A stretch of DNA of 58,777 nt from the NCBI GenBank assembly GCA_009784975.1, contig WQXG01000008.1, positions 1 through 58,777 of the forward strand, in the 5' to 3' direction. The position numbers were made by a program, and so were the translations under genes. The stretch is from Treponema sp. (GTDB lineage Bacteria; Spirochaetota; Spirochaetia; Treponematales; Breznakiellaceae). Under the pieces are notes generated by a model. It saw only the letters and a program-made list of their open reading frames with translations. It ran no database searches and was not told the DNA's origin. This document shows, piece after piece, positions 1 through 58,777 of the stretch; position 1 is the stretch's first letter, and the number at the start of each line of letters is the position of its first letter.

Positions 1-337
1 TAAAGTTTTTTCTCTCCATCCCTGTCTCATAAACAGGGGTAGAGTGCATTTCCACATCAATCTGATCTCCGTTTTCGATAGTACAGTTAACGTCAAACCG
101 CTGTTCTTTTTCATCAATGTTAGAAACAGGCAATTCAACGTTCCGGATAGTCGCATTCGTTACCTTTTTTCTGATCACCGCAGAAATAATGTCCATGAGG
201 ACTTGTTTTGCATCCGGGTGAGTGAGCAGCACCTTAAAAATCCTGTCGTCGCTAGGCGGCAGGATAATTGCGTCTTCCGCAAGCAATTGTGGTAACTTCG
301 CTTCCTGACTGCAGGCAGTCTTAGATAAATCAGCCAT
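1..337 (-). CDS. Rpn/PD-(D/E)XK nuclease family transposase-like protein, N-terminal part
   Basis: The first 112 residues run off the left edge of the window, so the C-terminus is not seen. Reading the minus strand from ATG at 335-337 gives an uninterrupted frame that begins MADLSKTACSQEAK. It holds the segment DDRIFKVLLTHPDAKQVL, then KEQRFDVNC and NGDQIDVEMHSTP. In this family (recombination-promoting nuclease Rpn, also annotated PD-(D/E)XK nuclease family transposase) the pattern 'D..FK.LF...D', an F/D-D-V strand and an E-x-Q-like strand form the nuclease core. Here the last strand reads VEMH rather than the common VEMQ/IEIQ. A strong ribosome site (GAAGGAG, complement of 344-350) supports this start. 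These genes are widespread in Treponema and their biological role is poorly settled. The assignment is by recognised sequence pattern, not by search. Confidence 0.8.
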   Translation of the reverse strand, partial: MADLSKTACSQEAKLPQLLAEDAIILPPSDDRIFKVLLTHPDAKQVLMDIISAVIRKKVTNATIRNVELPVSNIDEKEQRFDVNCTIENGDQIDVEMHSTPVYETGMERKNF

Positions 338-363
338 ATAATTCTCCTTCGGGCTATCCCCGA

Positions 364-385
364 ACAGTGTGATTTGCCACACTGT
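364..385. repeat. 8 bp inverted repeat in the leader of the Rpn gene
   Basis: ACAGTGTG at 364-371 is followed six bases later by its exact reverse complement CACACTGT at 378-385. It lies 27 bases upstream of the Rpn start codon, between the promoter-side DNA and the ribosome site. It could be an operator or a leader hairpin. Nothing else identifies it. Confidence 0.45.
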
Positions 386-416
386 AAAAAAGTGATAAAC
401 AGACAAAAAATCTGTC

Positions 417-456
417 AGCTATATATGGCACACAGATGCGTGGTGCTTGACCGAAA
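417..456. repeat. 40 bp dispersed repeat, copy 1
   Basis: A 40-base block starting agctatatatggc and ending gcttgaccgaaa recurs at 22072-22111 with one mismatch (position 14, A here and G there). Both copies sit between divergently arranged genes and both are followed by a very A/T-rich tract. Copy 1 lies in the gene-free stretch 338-807, which also holds a large palindrome at 573-718. Beyond these repeats I see no gene in that stretch. Confidence 0.8.
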
Positions 457-572
457 ATCGAGTTTTTAGAAAATTTTTTAAAAATTTCCAGAAATATCAC
501 TACACAAACGTTTTTTTTCGTGAAAAAGGTATCCGCTACCACATTTTAAAATTGTTAAATCACAACCCATTT

Positions 573-718
573 CGTACAGGCGTGGCGGGCTGCGGGTCTG
601 CGAGCAGGGAAAACAATCTTTGCAGCTCCCTGCGGAGGAGACTTCGCAGAAGGCTCCGTAGCAGATTCCGGCAAATGTTTTCCATGCACGCAGACCCGCA
701 GCCCGCCGCGCCTGTACG
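573..718. repeat. Long imperfect palindrome (146 bp), possible miniature mobile element
   Basis: The outer arms at 573-602 and 689-718 are 30 bases long and reverse-complementary with one mismatch (arm begins cgtacaggcgtggcgggc). Inward the pairing continues more loosely: GGAAAACA near 607-614 faces TGTTTTCC near 676-683. The central part is purine/pyrimidine rich with ctccctgcggag-type text. The element is GC-rich against an A/T-rich flank. Apparent reading frames on both strands through it are by-products of the symmetry. It resembles REP/MITE-type elements. No transposase is encoded. Confidence 0.75.
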
Positions 719-807
719 GAGAGGAAGCGGTTTTAACACTTTTACACTTTGACATTGACACTTCCCCATAATATACTACAATAGATCAAGCATAGGAGGA
801 ATAAATC

Positions 808-2235
808 ATGAAGAAACTATTTATCTTATTCCTGGTATTCGTGCCGCTTGCGCTTTTTGGGCAGGAAGGGCAAACCCTTACTACAGGAAGAACGGCTACG
901 CTCGGGGTGGAGGCTTCAACAACCTTCGGCTGGGATATAGAAAAAGGCTCAACGGGCCTTGATACAAGGGCAGGATTGGAACTGGTTTTTGATTTATTCC
1001 CCGCAGAGGATAGAGGCACCTTTGCTGAATTCCCTGATACCCCAACGGTCCGGTTTTTGCTTAAAGATGCCGCTTTTACATGGTGGAATACCTATGCAAC
1101 ACGGGGCGGAAACTATGAACAGGATGATTTTAACAGATGGACGGCAAGACCGCTTATTTTAACATTTGATGTTTTTATGGCAGATGTAGTATGGAGAAAT
1201 TATTTTTTCCGGATTGCAAGTTCTACCACAACAATGCAGATGAGCACTACATCGCTTCGTTCGATATTTGACGAAGTAATGGATGCCGGCGACAGATTTT
1301 ATTACAGGGAAAATCAGGCTCTCTGGAGAACAGATCGTTACAATATCCAGAGACTTCCGATAATGGGAAACAGATTAAACCGTAATCTTGTAAATGTAGA
1401 TTACAGCGGCAATATATCCGGCATACTTGCAGGAGGCATGGAGTTTAAACATTTTGGTTTTACTGTTAAAGCCGCTTCTGCTGATATTGGCAGGGATAAC
1501 GAACATAATGCCTGGCTTTTCGGCGCAGACCTGGAAATAGCTACGATTGAGCATTTAAAAATAGATGTTACAGGATTTGCCGCGGTTAATTATGAAAAAG
1601 TGTTAGGTGAAAATCCAGTCACGTTTGGGGTTGCAGCCGAATATCAGCTTCCTTTAACAGACAAGTTTATACTTAATCCGTATTTGGGTTTTGATTTTAT
1701 GTATGACACTGTCGGCGGGGTAAGCAAGTGGGAGATCGGCACAGGTATTTTATTCTACACGCGCGGATTTGATACCCGCACATCATACCGTCTTTTGGAT
1801 TTTGATGATGTTATCCCCGTAGGCGCATCTTTGGGTTTTAATGTCAATGAAGAGGGCATTATGAATATAGTGCTGTCATGGTTTGATCCCGCAGGGCGCG
1901 ATTCTCTTATCGAGAACTTCGGCGGTTTTCTTCAGCTGGAACTTGTAAATCTTTTTTCGCAGGGAAGCAGGACCATGGACTTTGCCATACTTACGCATCT
2001 TGAATATTCAATTAAAGAAAAAGTTACGCCGTATATAAGGGCAGGTTATAAACCGCAAATTTCAGGAGGCACAAAAACCGATAACATGGTTTTCACCGCA
2101 GCAATTGGCTGTTACATTACGCCGATACATTTCTTTTCATTCGATGTTCGTTATCAAATGGAGCATGTGCTGACACCAAATGATTTTCTTGCGGACAAGG
2201 GTATGTTAAGCGCCATGTTCACTATCCGAATGTAA
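808..2235 (+). CDS. Exported outer-membrane beta-barrel protein (Treponema-type), paralogue 1
   Basis: A 475-residue protein with a classical signal peptide (MKKLFILFLVFVPLALFG, cleavage expected before QEG). The rest alternates polar and aromatic/hydrophobic residues in short strands with glycine-rich turns, the look of an outer-membrane beta-barrel; it ends in the strand SAMFTIRM. A good ribosome site (AGGAGG at 795-800) fixes the start. The second half clearly matches the next gene: GxxLGFNVxxxGIMN, then ENFGGFLQLELVN, then LEYSIKEKVTPYIRAGY against corresponding segments there. The two are therefore tandem paralogues. They precede a GH5 cellulase lipoprotein in the same direction, which suggests a role in surface display or uptake around plant polysaccharide. 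That role is inference; the sequence itself only shows an exported barrel-like protein. Confidence 0.75.
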   Translation: MKKLFILFLVFVPLALFGQEGQTLTTGRTATLGVEASTTFGWDIEKGSTGLDTRAGLELVFDLFPAEDRGTFAEFPDTPTVRFLLKDAAFTWWNTYATRGGNYEQDDFNRWTARPLILTFDVFMADVVWRNYFFRIASSTTTMQMSTTSLRSIFDEVMDAGDRFYYRENQALWRTDRYNIQRLPIMGNRLNRNLVNVDYSGNISGILAGGMEFKHFGFTVKAASADIGRDNEHNAWLFGADLEIATIEHLKIDVTGFAAVNYEKVLGENPVTFGVAAEYQLPLTDKFILNPYLGFDFMYDTVGGVSKWEIGTGILFYTRGFDTRTSYRLLDFDDVIPVGASLGFNVNEEGIMNIVLSWFDPAGRDSLIENFGGFLQLELVNLFSQGSRTMDFAILTHLEYSIKEKVTPYIRAGYKPQISGGTKTDNMVFTAAIGCYITPIHFFSFDVRYQMEHVLTPNDFLADKGMLSAMFTIRM

Positions 2236-2248
2236 GCGGGGGATGAAC

Positions 2249-3814
2249 ATGAAGAAATTTCTTTTAATAGTGCTGGTTATTCTGATTAGCGCGCCTGCGT
2301 TTGCAGAAATTGCAGTTCCTTTTTTTGGCGGAAATAATTTTAACATGGATGCCGATACAATCTTTGCGGTCAACTTTAATAATTTCGCAACAGGATTACA
2401 GACGATTGTAGGTTTTGGTCTTTGGTTTGAATTTACGCCTTATGCAGACAGAAACATCACGCCGCAGCGCAACGCTCTTTCTGTTTCGCTAAGGTTATCA
2501 AACTCTGCTTTTTATGCCTGGCGCGGATATGATTCTCCTGATGACTCAGGATATTCAACGCCGACCTTGTGGGGACAGCCGGATCAGGCAACATCTGTCT
2601 GGTTCGATACTTTTGTCGCTCAGCTGGAATACAATCAATACTGGATTCGTATAGCCGGAATTGAACCGGAAATTACACTTTCGCAGGCGTCAATTAAATC
2701 TGTATTTGATCCTATTATAAACAACCGCACAGATGTGGCAAAAAACAGGCTGCCAATGCCGTTGTTTCATTCAGGCAATTTGTACAATGGAGCAGGCGGT
2801 GTTGTTTCTGTTATAGGGCAGGATTTGGTTCATCTTAACCGCCGCGAAGTTGAAATTGCAGGTAACTTAAGCGCGGGAATGAAAACCGAAATCTTCGATC
2901 TTGTGTTTAAAATCGGATCATGGAAAACCGCCGAGCAGAACGATAATAATTCATGGATAGCCGGAATGGATTTTACATGGCGTCCCAATTTTACCAATTT
3001 AATAAACTTTTCTGTTTTAACCGCGGTTAATTACGATTCTGTGCGGCGGAGAAAAGGAAATGAATCTCAGGATACTGTAAATGATCCTATGGCAGATCCG
3101 GATATGCTCAAAGAAAATCCAATTGCTGTCGGCTTGGGTTACGAATACCGGATTAATCTTCCCGGACGCATGGTAATGAAACCGTATATCGGCGTAGATT
3201 ATATTTACGAATTTGAAACCGGAGAATACAACTTTGAAATCGGGGCAGGATTACAGTGGTTTTTCCGCGGCACAGGCGCAGCATTTAAACGCAATACGCG
3301 GATAGGCGGCGTTACACTCGGCGATGTTGAAATTCCCGCAGCGCTTATCATCGGCTTTAATGCCGATAAAAACGGAATCATTAACGGAATTATCAGCTTA
3401 AACGAAAGCCCTCACTCTTCTTTGATTCCCCGTTTGGGCGGATTTTTAAATCTTGAATTAATGAACATTGGCGCAAGAGATTACACAGCTCCGGACGGAG
3501 TAGTATACGGTGATTTTCTTTGGGCAGTCATGGGGCAGGTTGAGTATCTTTTAACAGATAAAATCATGCCTTATATATCTGTTCGTTATGTACCCGGTGT
3601 TTTAAATCTTACGCCCGGCTATAAAATTGATCCTGAATATGCTCAAGTATTCAGCAGGGATTATGTGTCACTTACAACAAAAATAGGAATACAGTTAAAC
3701 CTGATCAGTTTTTTCACGATAGATATCTGGTATGAACGCAATGATACAGCAGATAAAAAAGTCTGGACATTGGACAACGGGCTGTTGTCGATTAATTTCA
3801 GGATTTCGATTTAG
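2249..3814 (+). CDS. Exported outer-membrane beta-barrel protein, paralogue 2
   Basis: A 521-residue relative of the preceding protein. Its signal peptide is MKKFLLIVLVILISAPAFA, cut before EIAV. Strand-rich text follows, with LGGFLNLELMN and VEYLLTDKIMPYISVRY aligning to the equivalent parts of paralogue 1, and it ends SINFRISI. An in-frame ATG also exists at 2243, but the GGGGG block at 2238-2242 is correctly spaced only for the ATG at 2249. The gene begins 13 bases after its neighbour's stop, so both are probably on one transcript. No enzymatic motif is visible. A barrel at the cell surface, perhaps for sugar or oligosaccharide passage, is an inference from context. Confidence 0.75.
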   Translation: MKKFLLIVLVILISAPAFAEIAVPFFGGNNFNMDADTIFAVNFNNFATGLQTIVGFGLWFEFTPYADRNITPQRNALSVSLRLSNSAFYAWRGYDSPDDSGYSTPTLWGQPDQATSVWFDTFVAQLEYNQYWIRIAGIEPEITLSQASIKSVFDPIINNRTDVAKNRLPMPLFHSGNLYNGAGGVVSVIGQDLVHLNRREVEIAGNLSAGMKTEIFDLVFKIGSWKTAEQNDNNSWIAGMDFTWRPNFTNLINFSVLTAVNYDSVRRRKGNESQDTVNDPMADPDMLKENPIAVGLGYEYRINLPGRMVMKPYIGVDYIYEFETGEYNFEIGAGLQWFFRGTGAAFKRNTRIGGVTLGDVEIPAALIIGFNADKNGIINGIISLNESPHSSLIPRLGGFLNLELMNIGARDYTAPDGVVYGDFLWAVMGQVEYLLTDKIMPYISVRYVPGVLNLTPGYKIDPEYAQVFSRDYVSLTTKIGIQLNLISFFTIDIWYERNDTADKKVWTLDNGLLSINFRISI

Positions 3815-3821
3815 GGTTGAA

Positions 3822-5072
3822 ATGAAATATTTCTGGACTGTATTATTAATTTTTCTCATTTTATCATGTCCCATAGATACAAGTACAGAGTTTGAAGAAG
3901 ATGAGCCTGAAATTGCAGAACTTACTGCTATGGAATTTGCTTCTTCCATGAAGATAGGATGGAATGTTGGAAACTCGCTGGATGCAAATTCCAGAAGCCC
4001 TTCAGGCACTTTTAATATTTCTAACTGGCCTTACACAGTTGAACCTAACGAGACAAGATGGGGTAATCCAAGAATTACCCAAAGTTTAATGTATGCAGTA
4101 GCGGCTCAGGGGTTTGATAATGTGCGTATTCCTGTTACATGGGGTTCCAAGATAGGACCTGCTCCGGATTATATTATTGACTATGCCTGGCTTAACCGTG
4201 TTGAAGAAGTGGTAGAATATGTTTTAAAAGCCGGAATGAAAGCGATTATTAACATACACCATGACGGCGCCGACAGCTATTCCTGGCTTTCGGTGCGAAC
4301 ACAGCATTTATCCGGAAAAATTAAAGATGATATGGACGATAAATTTATTGCCGTATGGAATCAAATTGCAGTTAAATTTATAGATACAAGCTACGATCTT
4401 CTTTTTGAATCTTTCAACGAACTGCACGACGGCAGCTGGGGTAACGGCAATGCGGCTCAGCATGCAAGGGTTAATGAATTAAACCAGATATTTGTAGATA
4501 CGGTGCGCGAAACCGGCGGAAAAAACTCAAGCCGTTTTCTTGTTATACCCGGCTGGGTAACAAGACCAAGCGTAACAGTAACATCGCTTGTTATGCCGGA
4601 AGATTCGGCTGCGGATAAAATCTTTGTAGCAATTCACTATTATGATCCTTATGATTTTTCCGGAGACGCTTCCTGGAATACATGGGGACAAAAATCAAAT
4701 ACCATAACAGGACCCGGGGGTAACAGCTGGGCAAACGAGTCTCATGTACGAACCCAATTTAACAATGTTAAAACCAGATTTACAGACAATGGCATTCCTG
4801 TAATTCTGGGCGAATACGGAGCTGTCAGACAAAGCAGCGCAACAGGCAAAGCGCACAGATTATATTACATGGAATACGTAACCAAACATGCCGTAGACTG
4901 CGGTTTTATTCCCATTTACTGGGATAACGGCGGTTCCAATGCCGGCGGCGAAGGTTTTGGTCTTTTTAACCGCCTCACAAACGCGCTGCTCTCCGATGCT
5001 GCCGGCGTCATCGCAGTTATGATGAAAGCCGCAAAAGAAAACTACTCCCTCTCTGATATTGAAGCGCCGTAG
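3822..5072 (+). CDS. GH5 endo-glucanase-like lipoprotein (cellulase)
   Basis: A 416-residue glycoside hydrolase family 5 protein predicted to hydrolyse beta-1,4-glucan. The N-terminus is a lipoprotein signal with lipobox LILSC (Cys16), so it should be anchored to a membrane. Family signatures occur in order: IGWNVGNSLDA (about 45-55), NVRIPVTWG (100-108), INIHHDG (143-149), FESFNELHD with acid/base Glu200, HYYDPYDF near 272-279, and VILGEYGAV with nucleophile Glu331. The frame is open further upstream, inside the preceding gene, but the signal peptide and the AGGG at 3813-3816 place the start at 3822, eight bases after the barrel gene ends. Substrate range (cellulose, lichenan or mannan) cannot be read from sequence. 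Together with the two barrels it looks like a small cell-surface glucan-degrading operon. Confidence 0.9.
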   Translation: MKYFWTVLLIFLILSCPIDTSTEFEEDEPEIAELTAMEFASSMKIGWNVGNSLDANSRSPSGTFNISNWPYTVEPNETRWGNPRITQSLMYAVAAQGFDNVRIPVTWGSKIGPAPDYIIDYAWLNRVEEVVEYVLKAGMKAIINIHHDGADSYSWLSVRTQHLSGKIKDDMDDKFIAVWNQIAVKFIDTSYDLLFESFNELHDGSWGNGNAAQHARVNELNQIFVDTVRETGGKNSSRFLVIPGWVTRPSVTVTSLVMPEDSAADKIFVAIHYYDPYDFSGDASWNTWGQKSNTITGPGGNSWANESHVRTQFNNVKTRFTDNGIPVILGEYGAVRQSSATGKAHRLYYMEYVTKHAVDCGFIPIYWDNGGSNAGGEGFGLFNRLTNALLSDAAGVIAVMMKAAKENYSLSDIEAP

Positions 5073-5096
5073 CGCAAGGCGCAGCGCACGCCATAG

Positions 5097-5125
5097 ATGA
5101 CAAACATTTGGTTTTAGGTTAACAT
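5097..5125 (+). promoter_or_regulatory. Candidate promoter of the MoxR operon
   Basis: ATGACA (5097-5102) and TAACAT (5120-5125) are separated by 17 bases and the -10-like box ends five bases before the ATG at 5131. No Shine-Dalgarno sequence is visible. This matches the leaderless geometry seen elsewhere in the window, but both boxes are weak. Confidence 0.35.
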
Positions 5126-5130
5126 AAATT

Positions 5131-6141
5131 ATGGACACTCAAATAAAACCATCAATCGAAAAGCTGATAAACAACATCAGGCGCTTAATCTCGGTAGACG
5201 CCAAAAAACTGGAATATATCATCGCAGCCCAAATTGCGGGCGGTCATGTTATACTTGCAGATTCGCATGGAGTGGGGAAAACCTCCCTTGCGCGGGCTTT
5301 GGCTCAGTCAATAAGCTGGCGGCCTCAGGATTTGGCTATAACAAACGGCGTTAAAATGGAAGGTTTTAGCCGTATCCAGTGTACTGTCGATTTGCTTCCT
5401 CAGGATATTTTGGGGTTTAACCGCTTTATCGGCCATTCGGGAGAAATGATTTTTAATAAAGGGCCGGTGTTTGCTCATTTTGTGTTATGTGACGAAATTA
5501 ATCTGCTTACTCCAAAAACGCAGGGCAGTTTTTTTCAGGTAATGGAAGAGCAGAGTGTTACAATAGAAGGAAGATTATATCAGTTATCCGATCCCTTTTT
5601 TATTATTGCAACAATGAATTTAAAGGGTGTTCACCTGTTTCCGCTTCCTGTTCCCCAGCTTGACCGTTTTATGATCCGCCTTTCGCTCGGGTATCCCAGC
5701 GCAGAAGAAGAAAAAGAAATTATAAACAAACACGGAAGGATCGATGCCTGGGAGAATTTTAAAAGCGTTATAGACAGCGCAGATTTAATTCGCTGGAAAA
5801 AAATGGTAGATGATGTGCAGATGCATCAGGATGTAACTTCCTATCTTGTTAATTGCGTACGGTATACAAGATTGCATCCCGATATTGAAACACCGGCAAG
5901 CCCGCGCGCAGGTGTGCGTATTTCAAGGCTTGCGAAGTCTTTGGCGCTTTGCCGCGGTTTGGATTATGTTTCTGTCGATTTAATCAAGGAAATATTTATA
6001 CATTCAATGGCGCACCGGATTATAACACGCGATCCTTCCATTCCGCCGGAAGCTCCTTTAACAAGCATATTAAACTCGGTTCCTGTTGAACCAAAACCTG
6101 AGCACAACTTTGTGCTTGGCAAGGAACCTGCAAAGCAATGA
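5131..6141 (+). CDS. MoxR-family AAA+ ATPase
   Basis: A 336-residue MoxR-type AAA+ ATPase, a chaperone-like class that often works with DUF58 and von Willebrand A proteins encoded beside it. The nucleotide site is at ILADSHGVGKTSLA (41-54), with catalytic-site Lys50; the first Walker A glycine is replaced by Asp44, an oddity. Walker B is FVLCDEINLL (Asp120-Glu121), followed by the MoxR signature QVMEEQSVTIEG (135-146) and sensor-1 text ATMNLKG. The C-terminal lid contains SPRAGVRISRLAKSLAL. It is the first gene of an operon whose next gene, DUF58, overlaps its stop by ATGA. In other bacteria such clusters support folding or assembly of exported or membrane proteins; the client here is unknown. 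Confidence 0.88.
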   Translation: MDTQIKPSIEKLINNIRRLISVDAKKLEYIIAAQIAGGHVILADSHGVGKTSLARALAQSISWRPQDLAITNGVKMEGFSRIQCTVDLLPQDILGFNRFIGHSGEMIFNKGPVFAHFVLCDEINLLTPKTQGSFFQVMEEQSVTIEGRLYQLSDPFFIIATMNLKGVHLFPLPVPQLDRFMIRLSLGYPSAEEEKEIINKHGRIDAWENFKSVIDSADLIRWKKMVDDVQMHQDVTSYLVNCVRYTRLHPDIETPASPRAGVRISRLAKSLALCRGLDYVSVDLIKEIFIHSMAHRIITRDPSIPPEAPLTSILNSVPVEPKPEHNFVLGKEPAKQ

Positions 6142-7397
6142 AGCTCTTACGCTTTCGGCCGGTTTTAACGCCAGTGGGGGGCGCTGTTATTATCATCGCC
6201 CTGTTAATTTTAATTCGTTCTCTTGTTATGCGCAATTCCTATGAGATAGTATTGTCATGCGGCATTTTGCTTGTTTTGCTTGCGCTTGCCGTTATTGGTT
6301 TATGGAAATCCCGCAAATTAAAAACGCTTTCTGCGCTCTGGAAAACGCCGTTTCCCATGACGGCAAGAGCAGGGGAGAAAACTCATGTTACAGGTATAGA
6401 TACGCCTGTTCCTCTTTTTTTCCGCATGCACTTTATTGTGCGGGGGCGTTTTTTTCCATGCGCCGGCAGCAGAAGCTGTACTATGCTGGCAGAAACTTCA
6501 ATCCCCCGCGATGAAACATCGTCGTATATTGCACTTGATTTTCCAATGTCGGGAATATTTCAGGGTAACGGGTATTGTCAATTACGTGACATATTCGGCT
6601 TTTTTTCATTTTCCTGCGGATTGCCTGCGGCAAATACGTTAAATGTAAGAAGCGCCCCCTATTTTGGAAAAATAATCCATATAAATGCGCAGGCAGGCGC
6701 AGAAGACAAGCGTAATAAACCTTCCGCAGATGAAGAAAGATATTATATGCGCGAATATACTCCCGGTGACAGGTTACGTGACATTAATTGGAAAAGTTCG
6801 GACAGGATAGATACCCTTATAACGCGTATTTCTACAGATAATCAGGAAAAAATAACCCGAATAGAAGTGCATTTCCGCAATTATTGCAGCGCAGATGTTT
6901 CTTTGGAAGCATTATGGCTTTTGGATCGCGCAAAAGCGCGTCTTGCCTATTTTTTGCGGAGCATTAAGGAACAAAATTCATCATTCATATTTGATATCCG
7001 TACAGCGCAAGGCAGCAGGGAAATAGAAGATCAAAATGATCTGGACGCGTTTCTTGAAGAATTGGCAGGACTTTCATTTTCGCCTTCCGTAAATGAATCT
7101 GTTATTTCTGCGGGTGCGGGTGATATATATGTCTTTTCTACAGCATGCGATTTTACCCTTCCTGCTTTTCTTCTTGCCTGTAATCCGCGTCCTGTTACGC
7201 TTTTTATTTCTCAGAATATTACCGCGAACCAACACGAACCAACACGAACAAATGAAGATAAAGAAGTGCTGTATTTAAGAGATTTTATTTCCAGGGGATG
7301 TTCTGTTTCTCCGCGCTGGTTTGGCAGCGGGAAAGTGAAGCCGCTTAAAGTTCATGCTGCAAAGATAGAAAATAATTATGCGCAGGTGAAATTATGA
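6138..7397 (+). CDS. DUF58 domain membrane protein
   Basis: A 419-residue protein with two membrane segments near the N-terminus (about 13-31 and 36-55), then a beta-rich region and the DUF58 signature YYMREYTPGDRLRDINWKSS (about 202-220), followed by a degenerate vWA-like C-terminal fold. It overlaps the MoxR stop codon (ATGA at 6138-6141), so translation is probably coupled. DUF58 proteins are the usual partners of MoxR ATPases. Near the C-terminus the DNA contains a tandem 10-base unit (aacacgaacc, 7225-7250) that codes for QHEPTRTNE; because the unit is not a multiple of three, copy-number change would shift the frame. Confidence 0.85.
   Translation: MKLLRFRPVLTPVGGAVIIIALLILIRSLVMRNSYEIVLSCGILLVLLALAVIGLWKSRKLKTLSALWKTPFPMTARAGEKTHVTGIDTPVPLFFRMHFIVRGRFFPCAGSRSCTMLAETSIPRDETSSYIALDFPMSGIFQGNGYCQLRDIFGFFSFSCGLPAANTLNVRSAPYFGKIIHINAQAGAEDKRNKPSADEERYYMREYTPGDRLRDINWKSSDRIDTLITRISTDNQEKITRIEVHFRNYCSADVSLEALWLLDRAKARLAYFLRSIKEQNSSFIFDIRTAQGSREIEDQNDLDAFLEELAGLSFSPSVNESVISAGAGDIYVFSTACDFTLPAFLLACNPRPVTLFISQNITANQHEPTRTNEDKEVLYLRDFISRGCSVSPRWFGSGKVKPLKVHAAKIENNYAQVKL
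7225..7250 (+). repeat. Tandem 10 bp repeat inside the DUF58 gene
   Basis: The unit aacacgaacc is present about 2.6 times within the coding sequence, encoding a hydrophilic stretch unlike its surroundings. It may be a short insertion of a dispersed 'cgaaccaacacgaac' type repeat. It sits about 50 codons before the stop. Confidence 0.55.
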
Positions 7398-9628
7398 ATA
7401 AAACTCAATCAATTTTATTTTACCTGCGGCTGTTTTTATATTTTAGCGCCGTAGGATTAATATTTGTTCATCCCGGCATTGCAGTCTCCTTTGACAAAAT
7501 CGGAATAATGCAATGGTTTGTTATTATTCCCGTTATGGCATTGGCTGCTTTTTATCCAAAAGTTACCGATAAAAAGAAAAAATTAATTATACTTGCGGCG
7601 CTTTTGCTCCTGCTTTCGGTTATTGCCGCAGGATTTTCTTTTTTTACGCCTTTAATTGCGGGTCTTGCCGGTTTTATATTAACTTTTTTGTTATTCCATC
7701 ATTCACATCTGGTGATAGCAAAATTGGCGGCGCTGGAACCTTTCTTTTTGGCATGGGTTTGCCTGCGTCTTCTTTCACTGTCCCGTTCCGGGGAGGACAT
7801 CGCAGGACAGAGTTTTGCTCTTACACAATTTATTCTTGTTTGGACAGCAATTGTTTTTTTACTGCATAGCGCGGTTATTTATTTATGTCTTTATCCCAAA
7901 AGCGGCAAAAAGGTATGGAAAGAAGGTCTTGTTTTTTTATTGGGAGCATTGGCTGTTATGCTTGTAATATTTGTCGTGCTGCCGCCTGATTTTGTACGCA
8001 ATGCGATAATTAATAATTTGCTATCGGAAAGAATACCGCAGAGAATCGGATCTTCGGAGACGGACAGGGGAATTGAACAAAGAGGCGGACGCAGAACTTT
8101 GCCGAGGGGTGAGAGAGGTTTGCCGGGATTGCGCGGTCTTCCAGAGCAGGATTGGGGAAGAGGAGGAGGCTCCGGTGATACCCGGCAGTATATGGTGATG
8201 GTAGTCGCTTCCAAAAGAGAGCCGGTGTACATGGGTAACTCAATTCGCGGACTGCTCGATCCTGTAGAAGGATTTATTGTTAGTCCTGGGGAGCAGTTTA
8301 ACAGCATTGCCTCCCAAAGATTTTTTATTACATGGTCTAACAATGAGCGGGAATTGGATTTTGGCAGGGAAAGTCAGGAAGTTTTTTCTCTGTCTACTTT
8401 GCACCAAAAATATCTGCCATGGCGGCCTGTTGTTATTGATCCTGTAATATTAAGTGAAAACACAGGTCCTCTTCGCTACATTCACCAGGTAGTATCAAAT
8501 ACGCACACAGGCGATCCGCTTTTGCTTGTAAATGAACCTTTGCGCGCTCTTGGCGAACGCGAAAAATATGCGCTTGCCCATTATCTGGAAATTCCTCTTG
8601 ATGCCGGCGACAGGGAGATGATTTCTGCATACTTGAACAATGTTCTGGAAACATGGCAGAAAAACCGCGAAAAAATTATTCAGGGCGACGGTTATCTGCG
8701 GGAAATATTTTCTGATACCGAGGGCAATGAATACATGGAAAAAATAATTGCCATATTGGAAAATTTTTCCAAATATCAATATAACCTGAACTATGACGAT
8801 GATCGTTCCATTGACGCATTAAAACATTTTCTTTTTAATTCTGCAGAAGGCGATTGTGTTGAATTTTCCAACACTCTCGCTTTGCTGGGCAGGCTGGCAG
8901 GTGTTCCTTCCCGTGTAGTAACAGGTTATCTTGCGGCAGACGGTTTGCAGACTATCGCGCATCTTCGCGGACTTGCCGCATTGCGCGCAAGAATTCCAGC
9001 CTTGCAGAAATTTCCATTAGATAACCTGTACATGGTAACAAATATACACGGTCATTCATGGACACAATTTTACATACCTGATTACGGCTGGATAGATTTT
9101 GAATCTACATTATTTGCCATTCCGCCTGTGGGCATGGGCGATTTTAATAATTGGGATGTAGTGATCCCGCTGCTCGACGAAGAGCGGACTTTTTCACAGA
9201 TAAGGAAATTCCCATGGCAAGCCGTTGGCAAAGCGGCAATTTTCCTTGTAATTTTCGCTGTTGCTGCCGCTTATATTATTCGCTACACAAGAGAATTAAT
9301 CCTGTACATGGGCACACAACGAGGCGGCAGACAGGCAGCCCGTTCCCTTTACCTTTTGCTTTTGGCGCAGCTTGCCGCCGACGGAAAGCCAATCAAACCC
9401 GCTTTTAAAACAGCGCACGAGTATTGGAGCAGCGAAGAGCAGCATTATAAAACTTTCGCGGATATTTACTCCGAACTGCGCTGGCGCCATTTTAGCGATT
9501 CTGCGGAAATGGAGAAAAGTTACCAGCTTCTATACAATGAATATAAAGCAATCTTGTCTCTCCGTAAAAGCGGACTGCTTCATTCAATTAAACGTATAAT
9601 TAGTTTAAGAGGACTGGCATATTTATGA
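7394..9628 (+). CDS. Membrane transglutaminase-like protein (TgpA/DUF3488 type)
   Basis: A 744-residue protein. About six to seven membrane segments fill residues 1-205. Then comes a Gly/Arg-rich linker (about 225-265, with RGGRR and GRGGGSG), a periplasmic transglutaminase-like domain, one more membrane helix (about 610-635) and a cytoplasmic tail of the DUF4129 kind. The catalytic triad is visible: Cys488 in EGDCVEFSN, His554 in HGHSWTQFY and Asp568 in YGWIDFES. It starts at 7394 inside the DUF58 stop (ATGA overlap). MoxR-DUF58-TgpA gene trios are common in bacteria; the cross-linking or peptidase activity and its substrate are not established here. The low-complexity linker is unusual. Confidence 0.87.
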   Translation: MNKTQSILFYLRLFLYFSAVGLIFVHPGIAVSFDKIGIMQWFVIIPVMALAAFYPKVTDKKKKLIILAALLLLLSVIAAGFSFFTPLIAGLAGFILTFLLFHHSHLVIAKLAALEPFFLAWVCLRLLSLSRSGEDIAGQSFALTQFILVWTAIVFLLHSAVIYLCLYPKSGKKVWKEGLVFLLGALAVMLVIFVVLPPDFVRNAIINNLLSERIPQRIGSSETDRGIEQRGGRRTLPRGERGLPGLRGLPEQDWGRGGGSGDTRQYMVMVVASKREPVYMGNSIRGLLDPVEGFIVSPGEQFNSIASQRFFITWSNNERELDFGRESQEVFSLSTLHQKYLPWRPVVIDPVILSENTGPLRYIHQVVSNTHTGDPLLLVNEPLRALGEREKYALAHYLEIPLDAGDREMISAYLNNVLETWQKNREKIIQGDGYLREIFSDTEGNEYMEKIIAILENFSKYQYNLNYDDDRSIDALKHFLFNSAEGDCVEFSNTLALLGRLAGVPSRVVTGYLAADGLQTIAHLRGLAALRARIPALQKFPLDNLYMVTNIHGHSWTQFYIPDYGWIDFESTLFAIPPVGMGDFNNWDVVIPLLDEERTFSQIRKFPWQAVGKAAIFLVIFAVAAAYIIRYTRELILYMGTQRGGRQAARSLYLLLLAQLAADGKPIKPAFKTAHEYWSSEEQHYKTFADIYSELRWRHFSDSAEMEKSYQLLYNEYKAILSLRKSGLLHSIKRIISLRGLAYL

Positions 9629-10836
9629 AAAAAAATCTAATATTATTATTGCTAATAATTCTTGTATTCAGCGCATGCGCGCGGAGCTCTGATTGGGTGC
9701 AGTTTAGAGGCGAGGGCGGCAGAGGCGTAAGTTCTTCGCGTATTACTCCGCCGCTGGGTTTACGCTGGAAAATTAATCTTCAATCAGACGGTGAAACAAT
9801 CCGCTCGCTTAATCCGCCTGTCGTAATAGGCGATACAATTTATTTTGGATCAGATGATAAAAACTTTTACGCGCTGGATGTGGAAAGCGGATATATGCGA
9901 TGGGTATTTAAAAGCGGAGCGGAGATAAACTCCATTCCTTATGCAGATAAAGACAAGGTTTATTTTGGAAGCAAGGACGGAAAACTTTATGCTCTTTCGC
10001 GGGAAACAGGAGAAGAAGTCTGGCATTTTCAGACAAGGAGCCAGATTAATTCTCAGGTGCAGCGTTACGGAGATTATATCATCTTTGTAGGAGACGCAGA
10101 TGCAATTTATTTTCTTTCTCCGGATGGCATAGAACAATTCAGAATTTTTAATCCCGGCTGGTACAATTATACTTTTCTTGTGGCAGATGATGTAATGTAT
10201 ATGGCTACAGGTTCACGGGTTGAATTAATAGGTCCGTATGATATTAAAAAACGTGAATTCCTGTGGTATCTTTCCTACAATGAAATAGATGCAATCTGGT
10301 ATTCATTTTCCGCAGTACGCGGAGATCTTTTGTTTTTTGGAACAGCGGATGTATACGGAGGAATGCTGCTTGGCTATCATGCCTACAACCGTCATACAGG
10401 AGATGTTGTCTGGCGGCAATACCGCGACGGAATATTGAATTATACCCGTTTTGAAGATACATGGAATTATTTTCTAAGGAATATAGATATATTGGATTTT
10501 ATGGCTCCCACAGTATGGAGGGATTTTGTAATCTTTACAGGCGGAGACTGCGCTGCCCGCGCCTTTGATGTTAATAACGGGAATTTACGCTGGGAAAAAG
10601 TATTTGATACTCCTGTTAGTTCTCCTCCGACAATTGCCGCAGGCAGAGTTTACTTTGGACTTCTTGGAGATGACAATATTCCACCGCAGCTTGTTTGTAT
10701 TTCTGCGCGTGACGGCAGCCTGCTGTGGCAGATGGAAACAGAAGGTTCCATTTTATCAGCTCCTGTAATTGCGGGAAAAAGAGTAATATTCGGAACAGAT
10801 AAAAGTGTCTTTTATGTTTTAGAGCAGGTTTTTTAA
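9625..10836 (+). CDS. PQQ-type beta-propeller lipoprotein
   Basis: A 403-residue lipoprotein: signal MKKNLILLLLIILVFSAC with lipobox Cys18. The mature part is made of repeated blades with the pattern 'IYFGSDD.NFYALD...G...W' (for example TIYFGSDDKNFYALD, VYFGSKDGKLYALS, VYFGLLGDDNIP, VIFGTDKSVFYVLE), as in PQQ-like propellers and BamB. It lacks anything showing that a cofactor is bound. The gene overlaps the transglutaminase stop by ATGA. In context it may be a structural partner of the MoxR-DUF58-transglutaminase apparatus, acting at the periplasmic face of a membrane. Confidence 0.88.
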   Translation: MKKNLILLLLIILVFSACARSSDWVQFRGEGGRGVSSSRITPPLGLRWKINLQSDGETIRSLNPPVVIGDTIYFGSDDKNFYALDVESGYMRWVFKSGAEINSIPYADKDKVYFGSKDGKLYALSRETGEEVWHFQTRSQINSQVQRYGDYIIFVGDADAIYFLSPDGIEQFRIFNPGWYNYTFLVADDVMYMATGSRVELIGPYDIKKREFLWYLSYNEIDAIWYSFSAVRGDLLFFGTADVYGGMLLGYHAYNRHTGDVVWRQYRDGILNYTRFEDTWNYFLRNIDILDFMAPTVWRDFVIFTGGDCAARAFDVNNGNLRWEKVFDTPVSSPPTIAAGRVYFGLLGDDNIPPQLVCISARDGSLLWQMETEGSILSAPVIAGKRVIFGTDKSVFYVLEQVF

Positions 10837-12110
10837 TGAAGCTGCCACTGAAGCAAGATTCATTGTTTTCCACGCTGATACATCTTAAGGGGAATCCTCG
10901 CGCTTGTGTTTATACAGAACCGCTTTGGGGTCTTTCGATGAATCTGTGTATGCCGTATCTGTCGGTTTATATGCTGGCGCTTGGATTAAATGACACCCGG
11001 ATAGGTTTTATTGTTTCAATCGGAATGCTATCGCAGATATTATTTTCTTTTTTAAGCGGTCCCATTACAGACAAAATGGGCAGAAGAAACGCAACGGCAA
11101 TTTTTGATATTATCGGCTGGAGTATTCCGGCTCTTATCTGGTGGCGCGCGGAAGGTTTTTTGTTTTTTCTGGTTGCGGCGATTATAAACGGATCTAACGG
11201 CGTTACGGCAAATTCCTGGACATGCCTGTTAATCGAAGATGCCGAAAAAAAACAAATAACAAGAATATTTTCGCTTACGATTGCTTTTGGTCAGTTATCC
11301 GCTATATTTGCGCCTATTACAGCCATTTTAATTTCCAAATTAACCCTCATTCCTGCCATTAGGATTCTTTATGTAAATGCTTTTATTTTAATGACATTAA
11401 AAGTTATTATTCTTTATTTTACATCAAAAGAAACAAAAATAGGCGAAATGCGCATGATTGAAACAAGAGGAAAAAATATTTTCCAGCTTGCCGGCGGTTA
11501 CGGCGATGTAATAAAAATAATCCTTAAATCACGCGGTATTGTTTTTGCGATAGTAATTGCCGCGCTTGGATGGACAGTTGGAATTATTAACAACACATTC
11601 TGGCAGGTTATCGCCAATAAAAAACTTTTTGTTCCGGAAAATATACTGCCGCTTTTTAATGTATTAAGATCTGTTCTTGCCATTATTTTTCTTTTTTTTG
11701 TTATCCCTAAATTACTTAAAGGTTTGCTAAAAATACCCCTTATTCTGGCAACCGTTTCAAGTTTTATAGGGCAGTTAATGTTAATTTTAATTCCTGCAGA
11801 AGGAATGATAAAATACCCGCTTCTTTGCGTATCACTTGTTTTCGACGGCTTTGGTCTGGGCGCTTTTATGATGTTAAACGAATCGATAATAGCGCTTCAT
11901 GTTGATCCCAACGAGCGCGCAAGGATAATGGCTCTGCGTTTCATGTTAATGATGATAGTAGCCGCTCCTTTTGGATGGATAAGCGGCATGCTCTCTGATA
12001 TTTCCAGAAATCTGCCCTTTGTGTTAAACATGGGAATACTTTTAGTTAGTTTAATAATAACGCTGATTTATTACCGCAAAGAAAACGATCATTCCGCAGA
12101 GTACCATTAA
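10836..12110 (+). CDS. Major facilitator superfamily transporter
   Basis: A 424-residue protein with about twelve membrane helices and the MFS loop 2-3 signature GPITDKMGRRNA (about 72-83). Its ATG shares a base with the preceding stop (TAATG), making it the last gene of the operon that starts at 5131. A MFS protein is not a usual member of MoxR-DUF58 clusters. Substrate unknown; the sequence gives no hint beyond general resemblance to drug or sugar exporters. Confidence 0.85.
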   Translation: MKLPLKQDSLFSTLIHLKGNPRACVYTEPLWGLSMNLCMPYLSVYMLALGLNDTRIGFIVSIGMLSQILFSFLSGPITDKMGRRNATAIFDIIGWSIPALIWWRAEGFLFFLVAAIINGSNGVTANSWTCLLIEDAEKKQITRIFSLTIAFGQLSAIFAPITAILISKLTLIPAIRILYVNAFILMTLKVIILYFTSKETKIGEMRMIETRGKNIFQLAGGYGDVIKIILKSRGIVFAIVIAALGWTVGIINNTFWQVIANKKLFVPENILPLFNVLRSVLAIIFLFFVIPKLLKGLLKIPLILATVSSFIGQLMLILIPAEGMIKYPLLCVSLVFDGFGLGAFMMLNESIIALHVDPNERARIMALRFMLMMIVAAPFGWISGMLSDISRNLPFVLNMGILLVSLIITLIYYRKENDHSAEYH

Positions 12111-12136
12111 AGGGACAGAGTACACTCTGCCCCCTT
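12110..12136. terminator. Bidirectional hairpin between convergent MFS and hsp20 genes
   Basis: AAGGGaCAGAGT (12110-12121) pairs with ACTCTGccCCCTT (12124-12136) around a two-base loop, with one asymmetric bulge. It follows the MFS stop directly and lies just past the hsp20 stop on the other strand, where a shared terminator would be expected. No long T-run follows on either strand. Confidence 0.55.
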
Positions 12137-12147
12137 AAGCCTATCCC

Positions 12148-12576
12148 CTATGCCGCATTAATCTGAATGATCCTTTTTTGCGCTTCTGTGCGTTTTTCGA
12201 TTGTAAGGCTAAGCACGCCGTTTTTAAAGGATGCGCTCACTGCTTCCGGATTTGCATTCGCAGGCAGCTTGAAAGAGCGGCTGAAAGAAACGCACCTGCG
12301 CTCTTTAATCAGGTAGGTAAAAGTTTCTTCCGCCGTTTCCTGTTTGGAAGCAATGGTGATGTTGGAGCCGTCAACATTAATTTCGATGTTTTTCTCATCA
12401 TAACCCGGCAGCTCCATTTCAAGAATGTAGGCGGCATCGGTTTCACGAACATCTGTCAAAGGCATGTGATTAAACATCCTTTCTGCATTGCCTAATGCCG
12501 GCAGCATCGTGTCCAGATTCTCAAGAACATTGTCAAAGAGATTCTGAAAGGGGCGGTAAAGAGTAATTGTTTTCAT
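12148..12576 (-). CDS. Hsp20-family small heat shock protein
   Basis: A 142-residue alpha-crystallin-type chaperone that would hold unfolding proteins in the cytoplasm. The crystallin domain (about 42-132) includes YILEMELPGYDEKNIEI, CVSFSRSFKLP and FKNGVLSLTIEK. The C-terminal IIQI (IxI motif) is the usual oligomerisation anchor. The ribosome site GGAG lies upstream of the ATG at 12576. A perfect inverted repeat CAGTTC-aac-GAACTG at 12615-12629 is about 38 bases upstream and could be an operator; no CIRCE element is present. Confidence 0.93.
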   Translation of the reverse strand: MKTITLYRPFQNLFDNVLENLDTMLPALGNAERMFNHMPLTDVRETDAAYILEMELPGYDEKNIEINVDGSNITIASKQETAEETFTYLIKERRCVSFSRSFKLPANANPEAVSASFKNGVLSLTIEKRTEAQKRIIQINAA

Positions 12577-12614
12577 GGTTTTTCTCCAATCCTACGAGAT
12601 ATTTTGCGAACTTC

Positions 12615-12629
12615 CAGTTCAACGAACTG
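12615..12629. promoter_or_regulatory. 15 bp inverted repeat upstream of hsp20
   Basis: CAGTTC and GAACTG flank the spacer AAC. It lies between hsp20 and the divergent GH94 gene but much closer to hsp20. It could be a repressor site for the heat shock gene; that is only a positional inference. Confidence 0.35.
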
Positions 12630-12822
12630 TCCCCCTTACGGCGGGTTTTTTCGCTTTTCTCGTCGACACCTATTTATTAGCAAAAACTATGCCAAGCCCT
12701 TTTTACGCCAAAACAACACAAATTTAATGCAAAAAACATCAATTAAAAACCCTTTTTGGAAATAATGACACAGAGAGAAAAAAATCGTCGTTTTTTGTGT
12801 CATTTTGACACAGAATTCCCCC

Positions 12823-12854
12823 AAGGTGACTGTCACCTTATTTTATTGTATACT
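12823..12854 (+). promoter_or_regulatory. Candidate leaderless promoter and operator of the GH94 gene
   Basis: GTGACT (12826-12831), 17 bases, TATACT (12849-12854), six bases, then ATG at 12861; no Shine-Dalgarno sequence is present. The -35 is buried in a near-perfect palindrome AAGGTGAC-t-GTCACCTT (12823-12839), a plausible repressor site that would let sugar supply control the phosphorylase. A second, looser pair TGACACA / TGTGTCA occurs just upstream around 12765-12802. Confidence 0.5.
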
Positions 12855-12860
12855 ATGAAT

Positions 12861-15305
12861 ATGCAATACGGTTATTTCGACGATGAAACGCGTGAGTATG
12901 TAATCACCCGTCCCGACACGCCTTTTCCCTGGATAAATTATTTGGGCTGCGAAGATTTTTTTAGTCTTTTTTCCAATACTTCGGGCGGTTATTGTTTTTA
13001 CCGCGACGCGAAAATGCTGCGCCTGACACGTTACCGCTACAATAATGTTCCTGCCGATGCAGGCGGACGTTATTTTTACCTGCGGGATAACGGCGATGTG
13101 TGGACACCTTCCTGGATGCCGATGAAATCCGCGCTGGACAGATACGAGTGCAGACATGGCATGGGCTACTCGCGAATTTCTTCTGCGCGAAAAGGATTGG
13201 CTTTTTCGCAAGTTTCGTTCGTGCCGTTAGGTGACAATTGTGAAATTCATAAAATTACGCTTGCAAACGAGTCTGCCGCTCTTAAAAATATTGATGTTTT
13301 TTCCTTTGTGGAATTTTGTTTATGGAACGCAAATGACGATATGACAAATTTCCAGCGTAACCTTAACATCGGCGAAGTAGAGGTGCATGGATCCCGTATC
13401 TATCACAAAACCGAATACCGCGAAAGGCGTAACCATTATGCTCTGTGGGCTGTCAATGTTCCCATCGAAGGATTCGATACCGACAGGCAGGCTTTTCTTG
13501 GTTTATATAACGGTTTTGATTCCCCTAAGACAGTATTAAACGGGAAAGCCGGTAATTCCATCGCTTCCGGCTGGGCGCCGGTTGGGTCTCATCATATTAA
13601 ATTAAATCTTGCGCCGGGCGAATCTAAAGATTTTGTGTTTGTATTGGGATATTGCGAAAACCATCAGGAGCAAAAGTGGGAGAGCGTTAATGTTATCAAT
13701 AAAAAACCTGCCGATGCTCTGCTGGAAAAATACAGTACACCGCAGGCAGCGGATAAAGCTTTTGCAGATCTTAACGATTACTGGAAAAATCTTTTAAGCC
13801 GTTTTACAGTATCCGCCCGGGACAAATGTATGGAGCGCATGGCAGGTGTATGGAATCAATATCAGTGCATGGTAACTTTTAACATGTCGCGCAGCGCGTC
13901 TTATTTTGAATCGGGTATCGGGCGCGGAATGGGTTTTAGAGATTCAAATCAGGATTTGCTGGGATTTGTGCATCTTGTTCCGCAGCGTGCCCGCGCGCGT
14001 ATTCTTGACATTGCGGCAACTCAGTTTCCCGACGGCAGCGCGTATCATCAATACCAGCCGCTTACAAAAAGAGGCAATAACGAAGCAGGTACCGGATTTA
14101 ACGATGACCCATTGTGGCTGATATGTTCGGTTGCAGCATATATAAAAGAAACCGGTGACTGGAGCATACTGGAAGAAAAAGTTCCGTTTAATAACGATGA
14201 AAAACTGGCAGATACTCTTTTTGTTCACCTTAAATGTTCTTTTGATTACACTGTAAGAAATAAAGGTCCGCACGGGCTTCCGTTGATTGGCAGAGCAGAC
14301 TGGAATGATTGTTTAAACCTTAATTGTTTTTCCAAAACACCCGGCGAATCTTTTCAGACAACCGCCAACTTTGAAAGCGGCGTTGCAGAATCTGTTTTGA
14401 TTGCGGGAATTTTCGCGTTCGCGGGTCCCGATTATACAGAAATTTGCCGCCGCACAAACCGCGCGGAAGAAGCTGAATATGCAGAAAAAGAAATAACCGC
14501 GATGGTTGATGCGATTAATAAACATGGCTGGGACGGAGAGTGGTTTCTGCGCGCCTATGACGCTTACGGTAAAAAAATAGGCAGCCGTGAATGCGATAAC
14601 GGAAAAATATTTATAGAATCAAATGGTTTTGCGGTAATGGCGGGTATTGGTATCGAAGACGGGCGCGCGTTAAAAGCGCTTGACTCTGTAAAGGAGCATC
14701 TTGATACAAAATACGGAATTGTTTTACTGCAGCCGGCTTATAAAGAGTACCATCTTAAGTTAGGTGAAATTTCTTCCTATCCGCCGGGATACAAGGAAAA
14801 CGCGGGTATTTTCTGCCACAATAATCCATGGATTACGATAGCGGAAACGCGTCTTGGAAGAGGAGACCGCGCCTTTGAAACCTATGCAAAGATTTGCCCT
14901 GCCTACCGCGAAGACGATTCAGATCTTCGCCGCATGGAGCCCTATGTTTACGCGCAGATGGTTGCCGGGAAGGACGCACCGCGTCACGGAGAGGCAAAAA
15001 ATTCCTGGCTTACGGGAACTGCGGCATGGACCTTTGTAAGTATTTCCCAGTATATTCTGGGGATACGTCCTGTTTTTGACGGCTTGCTCATTGACCCCTG
15101 CATTCCAAAAGAAATGAAGGAGTTCACCGTTACCCGCCATTTCCGCGGCGCTGATTACCGCATAACGGTGGACAATAGCGCGAGCACAGAAAAGGGAATA
15201 AAATCAATCACGGCAGACGGAAAGCCGCTTTGCAGCGCTGTGCTGCCTGTCTTCAGCGACGGCAAAACTCATAATATAATTGTAGTGATGGGAAAAGATT
15301 TCTAA
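12861..15305 (+). CDS. GH94 cellobiose phosphorylase
   Basis: An 814-residue family 94 phosphorylase expected to split cellobiose with phosphate into glucose-1-phosphate and glucose in the cytoplasm. It begins [15 protein letters not shown] and continues [14 protein letters not shown], the typical N-terminus of cellobiose phosphorylases, and its length matches the usual 810-820 residues. The segment [18 protein letters not shown] (Asp480, Asp483) is the conserved region in which the general acid lies, and [19 protein letters not shown] is also characteristic. The frame is open upstream to 12756, but family comparison places the start at 12861, or at 12855 (two residues longer). No signal peptide is present. 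Beside a GH5 cellulase it suggests energy-sparing cellobiose use. Laminaribiose or cellodextrin phosphorylase is a less likely alternative. Confidence 0.92.
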
Positions 15306-15350
15306 TCACTGCTCCGTGCCTTTGTGTCCTCCGTGTCTCCGTGTGAGCCT
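15306..15350. repeat. Dispersed 'cggagacacggagg' type repeat, single copy
   Basis: The reverse strand reads ctcacacggagacacgg followed by aggacacaaaggcacgg, closely resembling text at 58294-58340 and more loosely the palindrome at 44187-44349. It fills the gap between the convergent GH94 and phosphoesterase genes. Such sequences are dispersed in many bacterial genomes with no known function. Confidence 0.55.
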
Positions 15351-15358
15351 TTTTAAAA

Positions 15359-15907
15359 TTATTTTATTTTAACAGGATGAATTTCTGCGTGTTCATTTAT
15401 TCCGAAAAATTCAACATTGAGTTCTTTATCAACCGCACATTCTATGACAGCAAATGTATCGCCTATTCTGCTGCGCGAACGGCTTAAGCTGCCGGGATTG
15501 ATAAGGTGTATGCCATTTACTTTTTTATAATGAGGAACATGGCTATGGCCGTATAATGCAACAGTTGCTCCTCTGCTGCCGGCTGCCGAAGCAAGTGAAT
15601 TATAATCGCCGAATAAATTATATCTATGACCATGGCAGATAAAAAAACGATGGTTTTCAAAATCAAAAACCGCTGTTTCCGCCGCATGAATGCCGTAATC
15701 GTTGTTTCCGCTGACAATTTTCCAGTCGCAGTAAAAACCTGCCGCTTTTGCTGCAGGCTGCAAATCGGAAATACCGTCACCCAGAAACGCAGCGGCAAAA
15801 ATTGAGTCTTTGGGCGGAAGCCTTTCTTTTGCCCAGTTTAAAACTATTCCAAGAGCAATTCTGTCTCCATGAGTATCAGATATAACAAGAATTTTTTTAT
15901 TATCCAT
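15359..15907 (-). CDS. YfcE/MJ0936-type metallophosphoesterase
   Basis: A 182-residue calcineurin-like phosphoesterase. All metal ligands are present in order: D11 and H13 in ISDTHGD, D44 in LGDGISD, N69 in GNND, H92/H94 in CHGHRY, and H121/H123 in GHSHVP. Enzymes of this subfamily cleave phosphodiesters and some act on cyclic nucleotides. It is the last gene of a minus-strand operon with two cyclic-nucleotide-binding proteins, which makes a cyclic-nucleotide phosphodiesterase role attractive but unproven. Confidence 0.88.
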   Translation of the reverse strand: MDNKKILVISDTHGDRIALGIVLNWAKERLPPKDSIFAAAFLGDGISDLQPAAKAAGFYCDWKIVSGNNDYGIHAAETAVFDFENHRFFICHGHRYNLFGDYNSLASAAGSRGATVALYGHSHVPHYKKVNGIHLINPGSLSRSRSRIGDTFAVIECAVDKELNVEFFGINEHAEIHPVKIK

Positions 15908-15930
15908 GATGATACATCGGTAACGGCGGT

Positions 15931-16581
15931 TTATGCGCCTCTTGAATTGTTGCGTCTTGAGCTGACAAAGCGGGAGAAATCGTTGATGTTTTTTACAGCA
16001 ATTCTGTCCGGGTATATTTCTACACGGCGCTGATTGACAAAATGCCCCAATACATCCCTTACTTCATTTACACTCATTCCTGCCCAGTGAGCAACGCCTT
16101 CAACAGTGGTTTTAAATTCCCTTCTGTCGCTGGTTTTGTCAATATCAGGCTGAGTTTCATCCAGCATAAGAAATACGTCTGCGATTTTTGCCTGCGGATC
16201 GGGCAGGGTAAGAATCATAAACCGGCGTTTTGAATCATAAATGCGTTTGCAGAACATCTTTAGTAATTTAAGGGCAATTTGGGGATTACCCATTAAAAGT
16301 ATTTCAAAATTCTGAGAATTAAATTCCAGCACTTTTACTTCATCAAGAGCGATTGCGGTTGCAGAACGCGGGGAGTTTTCCAATATTGCCATTTCGCCGA
16401 ACATTTCGGAAGGGTGAAGAATATCCAGAGTCCTTTCGATATCACCAACCAATTTTACAAGCTGTACCCTGCCTGATTGAATCAGATAAAAAGTATCGCC
16501 AAGTTCAAACTCGGAGAATATAATGTCTCCTTTTAAAAATGTGCGTGAAAAACGGCCGAATGCGGCCAAATCCATTGCCAT
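15931..16581 (-). CDS. Crp/Fnr-type cyclic-nucleotide-binding regulator
   Basis: A 216-residue protein with an N-terminal cyclic nucleotide-binding (cNMP) jelly roll and a C-terminal winged helix. The binding cassette FGEMAILENSPRSATAIA (about 60-78) keeps the Glu and Arg that contact the ribose phosphate. The C-terminal half (about 145-200) contains VAHWAGMSVNEVRDVLGHF, a helix-turn-helix of the Crp kind. Its ATG follows the stop of the upstream gene by one base (TAAgATG), so the two are translated together. It probably regulates transcription; the target is unknown. Confidence 0.85.
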   Translation of the reverse strand: MAMDLAAFGRFSRTFLKGDIIFSEFELGDTFYLIQSGRVQLVKLVGDIERTLDILHPSEMFGEMAILENSPRSATAIALDEVKVLEFNSQNFEILLMGNPQIALKLLKMFCKRIYDSKRRFMILTLPDPQAKIADVFLMLDETQPDIDKTSDRREFKTTVEGVAHWAGMSVNEVRDVLGHFVNQRRVEIYPDRIAVKNINDFSRFVSSRRNNSRGA

Positions 16582-16582
16582 C

Positions 16583-17569
16583 TTACGCTCCCAGAGCGGA
16601 TAACGCTCTTTTTGCTTTTATAATTGCACTGTCATCTTCGCTGCCGCCAATGGATAAAATTTTCTTGTAGAAAGCAATCGCCTGATCCTGCCTGTCAAGT
16701 TTCTCATTGCATTGGCCCATGATAAATATTGTTTCTTTTAATTCAGGATGTTTTGGTTGCTTGGTCAGCATATTGGTATAATATTTTATACAATCATCAT
16801 ATTTATTTAAAAGGAACATACAGCGTCCAATTTCAAAAACGCTTTTGGATGTCCATTCAGGATCAGCGTTGGAGTCAACTATGGATTTGAATGCAATAAA
16901 CGCTTCCTGATATTTCCCCTGGGAAACAAAACTTGATGCATCATAAAATGTTTTTGCGGCTTTTCCAAGATCGTCTCTTGCAATGTCTGCGGGAGAAGAT
17001 GTCATGGAAACGCCGGGTCCCTTTCCGTCTCCGAAACGGGCAAGTGAATTTTCCGAAATTTCCAGGTTTTTGGTAGCCTGAATGGCATTTCTGCCGGAAG
17101 GATAAAATGTCAGATAACGGCTGAATACATGTTTTGCCTGGGAAAAACGTTTGTTCTTAAGATAATATTCCCCAATATTAAAAAGTCCGTCGGCAGGTTC
17201 CTGTTCTTCCTTTGCCATAACTTTGGAAACCTGTTTATGAACGCGCCGCATTTGATTGGAAAAAACTTTAAGCATCTTCATTATTATTCTTGAATTTGCC
17301 ATTGCGACAGCTTCAAATTCAGGCACAGTAAAAACCATAACTGTAGTATCAGACAGGGCAACGGCATTTTCTTCTCTTGGGTAACGTCCAAGCGCGGATT
17401 TAACTCCAAAGAATTCTCCCGGCTGCACAGGATCCCTTACATCCGCTCCGGATTCAATATCCTGATAAACCAGGCTTATTTTTCCGGTTTGCAGAATAAA
17501 AATTTTCTCTGCCGGATCGCCCTGAAAATAAATTAAAGAACCTGAACGGTATTGTGCTGGTTTTGGCAT
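16583..17569 (-). CDS. cNMP-binding domain plus TPR protein
   Basis: A 328-residue protein without signal peptide. Residues 1-120 form a cyclic nucleotide-binding domain (GDPAEKIFILQTGKISLVY, PGEFFGVKSALG) but the usual phosphate-binding R-S-A-T core reads YPREENAVALS, so ligand binding may be altered. From about 130 to 320 there are tetratricopeptide repeats (FNIGEYYLKNKRFSQAKHVF, FEIGRCMFLLNKYDDCIKYY, QCNEKLDRQDQAIAFYKKIL). A cNMP-TPR pairing without a DNA-binding domain suggests a signalling scaffold working with the Crp-type regulator encoded one base downstream. Similar paired genes occur in treponemes. Confidence 0.82.
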   Translation of the reverse strand: MPKPAQYRSGSLIYFQGDPAEKIFILQTGKISLVYQDIESGADVRDPVQPGEFFGVKSALGRYPREENAVALSDTTVMVFTVPEFEAVAMANSRIIMKMLKVFSNQMRRVHKQVSKVMAKEEQEPADGLFNIGEYYLKNKRFSQAKHVFSRYLTFYPSGRNAIQATKNLEISENSLARFGDGKGPGVSMTSSPADIARDDLGKAAKTFYDASSFVSQGKYQEAFIAFKSIVDSNADPEWTSKSVFEIGRCMFLLNKYDDCIKYYTNMLTKQPKHPELKETIFIMGQCNEKLDRQDQAIAFYKKILSIGGSEDDSAIIKAKRALSALGA

Positions 17570-17571
17570 TA

Positions 17572-18816
17572 TTATTCTTCCTCTAAAGGTTCAAACGGAA
17601 GATAATCGAGCTCCTTTTTAAAGCCTATTTTCTCCCTGATTTTTTTATAAAGACCTGCAGGGTCCCCTTTAACAAACATTGGTTTATTGCCTGCTTTTAT
17701 CTGCGTATATCCATCCGGAAGTTTTCCCTGATATATGTCAAGGAAGCGCATCTCTCCGTAAATGGGAGATCCGGATAAAACAAGCAGTTCAATATCTTTC
17801 ATTTCCGCATTTACAAGATTTTCATACGGACAATCATCTTTTGCTTTTAAAACAAGAATGTCGCCGGACATTCCTTCTTCCAAAGCGCCGATTTTATCCT
17901 GCATCCAGAATGCTTTGGCTGAATTTATAGTTACCATCTCGAAGATTTTTTGCGCGGGAAGATCTTCTCCGTAGAGTTTTTGATACAGTTCCCTGTCAAA
18001 TTTCATTTCTGCAAGAAGATTGGCAGAACCTGTCGCAGATGAGTCTGTTCCGATTGTTAAGTTTATTCCGGCTTTAAGCATCTTGCGTACTTTAGCTGTT
18101 ACATTAAACATAAACATATTGGAAAAACCGCACCATGAAACACTGGCGCCCGCTTTTGCAATTTTGATAATATCTTCATCGCTTAAGGCAATGCAGTGAA
18201 TAAAAAGGCAATGTTTGTCCAGCATTTTTTTATCTTCCAGCATCTGGACGCTGTTCATTGCTTCATTCTCAAAACCTTCGGAAAGATGGGTAATAAATGG
18301 CCATGAATTTTTTACGGCTCTTTCATGTTCAATTTCTATGCCGTCCCCCCATTTTAAATCGTAGGAGACACATTCATGCGCAAGAGCGTAATTCTGAATT
18401 GCCCTGACAGGTAAAGTGGGGATTATTTCGCAGTTCAGATGATGAGGAAAATGATCATTCACTGTTGTTACGCCGGAAAACAGGCATTTGTAGCCGGAAA
18501 GAGCATAAAGATCTTCTCTGCATAATTTAGATCTTTCTTCGAATGTTTTTGAAGCTTTCAGATCTTTATCCCATGGCAGCCATGTCAGGTAAAAAGTACC
18601 TTTTTTGGGCCCTACAGGCGGACGATAATTCCCCTGCAAATGATCATGGGTATTGATAAGAGAAGGATAAACAAATGATTTTTCCTTCAGATTGACTTTT
18701 ACTTTAGCACTCCCGCCCGGAGAAACAATCGTTTCCCCTTTTACTCCCAAATCACCGGTATGTACTTTTTTGCCGGGGGAAACAATAACCCCGTTTTCCA
18801 AGACATACTCAAACAC
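17572..18816 (-). CDS. Amidohydrolase-superfamily metal-dependent deaminase/hydrolase
   Basis: A 414-residue enzyme of the ATZ/TRZ, guanine- and S-adenosylhomocysteine-deaminase branch. Metal ligands are seen at H57/H59 (INTHDHLQG), a His in FITHLSEGFE, a His in LFIHCIALSDED and the Asp in IGTDSSATGS; the C-terminal GALEEGMSGDILVLKA is the family's closing beta-sandwich signature. The real substrate cannot be told from sequence. It starts a four-gene operon with two cyclic-nucleotide-binding proteins and a phosphoesterase, an unusual setting for a deaminase, and purine or cyclic-nucleotide turnover is a possible link. Confidence 0.82.
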   Translation of the reverse strand: MFEYVLENGVIVSPGKKVHTGDLGVKGETIVSPGGSAKVKVNLKEKSFVYPSLINTHDHLQGNYRPPVGPKKGTFYLTWLPWDKDLKASKTFEERSKLCREDLYALSGYKCLFSGVTTVNDHFPHHLNCEIIPTLPVRAIQNYALAHECVSYDLKWGDGIEIEHERAVKNSWPFITHLSEGFENEAMNSVQMLEDKKMLDKHCLFIHCIALSDEDIIKIAKAGASVSWCGFSNMFMFNVTAKVRKMLKAGINLTIGTDSSATGSANLLAEMKFDRELYQKLYGEDLPAQKIFEMVTINSAKAFWMQDKIGALEEGMSGDILVLKAKDDCPYENLVNAEMKDIELLVLSGSPIYGEMRFLDIYQGKLPDGYTQIKAGNKPMFVKGDPAGLYKKIREKIGFKKELDYLPFEPLEEE

Positions 18817-18963
18817 TTAAAAACCGTCCTTTGATGAGAACAAATTCTCTATAATATCAGTATAATTGCAAAAGCTCCAATGATCAACGATCTTGGGCAA
18901 TCTTCCTCTTATTATCGGTAAATTTGTATATAAAACGGCAAATATTTGATACAATATTTGTTA

Positions 18964-19836
18964 ATGATCGATTTACACACCCATTCAAATGTTTCCGACG
19001 GGGAACTAACCCCTGCCATGCTGGTAAATGAAGCCGTCAGGCTGGGGCTTTCTGCCATCGCCCTTACCGATCATGATACCATTAAAGGGCTGGAAAGCGC
19101 GATTGAAGCGGCAAAACAACATGAAAATTTTCATTTTATACCCGGAATAGAGATAAATATTAACTGGAAAGGTAAAATCGGGCTTGGCCCCGGAGGGGAA
19201 TTTCATCTTCTGGGGCTGGGTATTAAAAAGCCTAGTCCTGCCTTTATTTCTGCTGTTGACGGTTTATTTCGCCGGCGGGAAGCGAGAAACCGGGAAATTC
19301 TTAACAGAATGCACGAATTCAGCATTGATGTATGTTGGGAGGATATTTTGGCTTTTTCCGGCGGTCATGCTGTGGGGCGGCCTCATTTTGCGGCGTTTTT
19401 AGTGAAGCGGAAAATCGTAAAAAACATAAATCAGGCGTTTTCACGCTATTTGGGAGTAGGTAAACCCATGTATGTGCCAAAAGAGGGGTTGATTTTTGAA
19501 GAAGCCGCCGCTCTTATACGGGAATCCGAAGGTTTTCCGGTACTGGCGCACCCAAATTCTCTTTATATTGCATGGGGACGCCTTCCCGATTTTGTTAAAA
19601 CATTAAAAGAGATGGGGCTGATGGGTCTTGAGGCATGGCACCCCACCGCTAAACACGGCTCCTGCCGCCGTCTTGAAGCATTGGGCAAATCATTGGAATT
19701 ATTTGTTACAGAAGGCAGCGATTTCCACGGCTCGCTTCGTCCTGACCGCAAACTTGGTTATTCCGGCAGAAGCAGAAAAATTAACGATGCGGTTTTGGAA
19801 GCGATACCGTGTTTATTAAAACCTGTTAGTTCCTAA
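18964..19836 (+). CDS. PHP-domain phosphoesterase (TrpH/RNase AM-like)
   Basis: A 290-residue PHP-domain protein beginning MIDLHTHSNVSDGELTP, then ALTDHDTIKG (about 32-41), IPGIEIN, and near the end EGSDFHG, which supply the His/Asp metal site. Its closest named relatives are TrpH/YciV phosphatases that act on 3',5'-nucleoside bisphosphates or short RNA 5' ends. The frame is open from TTG at 18946, but homologues begin at MIDLHTHS. There is no Shine-Dalgarno sequence; TACAAT at 18950-18955 ends eight bases before the ATG, consistent with a leaderless start, though no good -35 is seen. Confidence 0.85.
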   Translation: MIDLHTHSNVSDGELTPAMLVNEAVRLGLSAIALTDHDTIKGLESAIEAAKQHENFHFIPGIEININWKGKIGLGPGGEFHLLGLGIKKPSPAFISAVDGLFRRREARNREILNRMHEFSIDVCWEDILAFSGGHAVGRPHFAAFLVKRKIVKNINQAFSRYLGVGKPMYVPKEGLIFEEAAALIRESEGFPVLAHPNSLYIAWGRLPDFVKTLKEMGLMGLEAWHPTAKHGSCRRLEALGKSLELFVTEGSDFHGSLRPDRKLGYSGRSRKINDAVLEAIPCLLKPVSS

Positions 19837-20138
19837 AGGCACATTTTAATCCATTCAGGGTGTTTTCTTGCTTCGTCCAATAAACGCGCCATTATGGTTG
19901 TGTATCCTTCTCCAAGAGATTTCCACCATTCAATGGTTGATGTTTTAAGCCGCAGGGAAAACATTTGTTTTTTTCGTATTTCCATTGCTTTTTGCCTCAT
20001 TGCCCGCATTTCTTCGATGGAGTAATCCGGAATATCACTGTAATCTATTGGCCTGTCTTCGAGGGCTTTTAGCCGCGCTATAGATTCTTCCGAAAAATGA
20101 TAGTTATCTGTATCAATTACCCGTTGTACCATACCCAT
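19833..20138 (-). CDS. brnA: BrnA-type antitoxin
   Basis: A 101-residue BrnA-family antitoxin, the DNA-binding partner of BrnT. The region YSDIPDYSIEEMRAMRQKA is followed by SLRLKTSTIEWWKSLGEGY and TTIMARLLDEARKHPEW, the ribbon-helix-helix-like C-terminus of the family. It overlaps the brnT 3' end by 26 bases, and a GGAGG inside brnT is placed nine bases before the ATG at 20138. Its stop overlaps that of the convergent PHP gene. Confidence 0.85.
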   Translation of the reverse strand: MGMVQRVIDTDNYHFSEESIARLKALEDRPIDYSDIPDYSIEEMRAMRQKAMEIRKKQMFSLRLKTSTIEWWKSLGEGYTTIMARLLDEARKHPEWIKMCL

Positions 20139-20406
20139 AAAAGTATTCCTCCATATTTTTGTTGTTTGCTTTTCTGGCTGAAATTAACCGGATTTTGTCG
20201 TTTCTTTCTGTAAAACTTACTTTAAGAATTTGAAATCCGGCTAAACCGATTGTTATCCATCGTTTTTCGGTAAAACTATGGATACTGTCATACATTTCGA
20301 AGCGCAGCGGGTCTATAAAAACCGCTGTTGCTTCTTCAAAGGAAACGCCGTGTTTTTTTATATTTTCAGCGTTTTTTCTTTCATCCCATTCAAACTTTAA
20401 TTTCAT
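20113..20406 (-). CDS. brnT: BrnT-type toxin (RelE-fold ribonuclease)
   Basis: A 97-residue BrnT toxin, a RelE-like ribonuclease that stops translation when not bound by BrnA. Family text: MKLKFEWDERKNAENIKKHG, VSFEEATAVFIDP, DSIHSFTEKRWITIG, and FTERNDKIRLISARKA. The frame extends to an ATG at 20433, but the AGGAGAG (complement of 20413-20419) is correctly placed for the ATG at 20406. The toxin-first order is normal for brnTA. The promoter region carries the palindrome at 20429-20448. Confidence 0.9.
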   Translation of the reverse strand: MKLKFEWDERKNAENIKKHGVSFEEATAVFIDPLRFEMYDSIHSFTEKRWITIGLAGFQILKVSFTERNDKIRLISARKANNKNMEEYFYGYGTTGN

Positions 20407-20428
20407 TATAACTCTCCTCTTAATTTTT

Positions 20429-20448
20429 GTCAATACATACGTATTGAC
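20429..20448. promoter_or_regulatory. Candidate BrnA operator palindrome
   Basis: GTCAATAC-atac-GTATTGAC is a perfect 8 bp inverted repeat with a four-base spacer, 23-42 bases upstream of the brnT start and 10 bases beyond the end of comM. BrnTA systems repress their own promoter through BrnA, so this is the likely operator. Confidence 0.65.
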
Positions 20449-20457
20449 ATTTTGTAT

Positions 20458-22050
20458 TTACATCGATGAAATTGACATTATGTCCCACGGATCTTCTCCC
20501 AGCCGCCGGTGGTGAACCGCTTCCAAGATGTGCTCGGTTTCTATTACTTCCTTGTTTTCCAGATCCGCTATGGTTCGGGCTACCCGTAAAATCCCGTGGT
20601 AGGCTCTGCCGGAAAGTCCCAGTTTTGAGACGGCTGCGTGAAATGCGTTTTCTGCCTTTTCGCTCATCGGGCACAGGATGGCAGTTTTGCCCGCCGGAAG
20701 CAGGGCATTGCGGCGGATGCCTGTTCCTTTAAAACGATGCCGCTGGATTTCAACTGCCGCTTTTACACGGCGGGCAATTACCTCGCTTTTTTCCGTATCC
20801 GGCGGGTTGCGCCTGCTAATTTCATCAATTTTTGGCGGAATGATACCAACCCTGATTTCTACACGATCAAGCAGCGCGCCGCCGAATTTCCGCCAGTAGC
20901 GGCTGATTTCATCGGATGAACAGAAACACATATTGGTTTGCATTCCAAGCCGTCCGCAGGGGCAGGCGTTTGCTGTCATTAATATTTGAAATTCCGCGGG
21001 AAGACGAACCGGTCCCTCTGCCCTGACAATACTTATAACTCTGTCTTCAAGCGGCTCACGAAGCGCTTGCAGAACATTGATTCTGAACTCCGGCGCTTCA
21101 TCCAGAAAAAGCACACCATAGTGAGCAAGGCTGATTTCTCCGGGACGGGGGATTCTGCCGCCGCCAAGTATGCCCTCTGCGCTGGCGCAATGGTGCGGGG
21201 CGCGGAATGGAGCGCTGGTAATAAGGCGGTCGAGAAATTGATTGTCATTTCTTGGACCTGCCAGACTGTAAAGGCGCGTTACTTCGACTGCTTCTTCCGC
21301 TGTAAGCGGCGCCATTATCGAGGGAAGCCGTCTTGCGAGCATTGTTTTTCCCGCGCCGGGCGGTCCGAATGCAAGTACATTGTGCCCGCCTGCAGCGGCT
21401 ATCTCGAGAGCGCGTTTGTAAATTGCCTGACCGCGTACATCAGCAAAATCGCCTTCTGTTTCCTGCCCTAGGGTGTCCCCCTTGGTATTTTGGGATATTG
21501 ATACAAACGAAGCCGGAAGAGCGCCTTTTTCTTCCCTGATAAACAGCGTATGTACCGCTCCCTGCAAATTTTCCACCGCGGTAAACCGGCAGTCTTTGTG
21601 ACCCCCCATGGAAGCCAGAATTGCCGCTTCTCCGGCGTTTTCCGCAGGTACGATGAACTCTGTAATTCCTTCGGCAAGCCCGGCTGCAATTGCAGCCAGT
21701 ACGCCGCGTACGGGGCGTATTTTGCCGGAAAGCTCGAGCTCCCCCATAACAAGCAGGTTTCCGGAAATCGGCACAATATTTGCGGCAGCCATAACCGAAA
21801 GCGCTATCGGCAAATCAAGAGCCGCGCCGTCTTTTTTTAATCCTGCAGGTGCAAGATTGATTAATATCCTGTCCAGCGGGAAATTAAACCCGGAATTCCT
21901 GAAAGCAGCGCGTACCCTGTCACGCGCCTCCCTGACCGCTCCTTCTGCAAGCCCGGAGATATCAACGCCTGGAATTCCCCTTCGTATATCCGTCTCAACC
22001 CGGATAATGATTCCGCCAGCCCCATAGGGCATATAAGCCATTACACTCAT
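20458..22050 (-). CDS. comM: ComM/YifB-family Mg-chelatase-like AAA+ ATPase
   Basis: A 530-residue ComM protein, a hexameric helicase that extends heteroduplex DNA during natural transformation in bacteria where it has been studied. The N-terminal LonC-like domain has GIPGVDISGLAEGAVREARD, RVRAAFRNSGF and INLAPAGLKKDG; the ATPase has Walker A GPPGAGKT (229-236), Walker B YGVLFLDEAPEF, and the family's Cys cluster NACPCG...C.C. The C-terminal region has GLSGRAYHGILRVARTIADL. The start at 22050 has GGAG upstream. No other competence gene is near. Confidence 0.92.
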   Translation of the reverse strand: MSVMAYMPYGAGGIIIRVETDIRRGIPGVDISGLAEGAVREARDRVRAAFRNSGFNFPLDRILINLAPAGLKKDGAALDLPIALSVMAAANIVPISGNLLVMGELELSGKIRPVRGVLAAIAAGLAEGITEFIVPAENAGEAAILASMGGHKDCRFTAVENLQGAVHTLFIREEKGALPASFVSISQNTKGDTLGQETEGDFADVRGQAIYKRALEIAAAGGHNVLAFGPPGAGKTMLARRLPSIMAPLTAEEAVEVTRLYSLAGPRNDNQFLDRLITSAPFRAPHHCASAEGILGGGRIPRPGEISLAHYGVLFLDEAPEFRINVLQALREPLEDRVISIVRAEGPVRLPAEFQILMTANACPCGRLGMQTNMCFCSSDEISRYWRKFGGALLDRVEIRVGIIPPKIDEISRRNPPDTEKSEVIARRVKAAVEIQRHRFKGTGIRRNALLPAGKTAILCPMSEKAENAFHAAVSKLGLSGRAYHGILRVARTIADLENKEVIETEHILEAVHHRRLGEDPWDIMSISSM

Positions 22051-22071
22051 ACCACACTCCTGTGATTTAAT

Positions 22072-22111
22072 AGCTATATATGGCGCACAGATGCGTGGTG
22101 CTTGACCGAAA
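22072..22111. repeat. 40 bp dispersed repeat, copy 2
   Basis: Matches 417-456 at 39 of 40 bases. It lies in the 152-base region between the divergent comM and aminotransferase genes, 22 bases from the comM start, and so could be part of either promoter region. The rest of the gap is A/T-rich with two nearly repeated 'gctacctttttt' stretches. Confidence 0.8.
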
Positions 22112-22202
22112 CGAGAAAAAAGTTGAAAAAAAGTTAAAATTTGGTTGCTGCTACCTTTTTTGGCTACCTTTTTTTGCTGAAATGTGTTAGATTTACCCGG
22201 TA

Positions 22203-23348
22203 ATGTGGCGTGTGCAGTTAAATAAGATAAATTACGATGAAAGGGAGTACCAGGCTGTTAAAGAGGTGCTCGATTCCGGCTGGATAAGTATCAGCGAAAA
22301 AACCCACAGCTTTGAAGCCGCTTTTTCTGATTTTTTGGGACATGATTCAGGGGGCAGCTCCAAGTGCCTTGCAGTGTCAAACGGTACTGCGGCTTTGCAT
22401 ATTGCGCTTTTGGCATGCGGTATCGGTAGAGGCGATGAGGTTATCACCCCGGCGCTGACTTTTATTGCAGATCAAAATGTAACAAGTCTTGTTGGCGCGG
22501 AGAATGTACTTGCGGATATTACCTCAATGGAAGACTGGTCGGTTGACCCGGATGATATTGAAGCGCGGATTACCCCAAAAACAAAAGCGGTTATGATTGT
22601 TCATTATGCGGGGTTTGCCTGTGACATGGAGCGCATAACAGCGCTTTGCAAAAAACACAAGCTTCTTCTTATCGAAGACTGCGCGCATTCTCCGGGCGCC
22701 TGTTATAAAAATCAGCCGCTTGGCACTTTCGGCGATGTATCTGCTTTTAGTTTTTTTGCGAATAAAAATATAGCAACGGGCGAGGGCGGCATGGTTGTTA
22801 CGCGCAACCCTGAATTGTATGAAAAAATGAGGCTTCTGCGTTCCCACGGAATGTCGGTTCTTTCTTTTGACCGCTACAAGGGCAGAGCAGTATCCTACGA
22901 TGTTGAGATCCCCGGTTTAAATTACCGGATTCACGAAATAAGTTCCGCCCTTGGGCTTGTTCAGCTGCAAAAACTAAATGAAGCCAACGAAAAACGCAAA
23001 AAACTTACAGAACATTATTACAAGCGTCTTGATGATGTTTCGTCTGTCTCAATCCCCTACAGGTTTTGGGCAAGAGGAAAACCCAATTATCATATAATGC
23101 CGGTTTTGCTTTCAGGTTCGGCAGACAGAGCCGCGGTAATTGAATCAATGAAGCAGGACGGGATTCAGACAAGTATCCATTATCCTGCGATTAAAAATTT
23201 CAGCGCATACAAAGGTAAAGTTAACCCCGCTCCAAAAGCAGAATATGTCAGCGAGCACGAGCTAACCCTGCCGTTATATCCGGGTATGACATTTGAAGAT
23301 GTTGATCTTGTCTGCGATGCGCTTATTAAAAGTTTACAGTCCCAGTAA
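22203..23348 (+). CDS. DegT/DnrJ/EryC1/StrS-family sugar aminotransferase
   Basis: A 381-residue PLP enzyme that probably transaminates a nucleotide-linked keto-sugar for surface polysaccharide or glycoprotein glycan synthesis. Family marks: [17 protein letters not shown] (57-73), [23 protein letters not shown] with Asp159, and [16 protein letters not shown] with the Schiff-base Lys188, then [14 protein letters not shown]. No sugar nucleotide genes are adjacent, so the pathway is unknown, although the DUF115 glycosyltransferase at 44.4 kb could be a user. No clear ribosome site; TAGATT at 22188-22193 ends nine bases before the ATG. The 3' end overlaps xylA by 15 bases in convergent orientation. 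Confidence 0.9.
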
Positions 23349-24677
23349 ATATCCGTTCAGCACATTCTCAAGGTATTCCTGTTTGCCGCTTGTAAGCCCT
23401 GTTTTGCCGTAACCCGCGTCTGCTCCTATTTTTGCAAGCTGTTCCAGCGTAAGTTCTCCTTTGGAGAATTTCGCGCCGTCGCCGCTTTCAAATGACGCAT
23501 AACGATCTTTTACAAAACCGGGGATTACGCCGTCATCTATGATGCGCTGCGCAATCTGTAAACCAACCGCGAATGCATCCATGCCGCCTATGTGGGCGAT
23601 AAAAAGGTCTGCCGGGTCAATGGAGTTGCGGCGAATCTTCGAGTCAAAGTTAAGGCCGCCCTCTTTAAAGCCGCCTATTTTAAGGATGGTATACATTGCC
23701 ATTGCGGTTTCATAGTAGCTCATGGGAAACTGATCTGTGTCCCAGCCGTTCATGTTATCGCCGCGGTTTGCGTCTACAGAGCCGAAGAAACCGGCTGCCG
23801 CTGCTGTTTCCAGCTCGTGAACAAAGTCATGACCTGCAAGTTCTGCGTGGTTTGCTTCGATATTCATGCGGAAATCTTTATCAAGGCCGTACTGGCGCAA
23901 AAAGCCTATAACTGTTTCTGTATCAAAATCATACTGATGTTTAGTCGGTTCCATTGGTTTGGGTTCGATATAAAATACGCCTTTAAATCCCTGTTTGCGC
24001 GCGTAATCTCTTGCCATTGTTAAAAAACGGGCAAGGTTATCTTTTTCTTTTTTTAAGTTGGTATTTAAAAGACTCATATAGCCTTCGCGTCCGCCCCAGA
24101 AAGTGTACCCCTCTCCTCCAAGTTCAATGGTCGCGTCAATTGCGGCTTTTACCTGGGTTGCGGCAAGAGCTACAACTCCGAATTCAGGATTGGTGGCAGC
24201 GCCGTTCATAAAACGCGGGTTGCTGAAAACATTCGCGGTTCCCCAAAGAAGTTTAACTCCGGTTTCTGCCTGAAGTTTTTTTGCCTTTGCAACCAATGTA
24301 AAAAGATTTTTCTCGCTCTCTGCCGGCGTTGAGCCTTCCGGAGCAATGTCCCTGTCATGAAAAGCATAATATCCTGCGCCTATCTTTGTAAAAAACTCAA
24401 AAGCGCCGTCCATTTTATTTTCTGCCGCTTCTATTGGATTATTTGCGCCCCACGGAAAAACATGGGTACCGGGACCAAACGGATCTCCTCCGTCTCCGCA
24501 GAAACTGTGCCAGTACGCGATGGCAAAACGAAGATGATCCTTCATCTTTTTTCCGCCGATAACTTTATCTGCGTCATAATACTTAAATGCAAGCGGATTC
24601 CTGCTTTGGCTGCCCTCGTATTTTATTTTTTTAATGCCGGGAAAATACTCTTTTGCTCCTGTATAAAAATCTGCCAT
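23334..24677 (-). CDS. xylA: Xylose isomerase
   Basis: A 447-residue class II xylose isomerase (D-xylose to D-xylulose, cytoplasmic, divalent-metal dependent). Signatures: [18 protein letters not shown] near residues 50-67, [40 protein letters not shown] and [19 protein letters not shown], which include the catalytic His and metal-binding Glu/Asp residues. The ribosome site GGAGG is well placed before ATG 24677. It lies 17 bases after xylB on the same strand. Confidence 0.97.
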
Positions 24678-24694
24678 ATAACCTCCGAAATATT

Positions 24695-26176
24695 TTATTT
24701 GTATAGCGGGCTTAAAGCCTCTAAATACTTTGAATAGACCGCATAAGCGCTGTTATACAGGCTTACGCTTTTGCTCTCCGGTTTAATTGCCGCGCCCAAT
24801 GCGACATGTTCATCTGTCAGGACTTCTATCAGGCTTTTTTTGCCTTCATGTGTCTGAAGACACCACAATGCCTGAATAGCGGCTCCCATTGCCGCAGCTT
24901 CCGTGCCGGTTGGAATGCGCACAGGCAGGTTCATCACGTTAGCCGCAATTTTTTGCCAGAGCTGGCTCTTTGAACCGCCGCCTGTAAGGCGAATCTCTTT
25001 TGGTTTAAAACCAAGTGAAATAAAACCGTTAAGGCCGATTCTCATTCCAAAAATCGCAGATTCAAGGGCAGCGCGGGAAAGATTTTCTTTTTTAAAGTTC
25101 GCGGCAGTTATTCCGTTGATGCTCGCTCTTCCGTTGGGCAGGTTGGGTGTTCTTTCTCCGTTGAAGAAGGGCAGTATCACGATACCGTCGGCGCCAATGG
25201 GCGCTTTAGCGGCTTCTGTATTAAAAGCGTTAATATCGAGTCCTAAAAGCCGGCGGATTTCTTCGCTTGCCACAGTGCAGTTCATGGTGCAAAGAAGAGG
25301 CAGCCAGCCTCCCGAAGACGAACAGAAAGCGGCAAGATTTCCGGTTGGGTCAATAACAGGCGTTTTTGAATAACCAAAAAGCGTTCCGGATGTGCCAAGG
25401 CTCATTGTTAAAAATCCGTCCCGGACAGCGCCTGTTCCTATTGCTCCCATCATGTTATCCCCGCCGCCCGATGAAACAATTACCCCTTCGTTAAGCCCGT
25501 AAAGTTCAGCGGCAGCTTTGCTTACCTTTCCTGCAATTTTCTCGGAAGAAACAAGAGGCGGCAGATAACTTTCTATGGACGGAGAAATGAGTTTGCAGAC
25601 TTCGGATGACCATTTGCGTTCCTTTACATCAAAGAGAGCCGTGCCTGACGCATCGCCGTATTCCGCCTGGTATTCGCCGGTCAGCAAAAAATTGATGTAA
25701 TTGTGGGGTAAAAGGATATGTTTTAAAGCCGCAAATGCCTTTGGTTTGTGTTTTTTAAGCCACAGAACCTTTGGAGCGGTATAACCCGGCCGCATTGGAA
25801 GCCCTGTTTTTTCTATTAGTTTTTTCTCGCCGCCAAAAGCTTTGGTTAGCTCGCTGCATTGAACGGCAGTTGATGTGTCGCACCAAAGTTTTATATTGTA
25901 AACGGGTTTTCCCTTGTCATCCAGCGGTACAAAGCCGTGCTGCTGGCCTGAAACGCCGACGGCAAGGATACTGTTTTTTACCTTTTTGTCGATTTTGGCA
26001 AAGCAGGTCTTTATTGCCGCGTCATACCACTCGGTTTTTTGTTCCCGTGTGCCGTCATTATCCGCAATAATATCCAATGGAGCCTGAGATTGGGCTATTA
26101 TCGACTTTTTTTCATAGTCGTAAACTATCAATTTACAACTTTGGGTTCCCAGATCGATTCCGCAGATTGTTCGCAT
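24695..26176 (-). CDS. xylB: Xylulokinase
   Basis: A 493-residue FGGY-family kinase that phosphorylates D-xylulose, starting [20 protein letters not shown]. Further marks are [28 protein letters not shown]-like text ([14 protein letters not shown]) and the C-terminal [30 protein letters not shown]. An ATG nine bases further upstream (26185) is possible, but homologues start at the ATG at 26176 and no Shine-Dalgarno sequence favours either. The promoter at 26184-26212 has the leaderless layout. With xylA it forms the xylose-entry operon; a xylose transporter or XylR is not in the window. Confidence 0.95.
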
Positions 26177-26183
26177 AGGCAAC

Positions 26184-26212
26184 ATTGTATTATATGAAAC
26201 GCCAATTGTCTA
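26184..26212 (-). promoter_or_regulatory. Candidate leaderless promoter of xylBA
   Basis: On the minus strand TAGACA (complement of 26207-26212), 17 bases, TACAAT (complement of 26184-26189), seven bases, then ATG at 26176. There is no Shine-Dalgarno sequence. A TATAAT also overlaps just upstream of the TACAAT box but has no matching -35. Confidence 0.55.
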
Positions 26213-26325
26213 TGTTTTTGATGCCGGGGGCAGTAATTTTTCAAAAAAACGTAAAAAATAATGGCAAATTAGCCAAATCCGTAGTATACTTAAAAGGTTG
26301 TATTTGTTTTTCTGAAGGAGAATCA

Positions 26326-27792
26326 GTGACCAGGCATGATTTCCCCAAAATCCACTTTTATGATCAGGATTTTGTAGATATTTATGATAAAACATGGGCT
26401 TGGATAGAAGACTGCTGGAATAGCGGAGGCGAAAAGAGCGGTATAGAAGGGAAATTCTTCTCTTATCCGGATGTTTCCAGCCAGGCAGTTACCCAGGTAG
26501 ATGCTATTTATTCCTCTTTTTTTCTGGTTTATTCCAACAGGATTTACCAGGCTCATCCTACATTGGATCTGTTTTATAACCGCCAGGAAGGGAATGGGGC
26601 AATCCGCTGCGCCTACGATATTAACAGCGGCGCTCCTGTGCTTGAAAGGGAAAATCCGGAAGGGTTGGGGATCCCCCTGTTTGCCTGGGCTGAACATAAT
26701 ATTTACCATAAATCGGGTAACAAGAAACGTGTTAAAGATGTAATGCCGATTCTTTGCAAATATTCAAGCTGGATAGATGCTGTTTTTAAAAAGCCGAATG
26801 GTCTTTACAAGGTGCCTCTTTGTACAACAGGAATGACCAATTCTCCGCGCGGCGATGCCTATTATGCCATGGATTTTAACACCATGATGGCGATTAATAT
26901 GCTGTATATGTCCGCTCTTGCGGATATCCTTAACGATAAGGAAACAAGTTTTAATTATAAACGCCAGTATTTTGCGCTTAAGACCAGAATCAATTCTCTT
27001 ATGTGGAATGCTGCGGACGGTTTCTATTACGACATTAACAAAAACGAAAAACAGGTGACGGTAAAAACCATCGCCGGTTTCTGGCCGCTTTTGGCGGAGA
27101 TTCCCAATGGAGAGAAAGCGGAGCGGATAATTGATAAACTGTCAGACCCAAATTATTTCGGCACCCCTCATCCTCTTCCTTCGCTGTCAGTATCAGAAAA
27201 AGATTTTGATGAAAACGGGCGCGGATTCCGCGGATCGGTTTATCCTCACCTGACATTTATGGTTATTAAAGGACTTGAACGGTATCATCGCTGGGATTTA
27301 GCCAGAGAGTGCGCAATAAGGCATGTTTATTTTATGCTTGATTCGATGGAACCTGTAAAGAATTCTGCCGCAGCGGCTGGCGGAACCGCTGCTGGTAATC
27401 ATCATAAGGGAAGTCTTTGGGAAGCATATATGCCCATAAAAGAAGGACCTGCAAAATGGACAGGCAAACCGGCTTTTCCGCGTTCGCAGTATTTAACTTA
27501 TGATGCGCTTTCCACCATCTGCCTGATAATCGAAAACATTGTAGGGCTTTCTATTTCTCTTCCGCGTAAAACCGTTGACTGGGTTATTCCGAATCTGGAA
27601 ATTATGGGCGTAGAAAATCTTTCCCTTAAAAATAATATGATTACGATTCTTTCCAACAAAAGCGGAAGAGGCTGGGAGATTCAAATGGAAAGCGAGAAAC
27701 TTTATTATTTTACAATTAATATTTTAAATGTAAAAGAAAAAACGCTGCCGATTCCCTCCGGGAAATGTTCCATACTGATAGACAAGTTGTAA
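26326..27792 (+). CDS. Trehalase-like (alpha/alpha)6 glycoside hydrolase (GH63/MGH1-like)
   Basis: A 488-residue protein starting at GTG 26326, preceded by AAGGAG (26315-26320); the open frame upstream to 26185 crosses the promoter region and is not used. Motifs of (alpha/alpha)6-barrel glycosidases in clans with trehalase, GH63 and mannosylglycerate hydrolase are present: FSYPDVSSQAVTQVDAIYSS, PLFAWAEHNIY, RGDAYYAMDFNTMMAINMLY, and GFRGSVYPHLTFMVIKGL, then LWEAYMPIKEGPA and YDALSTICLI. There is no signal peptide, so it acts in the cytoplasm, perhaps on trehalose, mannosylglycerate or another compatible solute. It leads an operon with ppx, ppk and mscS, which also points to osmotic stress. 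Exact family uncertain. Confidence 0.75.
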   Translation: MTRHDFPKIHFYDQDFVDIYDKTWAWIEDCWNSGGEKSGIEGKFFSYPDVSSQAVTQVDAIYSSFFLVYSNRIYQAHPTLDLFYNRQEGNGAIRCAYDINSGAPVLERENPEGLGIPLFAWAEHNIYHKSGNKKRVKDVMPILCKYSSWIDAVFKKPNGLYKVPLCTTGMTNSPRGDAYYAMDFNTMMAINMLYMSALADILNDKETSFNYKRQYFALKTRINSLMWNAADGFYYDINKNEKQVTVKTIAGFWPLLAEIPNGEKAERIIDKLSDPNYFGTPHPLPSLSVSEKDFDENGRGFRGSVYPHLTFMVIKGLERYHRWDLARECAIRHVYFMLDSMEPVKNSAAAAGGTAAGNHHKGSLWEAYMPIKEGPAKWTGKPAFPRSQYLTYDALSTICLIIENIVGLSISLPRKTVDWVIPNLEIMGVENLSLKNNMITILSNKSGRGWEIQMESEKLYYFTINILNVKEKTLPIPSGKCSILIDKL

Positions 27793-27796
27793 TGTT

Positions 27797-29329
27797 ATGA
27801 GCGCTACTCTTACCGCAATTCTTGAAATAGGCTCCACAGGAATAAGACTTCATGTCGCGGAAATTTACTATAACAACGAGTGGCAGGTGCTTGACCGCGC
27901 CGCGCGTCCTGTCTCACTTGGCCGTGATGTGTTTACTTCCGGCGTAGTTTCCAGGGAATCAATGCTGGAATGTCTTGTGGTTCTTCAAAATTACCGCGAG
28001 CTGCTTGCCGGATGGGGTATAAAAGACGATAATATTCATGTTATTGCAACCAGCGCGCTTAGAGTTGCGCGTAACAGAGATATTTTTATTGATCGTGTGC
28101 GGCAGGAAACAGGTTTTAAGCTTAACATTGTAGAAGGTATCGAAGAAAACAGGCTGATGTATCTTGCGGTGCGTTTTGCTTTAAAACAGAATGTTCCGCT
28201 GTTTTCACGGGCAAATTCAATGATTATCGATATTGGCGGCGGTTCAACGGAAATTATGCTGCTGCGCCGCGGGCAGATGGTTTCAGCCCACAGTTTAAAA
28301 ATGGGAACGATAATAATTGATAAACATTCGCGTCACGGATTCGGCGCCGGTATTTTTTACGAACGTTATTTAAACGAAAATATAAGAAATACCCTTGGAA
28401 TGTTAAACATGGAAATGGATCTTGCCCATGTAAGGACAATGGTTGCTGCAGGAGCAGATGCGCGTCATGCCGCAGACAGGATAGGAAAAGAATTAAACGA
28501 AAATTGCCGTGTTATTGAACGCGAGGAATTTATCAAGTTTGTGGAAAAAATACGCAGTTACAGCATAGAAGACTGCGTTCGTCATTTTGGCATTACTTAC
28601 GCTGACGCAGAAGGGCTTGTTCCGGGGCTTTTGGTTTTAAAACTTTTTCTGGAAAGAACAGGAGCAGCCAATGTTGCGGTTCCGCTTGTAACAATCCGCG
28701 ACGGATTTTTAATTGATTTGGCTTCAGGCGTAGATTCATCCATACAGGAAGAATTCTTTACGCAGATTATCGCTTCTGCCGTAAATCTTGGACGCAAGTT
28801 TCATTTTGATGAAGCGCACGGCCGTCATGTCGCGCATCACTGCATGACAATTTTTGATTCTCTTGTAAAAGAACACGGAATGAGCCGGCGGAACCGCATT
28901 ATGCTGGAAATTGCCGCTATACTGCATGATATAGGCACTTATGTAAGGCCTTCTGCACATCAAAAACACGGACAGTATATTGTTTCTAACTCTGAAATTT
29001 TCGGCATTCATAATGATGAGCTCAATATTATTGCAAACGTAATTAATTATCATAGAGGCGATCCTCCTTCGCAGTCGGATATTGAATATATGACGCTTCA
29101 GCGTGAAGATAGAATTCTGGTTTTAAAAATGGCATCTATCTTAAGGGTTGCAGACGCATTGGATCGCGGACATACTCAGCAAATAAAAAATATTACTGTT
29201 GAGCACAAGCTTGAAACTGTGGTTTTTCATGTAGATAAGGCTTATGATCTTTCGCTTGAATTAATGGGACTGGAAGAAAAAGGCGGAATGTTTCAGGATG
29301 TTTTTGGATATAAGGTTGTATTAAATTGA
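27797..29329 (+). CDS. ppx: Exopolyphosphatase / ppGpp-phosphohydrolase family protein
   Basis: A 510-residue Ppx/GppA protein. The actin-like ATPase-fold N-terminal half has LEIGSTGIRLHVAE, VIATSALRVARN, VEGIEENRLMYLAV and SMIIDIGGGSTEIMLL. The C-terminal third is an HD domain: HHCMTIFDS, ILHDIGTYV and INYHRGDPP, as in long Ppx enzymes. It removes terminal phosphate from polyphosphate or (GppA) from pppGpp; the adjacent polyphosphate kinase favours Ppx. It begins four bases after the glycosidase stop, with the ribosome site inside that gene. Confidence 0.92.
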   Translation: MSATLTAILEIGSTGIRLHVAEIYYNNEWQVLDRAARPVSLGRDVFTSGVVSRESMLECLVVLQNYRELLAGWGIKDDNIHVIATSALRVARNRDIFIDRVRQETGFKLNIVEGIEENRLMYLAVRFALKQNVPLFSRANSMIIDIGGGSTEIMLLRRGQMVSAHSLKMGTIIIDKHSRHGFGAGIFYERYLNENIRNTLGMLNMEMDLAHVRTMVAAGADARHAADRIGKELNENCRVIEREEFIKFVEKIRSYSIEDCVRHFGITYADAEGLVPGLLVLKLFLERTGAANVAVPLVTIRDGFLIDLASGVDSSIQEEFFTQIIASAVNLGRKFHFDEAHGRHVAHHCMTIFDSLVKEHGMSRRNRIMLEIAAILHDIGTYVRPSAHQKHGQYIVSNSEIFGIHNDELNIIANVINYHRGDPPSQSDIEYMTLQREDRILVLKMASILRVADALDRGHTQQIKNITVEHKLETVVFHVDKAYDLSLELMGLEEKGGMFQDVFGYKVVLN

Positions 29330-29344
29330 AATTAGGGATTATAA

Positions 29345-31537
29345 ATGAGTGATAATAAAGATATTAAATATTTAAGCCGCGATCTTTCCTGGGTGGATTT
29401 TAATGAACGGGTTTTAAATGAAGGATTATGCAAAGATTTACCGCTGCTTGAACGCTTTAGATTTTTGTCTATTGTATCAACCAACTTTGATGAGTTTTTT
29501 ATGGTTAGGGTTGCAGCGTTAAAACGTCTTTTGAATGCGGAGGCTGTTACAACGGTAGATGTCTGCGGTTTAACGGCGGCAGAACAGTTAAAGGCAATTG
29601 CGGAAAAAGTTCACTCCATTATGGACAGGCAATATGAATGTATGCGAAAAGAAATATTTCCGGCTCTTGCAGTAAACGGATTGACTTTGCTGCATCCCGA
29701 TTCATGGTCTGTTCCGCAGCTTGACTTTCTGGATTCATTTTTTTTGGGTCAGATTTATCCTGTTCTGACACCTTTGCGGCTGGAAGACGACAAACCAATG
29801 CCTTTTATAAAAAGCTGCACTCTGAATGTTGCATTTCTTCTTGAACAGGAAGCCCCCGCTTCAGGCGAAAACGTGTTTTTAAAAATTATTGTTCCTTTGC
29901 CGTCGGTTCTTGACAGGCTTATCCGGCTTCCTGATTATGAAGAAATACATATAGAAGAAGGAAAGGAAAAACTTCAGCTTGCTTTGCTGGAAGAAGTTAT
30001 TGTTACATGGGGAGCATATCTTTTTCCGGGATATCGTATCAAAGAAAGCATGATGTTCAAGATTAACCGCGATGCTGATTTTTCTGTTGATGAACAGCGC
30101 GATGAAGATTTTTTGGAAGCAATGGCTGAAGTTCTGGAAGGCAGGGGAAGATCAGAAGTAATTAGAATGGTTTATTCTTCCGGCAGCAATAAATTAAAAG
30201 AAGAGCTTGCGCGCCGTTTTTCTCTGGATAGCTATAGTCTTTATGAAGTTGACGGACCTATAAATCCCGTTGATTTTTTGGAGCTTTTAAATACTGCCGG
30301 TTTAAAAGACGTGATGGAAAAGCCGTGGAAAATTTATCAATCGCCGGATTTCAGCGATGGGGGGCTTCCTCAGGCAAGCCCTGTTTGGGATCGTATCAGT
30401 CAAGGAGATGTAATGCTGCATCTGCCGTATCAGTCTTTTGACCCTGTTGTCCGCTTTTTTCAGGAAGCGGCTGCTGACAGCCAGGTAATTTCCATAAGAA
30501 CGGCTCTGTACAGGACAGGCGGAGCAATTCCCACATCAGGCAGTTCTTCGGCTTTTTCTCCGGTTGTAAGAGCGCTGGAACAGGCGGCATTGAACGGTAA
30601 GCATGTAACGGCTGTTGTTGAATTAAAAGCGCGGTTTGATGAAGAGCGCAATATTTCATGGGCAAACAGGCTGGAAAAAGCGGGCGTTATCGTTGTATAC
30701 GGACTTTCCAATCTTAAGGTACATTCAAAAATTTCTTTGGTTATGCGCAGGGAAAACGATCGTATAAAACGTTATGTGCATCTTTCTACCGGCAACTACA
30801 ATGACAGGACAGCGAGGTATTACGAAGACATCTGTCTTTTTACCTGCCGTGAAGATATTGCCTATGACGCGGGATTGATTTTTAATATGCTTACAGGTTA
30901 TTCCACAGTTCAGTCAATGATGAGGCTGACAATTGCTCCCTCCGGTCTTAAGCGCAAGTTTCTTGAACTTATCGAAAGAGAAGCGAACAGGGCAAGGCAT
31001 AATTATCCGGCAAAAATAATGGCAAAGATGAATTCTCTTACAGATATTGAAATTATAAATGCGCTGTATGAGGCATCGCAGGCAGGAGTAAAAATATCTC
31101 TTTGTGTTCGCGGTATTTGTACGCTGATTCCGGGTGTAAGCGGAGTCTCTGAAAACATCAGGGTAATCAGCATTATAGATCATTATCTTGAACATTCAAG
31201 GATTTATTGTTTTTCCAACGGCGGCGCGGATGAAATGTATCTTGCCAGCGCAGACTGGATGCCGCGCAACCTGAATAAACGCGTGGAGATTTTATTTCCT
31301 GTTTTGGATGAAAAACTCCGCGCGGAATTGTATGAAATTCTCGGCGATTATTTTCTGGATAATTGCAAAGCGTCAAGCCTTGGTAATGACGGGAAGTGGA
31401 CGAAATTGGTTCCCGCAAGCGGCGAAAAGCCGTTCCGTGTTCAGAAGAAAATGCTCTCCCGCGCGGCAAGAGCAAGTGAAAATCCTGGACCTGTTAAAAT
31501 GGATTATACTGTACGCAGGAGCTTAAGCACTAAATAG
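29345..31537 (+). CDS. ppk: Polyphosphate kinase 1
   Basis: A 730-residue PPK1 that makes polyphosphate from ATP. The N-terminus YLSRDLSWVDFNERVL and STNFDEFFMVRVAALK is diagnostic. The phosphorylated His460 (LKVHSKISLVM) and second active-site His617 (LEHSRIYCF) are 157 residues apart, the same separation as His435 and His592 of the E. coli enzyme; the HLSTGNYNDRTARYYED segment is also present. It follows ppx by 15 bases, so synthesis and breakdown of polyphosphate are co-transcribed. Confidence 0.97.
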   Translation: MSDNKDIKYLSRDLSWVDFNERVLNEGLCKDLPLLERFRFLSIVSTNFDEFFMVRVAALKRLLNAEAVTTVDVCGLTAAEQLKAIAEKVHSIMDRQYECMRKEIFPALAVNGLTLLHPDSWSVPQLDFLDSFFLGQIYPVLTPLRLEDDKPMPFIKSCTLNVAFLLEQEAPASGENVFLKIIVPLPSVLDRLIRLPDYEEIHIEEGKEKLQLALLEEVIVTWGAYLFPGYRIKESMMFKINRDADFSVDEQRDEDFLEAMAEVLEGRGRSEVIRMVYSSGSNKLKEELARRFSLDSYSLYEVDGPINPVDFLELLNTAGLKDVMEKPWKIYQSPDFSDGGLPQASPVWDRISQGDVMLHLPYQSFDPVVRFFQEAAADSQVISIRTALYRTGGAIPTSGSSSAFSPVVRALEQAALNGKHVTAVVELKARFDEERNISWANRLEKAGVIVVYGLSNLKVHSKISLVMRRENDRIKRYVHLSTGNYNDRTARYYEDICLFTCREDIAYDAGLIFNMLTGYSTVQSMMRLTIAPSGLKRKFLELIEREANRARHNYPAKIMAKMNSLTDIEIINALYEASQAGVKISLCVRGICTLIPGVSGVSENIRVISIIDHYLEHSRIYCFSNGGADEMYLASADWMPRNLNKRVEILFPVLDEKLRAELYEILGDYFLDNCKASSLGNDGKWTKLVPASGEKPFRVQKKMLSRAARASENPGPVKMDYTVRRSLSTK

Positions 31538-31553
31538 GAGCAAATGTTGTATT

Positions 31554-32915
31554 ATGAAAAAGTTTTTTATTTTATTAACGGTTGTTTTGTTATTATTCCC
31601 GTCTTCTTTTTTGGCTGCGCAGGAAGCGGATGTTCCTCAAGCCGGCAATGAAGAGGCGGCATCAGAAATCGCTGTTGTAGAAGAAAAAATTGAGGAAGCG
31701 GCTGCCGATATTATTACATCCGCTACCATTGTTGACAGAGAACCGGAAGAAAGCCTTAATTTTTTCCAGCGGCTTGCTATTGCCATTGCCATTGTAGCAG
31801 GTCAGGTGCTGCTGATTTGGTTTATATGGTATCTGTTTAAACGGCTGGATATAAAACTTGAACATTCTACCAAGCATAAAATAAAACCATTTGTAATTAA
31901 AAAATTCACCGTACTTGGCGCAAAACAGGTTGTAAAAATAATTGAGTTTTTTCTTAGGCTGTTAAAATATTTTATAACCGCTGTTCTGTTATTCCTTACA
32001 TTGCCTGTTGTATTCAGTCTTTTTCCCGCGACAAGATCCCTTGCTTCGGCATTGTTTCAGCATGTATTTAATCCGGTAAAGGATATAGCGGTTAACGCCG
32101 TAATGTATATTCCCAATCTGTTTAAAATAGCGGTTATTGTTATTATTACCCGTTATGTGCTAAAGGCGCTTAAATATTTTGCAGACAAGATAGAAAAAGG
32201 AAAACTTGTAATACCGCGATTTTATACAGATTGGGCTGCGCCTACCTATAAAATATTACAGGTGCTTTTATGGGCTTTTACGGTCGCGCTTGTATATCCC
32301 TATCTGCCGGGTTCGGATTCAAGGGCTTTTCAGGGCGTTTCTGTATTTATCGGTATTATTTTTTCTATCGGATCAACTTCAGCAATCGGAAACCTTGTCG
32401 CAGGACTTGTTATAACCTATATGCGGCCTTTTAAAATAGGAGATCGTGTTAAAATAAACGATACCGTTGGTTTTGTTGTAGAAAAAAACCTGATGGTGAT
32501 ACGGATTAAAACACATAAAAATGAATATGTAACGTTTCCCAATCTGATGATTCTAAACTCAAATATTGTAAATTATAATACTTCAAGCGATGAAGACGAA
32601 GAAGGTTTAATTATTTATGCAGAGGTTACCTTTGGTTATTCTACACCCTGGCAGACAGTACATGATATTCTGATTAATGCGGCGCTTGCGACAGAGCATG
32701 TTCAAAAAAAGCCAAAGCCTTTTGTGCTTCAGACAAAAATGGATGATTTTTACGCATGTTATCAAATAAATTGTTATACAAAGGATGTCAGCAGGGTTCC
32801 CGCAATTTATACATTATTGTACGAGAATATTCAAAACGGTTTCCGCGAAGCCGGACTTGACATGACGTCCGCGCATTACAGGGTAATTACTTCGGGTAAT
32901 AAGCAGTTGTTATAA
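31554..32915 (+). CDS. MscS-family mechanosensitive channel
   Basis: A 453-residue protein with a cleavable signal peptide (ending FLAAQ), a short acidic region, four to five membrane segments between about 75 and 290, and the MscS pore/beta domain (IGSTSAIGNLVAGLVITYMRPFKIGDRV at about 275-302, too long to be anything else). The following GFVVEKNLMVIRIKTHKNE and FPNLMILNSNIVNY complete the beta domain. AGGAG precedes the ATG at 31554. Last gene of the glycosidase-ppx-ppk operon, it would release solutes on osmotic down-shock, which fits the operon's apparent osmolyte theme. Confidence 0.9.
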   Translation: MKKFFILLTVVLLLFPSSFLAAQEADVPQAGNEEAASEIAVVEEKIEEAAADIITSATIVDREPEESLNFFQRLAIAIAIVAGQVLLIWFIWYLFKRLDIKLEHSTKHKIKPFVIKKFTVLGAKQVVKIIEFFLRLLKYFITAVLLFLTLPVVFSLFPATRSLASALFQHVFNPVKDIAVNAVMYIPNLFKIAVIVIITRYVLKALKYFADKIEKGKLVIPRFYTDWAAPTYKILQVLLWAFTVALVYPYLPGSDSRAFQGVSVFIGIIFSIGSTSAIGNLVAGLVITYMRPFKIGDRVKINDTVGFVVEKNLMVIRIKTHKNEYVTFPNLMILNSNIVNYNTSSDEDEEGLIIYAEVTFGYSTPWQTVHDILINAALATEHVQKKPKPFVLQTKMDDFYACYQINCYTKDVSRVPAIYTLLYENIQNGFREAGLDMTSAHYRVITSGNKQLL

Positions 32916-32935
32916 CCTGATATTTATATTATAAT
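32907..32935 (+). promoter_or_regulatory. Promoter of the peptide-binding lipoprotein gene, leaderless type
   Basis: TTGTTA (32907-32912), exactly 17 bases, consensus TATAAT (32930-32935), six bases, then ATG at 32942. There is no Shine-Dalgarno sequence. This is the clearest example of the leaderless layout in the window. The -35 overlaps the stop region of mscS. Confidence 0.7.
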
Positions 32936-32941
32936 GTGAAT

Positions 32942-34591
32942 ATGTCTTATTTTAAGAAACTTTTTTTCGGTGTATTGTGTGTACTGTTAATTTCGACATG
33001 TAAAAGCGCGCCCGTGCGGGAGCCGGAAAATGAAACCAGGGAATATGCCGTAATGCGGCCGGGTGCCCGCAGTCTTACAGAACTTACTGTAGCATTTTCC
33101 AGGCATGACATGGAACTGGATTTTCGTAAATCCTATTATGCCAGCGAAGCGCAGCTTTTTACCGCGATTTATGAAGGTCTTTTTTCCTATCATCCGCTGA
33201 CTTTGGAACCTGTTCCCGCCATGGCAGAAAGATGGGTTCTTTCAGAAGATAAAATGGAATGGACTTTTACTATCAGGAGAAACGCGCGTTTTTCTAACGG
33301 TGATCCCGTAAGGTCGGATGATTTTCGCGCGGCATGGATTTCCATTCTTGAACCGGAGCGGGAAGCGCCGTATTCAAGTTTTTTTGATGTCATAGAAGGA
33401 GCACGTGAATTCCGCAACGGAACGGAAGACGATCCGGAAAAAGTGGGCATATATGCTCCAGATCCAAGAACGCTGGTTGTAAAATTAAATACACCCGCGT
33501 CATTTTTTCCCGCTATGCTGTGCCATCATTCATTCGGAGTAATTCATCCTTCAATGATAGAAAAAAACAAGTGGGCACCTGTTGAAAACGAAGAATGGTC
33601 GCCTCCTGTTTCCAATGGTCCCTTTCACATGGTATCCATGGACGAAGAAAGCATTGTTTTGCAAAAAAACGAATATTATTGGGATCGCAGCAGGGTTGCG
33701 CTGAATAAAATAATTATTAAATTTACAGAAGATGCAAATGAAGCCGCGCATCTTTGGAATTCCGGCGAAGCCCGGTGGATTGCAGGTGATGTTAATATTG
33801 AATCTCTTACAGATCGTTCCGGAATTCAGATAAACGTAATGTTTTCTACTCATTATTATTTTATTAATTCTGCAGGCGAGCCGTGGGATGACGCAAGGGT
33901 GCGCAGAGCAATGTCTCTTGCCCTGCCGTGGGAAGAAATACGCAGTTATTATTATCTGCCCGCAAAAACATTGATATTTCCTGTTACAGGTTACCCTGAA
34001 GTAGAAGGAATTTCAGAATCAAATCATGGTGAGGCTCTTCAACTGATGTTTGATGCCGGATACGCGGACGGCGAAGGATTGCCGGAGCTGGTAATTCGCA
34101 TTACCGCCTCGCGTGATGCAGCGCGTGTTGCGGCGCTGATGGCTAACGCGTGGAAAGATGTTTTAAATTTTAATGTTCGTGTAGAGGTTATTCCTTTTAA
34201 CAGATATTTTCAATCTTTAAAAGAAGGCGGTTTTACTGTCGCTTCAACAACATGGATAGGCGATTTTGCCGATCCATACGCATTTTTACAGATGTGGAGA
34301 GCCGATTCCAATTTAAACGACGCGCGCTTTAATGACCCCGATTATGAAGCGCTTATTGACAGATCCATGATAGAAGAAGGTGAAATCCGCCTTGCCACCC
34401 TTGCCGAAGCAGAAAAGATTTTGCTGGACAGAGGAGCTGTATTGCCCATATGTTACAATCCCGCGCTTAACATTGTAGACACAGGAGAGCTGGACGGATG
34501 GTTTCCAAACGCGCTGGACATTCATCCGTTTAAATACATTTCTTTTAAAGCCTACCGTCCGTTACCTGGTGTAGCAATGAACAGGAGATAG
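32942..34591 (+). CDS. Oligopeptide-binding lipoprotein (SBP family 5, OppA/DppA type)
   Basis: A 549-residue extracytoplasmic solute-binding protein, lipid-anchored through Cys20 (LLISTCKSA). It shows the family-5 layout: YYASEAQLFTAIYEGLFSYHP, AMAERWVLSEDKMEWTFTIR, NARFSNGDPVRSDDFRAAW, VSNGPFHMVSMDEESIVLQKN and AWxDVLNF-type text near the end. Such proteins deliver peptides to an ABC importer, but no permease or ATPase gene is adjacent, so it is an orphan binding protein here. The alternative GTG at 32936 would add two residues. ispF starts three bases after its stop. Confidence 0.9.
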   Translation: MSYFKKLFFGVLCVLLISTCKSAPVREPENETREYAVMRPGARSLTELTVAFSRHDMELDFRKSYYASEAQLFTAIYEGLFSYHPLTLEPVPAMAERWVLSEDKMEWTFTIRRNARFSNGDPVRSDDFRAAWISILEPEREAPYSSFFDVIEGAREFRNGTEDDPEKVGIYAPDPRTLVVKLNTPASFFPAMLCHHSFGVIHPSMIEKNKWAPVENEEWSPPVSNGPFHMVSMDEESIVLQKNEYYWDRSRVALNKIIIKFTEDANEAAHLWNSGEARWIAGDVNIESLTDRSGIQINVMFSTHYYFINSAGEPWDDARVRRAMSLALPWEEIRSYYYLPAKTLIFPVTGYPEVEGISESNHGEALQLMFDAGYADGEGLPELVIRITASRDAARVAALMANAWKDVLNFNVRVEVIPFNRYFQSLKEGGFTVASTTWIGDFADPYAFLQMWRADSNLNDARFNDPDYEALIDRSMIEEGEIRLATLAEAEKILLDRGAVLPICYNPALNIVDTGELDGWFPNALDIHPFKYISFKAYRPLPGVAMNRR

Positions 34592-34593
34592 AT

Positions 34594-35055
34594 GTGCGCA
34601 CCGGAATTGGATATGATATACATCGTTTAAAGAGGGGACGGCGGTTTTTGCTTGCCGGGGCGGAGATTCCGTATTTTAAGGGAGAGGACGGTCATTCAGA
34701 CGGAGATGTGCTTGCTCATGCCGTGTGTGACGCAATTTTGGGCGCTTCGGCGATGGGTGACATCGGAGGATTGTTTCCTTCCAATAACCCTGCATACAAA
34801 GACGCAGATTCAATGGATCTTTTACGCAAAGCTTTTTCGTGCGTAAAAAAGGAAGGCTGGAAGGTTGCCAGCCTTGACTGCGTAATTATCTGCGATAACC
34901 CCAAAGTGCTGCCGTTCCGTGACGTTATACGCAATTCGCTTGCCGCTGCTTTGGAAATGCCGTTTGATTGTGTTTTTGTTAAAGGCAAAACTACGGAAGG
35001 TTTTAGAAAAAATGCCGTAGAAGCGTATGCTGTTTGTTTATTGGAAAAACAATGA
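34594..35055 (+). CDS. ispF: 2-C-methyl-D-erythritol 2,4-cyclodiphosphate synthase
   Basis: A 153-residue IspF enzyme of the MEP isoprenoid pathway. It begins (GTG) MRTGIGYDIHRL with metal ligands Asp8 and His10, then GEDGHSDGDVLAHAVCDAIL with the third metal His, GDIGGLFPSNNP and a C-terminal KGKTTEGF. The GTG start at 34594 has a strong AGGAG eight bases upstream inside the previous gene's end. It is not fused to ispD. Confidence 0.97.
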   Translation: MRTGIGYDIHRLKRGRRFLLAGAEIPYFKGEDGHSDGDVLAHAVCDAILGASAMGDIGGLFPSNNPAYKDADSMDLLRKAFSCVKKEGWKVASLDCVIICDNPKVLPFRDVIRNSLAAALEMPFDCVFVKGKTTEGFRKNAVEAYAVCLLEKQ

Positions 35056-35714
35056 GCGCTGATTGGGATGATTTTTTTAGATCTCTGGAAAACTGGCGAA
35101 AAAATCTATGCGCAGAAGATCCTTCTGTGACAACAGTCGCGGAAAATTACAGACGGGACCCCTGGGCGGTGCTTGTTTCCACGATTCTAAGCCTGCGTAC
35201 CAAAGACGAAGTTACTCTTTTGGCATCAGAGCGGCTTCTTAAAAAAGCTCCCTCTCCTTTAGAGCTGCATACCAAAAAAGAAGAAACTATCGCTAAATTA
35301 ATTTATCCTGTTGGTTTTTACCATAACAAGGCCGCTTCTTTAAAAAAGATCGCCTTCATACTCCTTAAGCAGTACAACGGCAAAGTTCCCGCATCAATGG
35401 ATGCCCTGCTTGCGCTGCCCGGAGTTGGCAGAAAAACGGCAAATCTCGTGCTTTCAGAAGCCTTCGCTCTTGATGGTTTATGCGTAGATATACATGTTCA
35501 CAGGATCACAAACCGGCTTGGTTTCCTTAACAGCAAAAATCCCTATGAAACAGAAATGATTCTTAGGGAAATTTTGCCGATTAAATACTGGAAACGTATC
35601 AATTACCTGCTTGTCCTTTACGGCCAGAAACTTTGCCGCCCTATAAGCCCATTTTGTTCACGATGCGTGATTTCCAAGCATTGTGCACGCAATGGGGTAG
35701 AGCGATCAAGGTAA
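35052..35714 (+). CDS. nth: Endonuclease III (DNA glycosylase/AP lyase)
   Basis: A 220-residue base-excision repair enzyme for oxidised pyrimidines. The helix-hairpin-helix LPGVGRKTANLVL holds catalytic Lys128, and VDIHVHRITNRLG holds Asp146, the same spacing as in E. coli Nth. Four cysteines (195, 202, 205, 211; C-X6-C-X2-C-X5-C) bind a 4Fe-4S cluster. The ATG at 35052 overlaps the ispF stop as ATGA, so an in-frame ATG 18 bases upstream inside ispF is not the start. Confidence 0.96.
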   Translation: MSADWDDFFRSLENWRKNLCAEDPSVTTVAENYRRDPWAVLVSTILSLRTKDEVTLLASERLLKKAPSPLELHTKKEETIAKLIYPVGFYHNKAASLKKIAFILLKQYNGKVPASMDALLALPGVGRKTANLVLSEAFALDGLCVDIHVHRITNRLGFLNSKNPYETEMILREILPIKYWKRINYLLVLYGQKLCRPISPFCSRCVISKHCARNGVERSR

Positions 35715-35727
35715 CTGTACGAAGCCT

Positions 35728-35755
35728 GCTTCTTTGAAGCAAGCTTCAAAGAAGC
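35728..35755. terminator. Perfect 28 bp hairpin between convergent nth and higA
   Basis: GCTTCTTTGAAGC (35728-35740), loop AA, GCTTCAAAGAAGC (35743-35755). It is a perfect 13 bp stem ending at the base before the higA stop codon and 14 bases after nth. It probably ends transcription from both sides, though T-runs are short. Confidence 0.65.
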
Positions 35756-36061
35756 TTACTTCTTGCCTGCCGGTTTTTCTGCAATTGCGATGCTTTTAAG
35801 CGTTTTTGCCAGTGTTTTATTGTTGGCTGCTTTTACAAGATCGTAATCCATTTGCGCCAACAGCCAGAATTCCGGCTTTGTGCTGAAGAATTTTGCCAGT
35901 CGTACGGCGATGGACGGCGTTATCCTGCTTTTATCAAGGCTTATAAGCCTTAATGCGGTTTGGCTGCACCTGATTTCTTTTGAAAGTCTGTTGCAATTAA
36001 GTTTATACTTATCAATAAAATCCAAGAGCAGTGACCCTGGTGAAAGGTTGTTTTTTCCCAT
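35756..36061 (-). CDS. HigA-family XRE antitoxin, apparently orphan
   Basis: A 101-residue HigA-type helix-turn-helix protein: SPGSLLLDFIDKY, then LSKEIRCSQTALRLISLDKS as the HTH, ITPSIAVRLAKFFSTKPEFW and LLAQMDYDLVKAAN, a good match to the HigA addiction-antidote pattern. It has no HigB toxin beside it: the upstream 65 bases are non-coding and the next gene is an unrelated PHP phosphatase. It may be a remnant of a toxin-antitoxin locus or a stand-alone regulator. Confidence 0.85.
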   Translation of the reverse strand: MGKNNLSPGSLLLDFIDKYKLNCNRLSKEIRCSQTALRLISLDKSRITPSIAVRLAKFFSTKPEFWLLAQMDYDLVKAANNKTLAKTLKSIAIAEKPAGKK

Positions 36062-36126
36062 ATTTAACTCCTTATTACAGAATATAATAAAAATGGAATG
36101 AATAGTCGAGTAAAATATTTAAATTT

Positions 36127-36999
36127 TTATATATTTATTTTTTTCCATGCTGGCATTTTTTCGTTCTTTCCGTTAAATAGCACATGTTCTTTAAAATTAG
36201 CACAAACAAGTGTTTTAAGCGCAATATCATAGTTTCCGTTAATATCGTCCGCACGGTGCGCATCTGATGTAATTATTACCGGTATATCCAATTCACGAAT
36301 TAGTTTTAAAAAAGCAAGAGATGGATATACTTCATTTATTTTATTTCTGTTTATTCCGCCTGTATTAACTTCAACGATTATTTCCCGGCTTGCGATTAAA
36401 TTTGCTATTTCTTTTTGGCGCTGGAATTCGCTTTCCTGCGGCCAGAAATTTTTACCAAGACAATTTTTCTTAATTAAGTCCATATGCGCCAGTATATCAA
36501 AACCGCCTTCTGTTATCATTTCCGCTACCGTATCATAATAACTATGCATAAACGCAAGTGCATTGCCGTTAAAACCTTCTTTTATGCCCTTTTCGAACTC
36601 TGACGCAGAACCATCGACTATAAAAGGCTCACTGCCGTTTTTTGGATAAAGATAATGTACGCTTGCTATAATATAATCCAAATTTAATGCTGTTATATCG
36701 CTGTCCAGGGGAGAGCGTTTGCCTTTGATATAATCGACTTCGTATCCAAGAAATACTTTTAATTTTCCATGCCACTTTTCTTTTGCCGCGAGAACTTCTG
36801 AAACATATTCATTTACCCGCTCTTCTTTCAGATGCCATTGGCTTTCCCTGCCGATCTGCCTTGAAATCGGCGCATGTGCGCTGAATCCTATTGCATAAAG
36901 ATTTTTTTCATAAGCAACGCGGCACATTGTTTCTACATCGTCTTTTCCGTCGCAAAAAACAGAATGTGTGTGCATGCTGGAAAATTGCTGATTTTTCAT
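36127..36999 (-). CDS. PHP-domain histidinol-phosphatase-like protein
   Basis: A 290-residue PHP phosphatase of the HisJ/HisK class. Metal-site motifs: MHTHSVFCDGKDD (about 9-21), GFSAHAP, LGYEVDYI, SVHYLYP, LAHMDLIKKN and TSDAHRADDI. The classical role is the last-but-one step of histidine synthesis, but no other his gene is present, so the assignment is to family rather than reaction. Its start overlaps the end of the methyltransferase gene by four bases. Confidence 0.83.
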   Translation of the reverse strand: MKNQQFSSMHTHSVFCDGKDDVETMCRVAYEKNLYAIGFSAHAPISRQIGRESQWHLKEERVNEYVSEVLAAKEKWHGKLKVFLGYEVDYIKGKRSPLDSDITALNLDYIIASVHYLYPKNGSEPFIVDGSASEFEKGIKEGFNGNALAFMHSYYDTVAEMITEGGFDILAHMDLIKKNCLGKNFWPQESEFQRQKEIANLIASREIIVEVNTGGINRNKINEVYPSLAFLKLIRELDIPVIITSDAHRADDINGNYDIALKTLVCANFKEHVLFNGKNEKMPAWKKINI

Positions 37000-38174
37000 T
37001 TTAACTCCAGTATTAAAGCGCCGCTTTTTTTATCGATACCCTGTTTTACAAAATTGTTATAAGAAATAAGACTATAGGCTTTTAAATTATCAACCCGGGT
37101 TTTTTCTCCAGCTAAAAGGACAAGCCCCTGTGCGGAACATCCGTAGCGTCCTGCTTTGCCTAAAGGCAAAGCTTCTCTGCAATTAGGCAGAGGGAACGCG
37201 TCGGAGAGGACGCGTATATCTTCACTTTTTTTATTCTCTGCTCCCGTTAACAGGAAACTAAAAACCAGCCGCTCCTTTGGAATTTTTGCGGCAGCTGATA
37301 GGCGGCGAAGGTCTTTGGGGGCATCTTCCGCTTCAAAGCCGAAATGGCACCATTTTGCAGGCAAAAGAGGGCAAGCGGCTGTGTGAGGGCAGGGAGCAGC
37401 AGGAAACCGCCCCAATTCCATGAATGCGGCGCGTAAATAGGAAATAAACTTCCCCGATTGAGGCACTCCGGGTTCTACCGCAAGAATCGAAGCGTTTTCT
37501 GCCGCTTCATTGTGCATAAATTGAGCCGCATTAGCAGCCAAACGACGCAGTTTTTCTGTATTGCTATGAGGGATACTTTCATATATTTCATTAAAAATAT
37601 TTACGGCGCAAACAAGCGATGATTGCCCGAACTTTTGTTTTAACGCGCTTTTTTGGATGTTTATCTCTTTCTTTACAAGGTTTATTTTCCATGGAATGTT
37701 TTCTGAATCCGCAAGAGCATTAAAAAATTTCTTTCCTGCTTCCAGAGCCGCAGGAACACGATCTATGCAGTTAAACTCAAGCGGGACGGCGCGTAAATCG
37801 GGGCGTGTTATCCAAAGCGCCGATACAAAGGTTAGAGGACCGCATCCTAAATCTGTAATTGTGTTTCCGGCAGAAAGTTTTATTTCCAGCGTCGGCAGCA
37901 AGAGGCAAAGACGATAAAGATTCCACGGCAGAAAATAATGCAGATAGGCGGACAGGTAACCGGGACGGCTTAAATAGGAAAGTGATCTTTCCCCCCTGCT
38001 GTTTGTAAGAAGCCGGGATAGTTCTGCTACCTGAGAAGGCAGCGAAGCGCGGAACCTTGCAGGGACAGGAAAGGTTTTTTCTATCAGAGATGGAATGGAG
38101 TTTAAAATTTGTTTGGTTTGCTGCGGCACTTGTGCTACCTGCGGATAACTGCCGACACGGGAACAATCTCGCAT
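36996..38174 (-). CDS. Rsm22/METTL17-type ribosomal small-subunit methyltransferase-like protein
   Basis: A 392-residue protein with an N-terminal alpha domain, a Rossmann methyltransferase motif (ITDLGCGPLTF at about 106-116), then the Rsm22 signature: ILAVEPGVPQSGKFISYLR, and a cysteine set CPHTAACPLLPAKWCHFGF that in related METTL17 proteins belongs to an iron-sulphur site. Rsm22 members associate with the small ribosomal subunit. The ATG at 38174 overlaps the upstream gene by 40 bases and lacks a spaced ribosome site. A GTG at 38129, six bases past that gene's stop with AGG upstream, is an attractive alternative start. Confidence 0.82.
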   Translation of the reverse strand: MRDCSRVGSYPQVAQVPQQTKQILNSIPSLIEKTFPVPARFRASLPSQVAELSRLLTNSRGERSLSYLSRPGYLSAYLHYFLPWNLYRLCLLLPTLEIKLSAGNTITDLGCGPLTFVSALWITRPDLRAVPLEFNCIDRVPAALEAGKKFFNALADSENIPWKINLVKKEINIQKSALKQKFGQSSLVCAVNIFNEIYESIPHSNTEKLRRLAANAAQFMHNEAAENASILAVEPGVPQSGKFISYLRAAFMELGRFPAAPCPHTAACPLLPAKWCHFGFEAEDAPKDLRRLSAAAKIPKERLVFSFLLTGAENKKSEDIRVLSDAFPLPNCREALPLGKAGRYGCSAQGLVLLAGEKTRVDNLKAYSLISYNNFVKQGIDKKSGALILELK

Positions 38175-40351
38175 CCTGAACGGATCAAAGCATCAAGCAA
38201 CACTTCGATATGCTGGAAGAGATATTCGTCTCTGCCGCCGGCAAGCAGCCCAAGACGCACAGGAACAATAGCGTTGGTTTCCAGCCTTTCCATAATTTGA
38301 TTGATCATTTCAGAGGGAGGTATTTGGCGCATGTTCAGCCTTAAAGTATCTTCTCTGGAGAGCCAGTCGCCGGGATCAATACTTGCGGAAACTGTGACAT
38401 ATCCTGCGGCTGCTGCTGCCGCGTTTATCAGGGCGGAACTGCGGTAATACGGCGGATGCCAAAGCCCGGAAAGTTCTCTCCCCGTCGCGCGGTTAAATTC
38501 ATCTTCGTTACGCGAAAGTCCCTGAGTAATAAATGTTTGCGTAATGCGGTATCTTGAATCTGAAAGATCGATTGGAGCGTAAAAAAGCGATGCTGCTTCG
38601 TGTCCCGCAAGGGTTATTGCTCTTGCAGAAAGAGGATTGCGCCGGATAAACTCGCCGTTAAGAAAAAAAGTGGCTTTTATATTATAGCGGCGAAGGGCGG
38701 ATAAAACTTTTGTTAACCCTGTATCATCGTCGTAAAGATCAAAGCAAAGGGCAATTCTTTTTTGCTGCTGCCTTGCGAAAACATTGTTTTCCTTATGTTT
38801 GGAAAAAGGCGATATTGTGCCGAAGGATTGCAGATTGCGCAGCATGGGGATATTTATAAAAGGACCAGATGCCTGCGGTTCCAGAAAAACACGGAATCGT
38901 TCTGAAGAAAAGGAAACAGGCCGCAGCCGAATCTGGCTTTCGCCGATCCATGGTTTTTCTCCGTCAGTCGCAAACCAAAGATTTCCAAGTCTTGCAAGTA
39001 TTCTTACAGGTTCTCTTGTAAATCCTGTTTGCGCTCTGTCTTCAAAACCTATTTCATCCGCTCCAGAAAGACAAATTATTTTTCGCGGAGAGGAAAGGTT
39101 TAAAATATTAATTTCTTCGATAAATCTTGAGTTTCCGGCAATTATTCTTCCGTCTGATGCCCATACGCAGGATATTACTGCCGTTTCGCTCAATTTTCCT
39201 GTTAGTTCCCATTTGTTATAATCCCAAAGTTCAAGGCCTCTTTCTCCCCAGAATATAGCTTTTGTTCCGTCGGGAGATAAAGAGCCAATTGCCGATAAGG
39301 GGACATTCTGCAGCTCGGCTGTTGTAATTGAAGATGTGCCTGTTTCAAAGCGCCAAACTTTTGTTTCGTTATTTAAAGAGTAAATTACCGTAAGAGCGCC
39401 GCCGGAAGGCCAGTGGACATTAAAATTCTCCGCTCCGTCCGGAATAATAACATGAGGAAGGGCAGTAATATTGTTTTTATTTTCACCTAACAGAAAGTAG
39501 AAGAAACCCTTGCCGCTTTTATTTATAAGGATTGCGCTTGAATCCGGCGCAATCCAGAAATTGTCAAAACCGGGATTAAATTCCATGGGAAGAACTGTTG
39601 CAACATTGCCGATGGAAAGAAAATCTCCGTACATGGTACGCGTAAAAAGTTCAGGGTTTATTATCCGGTATAAAGTGTTTCCTGTATAATAATAAAAATC
39701 TCCCTGATGTCCCCATAAAACAGAATTAATGTTTCCATGCCCGATTGTTCTGAAGCGTTCATCTGCAAGAGCAGAAATATTGTGGAATATGGGAAAATAA
39801 AAAAGTCTGCCGCTTTTTGAATATACAAAAAAACGCGAGTCAGGGCTCCATTTGGCAGGAAAGTAAGAAGCGGGATTTTCGATTCTTTCGCTGATTACCC
39901 TTCTTGCGCCGGATGACAATTCAATCAGGATTAGGTTTCCGTAACCGGGGCTGACAGGTTCAATAAAAATACACCAGCGTCCGTCAGAAGATACAGCCGT
40001 ATCCTGGAGCCTGCCTCCCAGCGGCAAACTGCCTTCTGTGAAAGACGGGTATCCCCTAAGCGGAGACGGAAGCCCGCCTTCTGCAGGGATACTTGCCGCT
40101 CCAAACCGGCTAAGAGCGATAATCGTTCTTCCGCCGGAAACCATGTATAATTTTTCCGGATATGCCGTGAGCTGCTTAATGGACATATCAGAAAGCTGAG
40201 AAATAAAAACAGAATGCTGATTTTCAAAGTTTGCTCTGTATATCAGCTTGTCGTCATTTGAAAGATTAATATCCTGAAAGTTTATTCCAAAAAGATTAAG
40301 AACAATCAGATTAAAAAGGATTAAAAAACCAATGATTTTACAGTTTCTCAT
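38135..40351 (-). CDS. Beta-propeller / polysaccharide-deacetylase-like fusion protein
   Basis: A 738-residue exported protein (signal about 1-22). Residues about 25-470 look like TolB/WD40-style propeller blades (VSSDGRWCIFIEP, WSPDSRFFVYSKSGRLF, LSPDGTKAIFWGERGLELWD, VWASDGRIIAGNS). The C-terminal part, about 530-738, resembles the NodB deacetylase fold: RIALCFDLYDDDTGLTK, KATFFLNGEFIRR, WHPPYYRSSALINAAA and GDWLSRED. The normal H-x-x-x-H metal motif reads AGHEAASLFYAP, so the second His is missing and the catalytic TFDDGP is replaced by CFDLYDDD. It may be an inactive or altered deacetylase. A cell-envelope glycan role is inferred. Confidence 0.75.
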   Translation of the reverse strand: MRNCKIIGFLILFNLIVLNLFGINFQDINLSNDDKLIYRANFENQHSVFISQLSDMSIKQLTAYPEKLYMVSGGRTIIALSRFGAASIPAEGGLPSPLRGYPSFTEGSLPLGGRLQDTAVSSDGRWCIFIEPVSPGYGNLILIELSSGARRVISERIENPASYFPAKWSPDSRFFVYSKSGRLFYFPIFHNISALADERFRTIGHGNINSVLWGHQGDFYYYTGNTLYRIINPELFTRTMYGDFLSIGNVATVLPMEFNPGFDNFWIAPDSSAILINKSGKGFFYFLLGENKNNITALPHVIIPDGAENFNVHWPSGGALTVIYSLNNETKVWRFETGTSSITTAELQNVPLSAIGSLSPDGTKAIFWGERGLELWDYNKWELTGKLSETAVISCVWASDGRIIAGNSRFIEEINILNLSSPRKIICLSGADEIGFEDRAQTGFTREPVRILARLGNLWFATDGEKPWIGESQIRLRPVSFSSERFRVFLEPQASGPFINIPMLRNLQSFGTISPFSKHKENNVFARQQQKRIALCFDLYDDDTGLTKVLSALRRYNIKATFFLNGEFIRRNPLSARAITLAGHEAASLFYAPIDLSDSRYRITQTFITQGLSRNEDEFNRATGRELSGLWHPPYYRSSALINAAAAAAGYVTVSASIDPGDWLSREDTLRLNMRQIPPSEMINQIMERLETNAIVPVRLGLLAGGRDEYLFQHIEVLLDALIRSGCEIVPVSAVIRR

Positions 40352-40547
40352 TCCTGTGCTCCGCGAGAAATTCGTCCAGTTCCTGTTCCAGGCAGCACAG
40401 GAATTCTTCCATTTCCAAAAGCCGCCGGATAGAGTATTTTATTTGACACTCCATCAGATTATCGCATGCTTTATCCACAACATCGCTGAATGTGTAAATG
40501 CCGGTTAAAGCAGAAGTTTTCTCTTTTGATTTTTCTTTAAATGTCAT
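40338..40547 (-). CDS. Small conserved-looking hypothetical protein
   Basis: A 69-residue acidic, helical, cytoplasmic protein (ending EEFLCCLEQELDEFLAEHRN). It overlaps the propeller/deacetylase gene by 14 bases. There is no Shine-Dalgarno sequence, but TACAAT (complement of 40554-40559) ends six bases before the ATG, the leaderless spacing seen elsewhere. I do not recognise the family. The regular heptad-like pattern suggests a short coiled coil. Confidence 0.55.
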   Translation of the reverse strand: MTFKEKSKEKTSALTGIYTFSDVVDKACDNLMECQIKYSIRRLLEMEEFLCCLEQELDEFLAEHRNEKL

Positions 40548-40566
40548 GCTTTAATTGTAATCTATT

Positions 40567-40683
40567 TTATTGTACAATTTCCACAGATATTTTCTGATTT
40601 TCCCCGGCTTCGGCGTTTGAAAAAGCGCGTATATAGGTAAAAACAGCCAAAAACGCCAAAAGCACCAATATCAATTTTTTCAT
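40567..40683 (-). CDS. Possible 38-residue exported peptide
   Basis: The minus strand from ATG 40683 encodes a 38-residue peptide: a hydrophobic N-terminus (MKKLILVLLAFLAVFTYI) followed by a short charged tail ending KISVEIVQ and a TAA at 40567-40569. It fills the gap between the LysM peptidase and the 69-residue gene on the same strand. TATTGT ends six bases before the ATG. The composition looks like a signal or single membrane helix. It is too short to be sure that it is expressed. Confidence 0.45.
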   Translation of the reverse strand: MKKLILVLLAFLAVFTYIRAFSNAEAGENQKISVEIVQ

Positions 40684-40701
40684 ATACTCACAATACCATT
40701 T

Positions 40702-41895
40702 TTAGTTTAACAATTCCAGTGGGTTAACCCGCCTGTTGTTCCTGTCCCATATTTCAAAATGCAGATGAGGTCCCGTGCTATACCCGGTATTGCCTACTTC
40801 TCCTATTTTTCTGCCTCTTGCCACCCTGTCCTTCTCTTTAACATTAAATGAGTTTAAATGGGCATAAAGGGTCTTATATCCATTTCCATGACTTATAATG
40901 ATATATTTTCCGTACAGCCAGTTTTCGGCTACTACCTCAACAACCCCGTCCAGAGTTGCCATAACAGTTGTACCCGTATTTGCCCTGAAATCTACCCCTG
41001 TATGGTGCTGCAATATGCCGGTTTTTGGGTCTTTGCGAATGCCGTAATAACTGGTAATAAACCGGCTATGGAGCGGATACATGAATAAATCACCCAAACT
41101 TAACCTAAGATCGATATCATTCATTCTTGCGCCGGGTATAAAGATGGTTTCGCCGGCTTTTATTACATCGCTTTTTATATCATTTACATCCAGGATAACT
41201 TCTAGCGGAACATTGAAAGAAGCGGCTATTCTGGAAAGACTGTCGCCTTTTTTTATTTGGTACGGAATACCGTCAATATTGGGGATTCGTAATACCGCCC
41301 CTTCCTGCAGCCTTCTGGCATTGCGTATTTCATTGGAAGCGATAACAGCGCCGATAGAAACCCCGAATTTTTGCGCAATTACGGAAACCGATTCGCCTCT
41401 TTGTACCCTGTGCTGCCTCCATTCAAAGGCAACCAGTATACCGTGAGGATCGTCCGTTTTCACGTCTGGGGGTGTCTGTTCTTCCTGAATATTGATGGGG
41501 GGTAAAATGCTGGAAATTCCGGTCGCCGCGTATTGAATTGTCTGCTGCTCTGCACTGGTATTATCGGACAGATGAAATTCCGGCATTTTTATGCTGAATT
41601 CTTCCCAATTCAGCGCTGCAATGGCAAATATTATGGTACCGGCTATAAGCGCTGCTGTGGCAATGGAGGAAAGGGTGATTTTAAAACCTTTTATGGCAGT
41701 AAACAACGGGCGAAGAACCGGTTTAGGGCTGTTAAATAACGGTTTTGGCCGTCCTTTAATCTTTTTATGAGAAATAGGCTTTTGTCTGAACTGGTTCATA
41801 AATTCACTGTTAAAACCTGCCGATTTATTATTATGCCTTGTACGGGATGTTTGCCTTCGTTTCGAGACACGTTGATTTTCTATTATTGATACCAT
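40702..41895 (-). CDS. LysM-containing M23 family peptidase (murein endopeptidase type)
   Basis: A 397-residue protein. A basic N-terminus (1-65), one membrane helix (about 74-94), two LysM peptidoglycan-binding repeats (HRVQRGESVSVIAQKFGV at about 160-200 and YQIKKGDSLSRIAASFNV at about 212-255), then an M23 peptidase domain (about 270-397): HHTGVDFRANTGT, YGKYIIISHGNGYKTLYAHL, and GYSTGPHLHFEIW carry the zinc-binding His/Asp residues. It should cut peptidoglycan cross-links at the inner face of the periplasm. It is divergent from lepB with only 45 bases between their starts. Confidence 0.93.
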   Translation of the reverse strand: MVSIIENQRVSKRRQTSRTRHNNKSAGFNSEFMNQFRQKPISHKKIKGRPKPLFNSPKPVLRPLFTAIKGFKITLSSIATAALIAGTIIFAIAALNWEEFSIKMPEFHLSDNTSAEQQTIQYAATGISSILPPINIQEEQTPPDVKTDDPHGILVAFEWRQHRVQRGESVSVIAQKFGVSIGAVIASNEIRNARRLQEGAVLRIPNIDGIPYQIKKGDSLSRIAASFNVPLEVILDVNDIKSDVIKAGETIFIPGARMNDIDLRLSLGDLFMYPLHSRFITSYYGIRKDPKTGILQHHTGVDFRANTGTTVMATLDGVVEVVAENWLYGKYIIISHGNGYKTLYAHLNSFNVKEKDRVARGRKIGEVGNTGYSTGPHLHFEIWDRNNRRVNPLELLN

Positions 41896-41905
41896 ATTTG
41901 GTTTA

Positions 41906-41934
41906 TCGACAAAAAATGCGATTGGGATTATATA
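41906..41934 (+). promoter_or_regulatory. Candidate leaderless promoter of lepB
   Basis: TCGACA (41906-41911), 17 bases, TATATA (41929-41934), six bases, ATG at 41941. No ribosome site is present at the correct spacing. The same 45 bp must also hold the promoter of the divergent M23 peptidase; the tandem TATAAT-like text on the minus strand would serve for that. Confidence 0.5.
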
Positions 41935-41940
41935 TTATAG

Positions 41941-42324
41941 ATGGGTGGATGGAAAAAAGCATTTATTTTAGCGCTTGTTATAGCGTTAATATTAAAATTG
42001 TTCTTTTTTGATTTTATTGTTGCTCAGGGGGATTCCATGGAACCTGCCATAAAAAACGGCAATGTTTTAATTATAAGCCGTTTAAGGTATGGGTTAAGGC
42101 TTCCCTGGAAGCAGAAGTATATAATCCGTTGGGCGCAGCCCAAAGTGGGGGAAGTAGTGGTTTTTTACACACCAATGGGTGAATTGGCGGTTAAACGCTG
42201 CGTAGAGCTTACTGAACGCGGGAATTTCTATGCACAGGGAGATAACAGTGTTGCCTCGTATGATTCCCGCTCTTATGGTTCCATTCCTGCAGATAATATT
42301 ATTGGGAAGGTATTGGGGTATTAA
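41941..42324 (+). CDS. lepB: Signal peptidase I, short form
   Basis: A 127-residue type I signal peptidase with an N-terminal membrane helix (about 6-23). The catalytic Ser32 lies in QGDSMEP and Lys85 in LAVKRCVEL; the third box is GDNSVASYDSRSYGSIP (about 98-114). At 127 residues it is much shorter than the E. coli enzyme and near the minimum for this family. It removes signal peptides at the outer face of the inner membrane. The next gene starts at the base following its stop. Confidence 0.93.
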   Translation: MGGWKKAFILALVIALILKLFFFDFIVAQGDSMEPAIKNGNVLIISRLRYGLRLPWKQKYIIRWAQPKVGEVVVFYTPMGELAVKRCVELTERGNFYAQGDNSVASYDSRSYGSIPADNIIGKVLGY

Positions 42325-44175
42325 ATGTTAAAACGTCGGTATATTATATTATTTGTTTTATTGGCGCTATTTTCCCTGTATCTGCTTATTTCCTATGCTG
42401 TTTTGATGATTGGGGGCAGAGGGTCCAATTCTCCTCCTGCTGCGCGCCAGCAGTCAGGTTTTCCCGATCGCGGACCCATCCTGGACAGAAACGGACGTTT
42501 TCTCGCTATTTCTATCAGGTTTGCCGATGTAAGCGTCTGGCGGCCGTCAATCCCAAAAGCCGGAAATCCCCAAAGACTGCCCTGTATAGACGAAATATCC
42601 AATGAGCTTGCCGTTATCCTTGAAATGACACCTTCAGAAATCCGCGGCAGAATAGATTCGTCAGAAACAAATTTTTTATATTTAAAAAGACAAATTGATG
42701 ATAGCACGGCAAGACGGCTTTCTGCCCTGATTGAAGAAAAAAAAATAAAAGGCGTAATGGTACAGCCGATTGTCGGCAGGATATACCCCGAAAAAAATCT
42801 TGCAAGCCAGGTTATTGGTTTTGTCGGGGACAGAAACAGGGGTCTGGAAGGAATCGAATTTGCTTTTAATAATGTTCTTGACGGGGAATCCCAGGTTGTA
42901 TTAACAATCGATACCTATGTGCAGCATATTCTGGAAGATATTTCCGAACGTACCATGAAGGAAACCGGCGCTGAAGCCGTGATGTTTGTCGCCATGGATC
43001 CGCGTTCGGGAGAAATTCTTGGCTCCGCTTCTTTGCCTGATTTTGATCCGAATAATTTCAGAGCATCTGATGATTTTAGCCGCGCAAACCGTCCTGCCCA
43101 TTATGCATTTGAACCGGGCTCTACATTCAAGGTGTTTTCTCTTGCCGCCCTGATGGATTCCGGCGCTATCTCCGGAAATACTTCGTTTATTTGCAATGGA
43201 ATTTATACGCCGACACGCGGCGCTCAGATAAATTGTCTTGGCAATCACGGCAGGGTAACAGCCAGAGAAATAATAATTCATTCTTGCAATGCAGGGGCGG
43301 CTTATGCCTCTGATCATGTAAACTCAAACGCATTTTACCGGTTATTAAGCGATTTTGGTTTTGGCACTCGTACCGGTGCCGGAGTTCCCGGTGAATCAGC
43401 GGGTATTTTTGCGCCCAGCGCAAATTGGTCGGAGCGTTCAAAACCGACAATTGCATTTGGACAGGAAATATCTGTTTCCGCTTATCAGATTCTTAAAGCT
43501 TCCACCGCAATTGCCAATGACGGAATTTTGGTTTCTCCCAGAATTGTGTCAAGAATAATTTCCGGCGACGGTAAAACTGTTACAGAATGGGATAACGGCG
43601 CGCCTGTGCAGTTATTAAAACCGCAAACCGCGAGAGCAATGCGTTCCTATATGGTTGATACCGCATCCGCGGGAGCCATGGGCTGGCGTGCCGGTGTTCA
43701 GGATATATCCATTGGAGTAAAAACCGGAACATCGCAAATGATCGATGACAGAACAAAAAGGTATTCAGAGACCGACTTTATCGCAAGCTGTGTTGCATTG
43801 CTGCCTGCAGAATCTCCTTCGCTTGTTCTGTATCTTGCGATAGTTAAACCGCAAGGCGCAATATTCGGCGCAAGAATTGCAGCTCCTGCAATCCGCGAAG
43901 CCGCAGAAGCATTAATCGATTATATTGGCATTCCGCGCGGACGCAACCCGCAGGTTACTCATCCTCCTGCTGTTAATATTCCGGCAAGCCGCCTGCCTGT
44001 TGTTGAAACTCATGTGCCTGATTTTACAGGTCTTTCCAAACGTGTGCTTCTTCCGCTGCTGTTACGCGAAGATATAAACGTAGAAATCCGCGGCGACGGC
44101 TGGGTTCGCCGCCAGCACCCGTCTTCCGGAACACCCGTAACAGAAGGCATGACGATTATTCTGGAGCTGGATTGA
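42325..44175 (+). CDS. Class B penicillin-binding protein (FtsI/PBP2-like transpeptidase) with PASTA domain
   Basis: A 616-residue peptidoglycan transpeptidase with an N-terminal membrane helix (about 7-28), a pedestal domain (RGPILDRNGRFLAIS near 50) and a transpeptidase domain with S266-T-F-K in EPGSTFKVF, S320-C-N in IHSCNAG and K466-T-G in GVKTGTSQ. The C-terminus (about 555-616) is one PASTA domain (VPDFTGLSKR, HPSSGTPVTEGMTIILEL). FtsI-like division function is likely; no fts or mur genes are adjacent. Immediate abutment with lepB (stop then ATG) suggests coupling. Confidence 0.9.
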   Translation: MLKRRYIILFVLLALFSLYLLISYAVLMIGGRGSNSPPAARQQSGFPDRGPILDRNGRFLAISIRFADVSVWRPSIPKAGNPQRLPCIDEISNELAVILEMTPSEIRGRIDSSETNFLYLKRQIDDSTARRLSALIEEKKIKGVMVQPIVGRIYPEKNLASQVIGFVGDRNRGLEGIEFAFNNVLDGESQVVLTIDTYVQHILEDISERTMKETGAEAVMFVAMDPRSGEILGSASLPDFDPNNFRASDDFSRANRPAHYAFEPGSTFKVFSLAALMDSGAISGNTSFICNGIYTPTRGAQINCLGNHGRVTAREIIIHSCNAGAAYASDHVNSNAFYRLLSDFGFGTRTGAGVPGESAGIFAPSANWSERSKPTIAFGQEISVSAYQILKASTAIANDGILVSPRIVSRIISGDGKTVTEWDNGAPVQLLKPQTARAMRSYMVDTASAGAMGWRAGVQDISIGVKTGTSQMIDDRTKRYSETDFIASCVALLPAESPSLVLYLAIVKPQGAIFGARIAAPAIREAAEALIDYIGIPRGRNPQVTHPPAVNIPASRLPVVETHVPDFTGLSKRVLLPLLLREDINVEIRGDGWVRRQHPSSGTPVTEGMTIILELD

Positions 44176-44186
44176 ATATGCAAGAA

Positions 44187-44349
44187 TTTCTCGCTGAGAC
44201 GCGGAGACGCAGAGATCGCAGAGCTGTAGTTCGAAATCTTTTCTTAAAACTTCTTGAAATTCGGAGTTATCTGAGATTTCTTGGGTTTAAGATTGTCATA
44301 TCGAATAATAACTCTGCGTCCTCTGCGTCCCCGCGCCTCCGCGAGAAAA
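44187..44349. repeat. Long inverted repeat of the 'gacgcggagacgcagag' family
   Basis: The left arm from 44187 (ttctcgctgagacgcggag) is largely reverse-complementary to the right arm ending at 44349 (gcctccgcgagaaaaa); weaker pairing continues inward (cgaaatcttttcttaaaa against tttaagattgtcatatcg). The element fills the gap between the PBP and DUF115 genes. Related single-arm text occurs at 15306-15350 and 58294-58400. Confidence 0.7.
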
Positions 44350-44374
44350 AATCGTAATAAAATCAGAGGTGCCC

Positions 44375-46231
44375 GTGACTTTTTGGGATAAAAATAAAAA
44401 AATCTTACAGCAGCAGTACGGCGGTCTCTTTGAAGAAATAACCAAAGGTGAAAACAATGGCTTTTTGCCGGAAGATTTAAAAATAGAAACTACTCCTTTA
44501 GGTGAACTTACGCTTAGCATAAAAGGAATTTATGTTCACTCCCAAAGAGATCCTCTGCGTGAAGCGCAGCGGCTCTCTGAATCTGTTGCTGCGGAAAATG
44601 GAGCAGTTGTTATACTTGGATTTGGACTTGGTTATGCGGCAGAGGCTGCCGTAAAACTCGGGCGTCCTGTTATCGTTGCGGAAAAAAATAAAAATATTCT
44701 GCTTAAAGCATTTGAACTGCGTGATTTTACCGATTTTCTTTCCCAAAACAGAATTATATTTATTGTTGGAGGCAGCGGCGAAGGAATAGTAAACGCTCTT
44801 GAAATAGCAAATGATCCCTCTTGTTTTGTATGTGCTTCCGGCAAAAAAGAAAAACCTTCTGTTATCCGCAACAAAGCCCTCTTTGGACTTGATGAAGAAT
44901 GGTACAAGGCAATTGACGGCAGAATTGCAGCATGGGCAATGAAAGATGATGTGAATACAGCCACCCACAGGCGTTTTGGATACAGGTGGATGCGCAACCT
45001 TTCGCGGAACATGAGCGTCATACGCGATTATCCCGGCGTTTTGCATCTTAAAGACCTGGCTGCTTCCAATATACCTGTTTTTCTTGCCGCCGCAGGACCC
45101 AGCCTTGATAAAATCAAACCCTTGTTACGTGAAATCCATGAAAGGTGCATTATAGTCGCAGTTGATACCAGTTTGCGTTTTTTTGTTCATAACGGCATAC
45201 AGCCTGATTTTACAGTTGTTATGGATCCCCAATTCTGGAACAGCCGCCATCTAGACCGCTGCGATCCAAACACGGCGCTTGTTGCAGAGACTGCGGTTTA
45301 TCCGCCTGTTTTAAGAATGCAGTTTAAAAACAAGTTTCTTTGCGGCTCCATGTTTCCGTTAGGTGAATATATTGAAAAACAGGTTGATCCCAAAGGCACT
45401 CTGGCAGCAGGCGGATCTGTTGCAACCACGGCATGGGATTTTGCCAGATTACTCGGCGCCGGTGAAATTTGGATAGCAGGGCTTGATCTTGCGTTTCCTG
45501 ATTTAAAAACACATTTTAAGGGAGCGCGTTTTGAAACAATTTCCAATTCCGCCTCCAGCCGCTTTAGCCCTGGGGAAAATTGGGTAGTGCGTTCTCTCCG
45601 CGACGGTTTTCCCTTTAAAGCCGCTTCTGCAAAAGGCGCGCAGGTTCTTACAGATAAAAGATTATCCCTTTATGCCGCATGGTTTAACAGCCAGTTCCGC
45701 CGGCATACGGTGAAAAATTACTGTCTTTTTCCCGAAGGTTTGGCTATTACAGGACTGCAAGCCGAAAGCACGGAAAAATTCCTTGCTTTGCCGGTAATCC
45801 GCAGCGAGATAGATAGCCGCATTAAAGAGGCATTTTTACAAATAGAAAATAAATTTAACGGACTTAACGAAAAAAACAATAGAGCGCAGCGGTATGAAAA
45901 CGCGGTATCTGTTTTAAAACAATCTCTTGAAATTTTAAAAGACGATGCTGTCAGGGGAGAGGAGATCGCAAGAGCCGCTCCAGGCGGTGCCGCTTCTAAA
46001 GGCAATTTGAATTTAAAAGAACAGGAAAAAGTTTATAAAGAGCTGGAAATAATAGCACAGCGTGTAAAGATGAGCGAAGTTAAAAAAATAGCAGATTTTA
46101 TGTCTTCGCCCGCACAGGATGCGCTCGCATTGGAAGACAATGATCCATTTTGCGCATATTTAAAGTCAATGCTTGGGATGTTTTCAGGGATAAAGCGTTC
46201 CTGCGATTTTATTTTACGCGAAATTACTTAA
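44375..46231 (+). CDS. DUF115 / Maf-type motility-associated glycosyltransferase
   Basis: A protein of about 618 residues of the DUF115 (6-hydroxymethylpterin pyrophosphokinase MptE-like / flagellar Maf) family. Signatures: PVFLAAAGPSLDKIKPLL (about 235-252), IIVAVDTSLRFFVHNGIQPDFTVVMDPQF, and AGGSVATTAWDFARLLGA, followed by IWIAGLDLAFPD. Maf proteins place nonulosonic acids on flagellins in other bacteria. GTG codons at 44369 and 44375 could start it; AGAGG at 44365-44369 is spaced for 44375. The C-terminal part (about 480-600) is helical. The start of the gene is 26 bases after a repeat element. Confidence 0.82.
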   Translation: MTFWDKNKKILQQQYGGLFEEITKGENNGFLPEDLKIETTPLGELTLSIKGIYVHSQRDPLREAQRLSESVAAENGAVVILGFGLGYAAEAAVKLGRPVIVAEKNKNILLKAFELRDFTDFLSQNRIIFIVGGSGEGIVNALEIANDPSCFVCASGKKEKPSVIRNKALFGLDEEWYKAIDGRIAAWAMKDDVNTATHRRFGYRWMRNLSRNMSVIRDYPGVLHLKDLAASNIPVFLAAAGPSLDKIKPLLREIHERCIIVAVDTSLRFFVHNGIQPDFTVVMDPQFWNSRHLDRCDPNTALVAETAVYPPVLRMQFKNKFLCGSMFPLGEYIEKQVDPKGTLAAGGSVATTAWDFARLLGAGEIWIAGLDLAFPDLKTHFKGARFETISNSASSRFSPGENWVVRSLRDGFPFKAASAKGAQVLTDKRLSLYAAWFNSQFRRHTVKNYCLFPEGLAITGLQAESTEKFLALPVIRSEIDSRIKEAFLQIENKFNGLNEKNNRAQRYENAVSVLKQSLEILKDDAVRGEEIARAAPGGAASKGNLNLKEQEKVYKELEIIAQRVKMSEVKKIADFMSSPAQDALALEDNDPFCAYLKSMLGMFSGIKRSCDFILREIT

Positions 46232-47222
46232 TCTGAAAACCAAATTCTCCGCAGCTCCAGTACATTCGGTCTCCCGGTTTTTTAACATAGATTCGCAGCA
46301 ACAGCCTGCCTGTCCTTTGCTTTGGGATGCCAAACCTGGCTATTCTGGCAGGGAAATGACTGCTTATTCTTGTTCCCGACTGCGTAAACCAGATATAATT
46401 TAATTCGTATCCTTCATTCATTTCAAATTCAAGTATATCTTCTTCTGTTATTTCGGTTATTCTTGTAAGCTCCTGCGGCCATGATTTTACCGACTGAAAA
46501 AATTCCGGTTTTAAAAAAGGAAGATTATCAAATTCTTCCGCGCTCAGAGGCTGCTCCAGCAATTGATGAACGCTGTATGTTGGAAGATGATCATAAATAA
46601 AAATAGCAGGGTTTATAAAAAGATAGTCGGTTCTGTATTTTGCCTGAAATCCCTGTCCGCTTACATAACCTGCATTCCATGTGGTATCTATCAAATAACT
46701 TTTTCCGTTTATCGTAACCATATTCCACGCATGATTCGAGTTTGTAACATCTGTAAATCTGAACAGGCTGCTGCTGTAACCTCTGGCGTAGCCGTTAATT
46801 ATATTACATTCTATTTTAAGTATATCGCAGATATATTTGAATACTTCTGCATAACCTGCGCACACCGCATTGCCGCGCCTGATTACGGAAGTAAAATCCT
46901 GCGGCGCATACCGCCCGGAAAAATAAGATTGAGTATCGTATCTGATATTAAGCGCAACCCAGTCATGCACTTTTTTTACTTTGTCGTATTCACATTCTGC
47001 TTTTTCATTTATATAATCTGCAAGAAGCTGAATAAACTCAAGCGGAGCATTCTGCCGCCGGGAAGTTATTTCCCTTGGCAATTGCCTGATTACAGGATCT
47101 GGAGCATTAGCCTGATAAGTAAAAGCCGCTTCCCCGTCCGCTCCCGGCACAACAACCTGAAATTGAGCAAAAGCCGCTGTGCAGATGATTGTGAATAATA
47201 AAAATAATGTTAGTTTTTTCAT
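46224..47222 (-). CDS. Exported transglutaminase-like domain protein
   Basis: A 332-residue exported protein with signal peptide MKKLTLFLLFTIICTAAFA (cleavage before QF). The transglutaminase/protease core has Cys in RRGNAVCAGYAEVF, His in SNHAWNMV and Asp in YLIDTTWN, within the usual order. The C-terminal 120 residues are beta-rich and unassigned. The frame is open 96 bases further upstream, but that part crosses a repeat element; the signal peptide and promoter fix the ATG at 47222. Its stop overlaps the DUF115 end by eight bases. Confidence 0.85.
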   Translation of the reverse strand: MKKLTLFLLFTIICTAAFAQFQVVVPGADGEAAFTYQANAPDPVIRQLPREITSRRQNAPLEFIQLLADYINEKAECEYDKVKKVHDWVALNIRYDTQSYFSGRYAPQDFTSVIRRGNAVCAGYAEVFKYICDILKIECNIINGYARGYSSSLFRFTDVTNSNHAWNMVTINGKSYLIDTTWNAGYVSGQGFQAKYRTDYLFINPAIFIYDHLPTYSVHQLLEQPLSAEEFDNLPFLKPEFFQSVKSWPQELTRITEITEEDILEFEMNEGYELNYIWFTQSGTRISSHFPARIARFGIPKQRTGRLLLRIYVKKPGDRMYWSCGEFGFQIK

Positions 47223-47229
47223 AATTGTT

Positions 47230-47258
47230 ATTGTAGGGGAATTAGCGTGAAAAATCAA
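47230..47258 (-). promoter_or_regulatory. Candidate leaderless promoter, partly formed by a repeat-element edge
   Basis: On the minus strand TTGATT (complement of 47253-47258), 17 bases, TACAAT (complement of 47230-47235), seven bases, ATG at 47222. No Shine-Dalgarno sequence. The last two bases of the -35 (first on the minus strand) belong to the palindromic element that begins at 47257, so insertion of the element may have created or altered this promoter. Confidence 0.55.
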
Positions 47259-47347
47259 CCGGCAGCAGCTCAGAAATGTATGCCTAAAGATTATACTTGG
47301 GGTCCTGTCGGCCGGCAAGTATGTTTCTGGGCATACATTTCTGAAAC
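47257..47347. repeat. MITE-like palindromic element, copy 1
   Basis: A 91-base block identical to 48965-49055. It has 14 bp terminal inverted repeats CAGAAATGTATGCC (47271-47284) and GGCATACATTTCTG (47330-47343), an inner pair ATACTTG / CAAGTAT, and the core GGGGTCCTGTC. It lies between the starts and stops of neighbouring exported-protein genes. No open frame is present. Confidence 0.85.
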
Positions 47348-47348
47348 A

Positions 47349-47864
47349 CTAATAATTTTTCTTAATAACAACCCCTGTAGCGTTATATAAATAAGATTTG
47401 CCTGACGGTTGAACATACTCAATGTTTATATTGCGAATATCGATTTCTTCTTCAGGATGTCTTTGTCTTGCAGCATCCAGCAAAGCTTCTCTGGCAGCCG
47501 CGGTTATTCTCCGTGATTTACCTGAATTAATTGCAAGGTATTGAATTAAAGATAATCCCAATCCGGCTCCGGATGTTATAGAGCCTATCAAAAGCATCTG
47601 GCTCTCGTAACCGGGTCCTGGATTTGCCATTATATAGCTTCCTACGCCAACTACTATTAAACCCATAACTCCTAAAAAACCAATACCAATTTTTTCGTTA
47701 ATTTCAAAACTTGTAGTAATTTGTTCAATAACTTGAGGATTCGGTATTTGCGATAAAGGCATATGGGTTTTTGATGAAATGCAGCCTGTAAAGCCAAAAA
47801 GCAAGCTTATCGCTAAAGCAAAACAAACACATCTTTTTTTCATATTTTTTACCTTTTTAATCAT
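47349..47864 (-). CDS. Membrane-spanning lipoprotein, unknown function
   Basis: A 171-residue protein with lipobox LFGFTGC. Two hydrophobic segments follow (about 58-78 and 88-110), then a C-terminal region rich in helix and strand ending with the text NATGVVIKKNY. Two starts are possible: ATG 47864 with a GGGGG ribosome site, or ATG 47843 with AAGG. I do not recognise the family. Similar small lipoproteins with a C-terminal 'ARQRHPEEEIDIRNI' kind of segment are common in treponemes. Confidence 0.65.
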   Translation of the reverse strand: MIKKVKNMKKRCVCFALAISLLFGFTGCISSKTHMPLSQIPNPQVIEQITTSFEINEKIGIGFLGVMGLIVVGVGSYIMANPGPGYESQMLLIGSITSGAGLGLSLIQYLAINSGKSRRITAAAREALLDAARQRHPEEEIDIRNINIEYVQPSGKSYLYNATGVVIKKNY

Positions 47865-47952
47865 AATCTTTACCCCCTAATAATACTAATATAATATCAT
47901 TTATAAGAATACGTGTCAACAACTAGTTGAATGAATGTATAATTAATCATAT

Positions 47953-48285
47953 ATGAAGAGCAAAAAGACCGCTTTACGCTGGATTTTAGCGTCAAATCTA
48001 AAAAAACACCGTAAAATGCTTGGTCTATCACAGGAAAAACTTGCTGAATTAGCAGATTTGTCATGGCAAACCATAAATAGCATTGAGTGCCACAGGACAT
48101 GGGTAAGCGATAATACCCTTGAAAGCCTTGCCGATGCTCTTAAAATAGATACTTTTCAATTATTATTACCATTGGAAAATACCATTCAAAAGCCGATTAC
48201 CCCCAACGAAGCAGTCAAAAAAATGGTAAAAATAAAAAGAGCCTTTGACGATTCCTTCAATGAGATAGTGAATTTGATTAAATAG
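47953..48285 (+). CDS. XRE-family helix-turn-helix regulator
   Basis: A 110-residue DNA-binding protein. The HTH occupies about 13-68 (LASNLKKHRKMLGLSQEKLA, ELADLSWQTINSIECHR). The C-terminal helix (90-110) could mediate dimers. TATAAT at 47938-47943 ends nine bases before the ATG, and a palindrome CAACTAGTTG at 47922-47931 lies just upstream as a possible operator. It is immediately upstream of hicAB, and could regulate it, but HicB has its own DNA-binding region. Confidence 0.83.
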   Translation: MKSKKTALRWILASNLKKHRKMLGLSQEKLAELADLSWQTINSIECHRTWVSDNTLESLADALKIDTFQLLLPLENTIQKPITPNEAVKKMVKIKRAFDDSFNEIVNLIK

Positions 48286-48316
48286 AGCCAGCACCGGCTG
48301 CATGTTCCGACTTCAC

Positions 48317-48346
48317 TTGACAAATGATAGCATATATGCTATCATT
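48317..48346 (+). promoter_or_regulatory. hicAB promoter with 24 bp palindromic operator
   Basis: TTGACA (48317-48322) is followed after 17 bases by TATCAT (48340-48345) and, after seven more bases, the hicA ATG at 48353. A perfect 24 bp palindrome (48323-48346; half-site AATGATAGCATA) fills the spacer and overlaps the -10, so a bound dimer or tetramer of HicB would block RNA polymerase. No Shine-Dalgarno sequence precedes hicA. Confidence 0.8.
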
Positions 48347-48352
48347 AAATTA

Positions 48353-48598
48353 ATGGGTAAAAAAGACAAGCTAATTAAAAGAATTTTTGAAGGCAAACTA
48401 GATATAACTCCTGATGAAGCTGCAAAGATTCTTGAAAAGCTTGGATTTGTTTCGACACCAACTAGCGGTTCTCATCTCACTTTTAGAAAACCAAACCGAC
48501 AGTCGGTTACAATTGTTATAACTCAGAAGCCGTTGAAAACATACTTGATAGAAAAGTTGCAAGAAGCGTTGAAAAACGAGGGGTACAAGAATGACTAA
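48353..48598 (+). CDS. hicA: HicA-type mRNA interferase toxin
   Basis: An 81-residue HicA toxin that cuts mRNA independently of ribosomes. The double-stranded-RNA-binding fold carries the catalytic His in SGSHLTFRKP, preceded by KILEKLGFVSTPT. The frame can be read from a codon further upstream at 48302, but the promoter and palindrome lie in that part, so ATG 48353 is preferred. It overlaps hicB by eight bases. Confidence 0.92.
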   Translation: MGKKDKLIKRIFEGKLDITPDEAAKILEKLGFVSTPTSGSHLTFRKPNRQSVTIVITQKPLKTYLIEKLQEALKNEGYKND

Positions 48599-48965
48599 AA
48601 AAAACTTAAATTATTATTTAAAATTACCTTACACTTACGTAATTGAATGGTCTGATGTTGACGGTTGTTTTTTGGGCAGCATAATTGAACTTGAACGTAA
48701 TATGACATGCGGTCAAACTCGAGAGGAAGTTTTGGCAAATCTTAAAGAAGCTATTGTTTCTTATGTAACAACAAGTCTTGATAATAAAATGGAAATTCCA
48801 GAACCTCTTAAATTGGAAGATTTTAAAGGAAGCATAACTTATCGTACAAGCAAAGAACGTCATTACAAACTTGCAAAACAGGCTAAATTATACGGTAAGA
48901 GTATTAACGCTTTTATTGATGAAGTAATAGGTGAAAAATTAAAAGATTTGGCACCAGCACATTAA
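48591..48965 (+). CDS. hicB: HicB-type antitoxin
   Basis: A 124-residue HicB antitoxin: an N-terminal degenerate RNase-H-like domain (YTYVIEWSDVDGCFLGSI, TREEVLANLKEAI) and a C-terminal ribbon-helix-helix (KLAKQAKLYGKSINAFIDEV) that should bind the palindrome at 48323-48346. Its stop codon abuts the second palindromic element at 48965. Confidence 0.92.
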   Translation: MTKKNLNYYLKLPYTYVIEWSDVDGCFLGSIIELERNMTCGQTREEVLANLKEAIVSYVTTSLDNKMEIPEPLKLEDFKGSITYRTSKERHYKLAKQAKLYGKSINAFIDEVIGEKLKDLAPAH

Positions 48966-49055
48966 ACCGGCAGCAGCTCAGAAATGTATGCCTAAAGATT
49001 ATACTTGGGGTCCTGTCGGCCGGCAAGTATGTTTCTGGGCATACATTTCTGAAAC
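48965..49055. repeat. MITE-like palindromic element, copy 2
   Basis: Identical over all 91 bases to 47257-47347. The first base overlaps the last base of the hicB stop codon; the other end lies 35 bases past the stop of the next lipoprotein gene. Perfect identity suggests recent transposition or duplication of the element, or gene conversion. Confidence 0.85.
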
Positions 49056-49089
49056 CTATGGTAAGAATTGGTAGCAGCTGCCTGTTGCC

Positions 49090-49959
49090 TTACTGCTTTG
49101 TATATGTCATTTCCGGCATAAAGAATGGGAGTTCCATTTGTAAATTATTGCCGTCAAGCGCGTATTTCCATATGTATGCCTGTCTCATTGCTTTAATGTT
49201 GAACCATCTTCCGCCGTCTATGGAAGTGTCTGTTGCGTACAGGGTAATATATTCGCCGTCATCTGTGAGTGTTCCTCTTATGCGCACTTCATTTGGTCCT
49301 GTGTTGGAGCCGGTCAATGGAGGTAATTTTTGAATCCATGTGTTTCCCGCGAACTCAAAAGATTCGTCATACATGTTTTTCCAGGTTCCGTCGAATTTGG
49401 CAGGTGTATTGGATTCTTTGGGCGGATCCGCTACAACATCGCCGTAATAACCGCATGGCGTATATGTCTGATCCAGAAGCCAAATTCTGAGCTGTCCGTC
49501 CGCTCCTTTCCCGCCGCCTACAAAATAAATGTGCCCCGGCAGCATTTCAACATCCGGGAAAATAATATTGCTAAGGCTTGATGTTGTAGTTGTGTATCTA
49601 TAGGTAACAGAGCCTCTTACAGAATTATAGTCTACGCCTGAAAGACGCGTAATTTCTTCAACCCAGTCCAATACAAATGTATTTGTGCCGGAAGGAACTT
49701 TTACAAACCCCTGATTGTTTGCTCTGGTACCCCAGTTAACGGAGTTACCGTTAAACGATTTAATGTTAACAAACATAAATCTTATTTCGCTAAGCTGATC
49801 TGAAGCAACAGAAGAATCATAAACTCCCCAATCCCTGTAATGGGCCTGAGCCATTTTTACTCCCATTGACATACAGCCTGTCAATGTCAATAACATTACC
49901 GCTGTTAAAACGATAATACCGATAAGTGCCGATACTTTCGGCGTAAGTTTGTTCTGCAT
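49090..49959 (-). CDS. Exported lipoprotein, unknown function
   Basis: A 289-residue lipoprotein with lipobox LTLTGC. The mature protein is beta-rich, with FDGTWKNMYDESFEFAGNTW and RIRGTLTDDGEYITLYATD, which together look like a small lipocalin-like or beta-sandwich domain of the kind often seen in treponeme lipoproteins. AAGGAG precedes the ATG at 49959. I do not recognise a named family. It is followed upstream (same strand) by the large beta-helix surface protein, 48 bases away. Confidence 0.7.
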   Translation of the reverse strand: MQNKLTPKVSALIGIIVLTAVMLLTLTGCMSMGVKMAQAHYRDWGVYDSSVASDQLSEIRFMFVNIKSFNGNSVNWGTRANNQGFVKVPSGTNTFVLDWVEEITRLSGVDYNSVRGSVTYRYTTTTSSLSNIIFPDVEMLPGHIYFVGGGKGADGQLRIWLLDQTYTPCGYYGDVVADPPKESNTPAKFDGTWKNMYDESFEFAGNTWIQKLPPLTGSNTGPNEVRIRGTLTDDGEYITLYATDTSIDGGRWFNIKAMRQAYIWKYALDGNNLQMELPFFMPEMTYTKQ

Positions 49960-50007
49960 ATAGAACTCCTTTAAATTAATACACTGTCCGCAAGGGCAGT
50001 TTTATAC

Positions 50008-52218
50008 CTAATTGCCTGAACCCGAAGAGCCGGGCATTCTGGTAACATTATCATTGGAACCTGACAGTCTGTCAGTAAAATGGTGTGTTGCCGTATTGTT
50101 GGTGACTGTTCCGCCTGTTCTGTTATAACTTGAATTGCGTCCGACGAATACCCCGCCAACTGTTCTGGCGCTGTTTCCGGTAATTGAACCGCCGCTCTGT
50201 CTGAATATTTTATTACCCACTTCTTCTTTTCTTTCGTCGCTTATTCCGACTATATAAACACCGCCGCCATATCTTGCTCTGTTATTTGTTATTGAGCCTC
50301 CTGACATTGTAAATACTGCATCTATAAAATTATTTCCAAAACTAACACCGCCGCCGTCCTCTGTAGCAGTGTTATTGGAAATTGTGCCGCCTGACATGGT
50401 AAAATTATTCCTGGTAAATACACCTCCGCCATCTTTTGCGGCAGTATTATTGGAGATAGTACCGCCTGACATAGTAAAACTGCAATTAGAAAGCATAAAG
50501 TTCATCACACCGCCGCCGCTTTCTGTACTTTTATTATTTCTGATTGTGCCGCTTTGCATTACAAATGTTCCAGAGTTATTTACCCCTCTGTTTTCGTTGT
50601 CCCGAATATCACCGCCTGCAAGTGTAAGATCTCCTAATAAATTCACTATACCAGTTCCTTTGTTTCCTCTGATAACCGCTCCTTGACCTATTTTTAACTC
50701 CCCGTTCATATTTAATATTCCATCGCCGTTTTTATTTTCCGAATTTAATTCGCCGCCTGAGATTTCAATATATTCAAACCTGACTGCCCCTAATAAAATA
50801 CTTACAACATTCTTTCTGGAACCGGCTCCGGAAAGCACAGCGCGTGTTGCGCCCCATTTTCCGGTAATTAAGATTTCATTATTGCTTGTTCCAGAAAAAT
50901 CAAATACAGCGGTGTCACTTGTTTTTTCGCCTTCACTCTGATGATTTAATGTTCCAATAACAGTAATTACTTTTATTCTTCCGGCAGTTGCTTTTTCATA
51001 AGCCAGTGATAGTGAGCGCAGCGCTGTTGCCTCGGAAAGACCATCGTTATTATCATTGCCTCTGGCGCTTACAAAAAAGCTTTGCCCCCTGCTTGCGCTT
51101 GCTGCGCGGAAAGCTATATCATCGGTTACTGTTGTTGTTCTTGAAAGTTCAACATACATCGAAGATGCTTCATCTCTTCTGCCCATTAAATCAAGTGTTT
51201 TTGCAATAAATCCAAGATATACAGCTCTTAAATTTCTGTTGTTGTTTTTTCCGCCTGTTATATCTATTTCATAACCCCTGCGATATGTGGCAAGCGTTTT
51301 TTCTAAAGTGCTTTGTTTTTCTGCTGCAGGCACAAATTTATTTGGGTCAGTGCCTGTTCCATTTGCTGCATCAAAATACATACAGGCAAGATAATAATTT
51401 AAAGAATAATCTTCAAATGAAAAATTAGATGTTGTTTGAATGCCAAAGGTTGCCGCATTGCTTGGAGTATAATGCGACCTTCCTGTATGCCGGTAAGCGG
51501 GGTCCAGCTCCAGCGCTCTTGCCATGGAAGCTGCGGCAAGAACATTATCTCTATTTGATACATGATACATACCCATATCATAATGCGCTTTTGCGCTATT
51601 GGGGTTAGAAGATATTGCTCGCTGCAAAGCCCGAACTTTATCTTGTTCTGATCTGTTTGCTTCCTGTCTTCTTGCTTGTTCACTTTGAGTCCTTTGCCGT
51701 TCATTTCTTGCCTGAGTTAATTTTCTGCGGACAGGATCATCTTTTGTTCTAAAACCAAGGCTTGCATTAATGTTATACCCGGGATTTCCATCTAAAAAAG
51801 TGGTAAACTCCGGCTGGTAAAGAAAAGTGCCGCGAATAAACAGGGAAGGAGACAAATTTAATTCCAGACCTCCGCCGAATTTAATTCCCAAACCCCATTG
51901 ACCATTGGAAAACGGATTAAGATATTGGGTTTCAAACGTTGCCATGGGAAAAATACCTATACGGTTTTTTCCTAAATAAAAAGGATATTTTAAGCCAATT
52001 TCATATCCAAAGCCCAGTATATCAAAAGTTTCATTGATATTTGCGTACATATATAATGAACTTTCCAAATATTCTATAAAATCTCCGCCCAAAGATACGC
52101 CATAAGAAGACGCTCCTTCTTTTACCGCATACGATCCGCCTATTTGGTATGTATTACAGGTAAGAAATAAAGTAAATACAACTGAAATAAAAAAGATTGA
52201 TACTATTTTTTTAATCAT
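50008..52218 (-). CDS. Large surface lipoprotein: barrel, coiled coil, TPR and beta-helix repeats
   Basis: A 736-residue protein with lipobox LFLTC (Cys21). In order: a glycine-rich barrel-like region (about 25-165, FGYEIGLKYPFYLGKNRIGI), a charged coiled-coil (about 165-205), tetratricopeptide-like helices (about 205-375), and a right-handed beta-helix (about 390-720). The helix has near-identical turns such as FTMSGGTISNNTA followed by DGGGV, spaced about 25-30 residues. The DNA of those turns is also near-identical, so turns could be gained or lost by recombination. The helix ends with HHFTDRLSGSNDNV. AGGAGG precedes the ATG at 52218. The role may be adhesion or carbohydrate binding; both are inferences. 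Confidence 0.75.
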   Translation of the reverse strand: MIKKIVSIFFISVVFTLFLTCNTYQIGGSYAVKEGASSYGVSLGGDFIEYLESSLYMYANINETFDILGFGYEIGLKYPFYLGKNRIGIFPMATFETQYLNPFSNGQWGLGIKFGGGLELNLSPSLFIRGTFLYQPEFTTFLDGNPGYNINASLGFRTKDDPVRRKLTQARNERQRTQSEQARRQEANRSEQDKVRALQRAISSNPNSAKAHYDMGMYHVSNRDNVLAAASMARALELDPAYRHTGRSHYTPSNAATFGIQTTSNFSFEDYSLNYYLACMYFDAANGTGTDPNKFVPAAEKQSTLEKTLATYRRGYEIDITGGKNNNRNLRAVYLGFIAKTLDLMGRRDEASSMYVELSRTTTVTDDIAFRAASASRGQSFFVSARGNDNNDGLSEATALRSLSLAYEKATAGRIKVITVIGTLNHQSEGEKTSDTAVFDFSGTSNNEILITGKWGATRAVLSGAGSRKNVVSILLGAVRFEYIEISGGELNSENKNGDGILNMNGELKIGQGAVIRGNKGTGIVNLLGDLTLAGGDIRDNENRGVNNSGTFVMQSGTIRNNKSTESGGGVMNFMLSNCSFTMSGGTISNNTAAKDGGGVFTRNNFTMSGGTISNNTATEDGGGVSFGNNFIDAVFTMSGGSITNNRARYGGGVYIVGISDERKEEVGNKIFRQSGGSITGNSARTVGGVFVGRNSSYNRTGGTVTNNTATHHFTDRLSGSNDNVTRMPGSSGSGN

Positions 52219-52376
52219 TGTGCTGCCTCCTGATTTATTGTATTTTTCATTATAACACTCCTTTAAATAACGTCAAATGGTCATGATGACTTGTCTAGAT
52301 ATAGATAGTGTTATGATATAGCCAATTCAAGATATTTACAAGTACCTAATTACCCAAAACAGGATATTATTCTTTT

Positions 52377-52781
52377 ATGGGGTTCAACGAAAATCTAAAA
52401 GGAGAACTTGAATATAAAGGGATGCCGGTTAAAGAATTAGCCCATAAAACCGGTATTCCAAAACAAACATTAGATAATTACCTGCTTTCCAATGCCAGTA
52501 TGCCGCCGGCGGATAAAGCGGTGTTGATTGCTCAGGTGCTTGATGTATCTGTTGAGTATCTGGTGACCGGGAAGAGAAAAGCAAATAATAAAACAACACA
52601 GCGGCAATTAAGCCCCGAAACGCGTTCAATAGCAGATTGTGTCGAGCCGCTTTCCAGAGAAAATAGAAAAGTAATAGAAACCACTGTAATCGAACTGGCT
52701 CAGTTATTAACCCAGCCGTCTAAAAACGAACCTCTAGCCCTCACCCCGCTCCAAAAAGTTTTCCTGCGCCTGTTCCGGTAG
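52377..52781 (+). CDS. XRE-family regulator with C-terminal helix
   Basis: A 134-residue protein with an HTH (about 12-60, ELAHKTGIPKQTLDNYLLSN, ADKAVLIAQVLDVSVEYLVTG). A basic linker and a helix (90-134) follow. TATTAT at 52365-52370 ends six bases before the ATG, and no usable Shine-Dalgarno sequence is seen. It resembles phage- or plasmid-type repressors. It is the first gene of the horizontally acquired-looking stretch up to 53995. Confidence 0.8.
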   Translation: MGFNENLKGELEYKGMPVKELAHKTGIPKQTLDNYLLSNASMPPADKAVLIAQVLDVSVEYLVTGKRKANNKTTQRQLSPETRSIADCVEPLSRENRKVIETTVIELAQLLTQPSKNEPLALTPLQKVFLRLFR

Positions 52782-52793
52782 TATGATTCTACA

Positions 52794-52810
52794 GAATTTT
52801 GTAAAAATTC
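52794..52810. terminator. Small hairpin after the XRE regulator
   Basis: GAATTTT (52794-52800) and AAAATTC (52804-52810) flank a three-base loop and are followed by ctttt. It lies 12 bases after the regulator's stop and could end its transcript. A/T-rich and weak. Confidence 0.35.
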
Positions 52811-52842
52811 CTTTTGTAGTATCTTTACTTAAAAGGTAGATT

Positions 52843-53025
52843 TTGGGCACTTTGCAAGGGTCTGTATCTGAGCAGCACATGGCTTACTACCTTGATGAGT
52901 ATACATTTAGATTTAATAGACGAACATCGGCAAGTCGTGGTAAACTGTTTTATAGGCTTATAGAACAGGCAGCAGAGATTAAACCTGTTATTTATAATGA
53001 GATTAAAGATAGAAAAGGAGCCTGA
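52843..53025 (+). pseudogene. C-terminal remnant of an IS1595/ISXO2-like transposase
   Basis: About 60 codons (from TTG 52843 to TGA 53023-53025) encode text typical of the end of IS1595-family transposases: HMAYYLDEYTFRFNRRTS and GKLFYRLIEQA. No catalytic part is present upstream, so it is only a fragment. Its last codons contain the AAAGGAG ribosome site of the next gene, and only two bases separate the two, so the toxin-antitoxin cassette sits directly against the remnant. Confidence 0.8.
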
Positions 53026-53027
53026 TA

Positions 53028-53309
53028 ATGAATAAAAAACTCCCTGTTTTTTCAAAAAGATGTTTTTGGGAACAAGATAGTTCAAAATTAGATTTGGATA
53101 AAAGTAAAAGGTATATTATAACTAAAGTATTAAGTTTTGGCAGTCAAGATGATCATATTGAATTATTTAACTATTATGGATGGGATATAATAAAAGAAGA
53201 AGTGATTCAAATAAAATATTTGAATAAAAAAATAATGAATTTTTTAAGCGTTTTATTTGAAATAAATATAAAATCATTTAAAGCATACAATAATAGAGGT
53301 TTGTTTTGA
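53028..53309 (+). CDS. AbiEi/DUF6922-like antitoxin partner
   Basis: A 93-residue A/T-rich gene product: FSKRCFWEQDSSKLDLDKSK, RYIITKVLSFGSQDDHIEL and FNYYGWDIIKEEVIQIKYLN match the small protein (DUF6922) usually found directly before AbiEii-type nucleotidyltransferase toxins. It probably acts as the antitoxin. The ribosome site AAAGGAG is inside the transposase remnant. Codon use is much more A/T-rich than in neighbouring housekeeping genes, a sign of acquisition. Confidence 0.75.
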   Translation: MNKKLPVFSKRCFWEQDSSKLDLDKSKRYIITKVLSFGSQDDHIELFNYYGWDIIKEEVIQIKYLNKKIMNFLSVLFEINIKSFKAYNNRGLF

Positions 53310-53995
53310 ATATATTTAATAAAACAGTTAATGATTTCTTATGGAAAACATTGTTACAATATCAAAATGAACCTTATTTTGATAATTTCCATTTAGTAGG
53401 TGGAACTTCATTGTCGTTGCAAATTGGACATCGTATTTCTGATGATATTGATTTATTTACAAAAGATAAACTGGATAAAGAAAAATTGTTTGAATATGCA
53501 AAAAAAATACAAAAAAATGTTGAAATATTAAATGATGGCGAAGCAATATATCAATTATATTTTCCTGATAAAGAGTTAAAAATTGATTTTGTTCAATATC
53601 CTTATGATTTAATTGAACCAGTAATAAAAACAAAAGAAGGATTACATATTATAGGAAAAAATGATATTGCGGCTATGAAAATGTCTGCTACTGGAACTAG
53701 AGGATATGAAGCAAAAGATTTTGTTGATTTATTTTATTTATTAAAAGAAATACCTATTGACACTATAATTGAAAATTTTAAGAAAAAATATGAAACAGAA
53801 AATCCTATTCACTATATAAGAAGCATGGTTTATTTTGATGATGTTAAATTAGATTCTTGGAAATCTATTAAAATGATAAATGATCCTTTGTCTGTTAAAG
53901 AAATAAAAGACACCTTAGTCAGAAATGTTAGAGATTATGAAAAAAGAATGTTTAATATGAATAAAAAAGACACAGGAAATAGTGTCGGTAGATAA
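53306..53995 (+). CDS. AbiEii/AbiGii-family nucleotidyltransferase toxin
   Basis: A 229-residue nucleotidyltransferase of the AbiEii/AbiGii group, which act as toxins in phage-abortive type IV toxin-antitoxin pairs. The catalytic motif LVGGTSLSLQIGHR is followed by the metal-binding ISDDIDLF; a KIDFVQYPYDL and an IAAMKMSATGTRGYEAKDFVD segment complete the core. The start is TTG at 53306, overlapping the previous stop by four bases, with GAGG upstream. Strongly A/T-rich codon use matches its partner gene. Confidence 0.88.
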   Translation: MNIFNKTVNDFLWKTLLQYQNEPYFDNFHLVGGTSLSLQIGHRISDDIDLFTKDKLDKEKLFEYAKKIQKNVEILNDGEAIYQLYFPDKELKIDFVQYPYDLIEPVIKTKEGLHIIGKNDIAAMKMSATGTRGYEAKDFVDLFYLLKEIPIDTIIENFKKKYETENPIHYIRSMVYFDDVKLDSWKSIKMINDPLSVKEIKDTLVRNVRDYEKRMFNMNKKDTGNSVGR

Positions 53996-54063
53996 GTGAG
54001 ATATTTATGTCTTATTTATCGTTTAATGTGGTACCAATGGTAAGGTCGCCCGCCCATCGGTTT

Positions 54064-54187
54064 CAGAAATGTATGCCTGGTAAAATACTTGAGGGGTGTC
54101 AGGGGCAAAAAGTGCCGTGTGCATAGCGCACGGTGCTTTTTGGCCGCTGACAGGACCCCAAGTAAAATTTTTAGGCATACATTTCTG
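54064..54187. repeat. MITE-like palindromic element, copy 3 (longer, inverted)
   Basis: Terminal repeats CAGAAATGTATGCCT (54064-54078) and AGGCATACATTTCTG (54173-54187) match those of copies 1 and 2. Read on the minus strand the core contains ACTTGGGGTCCTGTC, the same core as the shorter copies. It has extra arms (tgtgcatagcgcac and aaaagtgcc/ggtgctttt), so the whole folds into a long hairpin. It lies just past the stop of hppA. Confidence 0.8.
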
Positions 54188-54194
54188 TATCTAA

Positions 54195-56324
54195 CTACAT
54201 GATCGAAAACGCAATAGTCACACCAGCAAACACAATAGCAACTGTGGTCGCAAGCACCATAACGTTGTTAAACGACGGACCAGCCGTATCTTTTAACGGA
54301 TCACCGACAGTGTCGCCAATGACTGCTGCTTTGTGCTGTTCGCTGCCCTTGCCGCCGAGGTTGCCGCGTTCTATGTACTTTTTCGCATTGTCCCACGCGC
54401 CGCCTGCATTGAGCATAAATACCGCTAAGGCAAAACCAGCCAGTACGGTTCCTGCGAGGAAACCAACAACGCCAGCCGCGCCTAATATAAAACCTGTAAG
54501 AATCGGCGAAACGATAACAATCAGGGTAGGAGCGATCATTTCTTTTAAAGCGCCTTTTGTGCAAATATCAACACAGGTTGCATAATCTGCCTGAACGCCT
54601 TCTTTGCCTTCCAGCAAACCTACAATTTCTCTGAACTGGCGTCTTACTTCATCTACGATTTTCATTGCCGCGCGCTGAACAGCGGAGATACAAAGAGCGG
54701 AGAAATAGAATACCATTGCAACACCGAAAAAGAAACCTATTAAAACAGGCGGATTGATAACAGAGAGATTAAGCACCTCTTTTCCTGCTTCTATAAGCTT
54801 GTTATTTACCAGATTTACATAGTTAACCAAAAGTACAAGAGCTGTGAATGCGTTTGAAGCGATGGCAAAACCTTTTCCTGTAGCGGCTGTAGTATTGCCT
54901 AATGAGTCAAGGGCATCGGTACGTTCACGCACTTCAGGGGGCAGATTAGCCATTTGCGCGATACCGCCTGCGTTATCTGCAACTGGACCAAAGGCATCGG
55001 TAGCAAGGATGATGGCGTTTGTAGCAAGCATGGCTACTGCGGCAAGTCCTATGCCGTAAAGTCCTGCGTTAAAACTTGCGTAACCGCCGGAAACAAAATA
55101 CGCGGCAAGAACAGCGCCCGAAATTGTTAACATTGGCAGGGTAACAGATTTCATGCCCAGGGACAAACCGCCGATTATAAGGGTTGCAGAACCGGTTTTA
55201 CTTGCTTCTGCAAGCTCACGTGTCGGCTTTGAGGCATCTGAAGTATAATACTCTGTTAAATAGCTGATTATAAAACCGGAGACAATACCTACAACTACCG
55301 CGCCGAAAATACCAAAGGCGAATTCTTCCATGCGGCCGGCATTTTGCGCATTTCTTGCAATAAATAATATTGCCGGTAAAGTTCCGATAGCTGCAAGACC
55401 GCCTGCGATAAATACGCCTCTGCGCAGAGCATTTAAAAGCGTCTTTTGATCAGTCTTTTCTTTTGTCTGCACAAAGAATGTACCGACAATCGACATCAAT
55501 ACACCGATTATACATACAATGATTGGGAGTAACATACCTGCAACACCGTACCCTGCGGCAAAACCTATAGCAACGGTTGCTACAAGAGCGCCAGAGTTAG
55601 ATTGATGAAGGTCTGCGCCCATTCCGGCAACGTCGCCAACGTTATCGCCAACATTGTCAGCAATAACAGCGGGGTTACGCGGATCGTCTTCAGGAATTCC
55701 CGCTTCGACTTTTCCTACAAGGTCTGCGCCTACGTCGGCTGCTTTGGTGAAGATACCGCCGCCGACACGCGCAAATACTGCCATGACCGAAACGCCCATT
55801 CCGAAGGTTATCATTGTTTGCGCTATAACTTCATCGCTGGCGCCGAACACAAACCTGAGAATTGTGTACCATGTAATAACTTCGAGTACCTGGAATCCGT
55901 TGACAACAAAACCCATGACCGTCCCGGATGAAAAAGCTACCCGAAGCGCTCTGTTCAAACCTTTGGTTGCGGCTTGAGCGGTGCGGACATTTGCCCTTGT
56001 TGCAACCTTCAAACCGATAATACCGCAAAGCCCGCAGATAAACCCGCCCGATAAAAAAGCAAAAGGCGTAAACCGGTTAACAAGATTACCGTCACTGGCT
56101 ATTGAAAGCACCAGCAAAACCAGGAACATGATGCCGAAAAAAGCGGCAACTGTAGTGTACTGACGCTTTATATATGCGTCCGCACCTGTACGGATGGCTT
56201 TGGCAATCTTTTTCATGACATCATTGCCTTCATCGTACTTCATCACCTTGCGTCCCTGGAAGAATGCGAATAAGAGCGAAACGGCTGCTCCCAGGAAACC
56301 AACAAAAAACAGATTTTCAATCAT
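54195..56324 (-). CDS. hppA: Membrane-bound K+-dependent inorganic pyrophosphatase (ion pump)
   Basis: A 709-residue integral-membrane PPase with about 16 helices. The substrate site is DVGADLVGKVEAGIPEDDPR (197-216) with DNVGDNVGDVAGMGADL. The position that decides K+ dependence reads GNTTAATGKG (Ala480, Gly483), the K+-dependent type. After GADL the helix-6 text is HQSNSGALVA, with Gln241 where sodium pumps have Glu; no acid is found at the shifted site of plant-type enzymes either. The pumped ion is therefore uncertain. The promoter and AAGGAG are clear. It uses pyrophosphate to energise the membrane. Confidence 0.96.
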   Translation of the reverse strand: MIENLFFVGFLGAAVSLLFAFFQGRKVMKYDEGNDVMKKIAKAIRTGADAYIKRQYTTVAAFFGIMFLVLLVLSIASDGNLVNRFTPFAFLSGGFICGLCGIIGLKVATRANVRTAQAATKGLNRALRVAFSSGTVMGFVVNGFQVLEVITWYTILRFVFGASDEVIAQTMITFGMGVSVMAVFARVGGGIFTKAADVGADLVGKVEAGIPEDDPRNPAVIADNVGDNVGDVAGMGADLHQSNSGALVATVAIGFAAGYGVAGMLLPIIVCIIGVLMSIVGTFFVQTKEKTDQKTLLNALRRGVFIAGGLAAIGTLPAILFIARNAQNAGRMEEFAFGIFGAVVVGIVSGFIISYLTEYYTSDASKPTRELAEASKTGSATLIIGGLSLGMKSVTLPMLTISGAVLAAYFVSGGYASFNAGLYGIGLAAVAMLATNAIILATDAFGPVADNAGGIAQMANLPPEVRERTDALDSLGNTTAATGKGFAIASNAFTALVLLVNYVNLVNNKLIEAGKEVLNLSVINPPVLIGFFFGVAMVFYFSALCISAVQRAAMKIVDEVRRQFREIVGLLEGKEGVQADYATCVDICTKGALKEMIAPTLIVIVSPILTGFILGAAGVVGFLAGTVLAGFALAVFMLNAGGAWDNAKKYIERGNLGGKGSEQHKAAVIGDTVGDPLKDTAGPSFNNVMVLATTVAIVFAGVTIAFSIM

Positions 56325-56388
56325 TAGATTTACTCCTTAAATAATGGACAGGTTGCCGGCGACAGCCGCAGACAGCCAATTGTCTACC

Positions 56389-56418
56389 ATTATCATATAA
56401 AATTCTTAAAAATGTCAA
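56389..56418 (-). promoter_or_regulatory. Promoter of hppA
   Basis: On the minus strand, consensus TTGACA (complement of 56413-56418), 18 bases, GATAAT (complement of 56389-56394). A leader of about 60 bases with AAGGAG follows. Unlike many genes here, hppA thus has an ordinary leader. Confidence 0.7.
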
Positions 56419-56443
56419 CAAGCTTGCTTTTACAAAGCTTGTT
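56417..56443. terminator. Hairpin after the RluA-type gene
   Basis: AACAAGCTT (56417-56425) and AAGCTTGTT (56435-56443) pair around nine bases. On the minus strand it overlaps the RluA stop codon and is followed by a T-rich tract, so it probably terminates that gene. It also overlaps the hppA -35 by two bases. Confidence 0.6.
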
Positions 56444-57068
56444 ATGATGGCATAAAAGGCTTGAAGTATTCCGGCAGCGGAGCATGAATATCGATATTGT
56501 TTTCCCTGATAATCAGCCGGGAAGCATGAAGCAACAGCCGTTTTAGCTTCATTTCCCTGTATAATTTTTTATTTAGGGGGAAATCGCCGTATTTGTCATC
56601 GCCCAGGACCGGATTTCCGTTCATGGCAAGATGGCGGCGGATTTGATGCATTCTTCCCGTGCCAAGTTCCAGTTCCAAAACGGAATATTTCATGTTTTCT
56701 ACCGGCAATGTTCCATTGTAAATTACCCTGTATCGGGTTTCTGACTTTTTTACTTTGCCGCGGATAAGCAGTTCGTCCTTGATAACCCCTTCGTCTTTTT
56801 CGGGCTTGTCTTTGCAAACGGCAATATACATTTTTACCGCGCTGGGGCTTCCCCTGCCCAAAATCCGGGAAAAATTAGAAGCGGCTTCCTGCCCCTTTGC
56901 GGTAAGCAGTACCCCGGAAGTGTCCTTGTCCAGCCGGTGTACCAAAAGGGCGGGGAGAAGTTTATCCAGTGAAGTTTTCACTCCTTTTCCGCCCTGTACG
57001 GCAAGCCCTGCCGGTTTATTGACAATTATCAAACTGTTATCTTCGTACAGAATTTCTATGTTTTTCAC
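56442..57068 (-). CDS. RluA-family pseudouridine synthase
   Basis: A 208-residue pseudouridine synthase if started at GTG 57068 (VKNIEILYEDNSLIIVNKPAG), or 220 residues from ATG 57104. The catalytic Asp lies in VHRLDKDTSGVLL; the C-terminal ELGTGRMHQIRRHLA and PVLGDDKYGD are also typical. The GTG is supported by homology and by TATTAT ending seven bases upstream. RluA-type enzymes modify uridines in rRNA or tRNA; the target site cannot be assigned. Confidence 0.9.
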   Translation of the reverse strand: MKNIEILYEDNSLIIVNKPAGLAVQGGKGVKTSLDKLLPALLVHRLDKDTSGVLLTAKGQEAASNFSRILGRGSPSAVKMYIAVCKDKPEKDEGVIKDELLIRGKVKKSETRYRVIYNGTLPVENMKYSVLELELGTGRMHQIRRHLAMNGNPVLGDDKYGDFPLNKKLYREMKLKRLLLHASRLIIRENNIDIHAPLPEYFKPFMPS

Positions 57069-57135
57069 TTGTTTTATAATATCATTATTTGCTCTGTTGT
57101 GCATTATCGATTATTGGAAGATAATTAAAGTTAGT

Positions 57136-58278
57136 ATGAAAAAACATTTTTTGCTGTTAATTTTTATTCTGGTTTTGCGGACTCTGTCTGCAGAATCCAT
57201 GTATTCGCCTACATGGGGTTTTTATATCGATATTCCGGAGGGTTATGAATATATTGATGGAAACGCAAGGGATCGTTTTTCGTTTGCGGGACCTGAAGGT
57301 TTACGGCTTGATCTGGTGGTCTACAATGGTGTTTTTAACACCATGCTGGATTTGGCAGAAGATGTAAACAGAAGACTGCAAAATAAAGGCGATGTTGATT
57401 TTTTTAAATATAACGGCAAACAAGCGGCTATTATAAAATTGACTTTTGGCGGTTATGACGGCTGGGGGCTTGCTGTTGAACTTGGAAGTCAATCCTCGCC
57501 GGGGGCGGTCCCCATGCTGCTCGCTCTTTCATACTGTCCCGCAGAAAAAAAGGAACTGGAAATTTTTCATTTATCCGCGCTGGATTCAATTGCTCCAACA
57601 GCGGCAGAATGTCTTTATCCGGGTCCGGTTACGGAATATAGTTATCCGCGCGGAGAGGCAAAAAGAACTCCTCTTGCTTTAAGCGGTCTTGGGGACGGTC
57701 TTAGCGTTATGATTTACGAGAACGATGCGGAAGCAGCGCAGGTTTTAATTGAACGTGAATTTCTAATTTGCCAGGCGTATCTTAATACGCCGTTTCTGCA
57801 GGATGCGAGTATTCGTTATTACCGTTTTGTGTACCGCGATTCCTATGATCGTATTAAAGACGCTGTGTCTGTTATCGCAGACAACCTGGGCGGTTTTTCT
57901 GTTTTAAACGATGATCAAAAAAGATCTTTTGCCCAAAGGGTTCTTGCCTTTATTCAGGGTTTTAAATACGAACGTTTTATTACAGACAGTGATTTTTTAA
58001 ATCTTGTAACTGCTGTCACAGAAGGGCGCGGCGACTGCGATAGTCACTCCATGCTTTTTGCGATTATTCTTTCAAACGCAAATATCCGCTCTGCCATGAT
58101 GTTGTCCTATCAATACAGCCATGCCATGGGTCTTGCGGATATTCCAGGCGCCGGAGCGCGTTTTGATGCATACGGAACACAGTGGCTTGTGGCGGAGACC
58201 ACGGCTAAAATAGATATTGGTCTTATTGCTCAGGAGCAGAGTAATCCTCAGCATTGGTTTGCAATTTTGTTTGAATAG
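57136..58278 (+). CDS. Exported transglutaminase-like protein, Treponema type
   Basis: A 380-residue protein with signal peptide MKKHFLLLIFILVLRTLSAES. The N-terminal half (about 25-200) is a beta-rich domain (GFYIDIPEGYEYIDGNA). The C-terminal half contains EGRGDCDSHSMLFAII with the probable nucleophile Cys, SYQYSHAMGLADIPG with a candidate His and YGTQWLVAETT, resembling a transglutaminase-like domain; the aspartate is not obvious. The frame is open far upstream but that part is antisense to the RluA gene. No strong ribosome site is present. Confidence 0.75.
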   Translation: MKKHFLLLIFILVLRTLSAESMYSPTWGFYIDIPEGYEYIDGNARDRFSFAGPEGLRLDLVVYNGVFNTMLDLAEDVNRRLQNKGDVDFFKYNGKQAAIIKLTFGGYDGWGLAVELGSQSSPGAVPMLLALSYCPAEKKELEIFHLSALDSIAPTAAECLYPGPVTEYSYPRGEAKRTPLALSGLGDGLSVMIYENDAEAAQVLIEREFLICQAYLNTPFLQDASIRYYRFVYRDSYDRIKDAVSVIADNLGGFSVLNDDQKRSFAQRVLAFIQGFKYERFITDSDFLNLVTAVTEGRGDCDSHSMLFAIILSNANIRSAMMLSYQYSHAMGLADIPGAGARFDAYGTQWLVAETTAKIDIGLIAQEQSNPQHWFAILFE

Positions 58279-58293
58279 TTTGCGGGGATTGGG

Positions 58294-58367
58294 AAGGACT
58301 CACGCGGAGGCGCAAAGGGCACAAAGACACGGAGGGGAAGATTGCCAAGGACTCACGCGGAGGCGCA
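58294..58367. repeat. 21 bp direct repeats of the 'acgcggaggcgca' family
   Basis: AAGGACTCACGCGGAGGCGCA occurs exactly at 58294-58314 and 58347-58367. Between the copies is cacaaagacacggagg. The following 58385-58448 is a purine-only 'gaagaggggg' tract. Part of the gene-free stretch 58279-58710, which holds repeats only. Confidence 0.75.
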
Positions 58368-58449
58368 GACTGCAAACCGAAGGTTTGAAGGAGGACGCGG
58401 AGGAAGAAGGGGAAGAAGGGGAAGAGGGGGAAGAGGGGGAAGAGGGGGG

Positions 58450-58686
58450 ATTGGGAATTTATATGTCCCTTTAAATTCCCATTTTTAGCCCGAAAAAATC
58501 CCGCGGTCAGCTAGGATTATTTGTATACTATTATAGCATTATTTTAATAAAAAAAGTCAAGATGCCTCCATAAAATGTTGATTTTAAAGAACATAACAAC
58601 TATTTTCTGCCTACACCGAGCTTACGTTTTACCCCATAAAATCAGCAGATAATTGGGAATTTAAAGGGACGTTTAAATTCCCAATT
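58450..58686. repeat. Pair of inverted hairpin repeats
   Basis: A hairpin of TGGGAATTTA and TAAATTCCCA at about 58452-58481 is repeated, in opposite orientation and with 15 bp arms (AATTGGGAATTTAAA, 58651-58665, and TTTAAATTCCCAATT, 58672-58686). Both contain the same gtccc/gggac loop. Together they bracket about 165 bases without a gene; a TATACTATTATA-like stretch at 58534-58545 may contain a promoter. Confidence 0.6.
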
Positions 58687-58710
58687 TGCTAAAAAAAAGG
58701 GGAGATAACA

Positions 58711-58777
58711 ATGAAAAAAGAACAAAGAACAAAGACAAAAGAACAAAGAACAATGAGCAAAGAACAAAGAATAATGA
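58711..58777 (+). other. Start of a possible repetitive reading frame, or simple-sequence repeat
   Basis: After a strong GGGGAG (58699-58704) an ATG at 58711 opens a frame of (T/K)KEQRT repeats that runs off the window. The DNA is built of aaagaacaa-type units. It may be a tandem non-coding repeat with a chance ribosome site, or the start of a lysine-glutamine-arginine-rich protein. The window ends too soon to tell. Confidence 0.3.

Follow-up and report, generated by a model that had tools for sequence, protein, structure and literature searches.

Candidate leaderless genes behind sigma-70-type promoters in a Treponema-related genome

Promoter-like sites in the window

The window (the whole stretch of DNA analysed, 58,777 nucleotides of a Treponema sp. 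contig) contains six genes preceded by a -35 element, a 17-bp spacer and a -10 box that ends 6-7 nt before the ATG; the letters, the spacing and the distances all read as the first-pass annotation had given them. On the forward strand these are a GH94 phosphorylase (12826..12863; -35 GTGACT at 12826-12831, -10 TATACT at 12849-12854, 6 nt, ATG 12861), a peptide-binding lipoprotein of the SBP_bac_5 family (32907..32944; -35 TTGTTA at 32907-32912, -10 TATAAT at 32930-32935, 6 nt, ATG 32942), a lepB-like signal peptidase (41906..41943; -35 TCGACA at 41906-41911, -10 TATATA at 41929-41934, 6 nt, ATG 41941) and hicA (48317..48355; -35 TTGACA at 48317-48322, -10 TATCAT at 48340-48345, 7 nt, ATG 48353). 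On the reverse strand they are xylB (26174..26212; -35 TAGACA at 26207-26212, -10 TACAAT at 26184-26189, 7 nt, ATG 26176) and a transglutaminase gene (47220..47258; -35 TTGATT at 47253-47258, -10 TACAAT at 47230-47235, 7 nt, ATG 47222). As claimed, none of the six has a four-letter Shine-Dalgarno (SD) word within -20 to -5. Five of the boxes satisfy the strict rule used below (TA...T with at least five of the six letters of TATAAT); the weak lepB box does not, and an alternative reading of that site (TATATT, 19-bp spacer, 4 nt) scores slightly higher. In the operon comparison given below, the binding protein itself fell among the operon-internal genes.

The weaker cases are more varied. A box at 6-7 nt is indeed present before the 69-residue ORF (40545..40559, reverse strand; TACAAT at 40554-40559, 6 nt, ATG 40547, no good -35), the 38-residue ORF (TATTGT at 6 nt), the GTG start of RluA (TATTAT at 7 nt; the gene caller prefers ATG 57104) and the XRE gene (TATTAT at 6 nt; its -35 is poor, matching two of six letters, and AGGA occurs within SD range). 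The moxR box lies at 5 nt instead (5097..5133, forward strand; -35 ATGACA at 5097-5102, -10 TAACAT at 5120-5125, ATG 5131). The boxes of the 38-residue ORF, the XRE gene and the RluA GTG may be due to chance, and lepB and several of the weak cases are not secure. A candidate absent from the first-pass annotation was found at 18950..18966 on the forward strand (TACAAT at 18950-18955, 8 nt, ATG 18964); the 290-aa product is PHP-type phosphoesterase-like, under NCBIfam cut-offs. The genes cited earlier as having SD sites and lacking this spacing, namely hppA (56324), xylA (24677) and the lipoprotein at 49959, do belong to the SD class, and no strict box stands 5-8 nt before their starts (the identities of hppA and xylA were confirmed by NCBIfam).

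As a measure of the chance level, a strict box at 6-7 nt precedes 36 of 1969 ATGs in the window (both strands, true ones included), and five cases among some 46 gene starts correspond to p = 0.0015 for examples that had been picked after the fact.

Spacing of the -10 box across the genome

The spacing was analysed in a sample of 858,777 bases (G+C 0.42) from the genome to which the window belongs. Genes were assigned to the SD class by a four-letter SD word within -20 to -5 and not by the genome's own anti-SD, which could not be read because a search of the fragmented assembly found no 16S gene. Counts omit genes starting less than 70 nt from a stretch end. Start codons were computed with a caller that, on 82 annotated E. 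coli genes (hand-picked from two of four stretches after setting aside very short ones and an insertion element), found 72 of 82 stops and placed 62 of these 72 starts correctly; in the window it put the starts of GH94 and xylB in the wrong place and did not call lepB or hicA.

A strict box at 6-7 nt was found before 47 of 305 genes with no SD and before one of 300 SD genes, a contrast that agrees with the first-pass annotation but follows in part from the way the classes are defined, since a -10 box at 6-7 nt fills the letters of an SD. The genome-wide excess at 6-8 nt over shuffled upstream regions, which that annotation had put forward as a check, was clearly positive, with 63 boxes observed against a mean of 8.3 and a maximum of 16 in 300 shuffles (for 6-7 nt, 47 against 5.4 on average and 12 at most). 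Among the 305 genes, 36, 11 and 16 boxes lie at 6, 7 and 8 nt, with 0-9 at each of the remaining distances between 0 and 44 nt; by our own reasoning in-frame stops inside the box may inflate the counts at 5, 8 and 11 nt, and therefore weight is put on 6-7 nt. In 5085 non-gene frames lacking an SD, the box precedes the first ATG in 0.3-0.8% of cases at each distance, with no bump at 5, 8 or 11 nt; at 6 nt the figure is 0.6%, against 11.8% of the no-SD genes. In SD genes the boxes are displaced, 107 of the 170 strict boxes within 0-44 nt falling at 15-30 nt.

Scans made independently of gene calls were less telling. When exact TATAAT was matched against every ATG, the excess was only faint, with 32 cases at 6 nt and 28 at 7 nt compared with 12-31 at other distances. 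The looser strict box gave a flat profile (177 and 188, with 110-195 elsewhere); with a -35 required, the counts were 13 and 10 at 6 and 7 nt and 1-8 elsewhere. Over the whole genome, the pattern TATAATN{0,20}ATG gave totals of 588 and 662, against 453 and 441 in the backward control.

Other marks set the class apart. A -35 element (at least four of the six TTGACA letters) stands 17 bp from the box in 19 of the 47 hits at 6-7 nt and 18 bp from it in seven, every other spacing from 13 to 21 bp accounting for 0-2 each, so that the peak at 17 with its shoulder at 18 falls within the 16-18 bp of sigma-70 promoters. The base at -1 is C in 14 of the 36 six-nt cases. This exceeds its share both in the other no-SD genes (40 of 258; p = 0.002) and in SD genes (35 of 300; p = 0.0001). 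Among no-SD candidates, the box precedes 56 of 437 ATG starts (8.1 expected), and there is no clear peak for GTG (4 of 99; 2.1 expected) or TTG (9 of 251; 6.5 expected). When the leaderless class is defined by a strict box at 5-8 nt and no SD, it comprises 56 of 320 first-like and 8 of 264 internal genes (p = 7e-9; 21 edge genes omitted). A-rich codons 2-4 were rejected as a further mark, since they are A-rich in all classes.

The genes are unrelated, as had been stated: 55 leaderless candidates match 93 Pfam families of mixed kinds, none with more than three candidates among the matches listed (the first 25 of 93). The Pfam search covered the leaderless set, and no functional bias is therefore claimed; 54 SD genes were aligned for comparison, one SD gene of 2066 aa being omitted.

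Homologous genes and alternative readings

Relatives of the window genes were compared at their start sites (found but not read: GH94 7 of 20, xylB 6 of 19, lepB 15 of 29, binding protein 1 of 20, transglutaminase 3 of 6, moxR 1 of 14); a contig scan with the window's 738-aa protein confirmed no relatives. In moxR, TANNNT at 5-6 nt is present in all 13 relatives read, none with an SD word, and the ATG is exactly in place in 11. For the binding protein, the invariant upstream columns of an 11-genome alignment are the -35 TTG and the -10 TATAnT. Ten of its 19 relatives read have the ATG at the same place, nine of them with TANNNT at 5-7 nt (exactly 6 nt in eight) and one with both a box and a four-letter SD word; the remaining nine, two of which have an SD word, were not used. 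The single hicA relative found (G014) has TTGACA and TATCGT, the latter 6 nt from an ATG at the same place. The evidence for lepB is ambiguous: in 14 relatives the starts differ, with none at the exact place, TANNNT at 5-7 nt in five and an SD word in one.

GH94 has the same ATG in all 13 relatives read (20 genomes matched besides its own), each with an SD word; its upstream alignment, with four of the 13 omitted, is too diverged to show loss of a leader from a conserved promoter. Two of the three transglutaminase relatives read are SD-led at the same ATG, the third, which aligned from residue 18 only, being uninformative. All 13 xylB relatives share the place of the ATG and 12 are SD-led, the exception being L295. 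Since these three genes are SD-led in most relatives read, their leaderlessness is not conserved. In the 12-genome xylB alignment (which omits L290 and L295, both kept in the 13-relative counts), the -35 GACA and the -10 TAnAAT are invariant, and the distance from -10 to ATG is 17-39 nt with an SD word in 11 relatives, versus 7 nt and no SD in the window. The putative xylB promoter is thus shared with relatives; the SD leader that follows it there is absent from the window genome, which may itself reflect an assembly error.

Two same-genus genomes gave 9 and 7 cases (background 1.6 and 1.2), and E. coli none among 69 (background 0.6). A 200-kb sample of Breznakiella homolactica had seven no-SD cases of TANNNT at 6-7 nt (background 1.1), of which strict boxes amount to only two (background 0.2).

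These comparisons bear on the alternatives. Real promoters might precede ordinary short leaders if the true start codons lay further downstream, as the imperfect start calling (62 of 72 right in E. coli) and the varying lepB starts would allow. We consider this improbable, and reject it for the class as a whole, because ATGs stand at the same place in relatives (GH94 13/13, xylB 13/13, hicA 1/1, moxR 11/13, binding protein 10/19) and because the peak, narrow at 6 nt, stands out clearly for ATG starts alone. It is equally improbable that ribosomes enter at the A/T-rich stretch, through ribosomal protein S1 or because the RNA is unstructured, in an mRNA begun at another promoter further upstream; Nakagawa 2017 (PMC5397173) does allow that an A/T bias at -20 to -10 could mean S1 sites as well as Pribnow boxes. 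This was rejected on the -35 at 17-18 bp and the C at -1, which suit a promoter and not an S1 site, and on the xylB -35 and -10, kept in relatives where they precede an SD-led gene. Chance proximity of TATAAT-like words to ATGs in an A/T-rich genome, suggested by the base composition, the 36 window ATGs with boxes and the nearly flat gene-free scans, is the least probable reading of all. For the class taken together, the shuffles (never above 12, with 47 observed) and the non-gene frames exclude it; nor would it lead one to expect the placing of the -35, the base at -1, the preference for ATG or the conservation among relatives.

Two probable modes of translation initiation

Leaderless initiation is an established route into translation, though one that a minority of genes take. 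We consider it very probable, from sequence evidence, that the sites are sigma-70-type promoters set so that transcription begins at the ATG, giving leaderless mRNAs. RNA polymerase would start at, or one to two bases from, the A of the ATG; the -35 position, the -1 base, the ATG preference, the operon position and the footprints in relatives fit such a start. By analogy with established knowledge of leaderless mRNAs, translation would proceed from the 5'-terminal AUG, ribosomes binding the mRNA directly with initiator tRNA and without SD contact. Two modes would then coexist, a leaderless one (-10 ending 6-8 nt before the ATG) and a short-leader, SD-led one (-10 commonly at 15-30 nt), and some genes seem to shift between them via short changes between -10 and ATG. 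On our best reading, the leaderless share would be roughly 5-7% of genes, or 10-13% of those that probably have a promoter of their own.

Spirochaetes with leaderless genes have already been described in print. Zheng et al. 2011 (PMC3160421) describe TA-led genes with TANNNT whose first T lies about 12 bp before the start codon, and give leaderless genes in 6 of 18 Spirochaetes genomes, on average 3.9% (1.8-6.9%). The candidates here have the same placement, with the -10 6-8 nt from the start codon, no SD and an excess over shuffles; unlike that set, they come from a Treponema-related assembled genome, at about 5-7% of genes by excess counts, and add the -35 at 17-18 bp and the missing SD leader relative to relatives. 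In another spirochaete, Leptospira interrogans, dRNA-seq (PMC5243855) gave 430-450 genes whose primary start lies no more than 10 nt from the start codon, and the paper reports no motif upstream of starts apart from sigma-54; RNA was measured there, whereas our analysis is of sequence, in which -35 and -10 are plain. Leaderless genes in Mycobacterium tuberculosis (PMC3898074) make up 26% of those with a primary start and share the TANNNT box and a C commonest at -1; toxin-antitoxin genes are often leaderless there, as hicA may be here. In contrast, the share in the window genome is smaller, a -35 is present (no conserved one is reported there) and there is no clear GTG peak.

More tentatively, and with somewhat less than even confidence, we suggest that in this treponeme group promoters might lie near enough to genes for changes of about 10-30 bp between -10 and ATG to switch genes between SD-led and leaderless with the promoter kept. 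The modes would then exchange freely from one close relative to another, and initiation at a leaderless AUG would be a full second mode of the ribosome. The xylB gene, in which close relatives share one conserved putative promoter that is followed by an SD leader in some and not in others, offers a natural pair suited to the question of how leaderless genes arise and at what cost or gain in translation. Overall, a group of Treponema relatives would join those bacteria that commonly express genes without leaders, and gene finders that expect an SD may misplace starts in such genomes.

Position of the -10 box relative to the start codon

The first-pass annotation had proposed that several genes in the window carry a -35 element, a 17-bp spacer and a -10 box ending 6-7 nt before the ATG, and would thus yield leaderless mRNAs. 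As contig C8, the window belongs to a genome of 2,600,560 bases (73 contigs, 95% complete), whose main sigma factor is at most 89% identical to homologues in Treponema sp. MAGs, which are of termite-gut origin; no 16S rRNA gene was found in the assembly. All six main sites (GH94, peptide-binding lipoprotein, lepB, hicA, xylB and transglutaminase) are present in the sequence as described. A free search (spacers 15-19, distances 4-9) returned the proposed reading as optimal in five of them and a slightly better alternative for lepB. Matches in Pfam or NCBIfam back the names GH94, binding protein, S26 peptidase, hicA, FGGY kinase and transglutaminase, as well as MoxR-type ATPase, HTH protein, xylA and hppA-type pyrophosphatase.

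The distance from box to ATG was analyzed in 40 stretches of 20 kb from this genome plus the window (858,777 bases), where a coding-score model without upstream signal called 605 genes, each assigned its most upstream plausible ATG. We distinguished strict boxes (TA...T with at least 5/6 letters of TATAAT) from the looser form TANNNT. Among the 305 genes without a four-letter Shine-Dalgarno (SD) word, strict boxes numbered 36, 11 and 16 at 6, 7 and 8 nt, versus 0-9 per distance elsewhere within 0-44 nt (0-5 past 13 nt). The 47 boxes at 6-7 nt compare with 5.4 on average, and never more than 12, in dinucleotide-preserving shuffles of upstream sequence, and non-gene frames from stop to first ATG carry a strict box in 0.3-0.8% of cases per distance. 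Of 300 SD genes, only one has a strict box at 6 nt and none at 7 or 8 nt. The finding is real.

In SD genes, 107 of the 170 strict boxes within 0-44 nt lie 15-30 nt before the ATG, so that their leaders would often measure ~8-23 nt, barely exceeding the SD itself.

Candidate marks of transcription from the ATG

Four further features would mark a start at the A of the ATG. First, of the 47 strict hits, 19 have a -35 element (at least 4/6 letters) at a spacing of 17 bp and 7 have one at 18 bp, versus only 0-2 at each remaining spacing of 13-21 bp. Second, C occupies position -1 in 14/36 genes with a box at 6 nt, versus 40/258 other no-SD and 35/300 SD genes. Third, 56 of 437 ATG candidates have a box (8.1 expected), with no clear excess for GTG (4/99 vs 2.1) or TTG (9/251 vs 6.5). 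Fourth, leaderless candidates (strict box at 5-8 nt and no SD) comprise 56 of 320 first-like genes versus 8 of 264 operon-internal ones, the binding protein of the window being counted among the latter. With the excess over shuffles, the -35 spacing, the C at -1 and the preference for ATG, the leaderless interpretation of the promoter spacing appears well supported on sequence grounds. A rough estimate, from the excess at 6-7 nt above the background at 40-61 nt, is 32 (strict) to 42 (TANNNT) of the 320 first-like genes (10-13%), or, equally roughly, 5-7% of all 605.

In an alignment of 55 leaderless candidates from the genome sample, AAA-ATPase_like and PDDEXK_9 have three matching members each, as do DUF4143 and AAA_14, and class I tRNA synthetase, a release factor domain and DisA match single members.

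The proposed window promoters in relatives

The clearest evidence that the box is a real promoter is the xylB alignment of 12 genomes, in which GACA of the -35 and TAnAAT of the -10 never vary and keep a spacing of 17. The gene is SD-led in 12 of 13 relatives read (19 found), with a leader of 17-39 nt containing an SD word in the 11 aligned relatives versus 7 nt without SD in the window; the conserved promoter, with a leader in relatives and none here, suggests that the leaderless state was derived in this genome. At 26174-26221, xylB (minus strand) and its plus-strand neighbor are divergent and almost abutting; the neighbor starts at 26221 by coding score, its most upstream ATG being 26194, and with either start the xylB promoter would overlap or adjoin its 5' end.

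The weaker case of moxR has TANNNT at 5-6 nt in 13/13 relatives read (14 found) and an SD word in none. For the binding protein, the ATG is at the same place in 10 of 19 relatives read (20 found), 9 of which have a box at 5-7 nt (8 at exactly 6), and the invariant columns 5' of the ATG are -35 TTG and -10 TATAnT. GH94 has the same ATG and an SD word in 13/13 relatives read (20 found), and transglutaminase is SD-led in 2/3 (6 found). The picture for lepB is mixed (box at 5-7 nt in 5 of 14 read, 29 found). Upstream of this lepB-like gene (41895-41941), several relatives (L278, L279, L286-L289) share a well-conserved block like TATCGACAAAAA...GGGATTATA while the position of the ATG shifts, as if the start codon had moved relative to a fixed promoter. 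The sole relative found for hicA shows the same arrangement. The hicA promoter contains a perfect 24-bp palindrome between the -35 and the -10 end (48323-48346), mostly kept in that relative (G014, L315), which looks like a putative operator for self-repression.

When 63 genes of this genome were set against 210 starts of orthologues, both conserved leaderless pairs and differing pairs were present: own leaderless candidates were paired with 6 leaderless, 1 weakly leaderless and 8 SD-led starts and with 1 start of none of these classes. One of the 6 is the genome's own locus L140 and is to be ignored, and several of the starts are poorly aligned.

Precedents and distribution in the phylum

The leaderless phenomenon is already known: in Zheng 2011 (PMC3160421), the same signal as at our sites defines leaderless genes, reported in 6 of 18 Spirochaetes genomes (mean 3.9%, range 1.8-6.9%), and a Leptospira map gives 430-450 genes with transcription starts at most 10 nt away (PMC5243855). 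Judged by titles and abstract openings, the literature searched holds no evident report of leaderless mRNA in treponemes, nor did we find there an earlier description of leaderless genes in this clade.

The identical analysis was applied to 200 kb of E. coli and to 14 samples from relatives, each of 120-200 kb. Counts below are of strict boxes ending 6-7 nt before the start codon of genes without an SD word, against the mean background. Within the genus, the counts were 9 vs 1.6 (G020) and 7 vs 1.2 (G008); within the order, 7 vs 0.8 (G025), 4 vs 1.0 (G036), 5 vs 0.2 (G029), 0 vs 0.2 (G034) and 1 vs 0 (G027). Breznakiella homolactica gave 2 vs 0.2 (TANNNT 7 vs 1.1), and G042, of the same class, 1 vs 0.2. 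Other phylum members gave 3 vs 0.6 (G053), 2 vs 0.3 with a background maximum of 3 (G067), 1 vs 1.2 (G040), 1 vs 1.5 (G082) and 0 vs 0.6 (G055), and E. coli 0 vs 0.6 (TANNNT 2 vs 3.0). TANNNT counts were 9 vs 0.8 in G029, 6 vs 0.7 in G042, 2 vs 4.4 in G040 and 3 vs 3.8 in G082. Overall, at sample sizes of 120-200 kb, some phylum members show no such arrangement, and the counts across relatives indicate that it is not confined to this genome.
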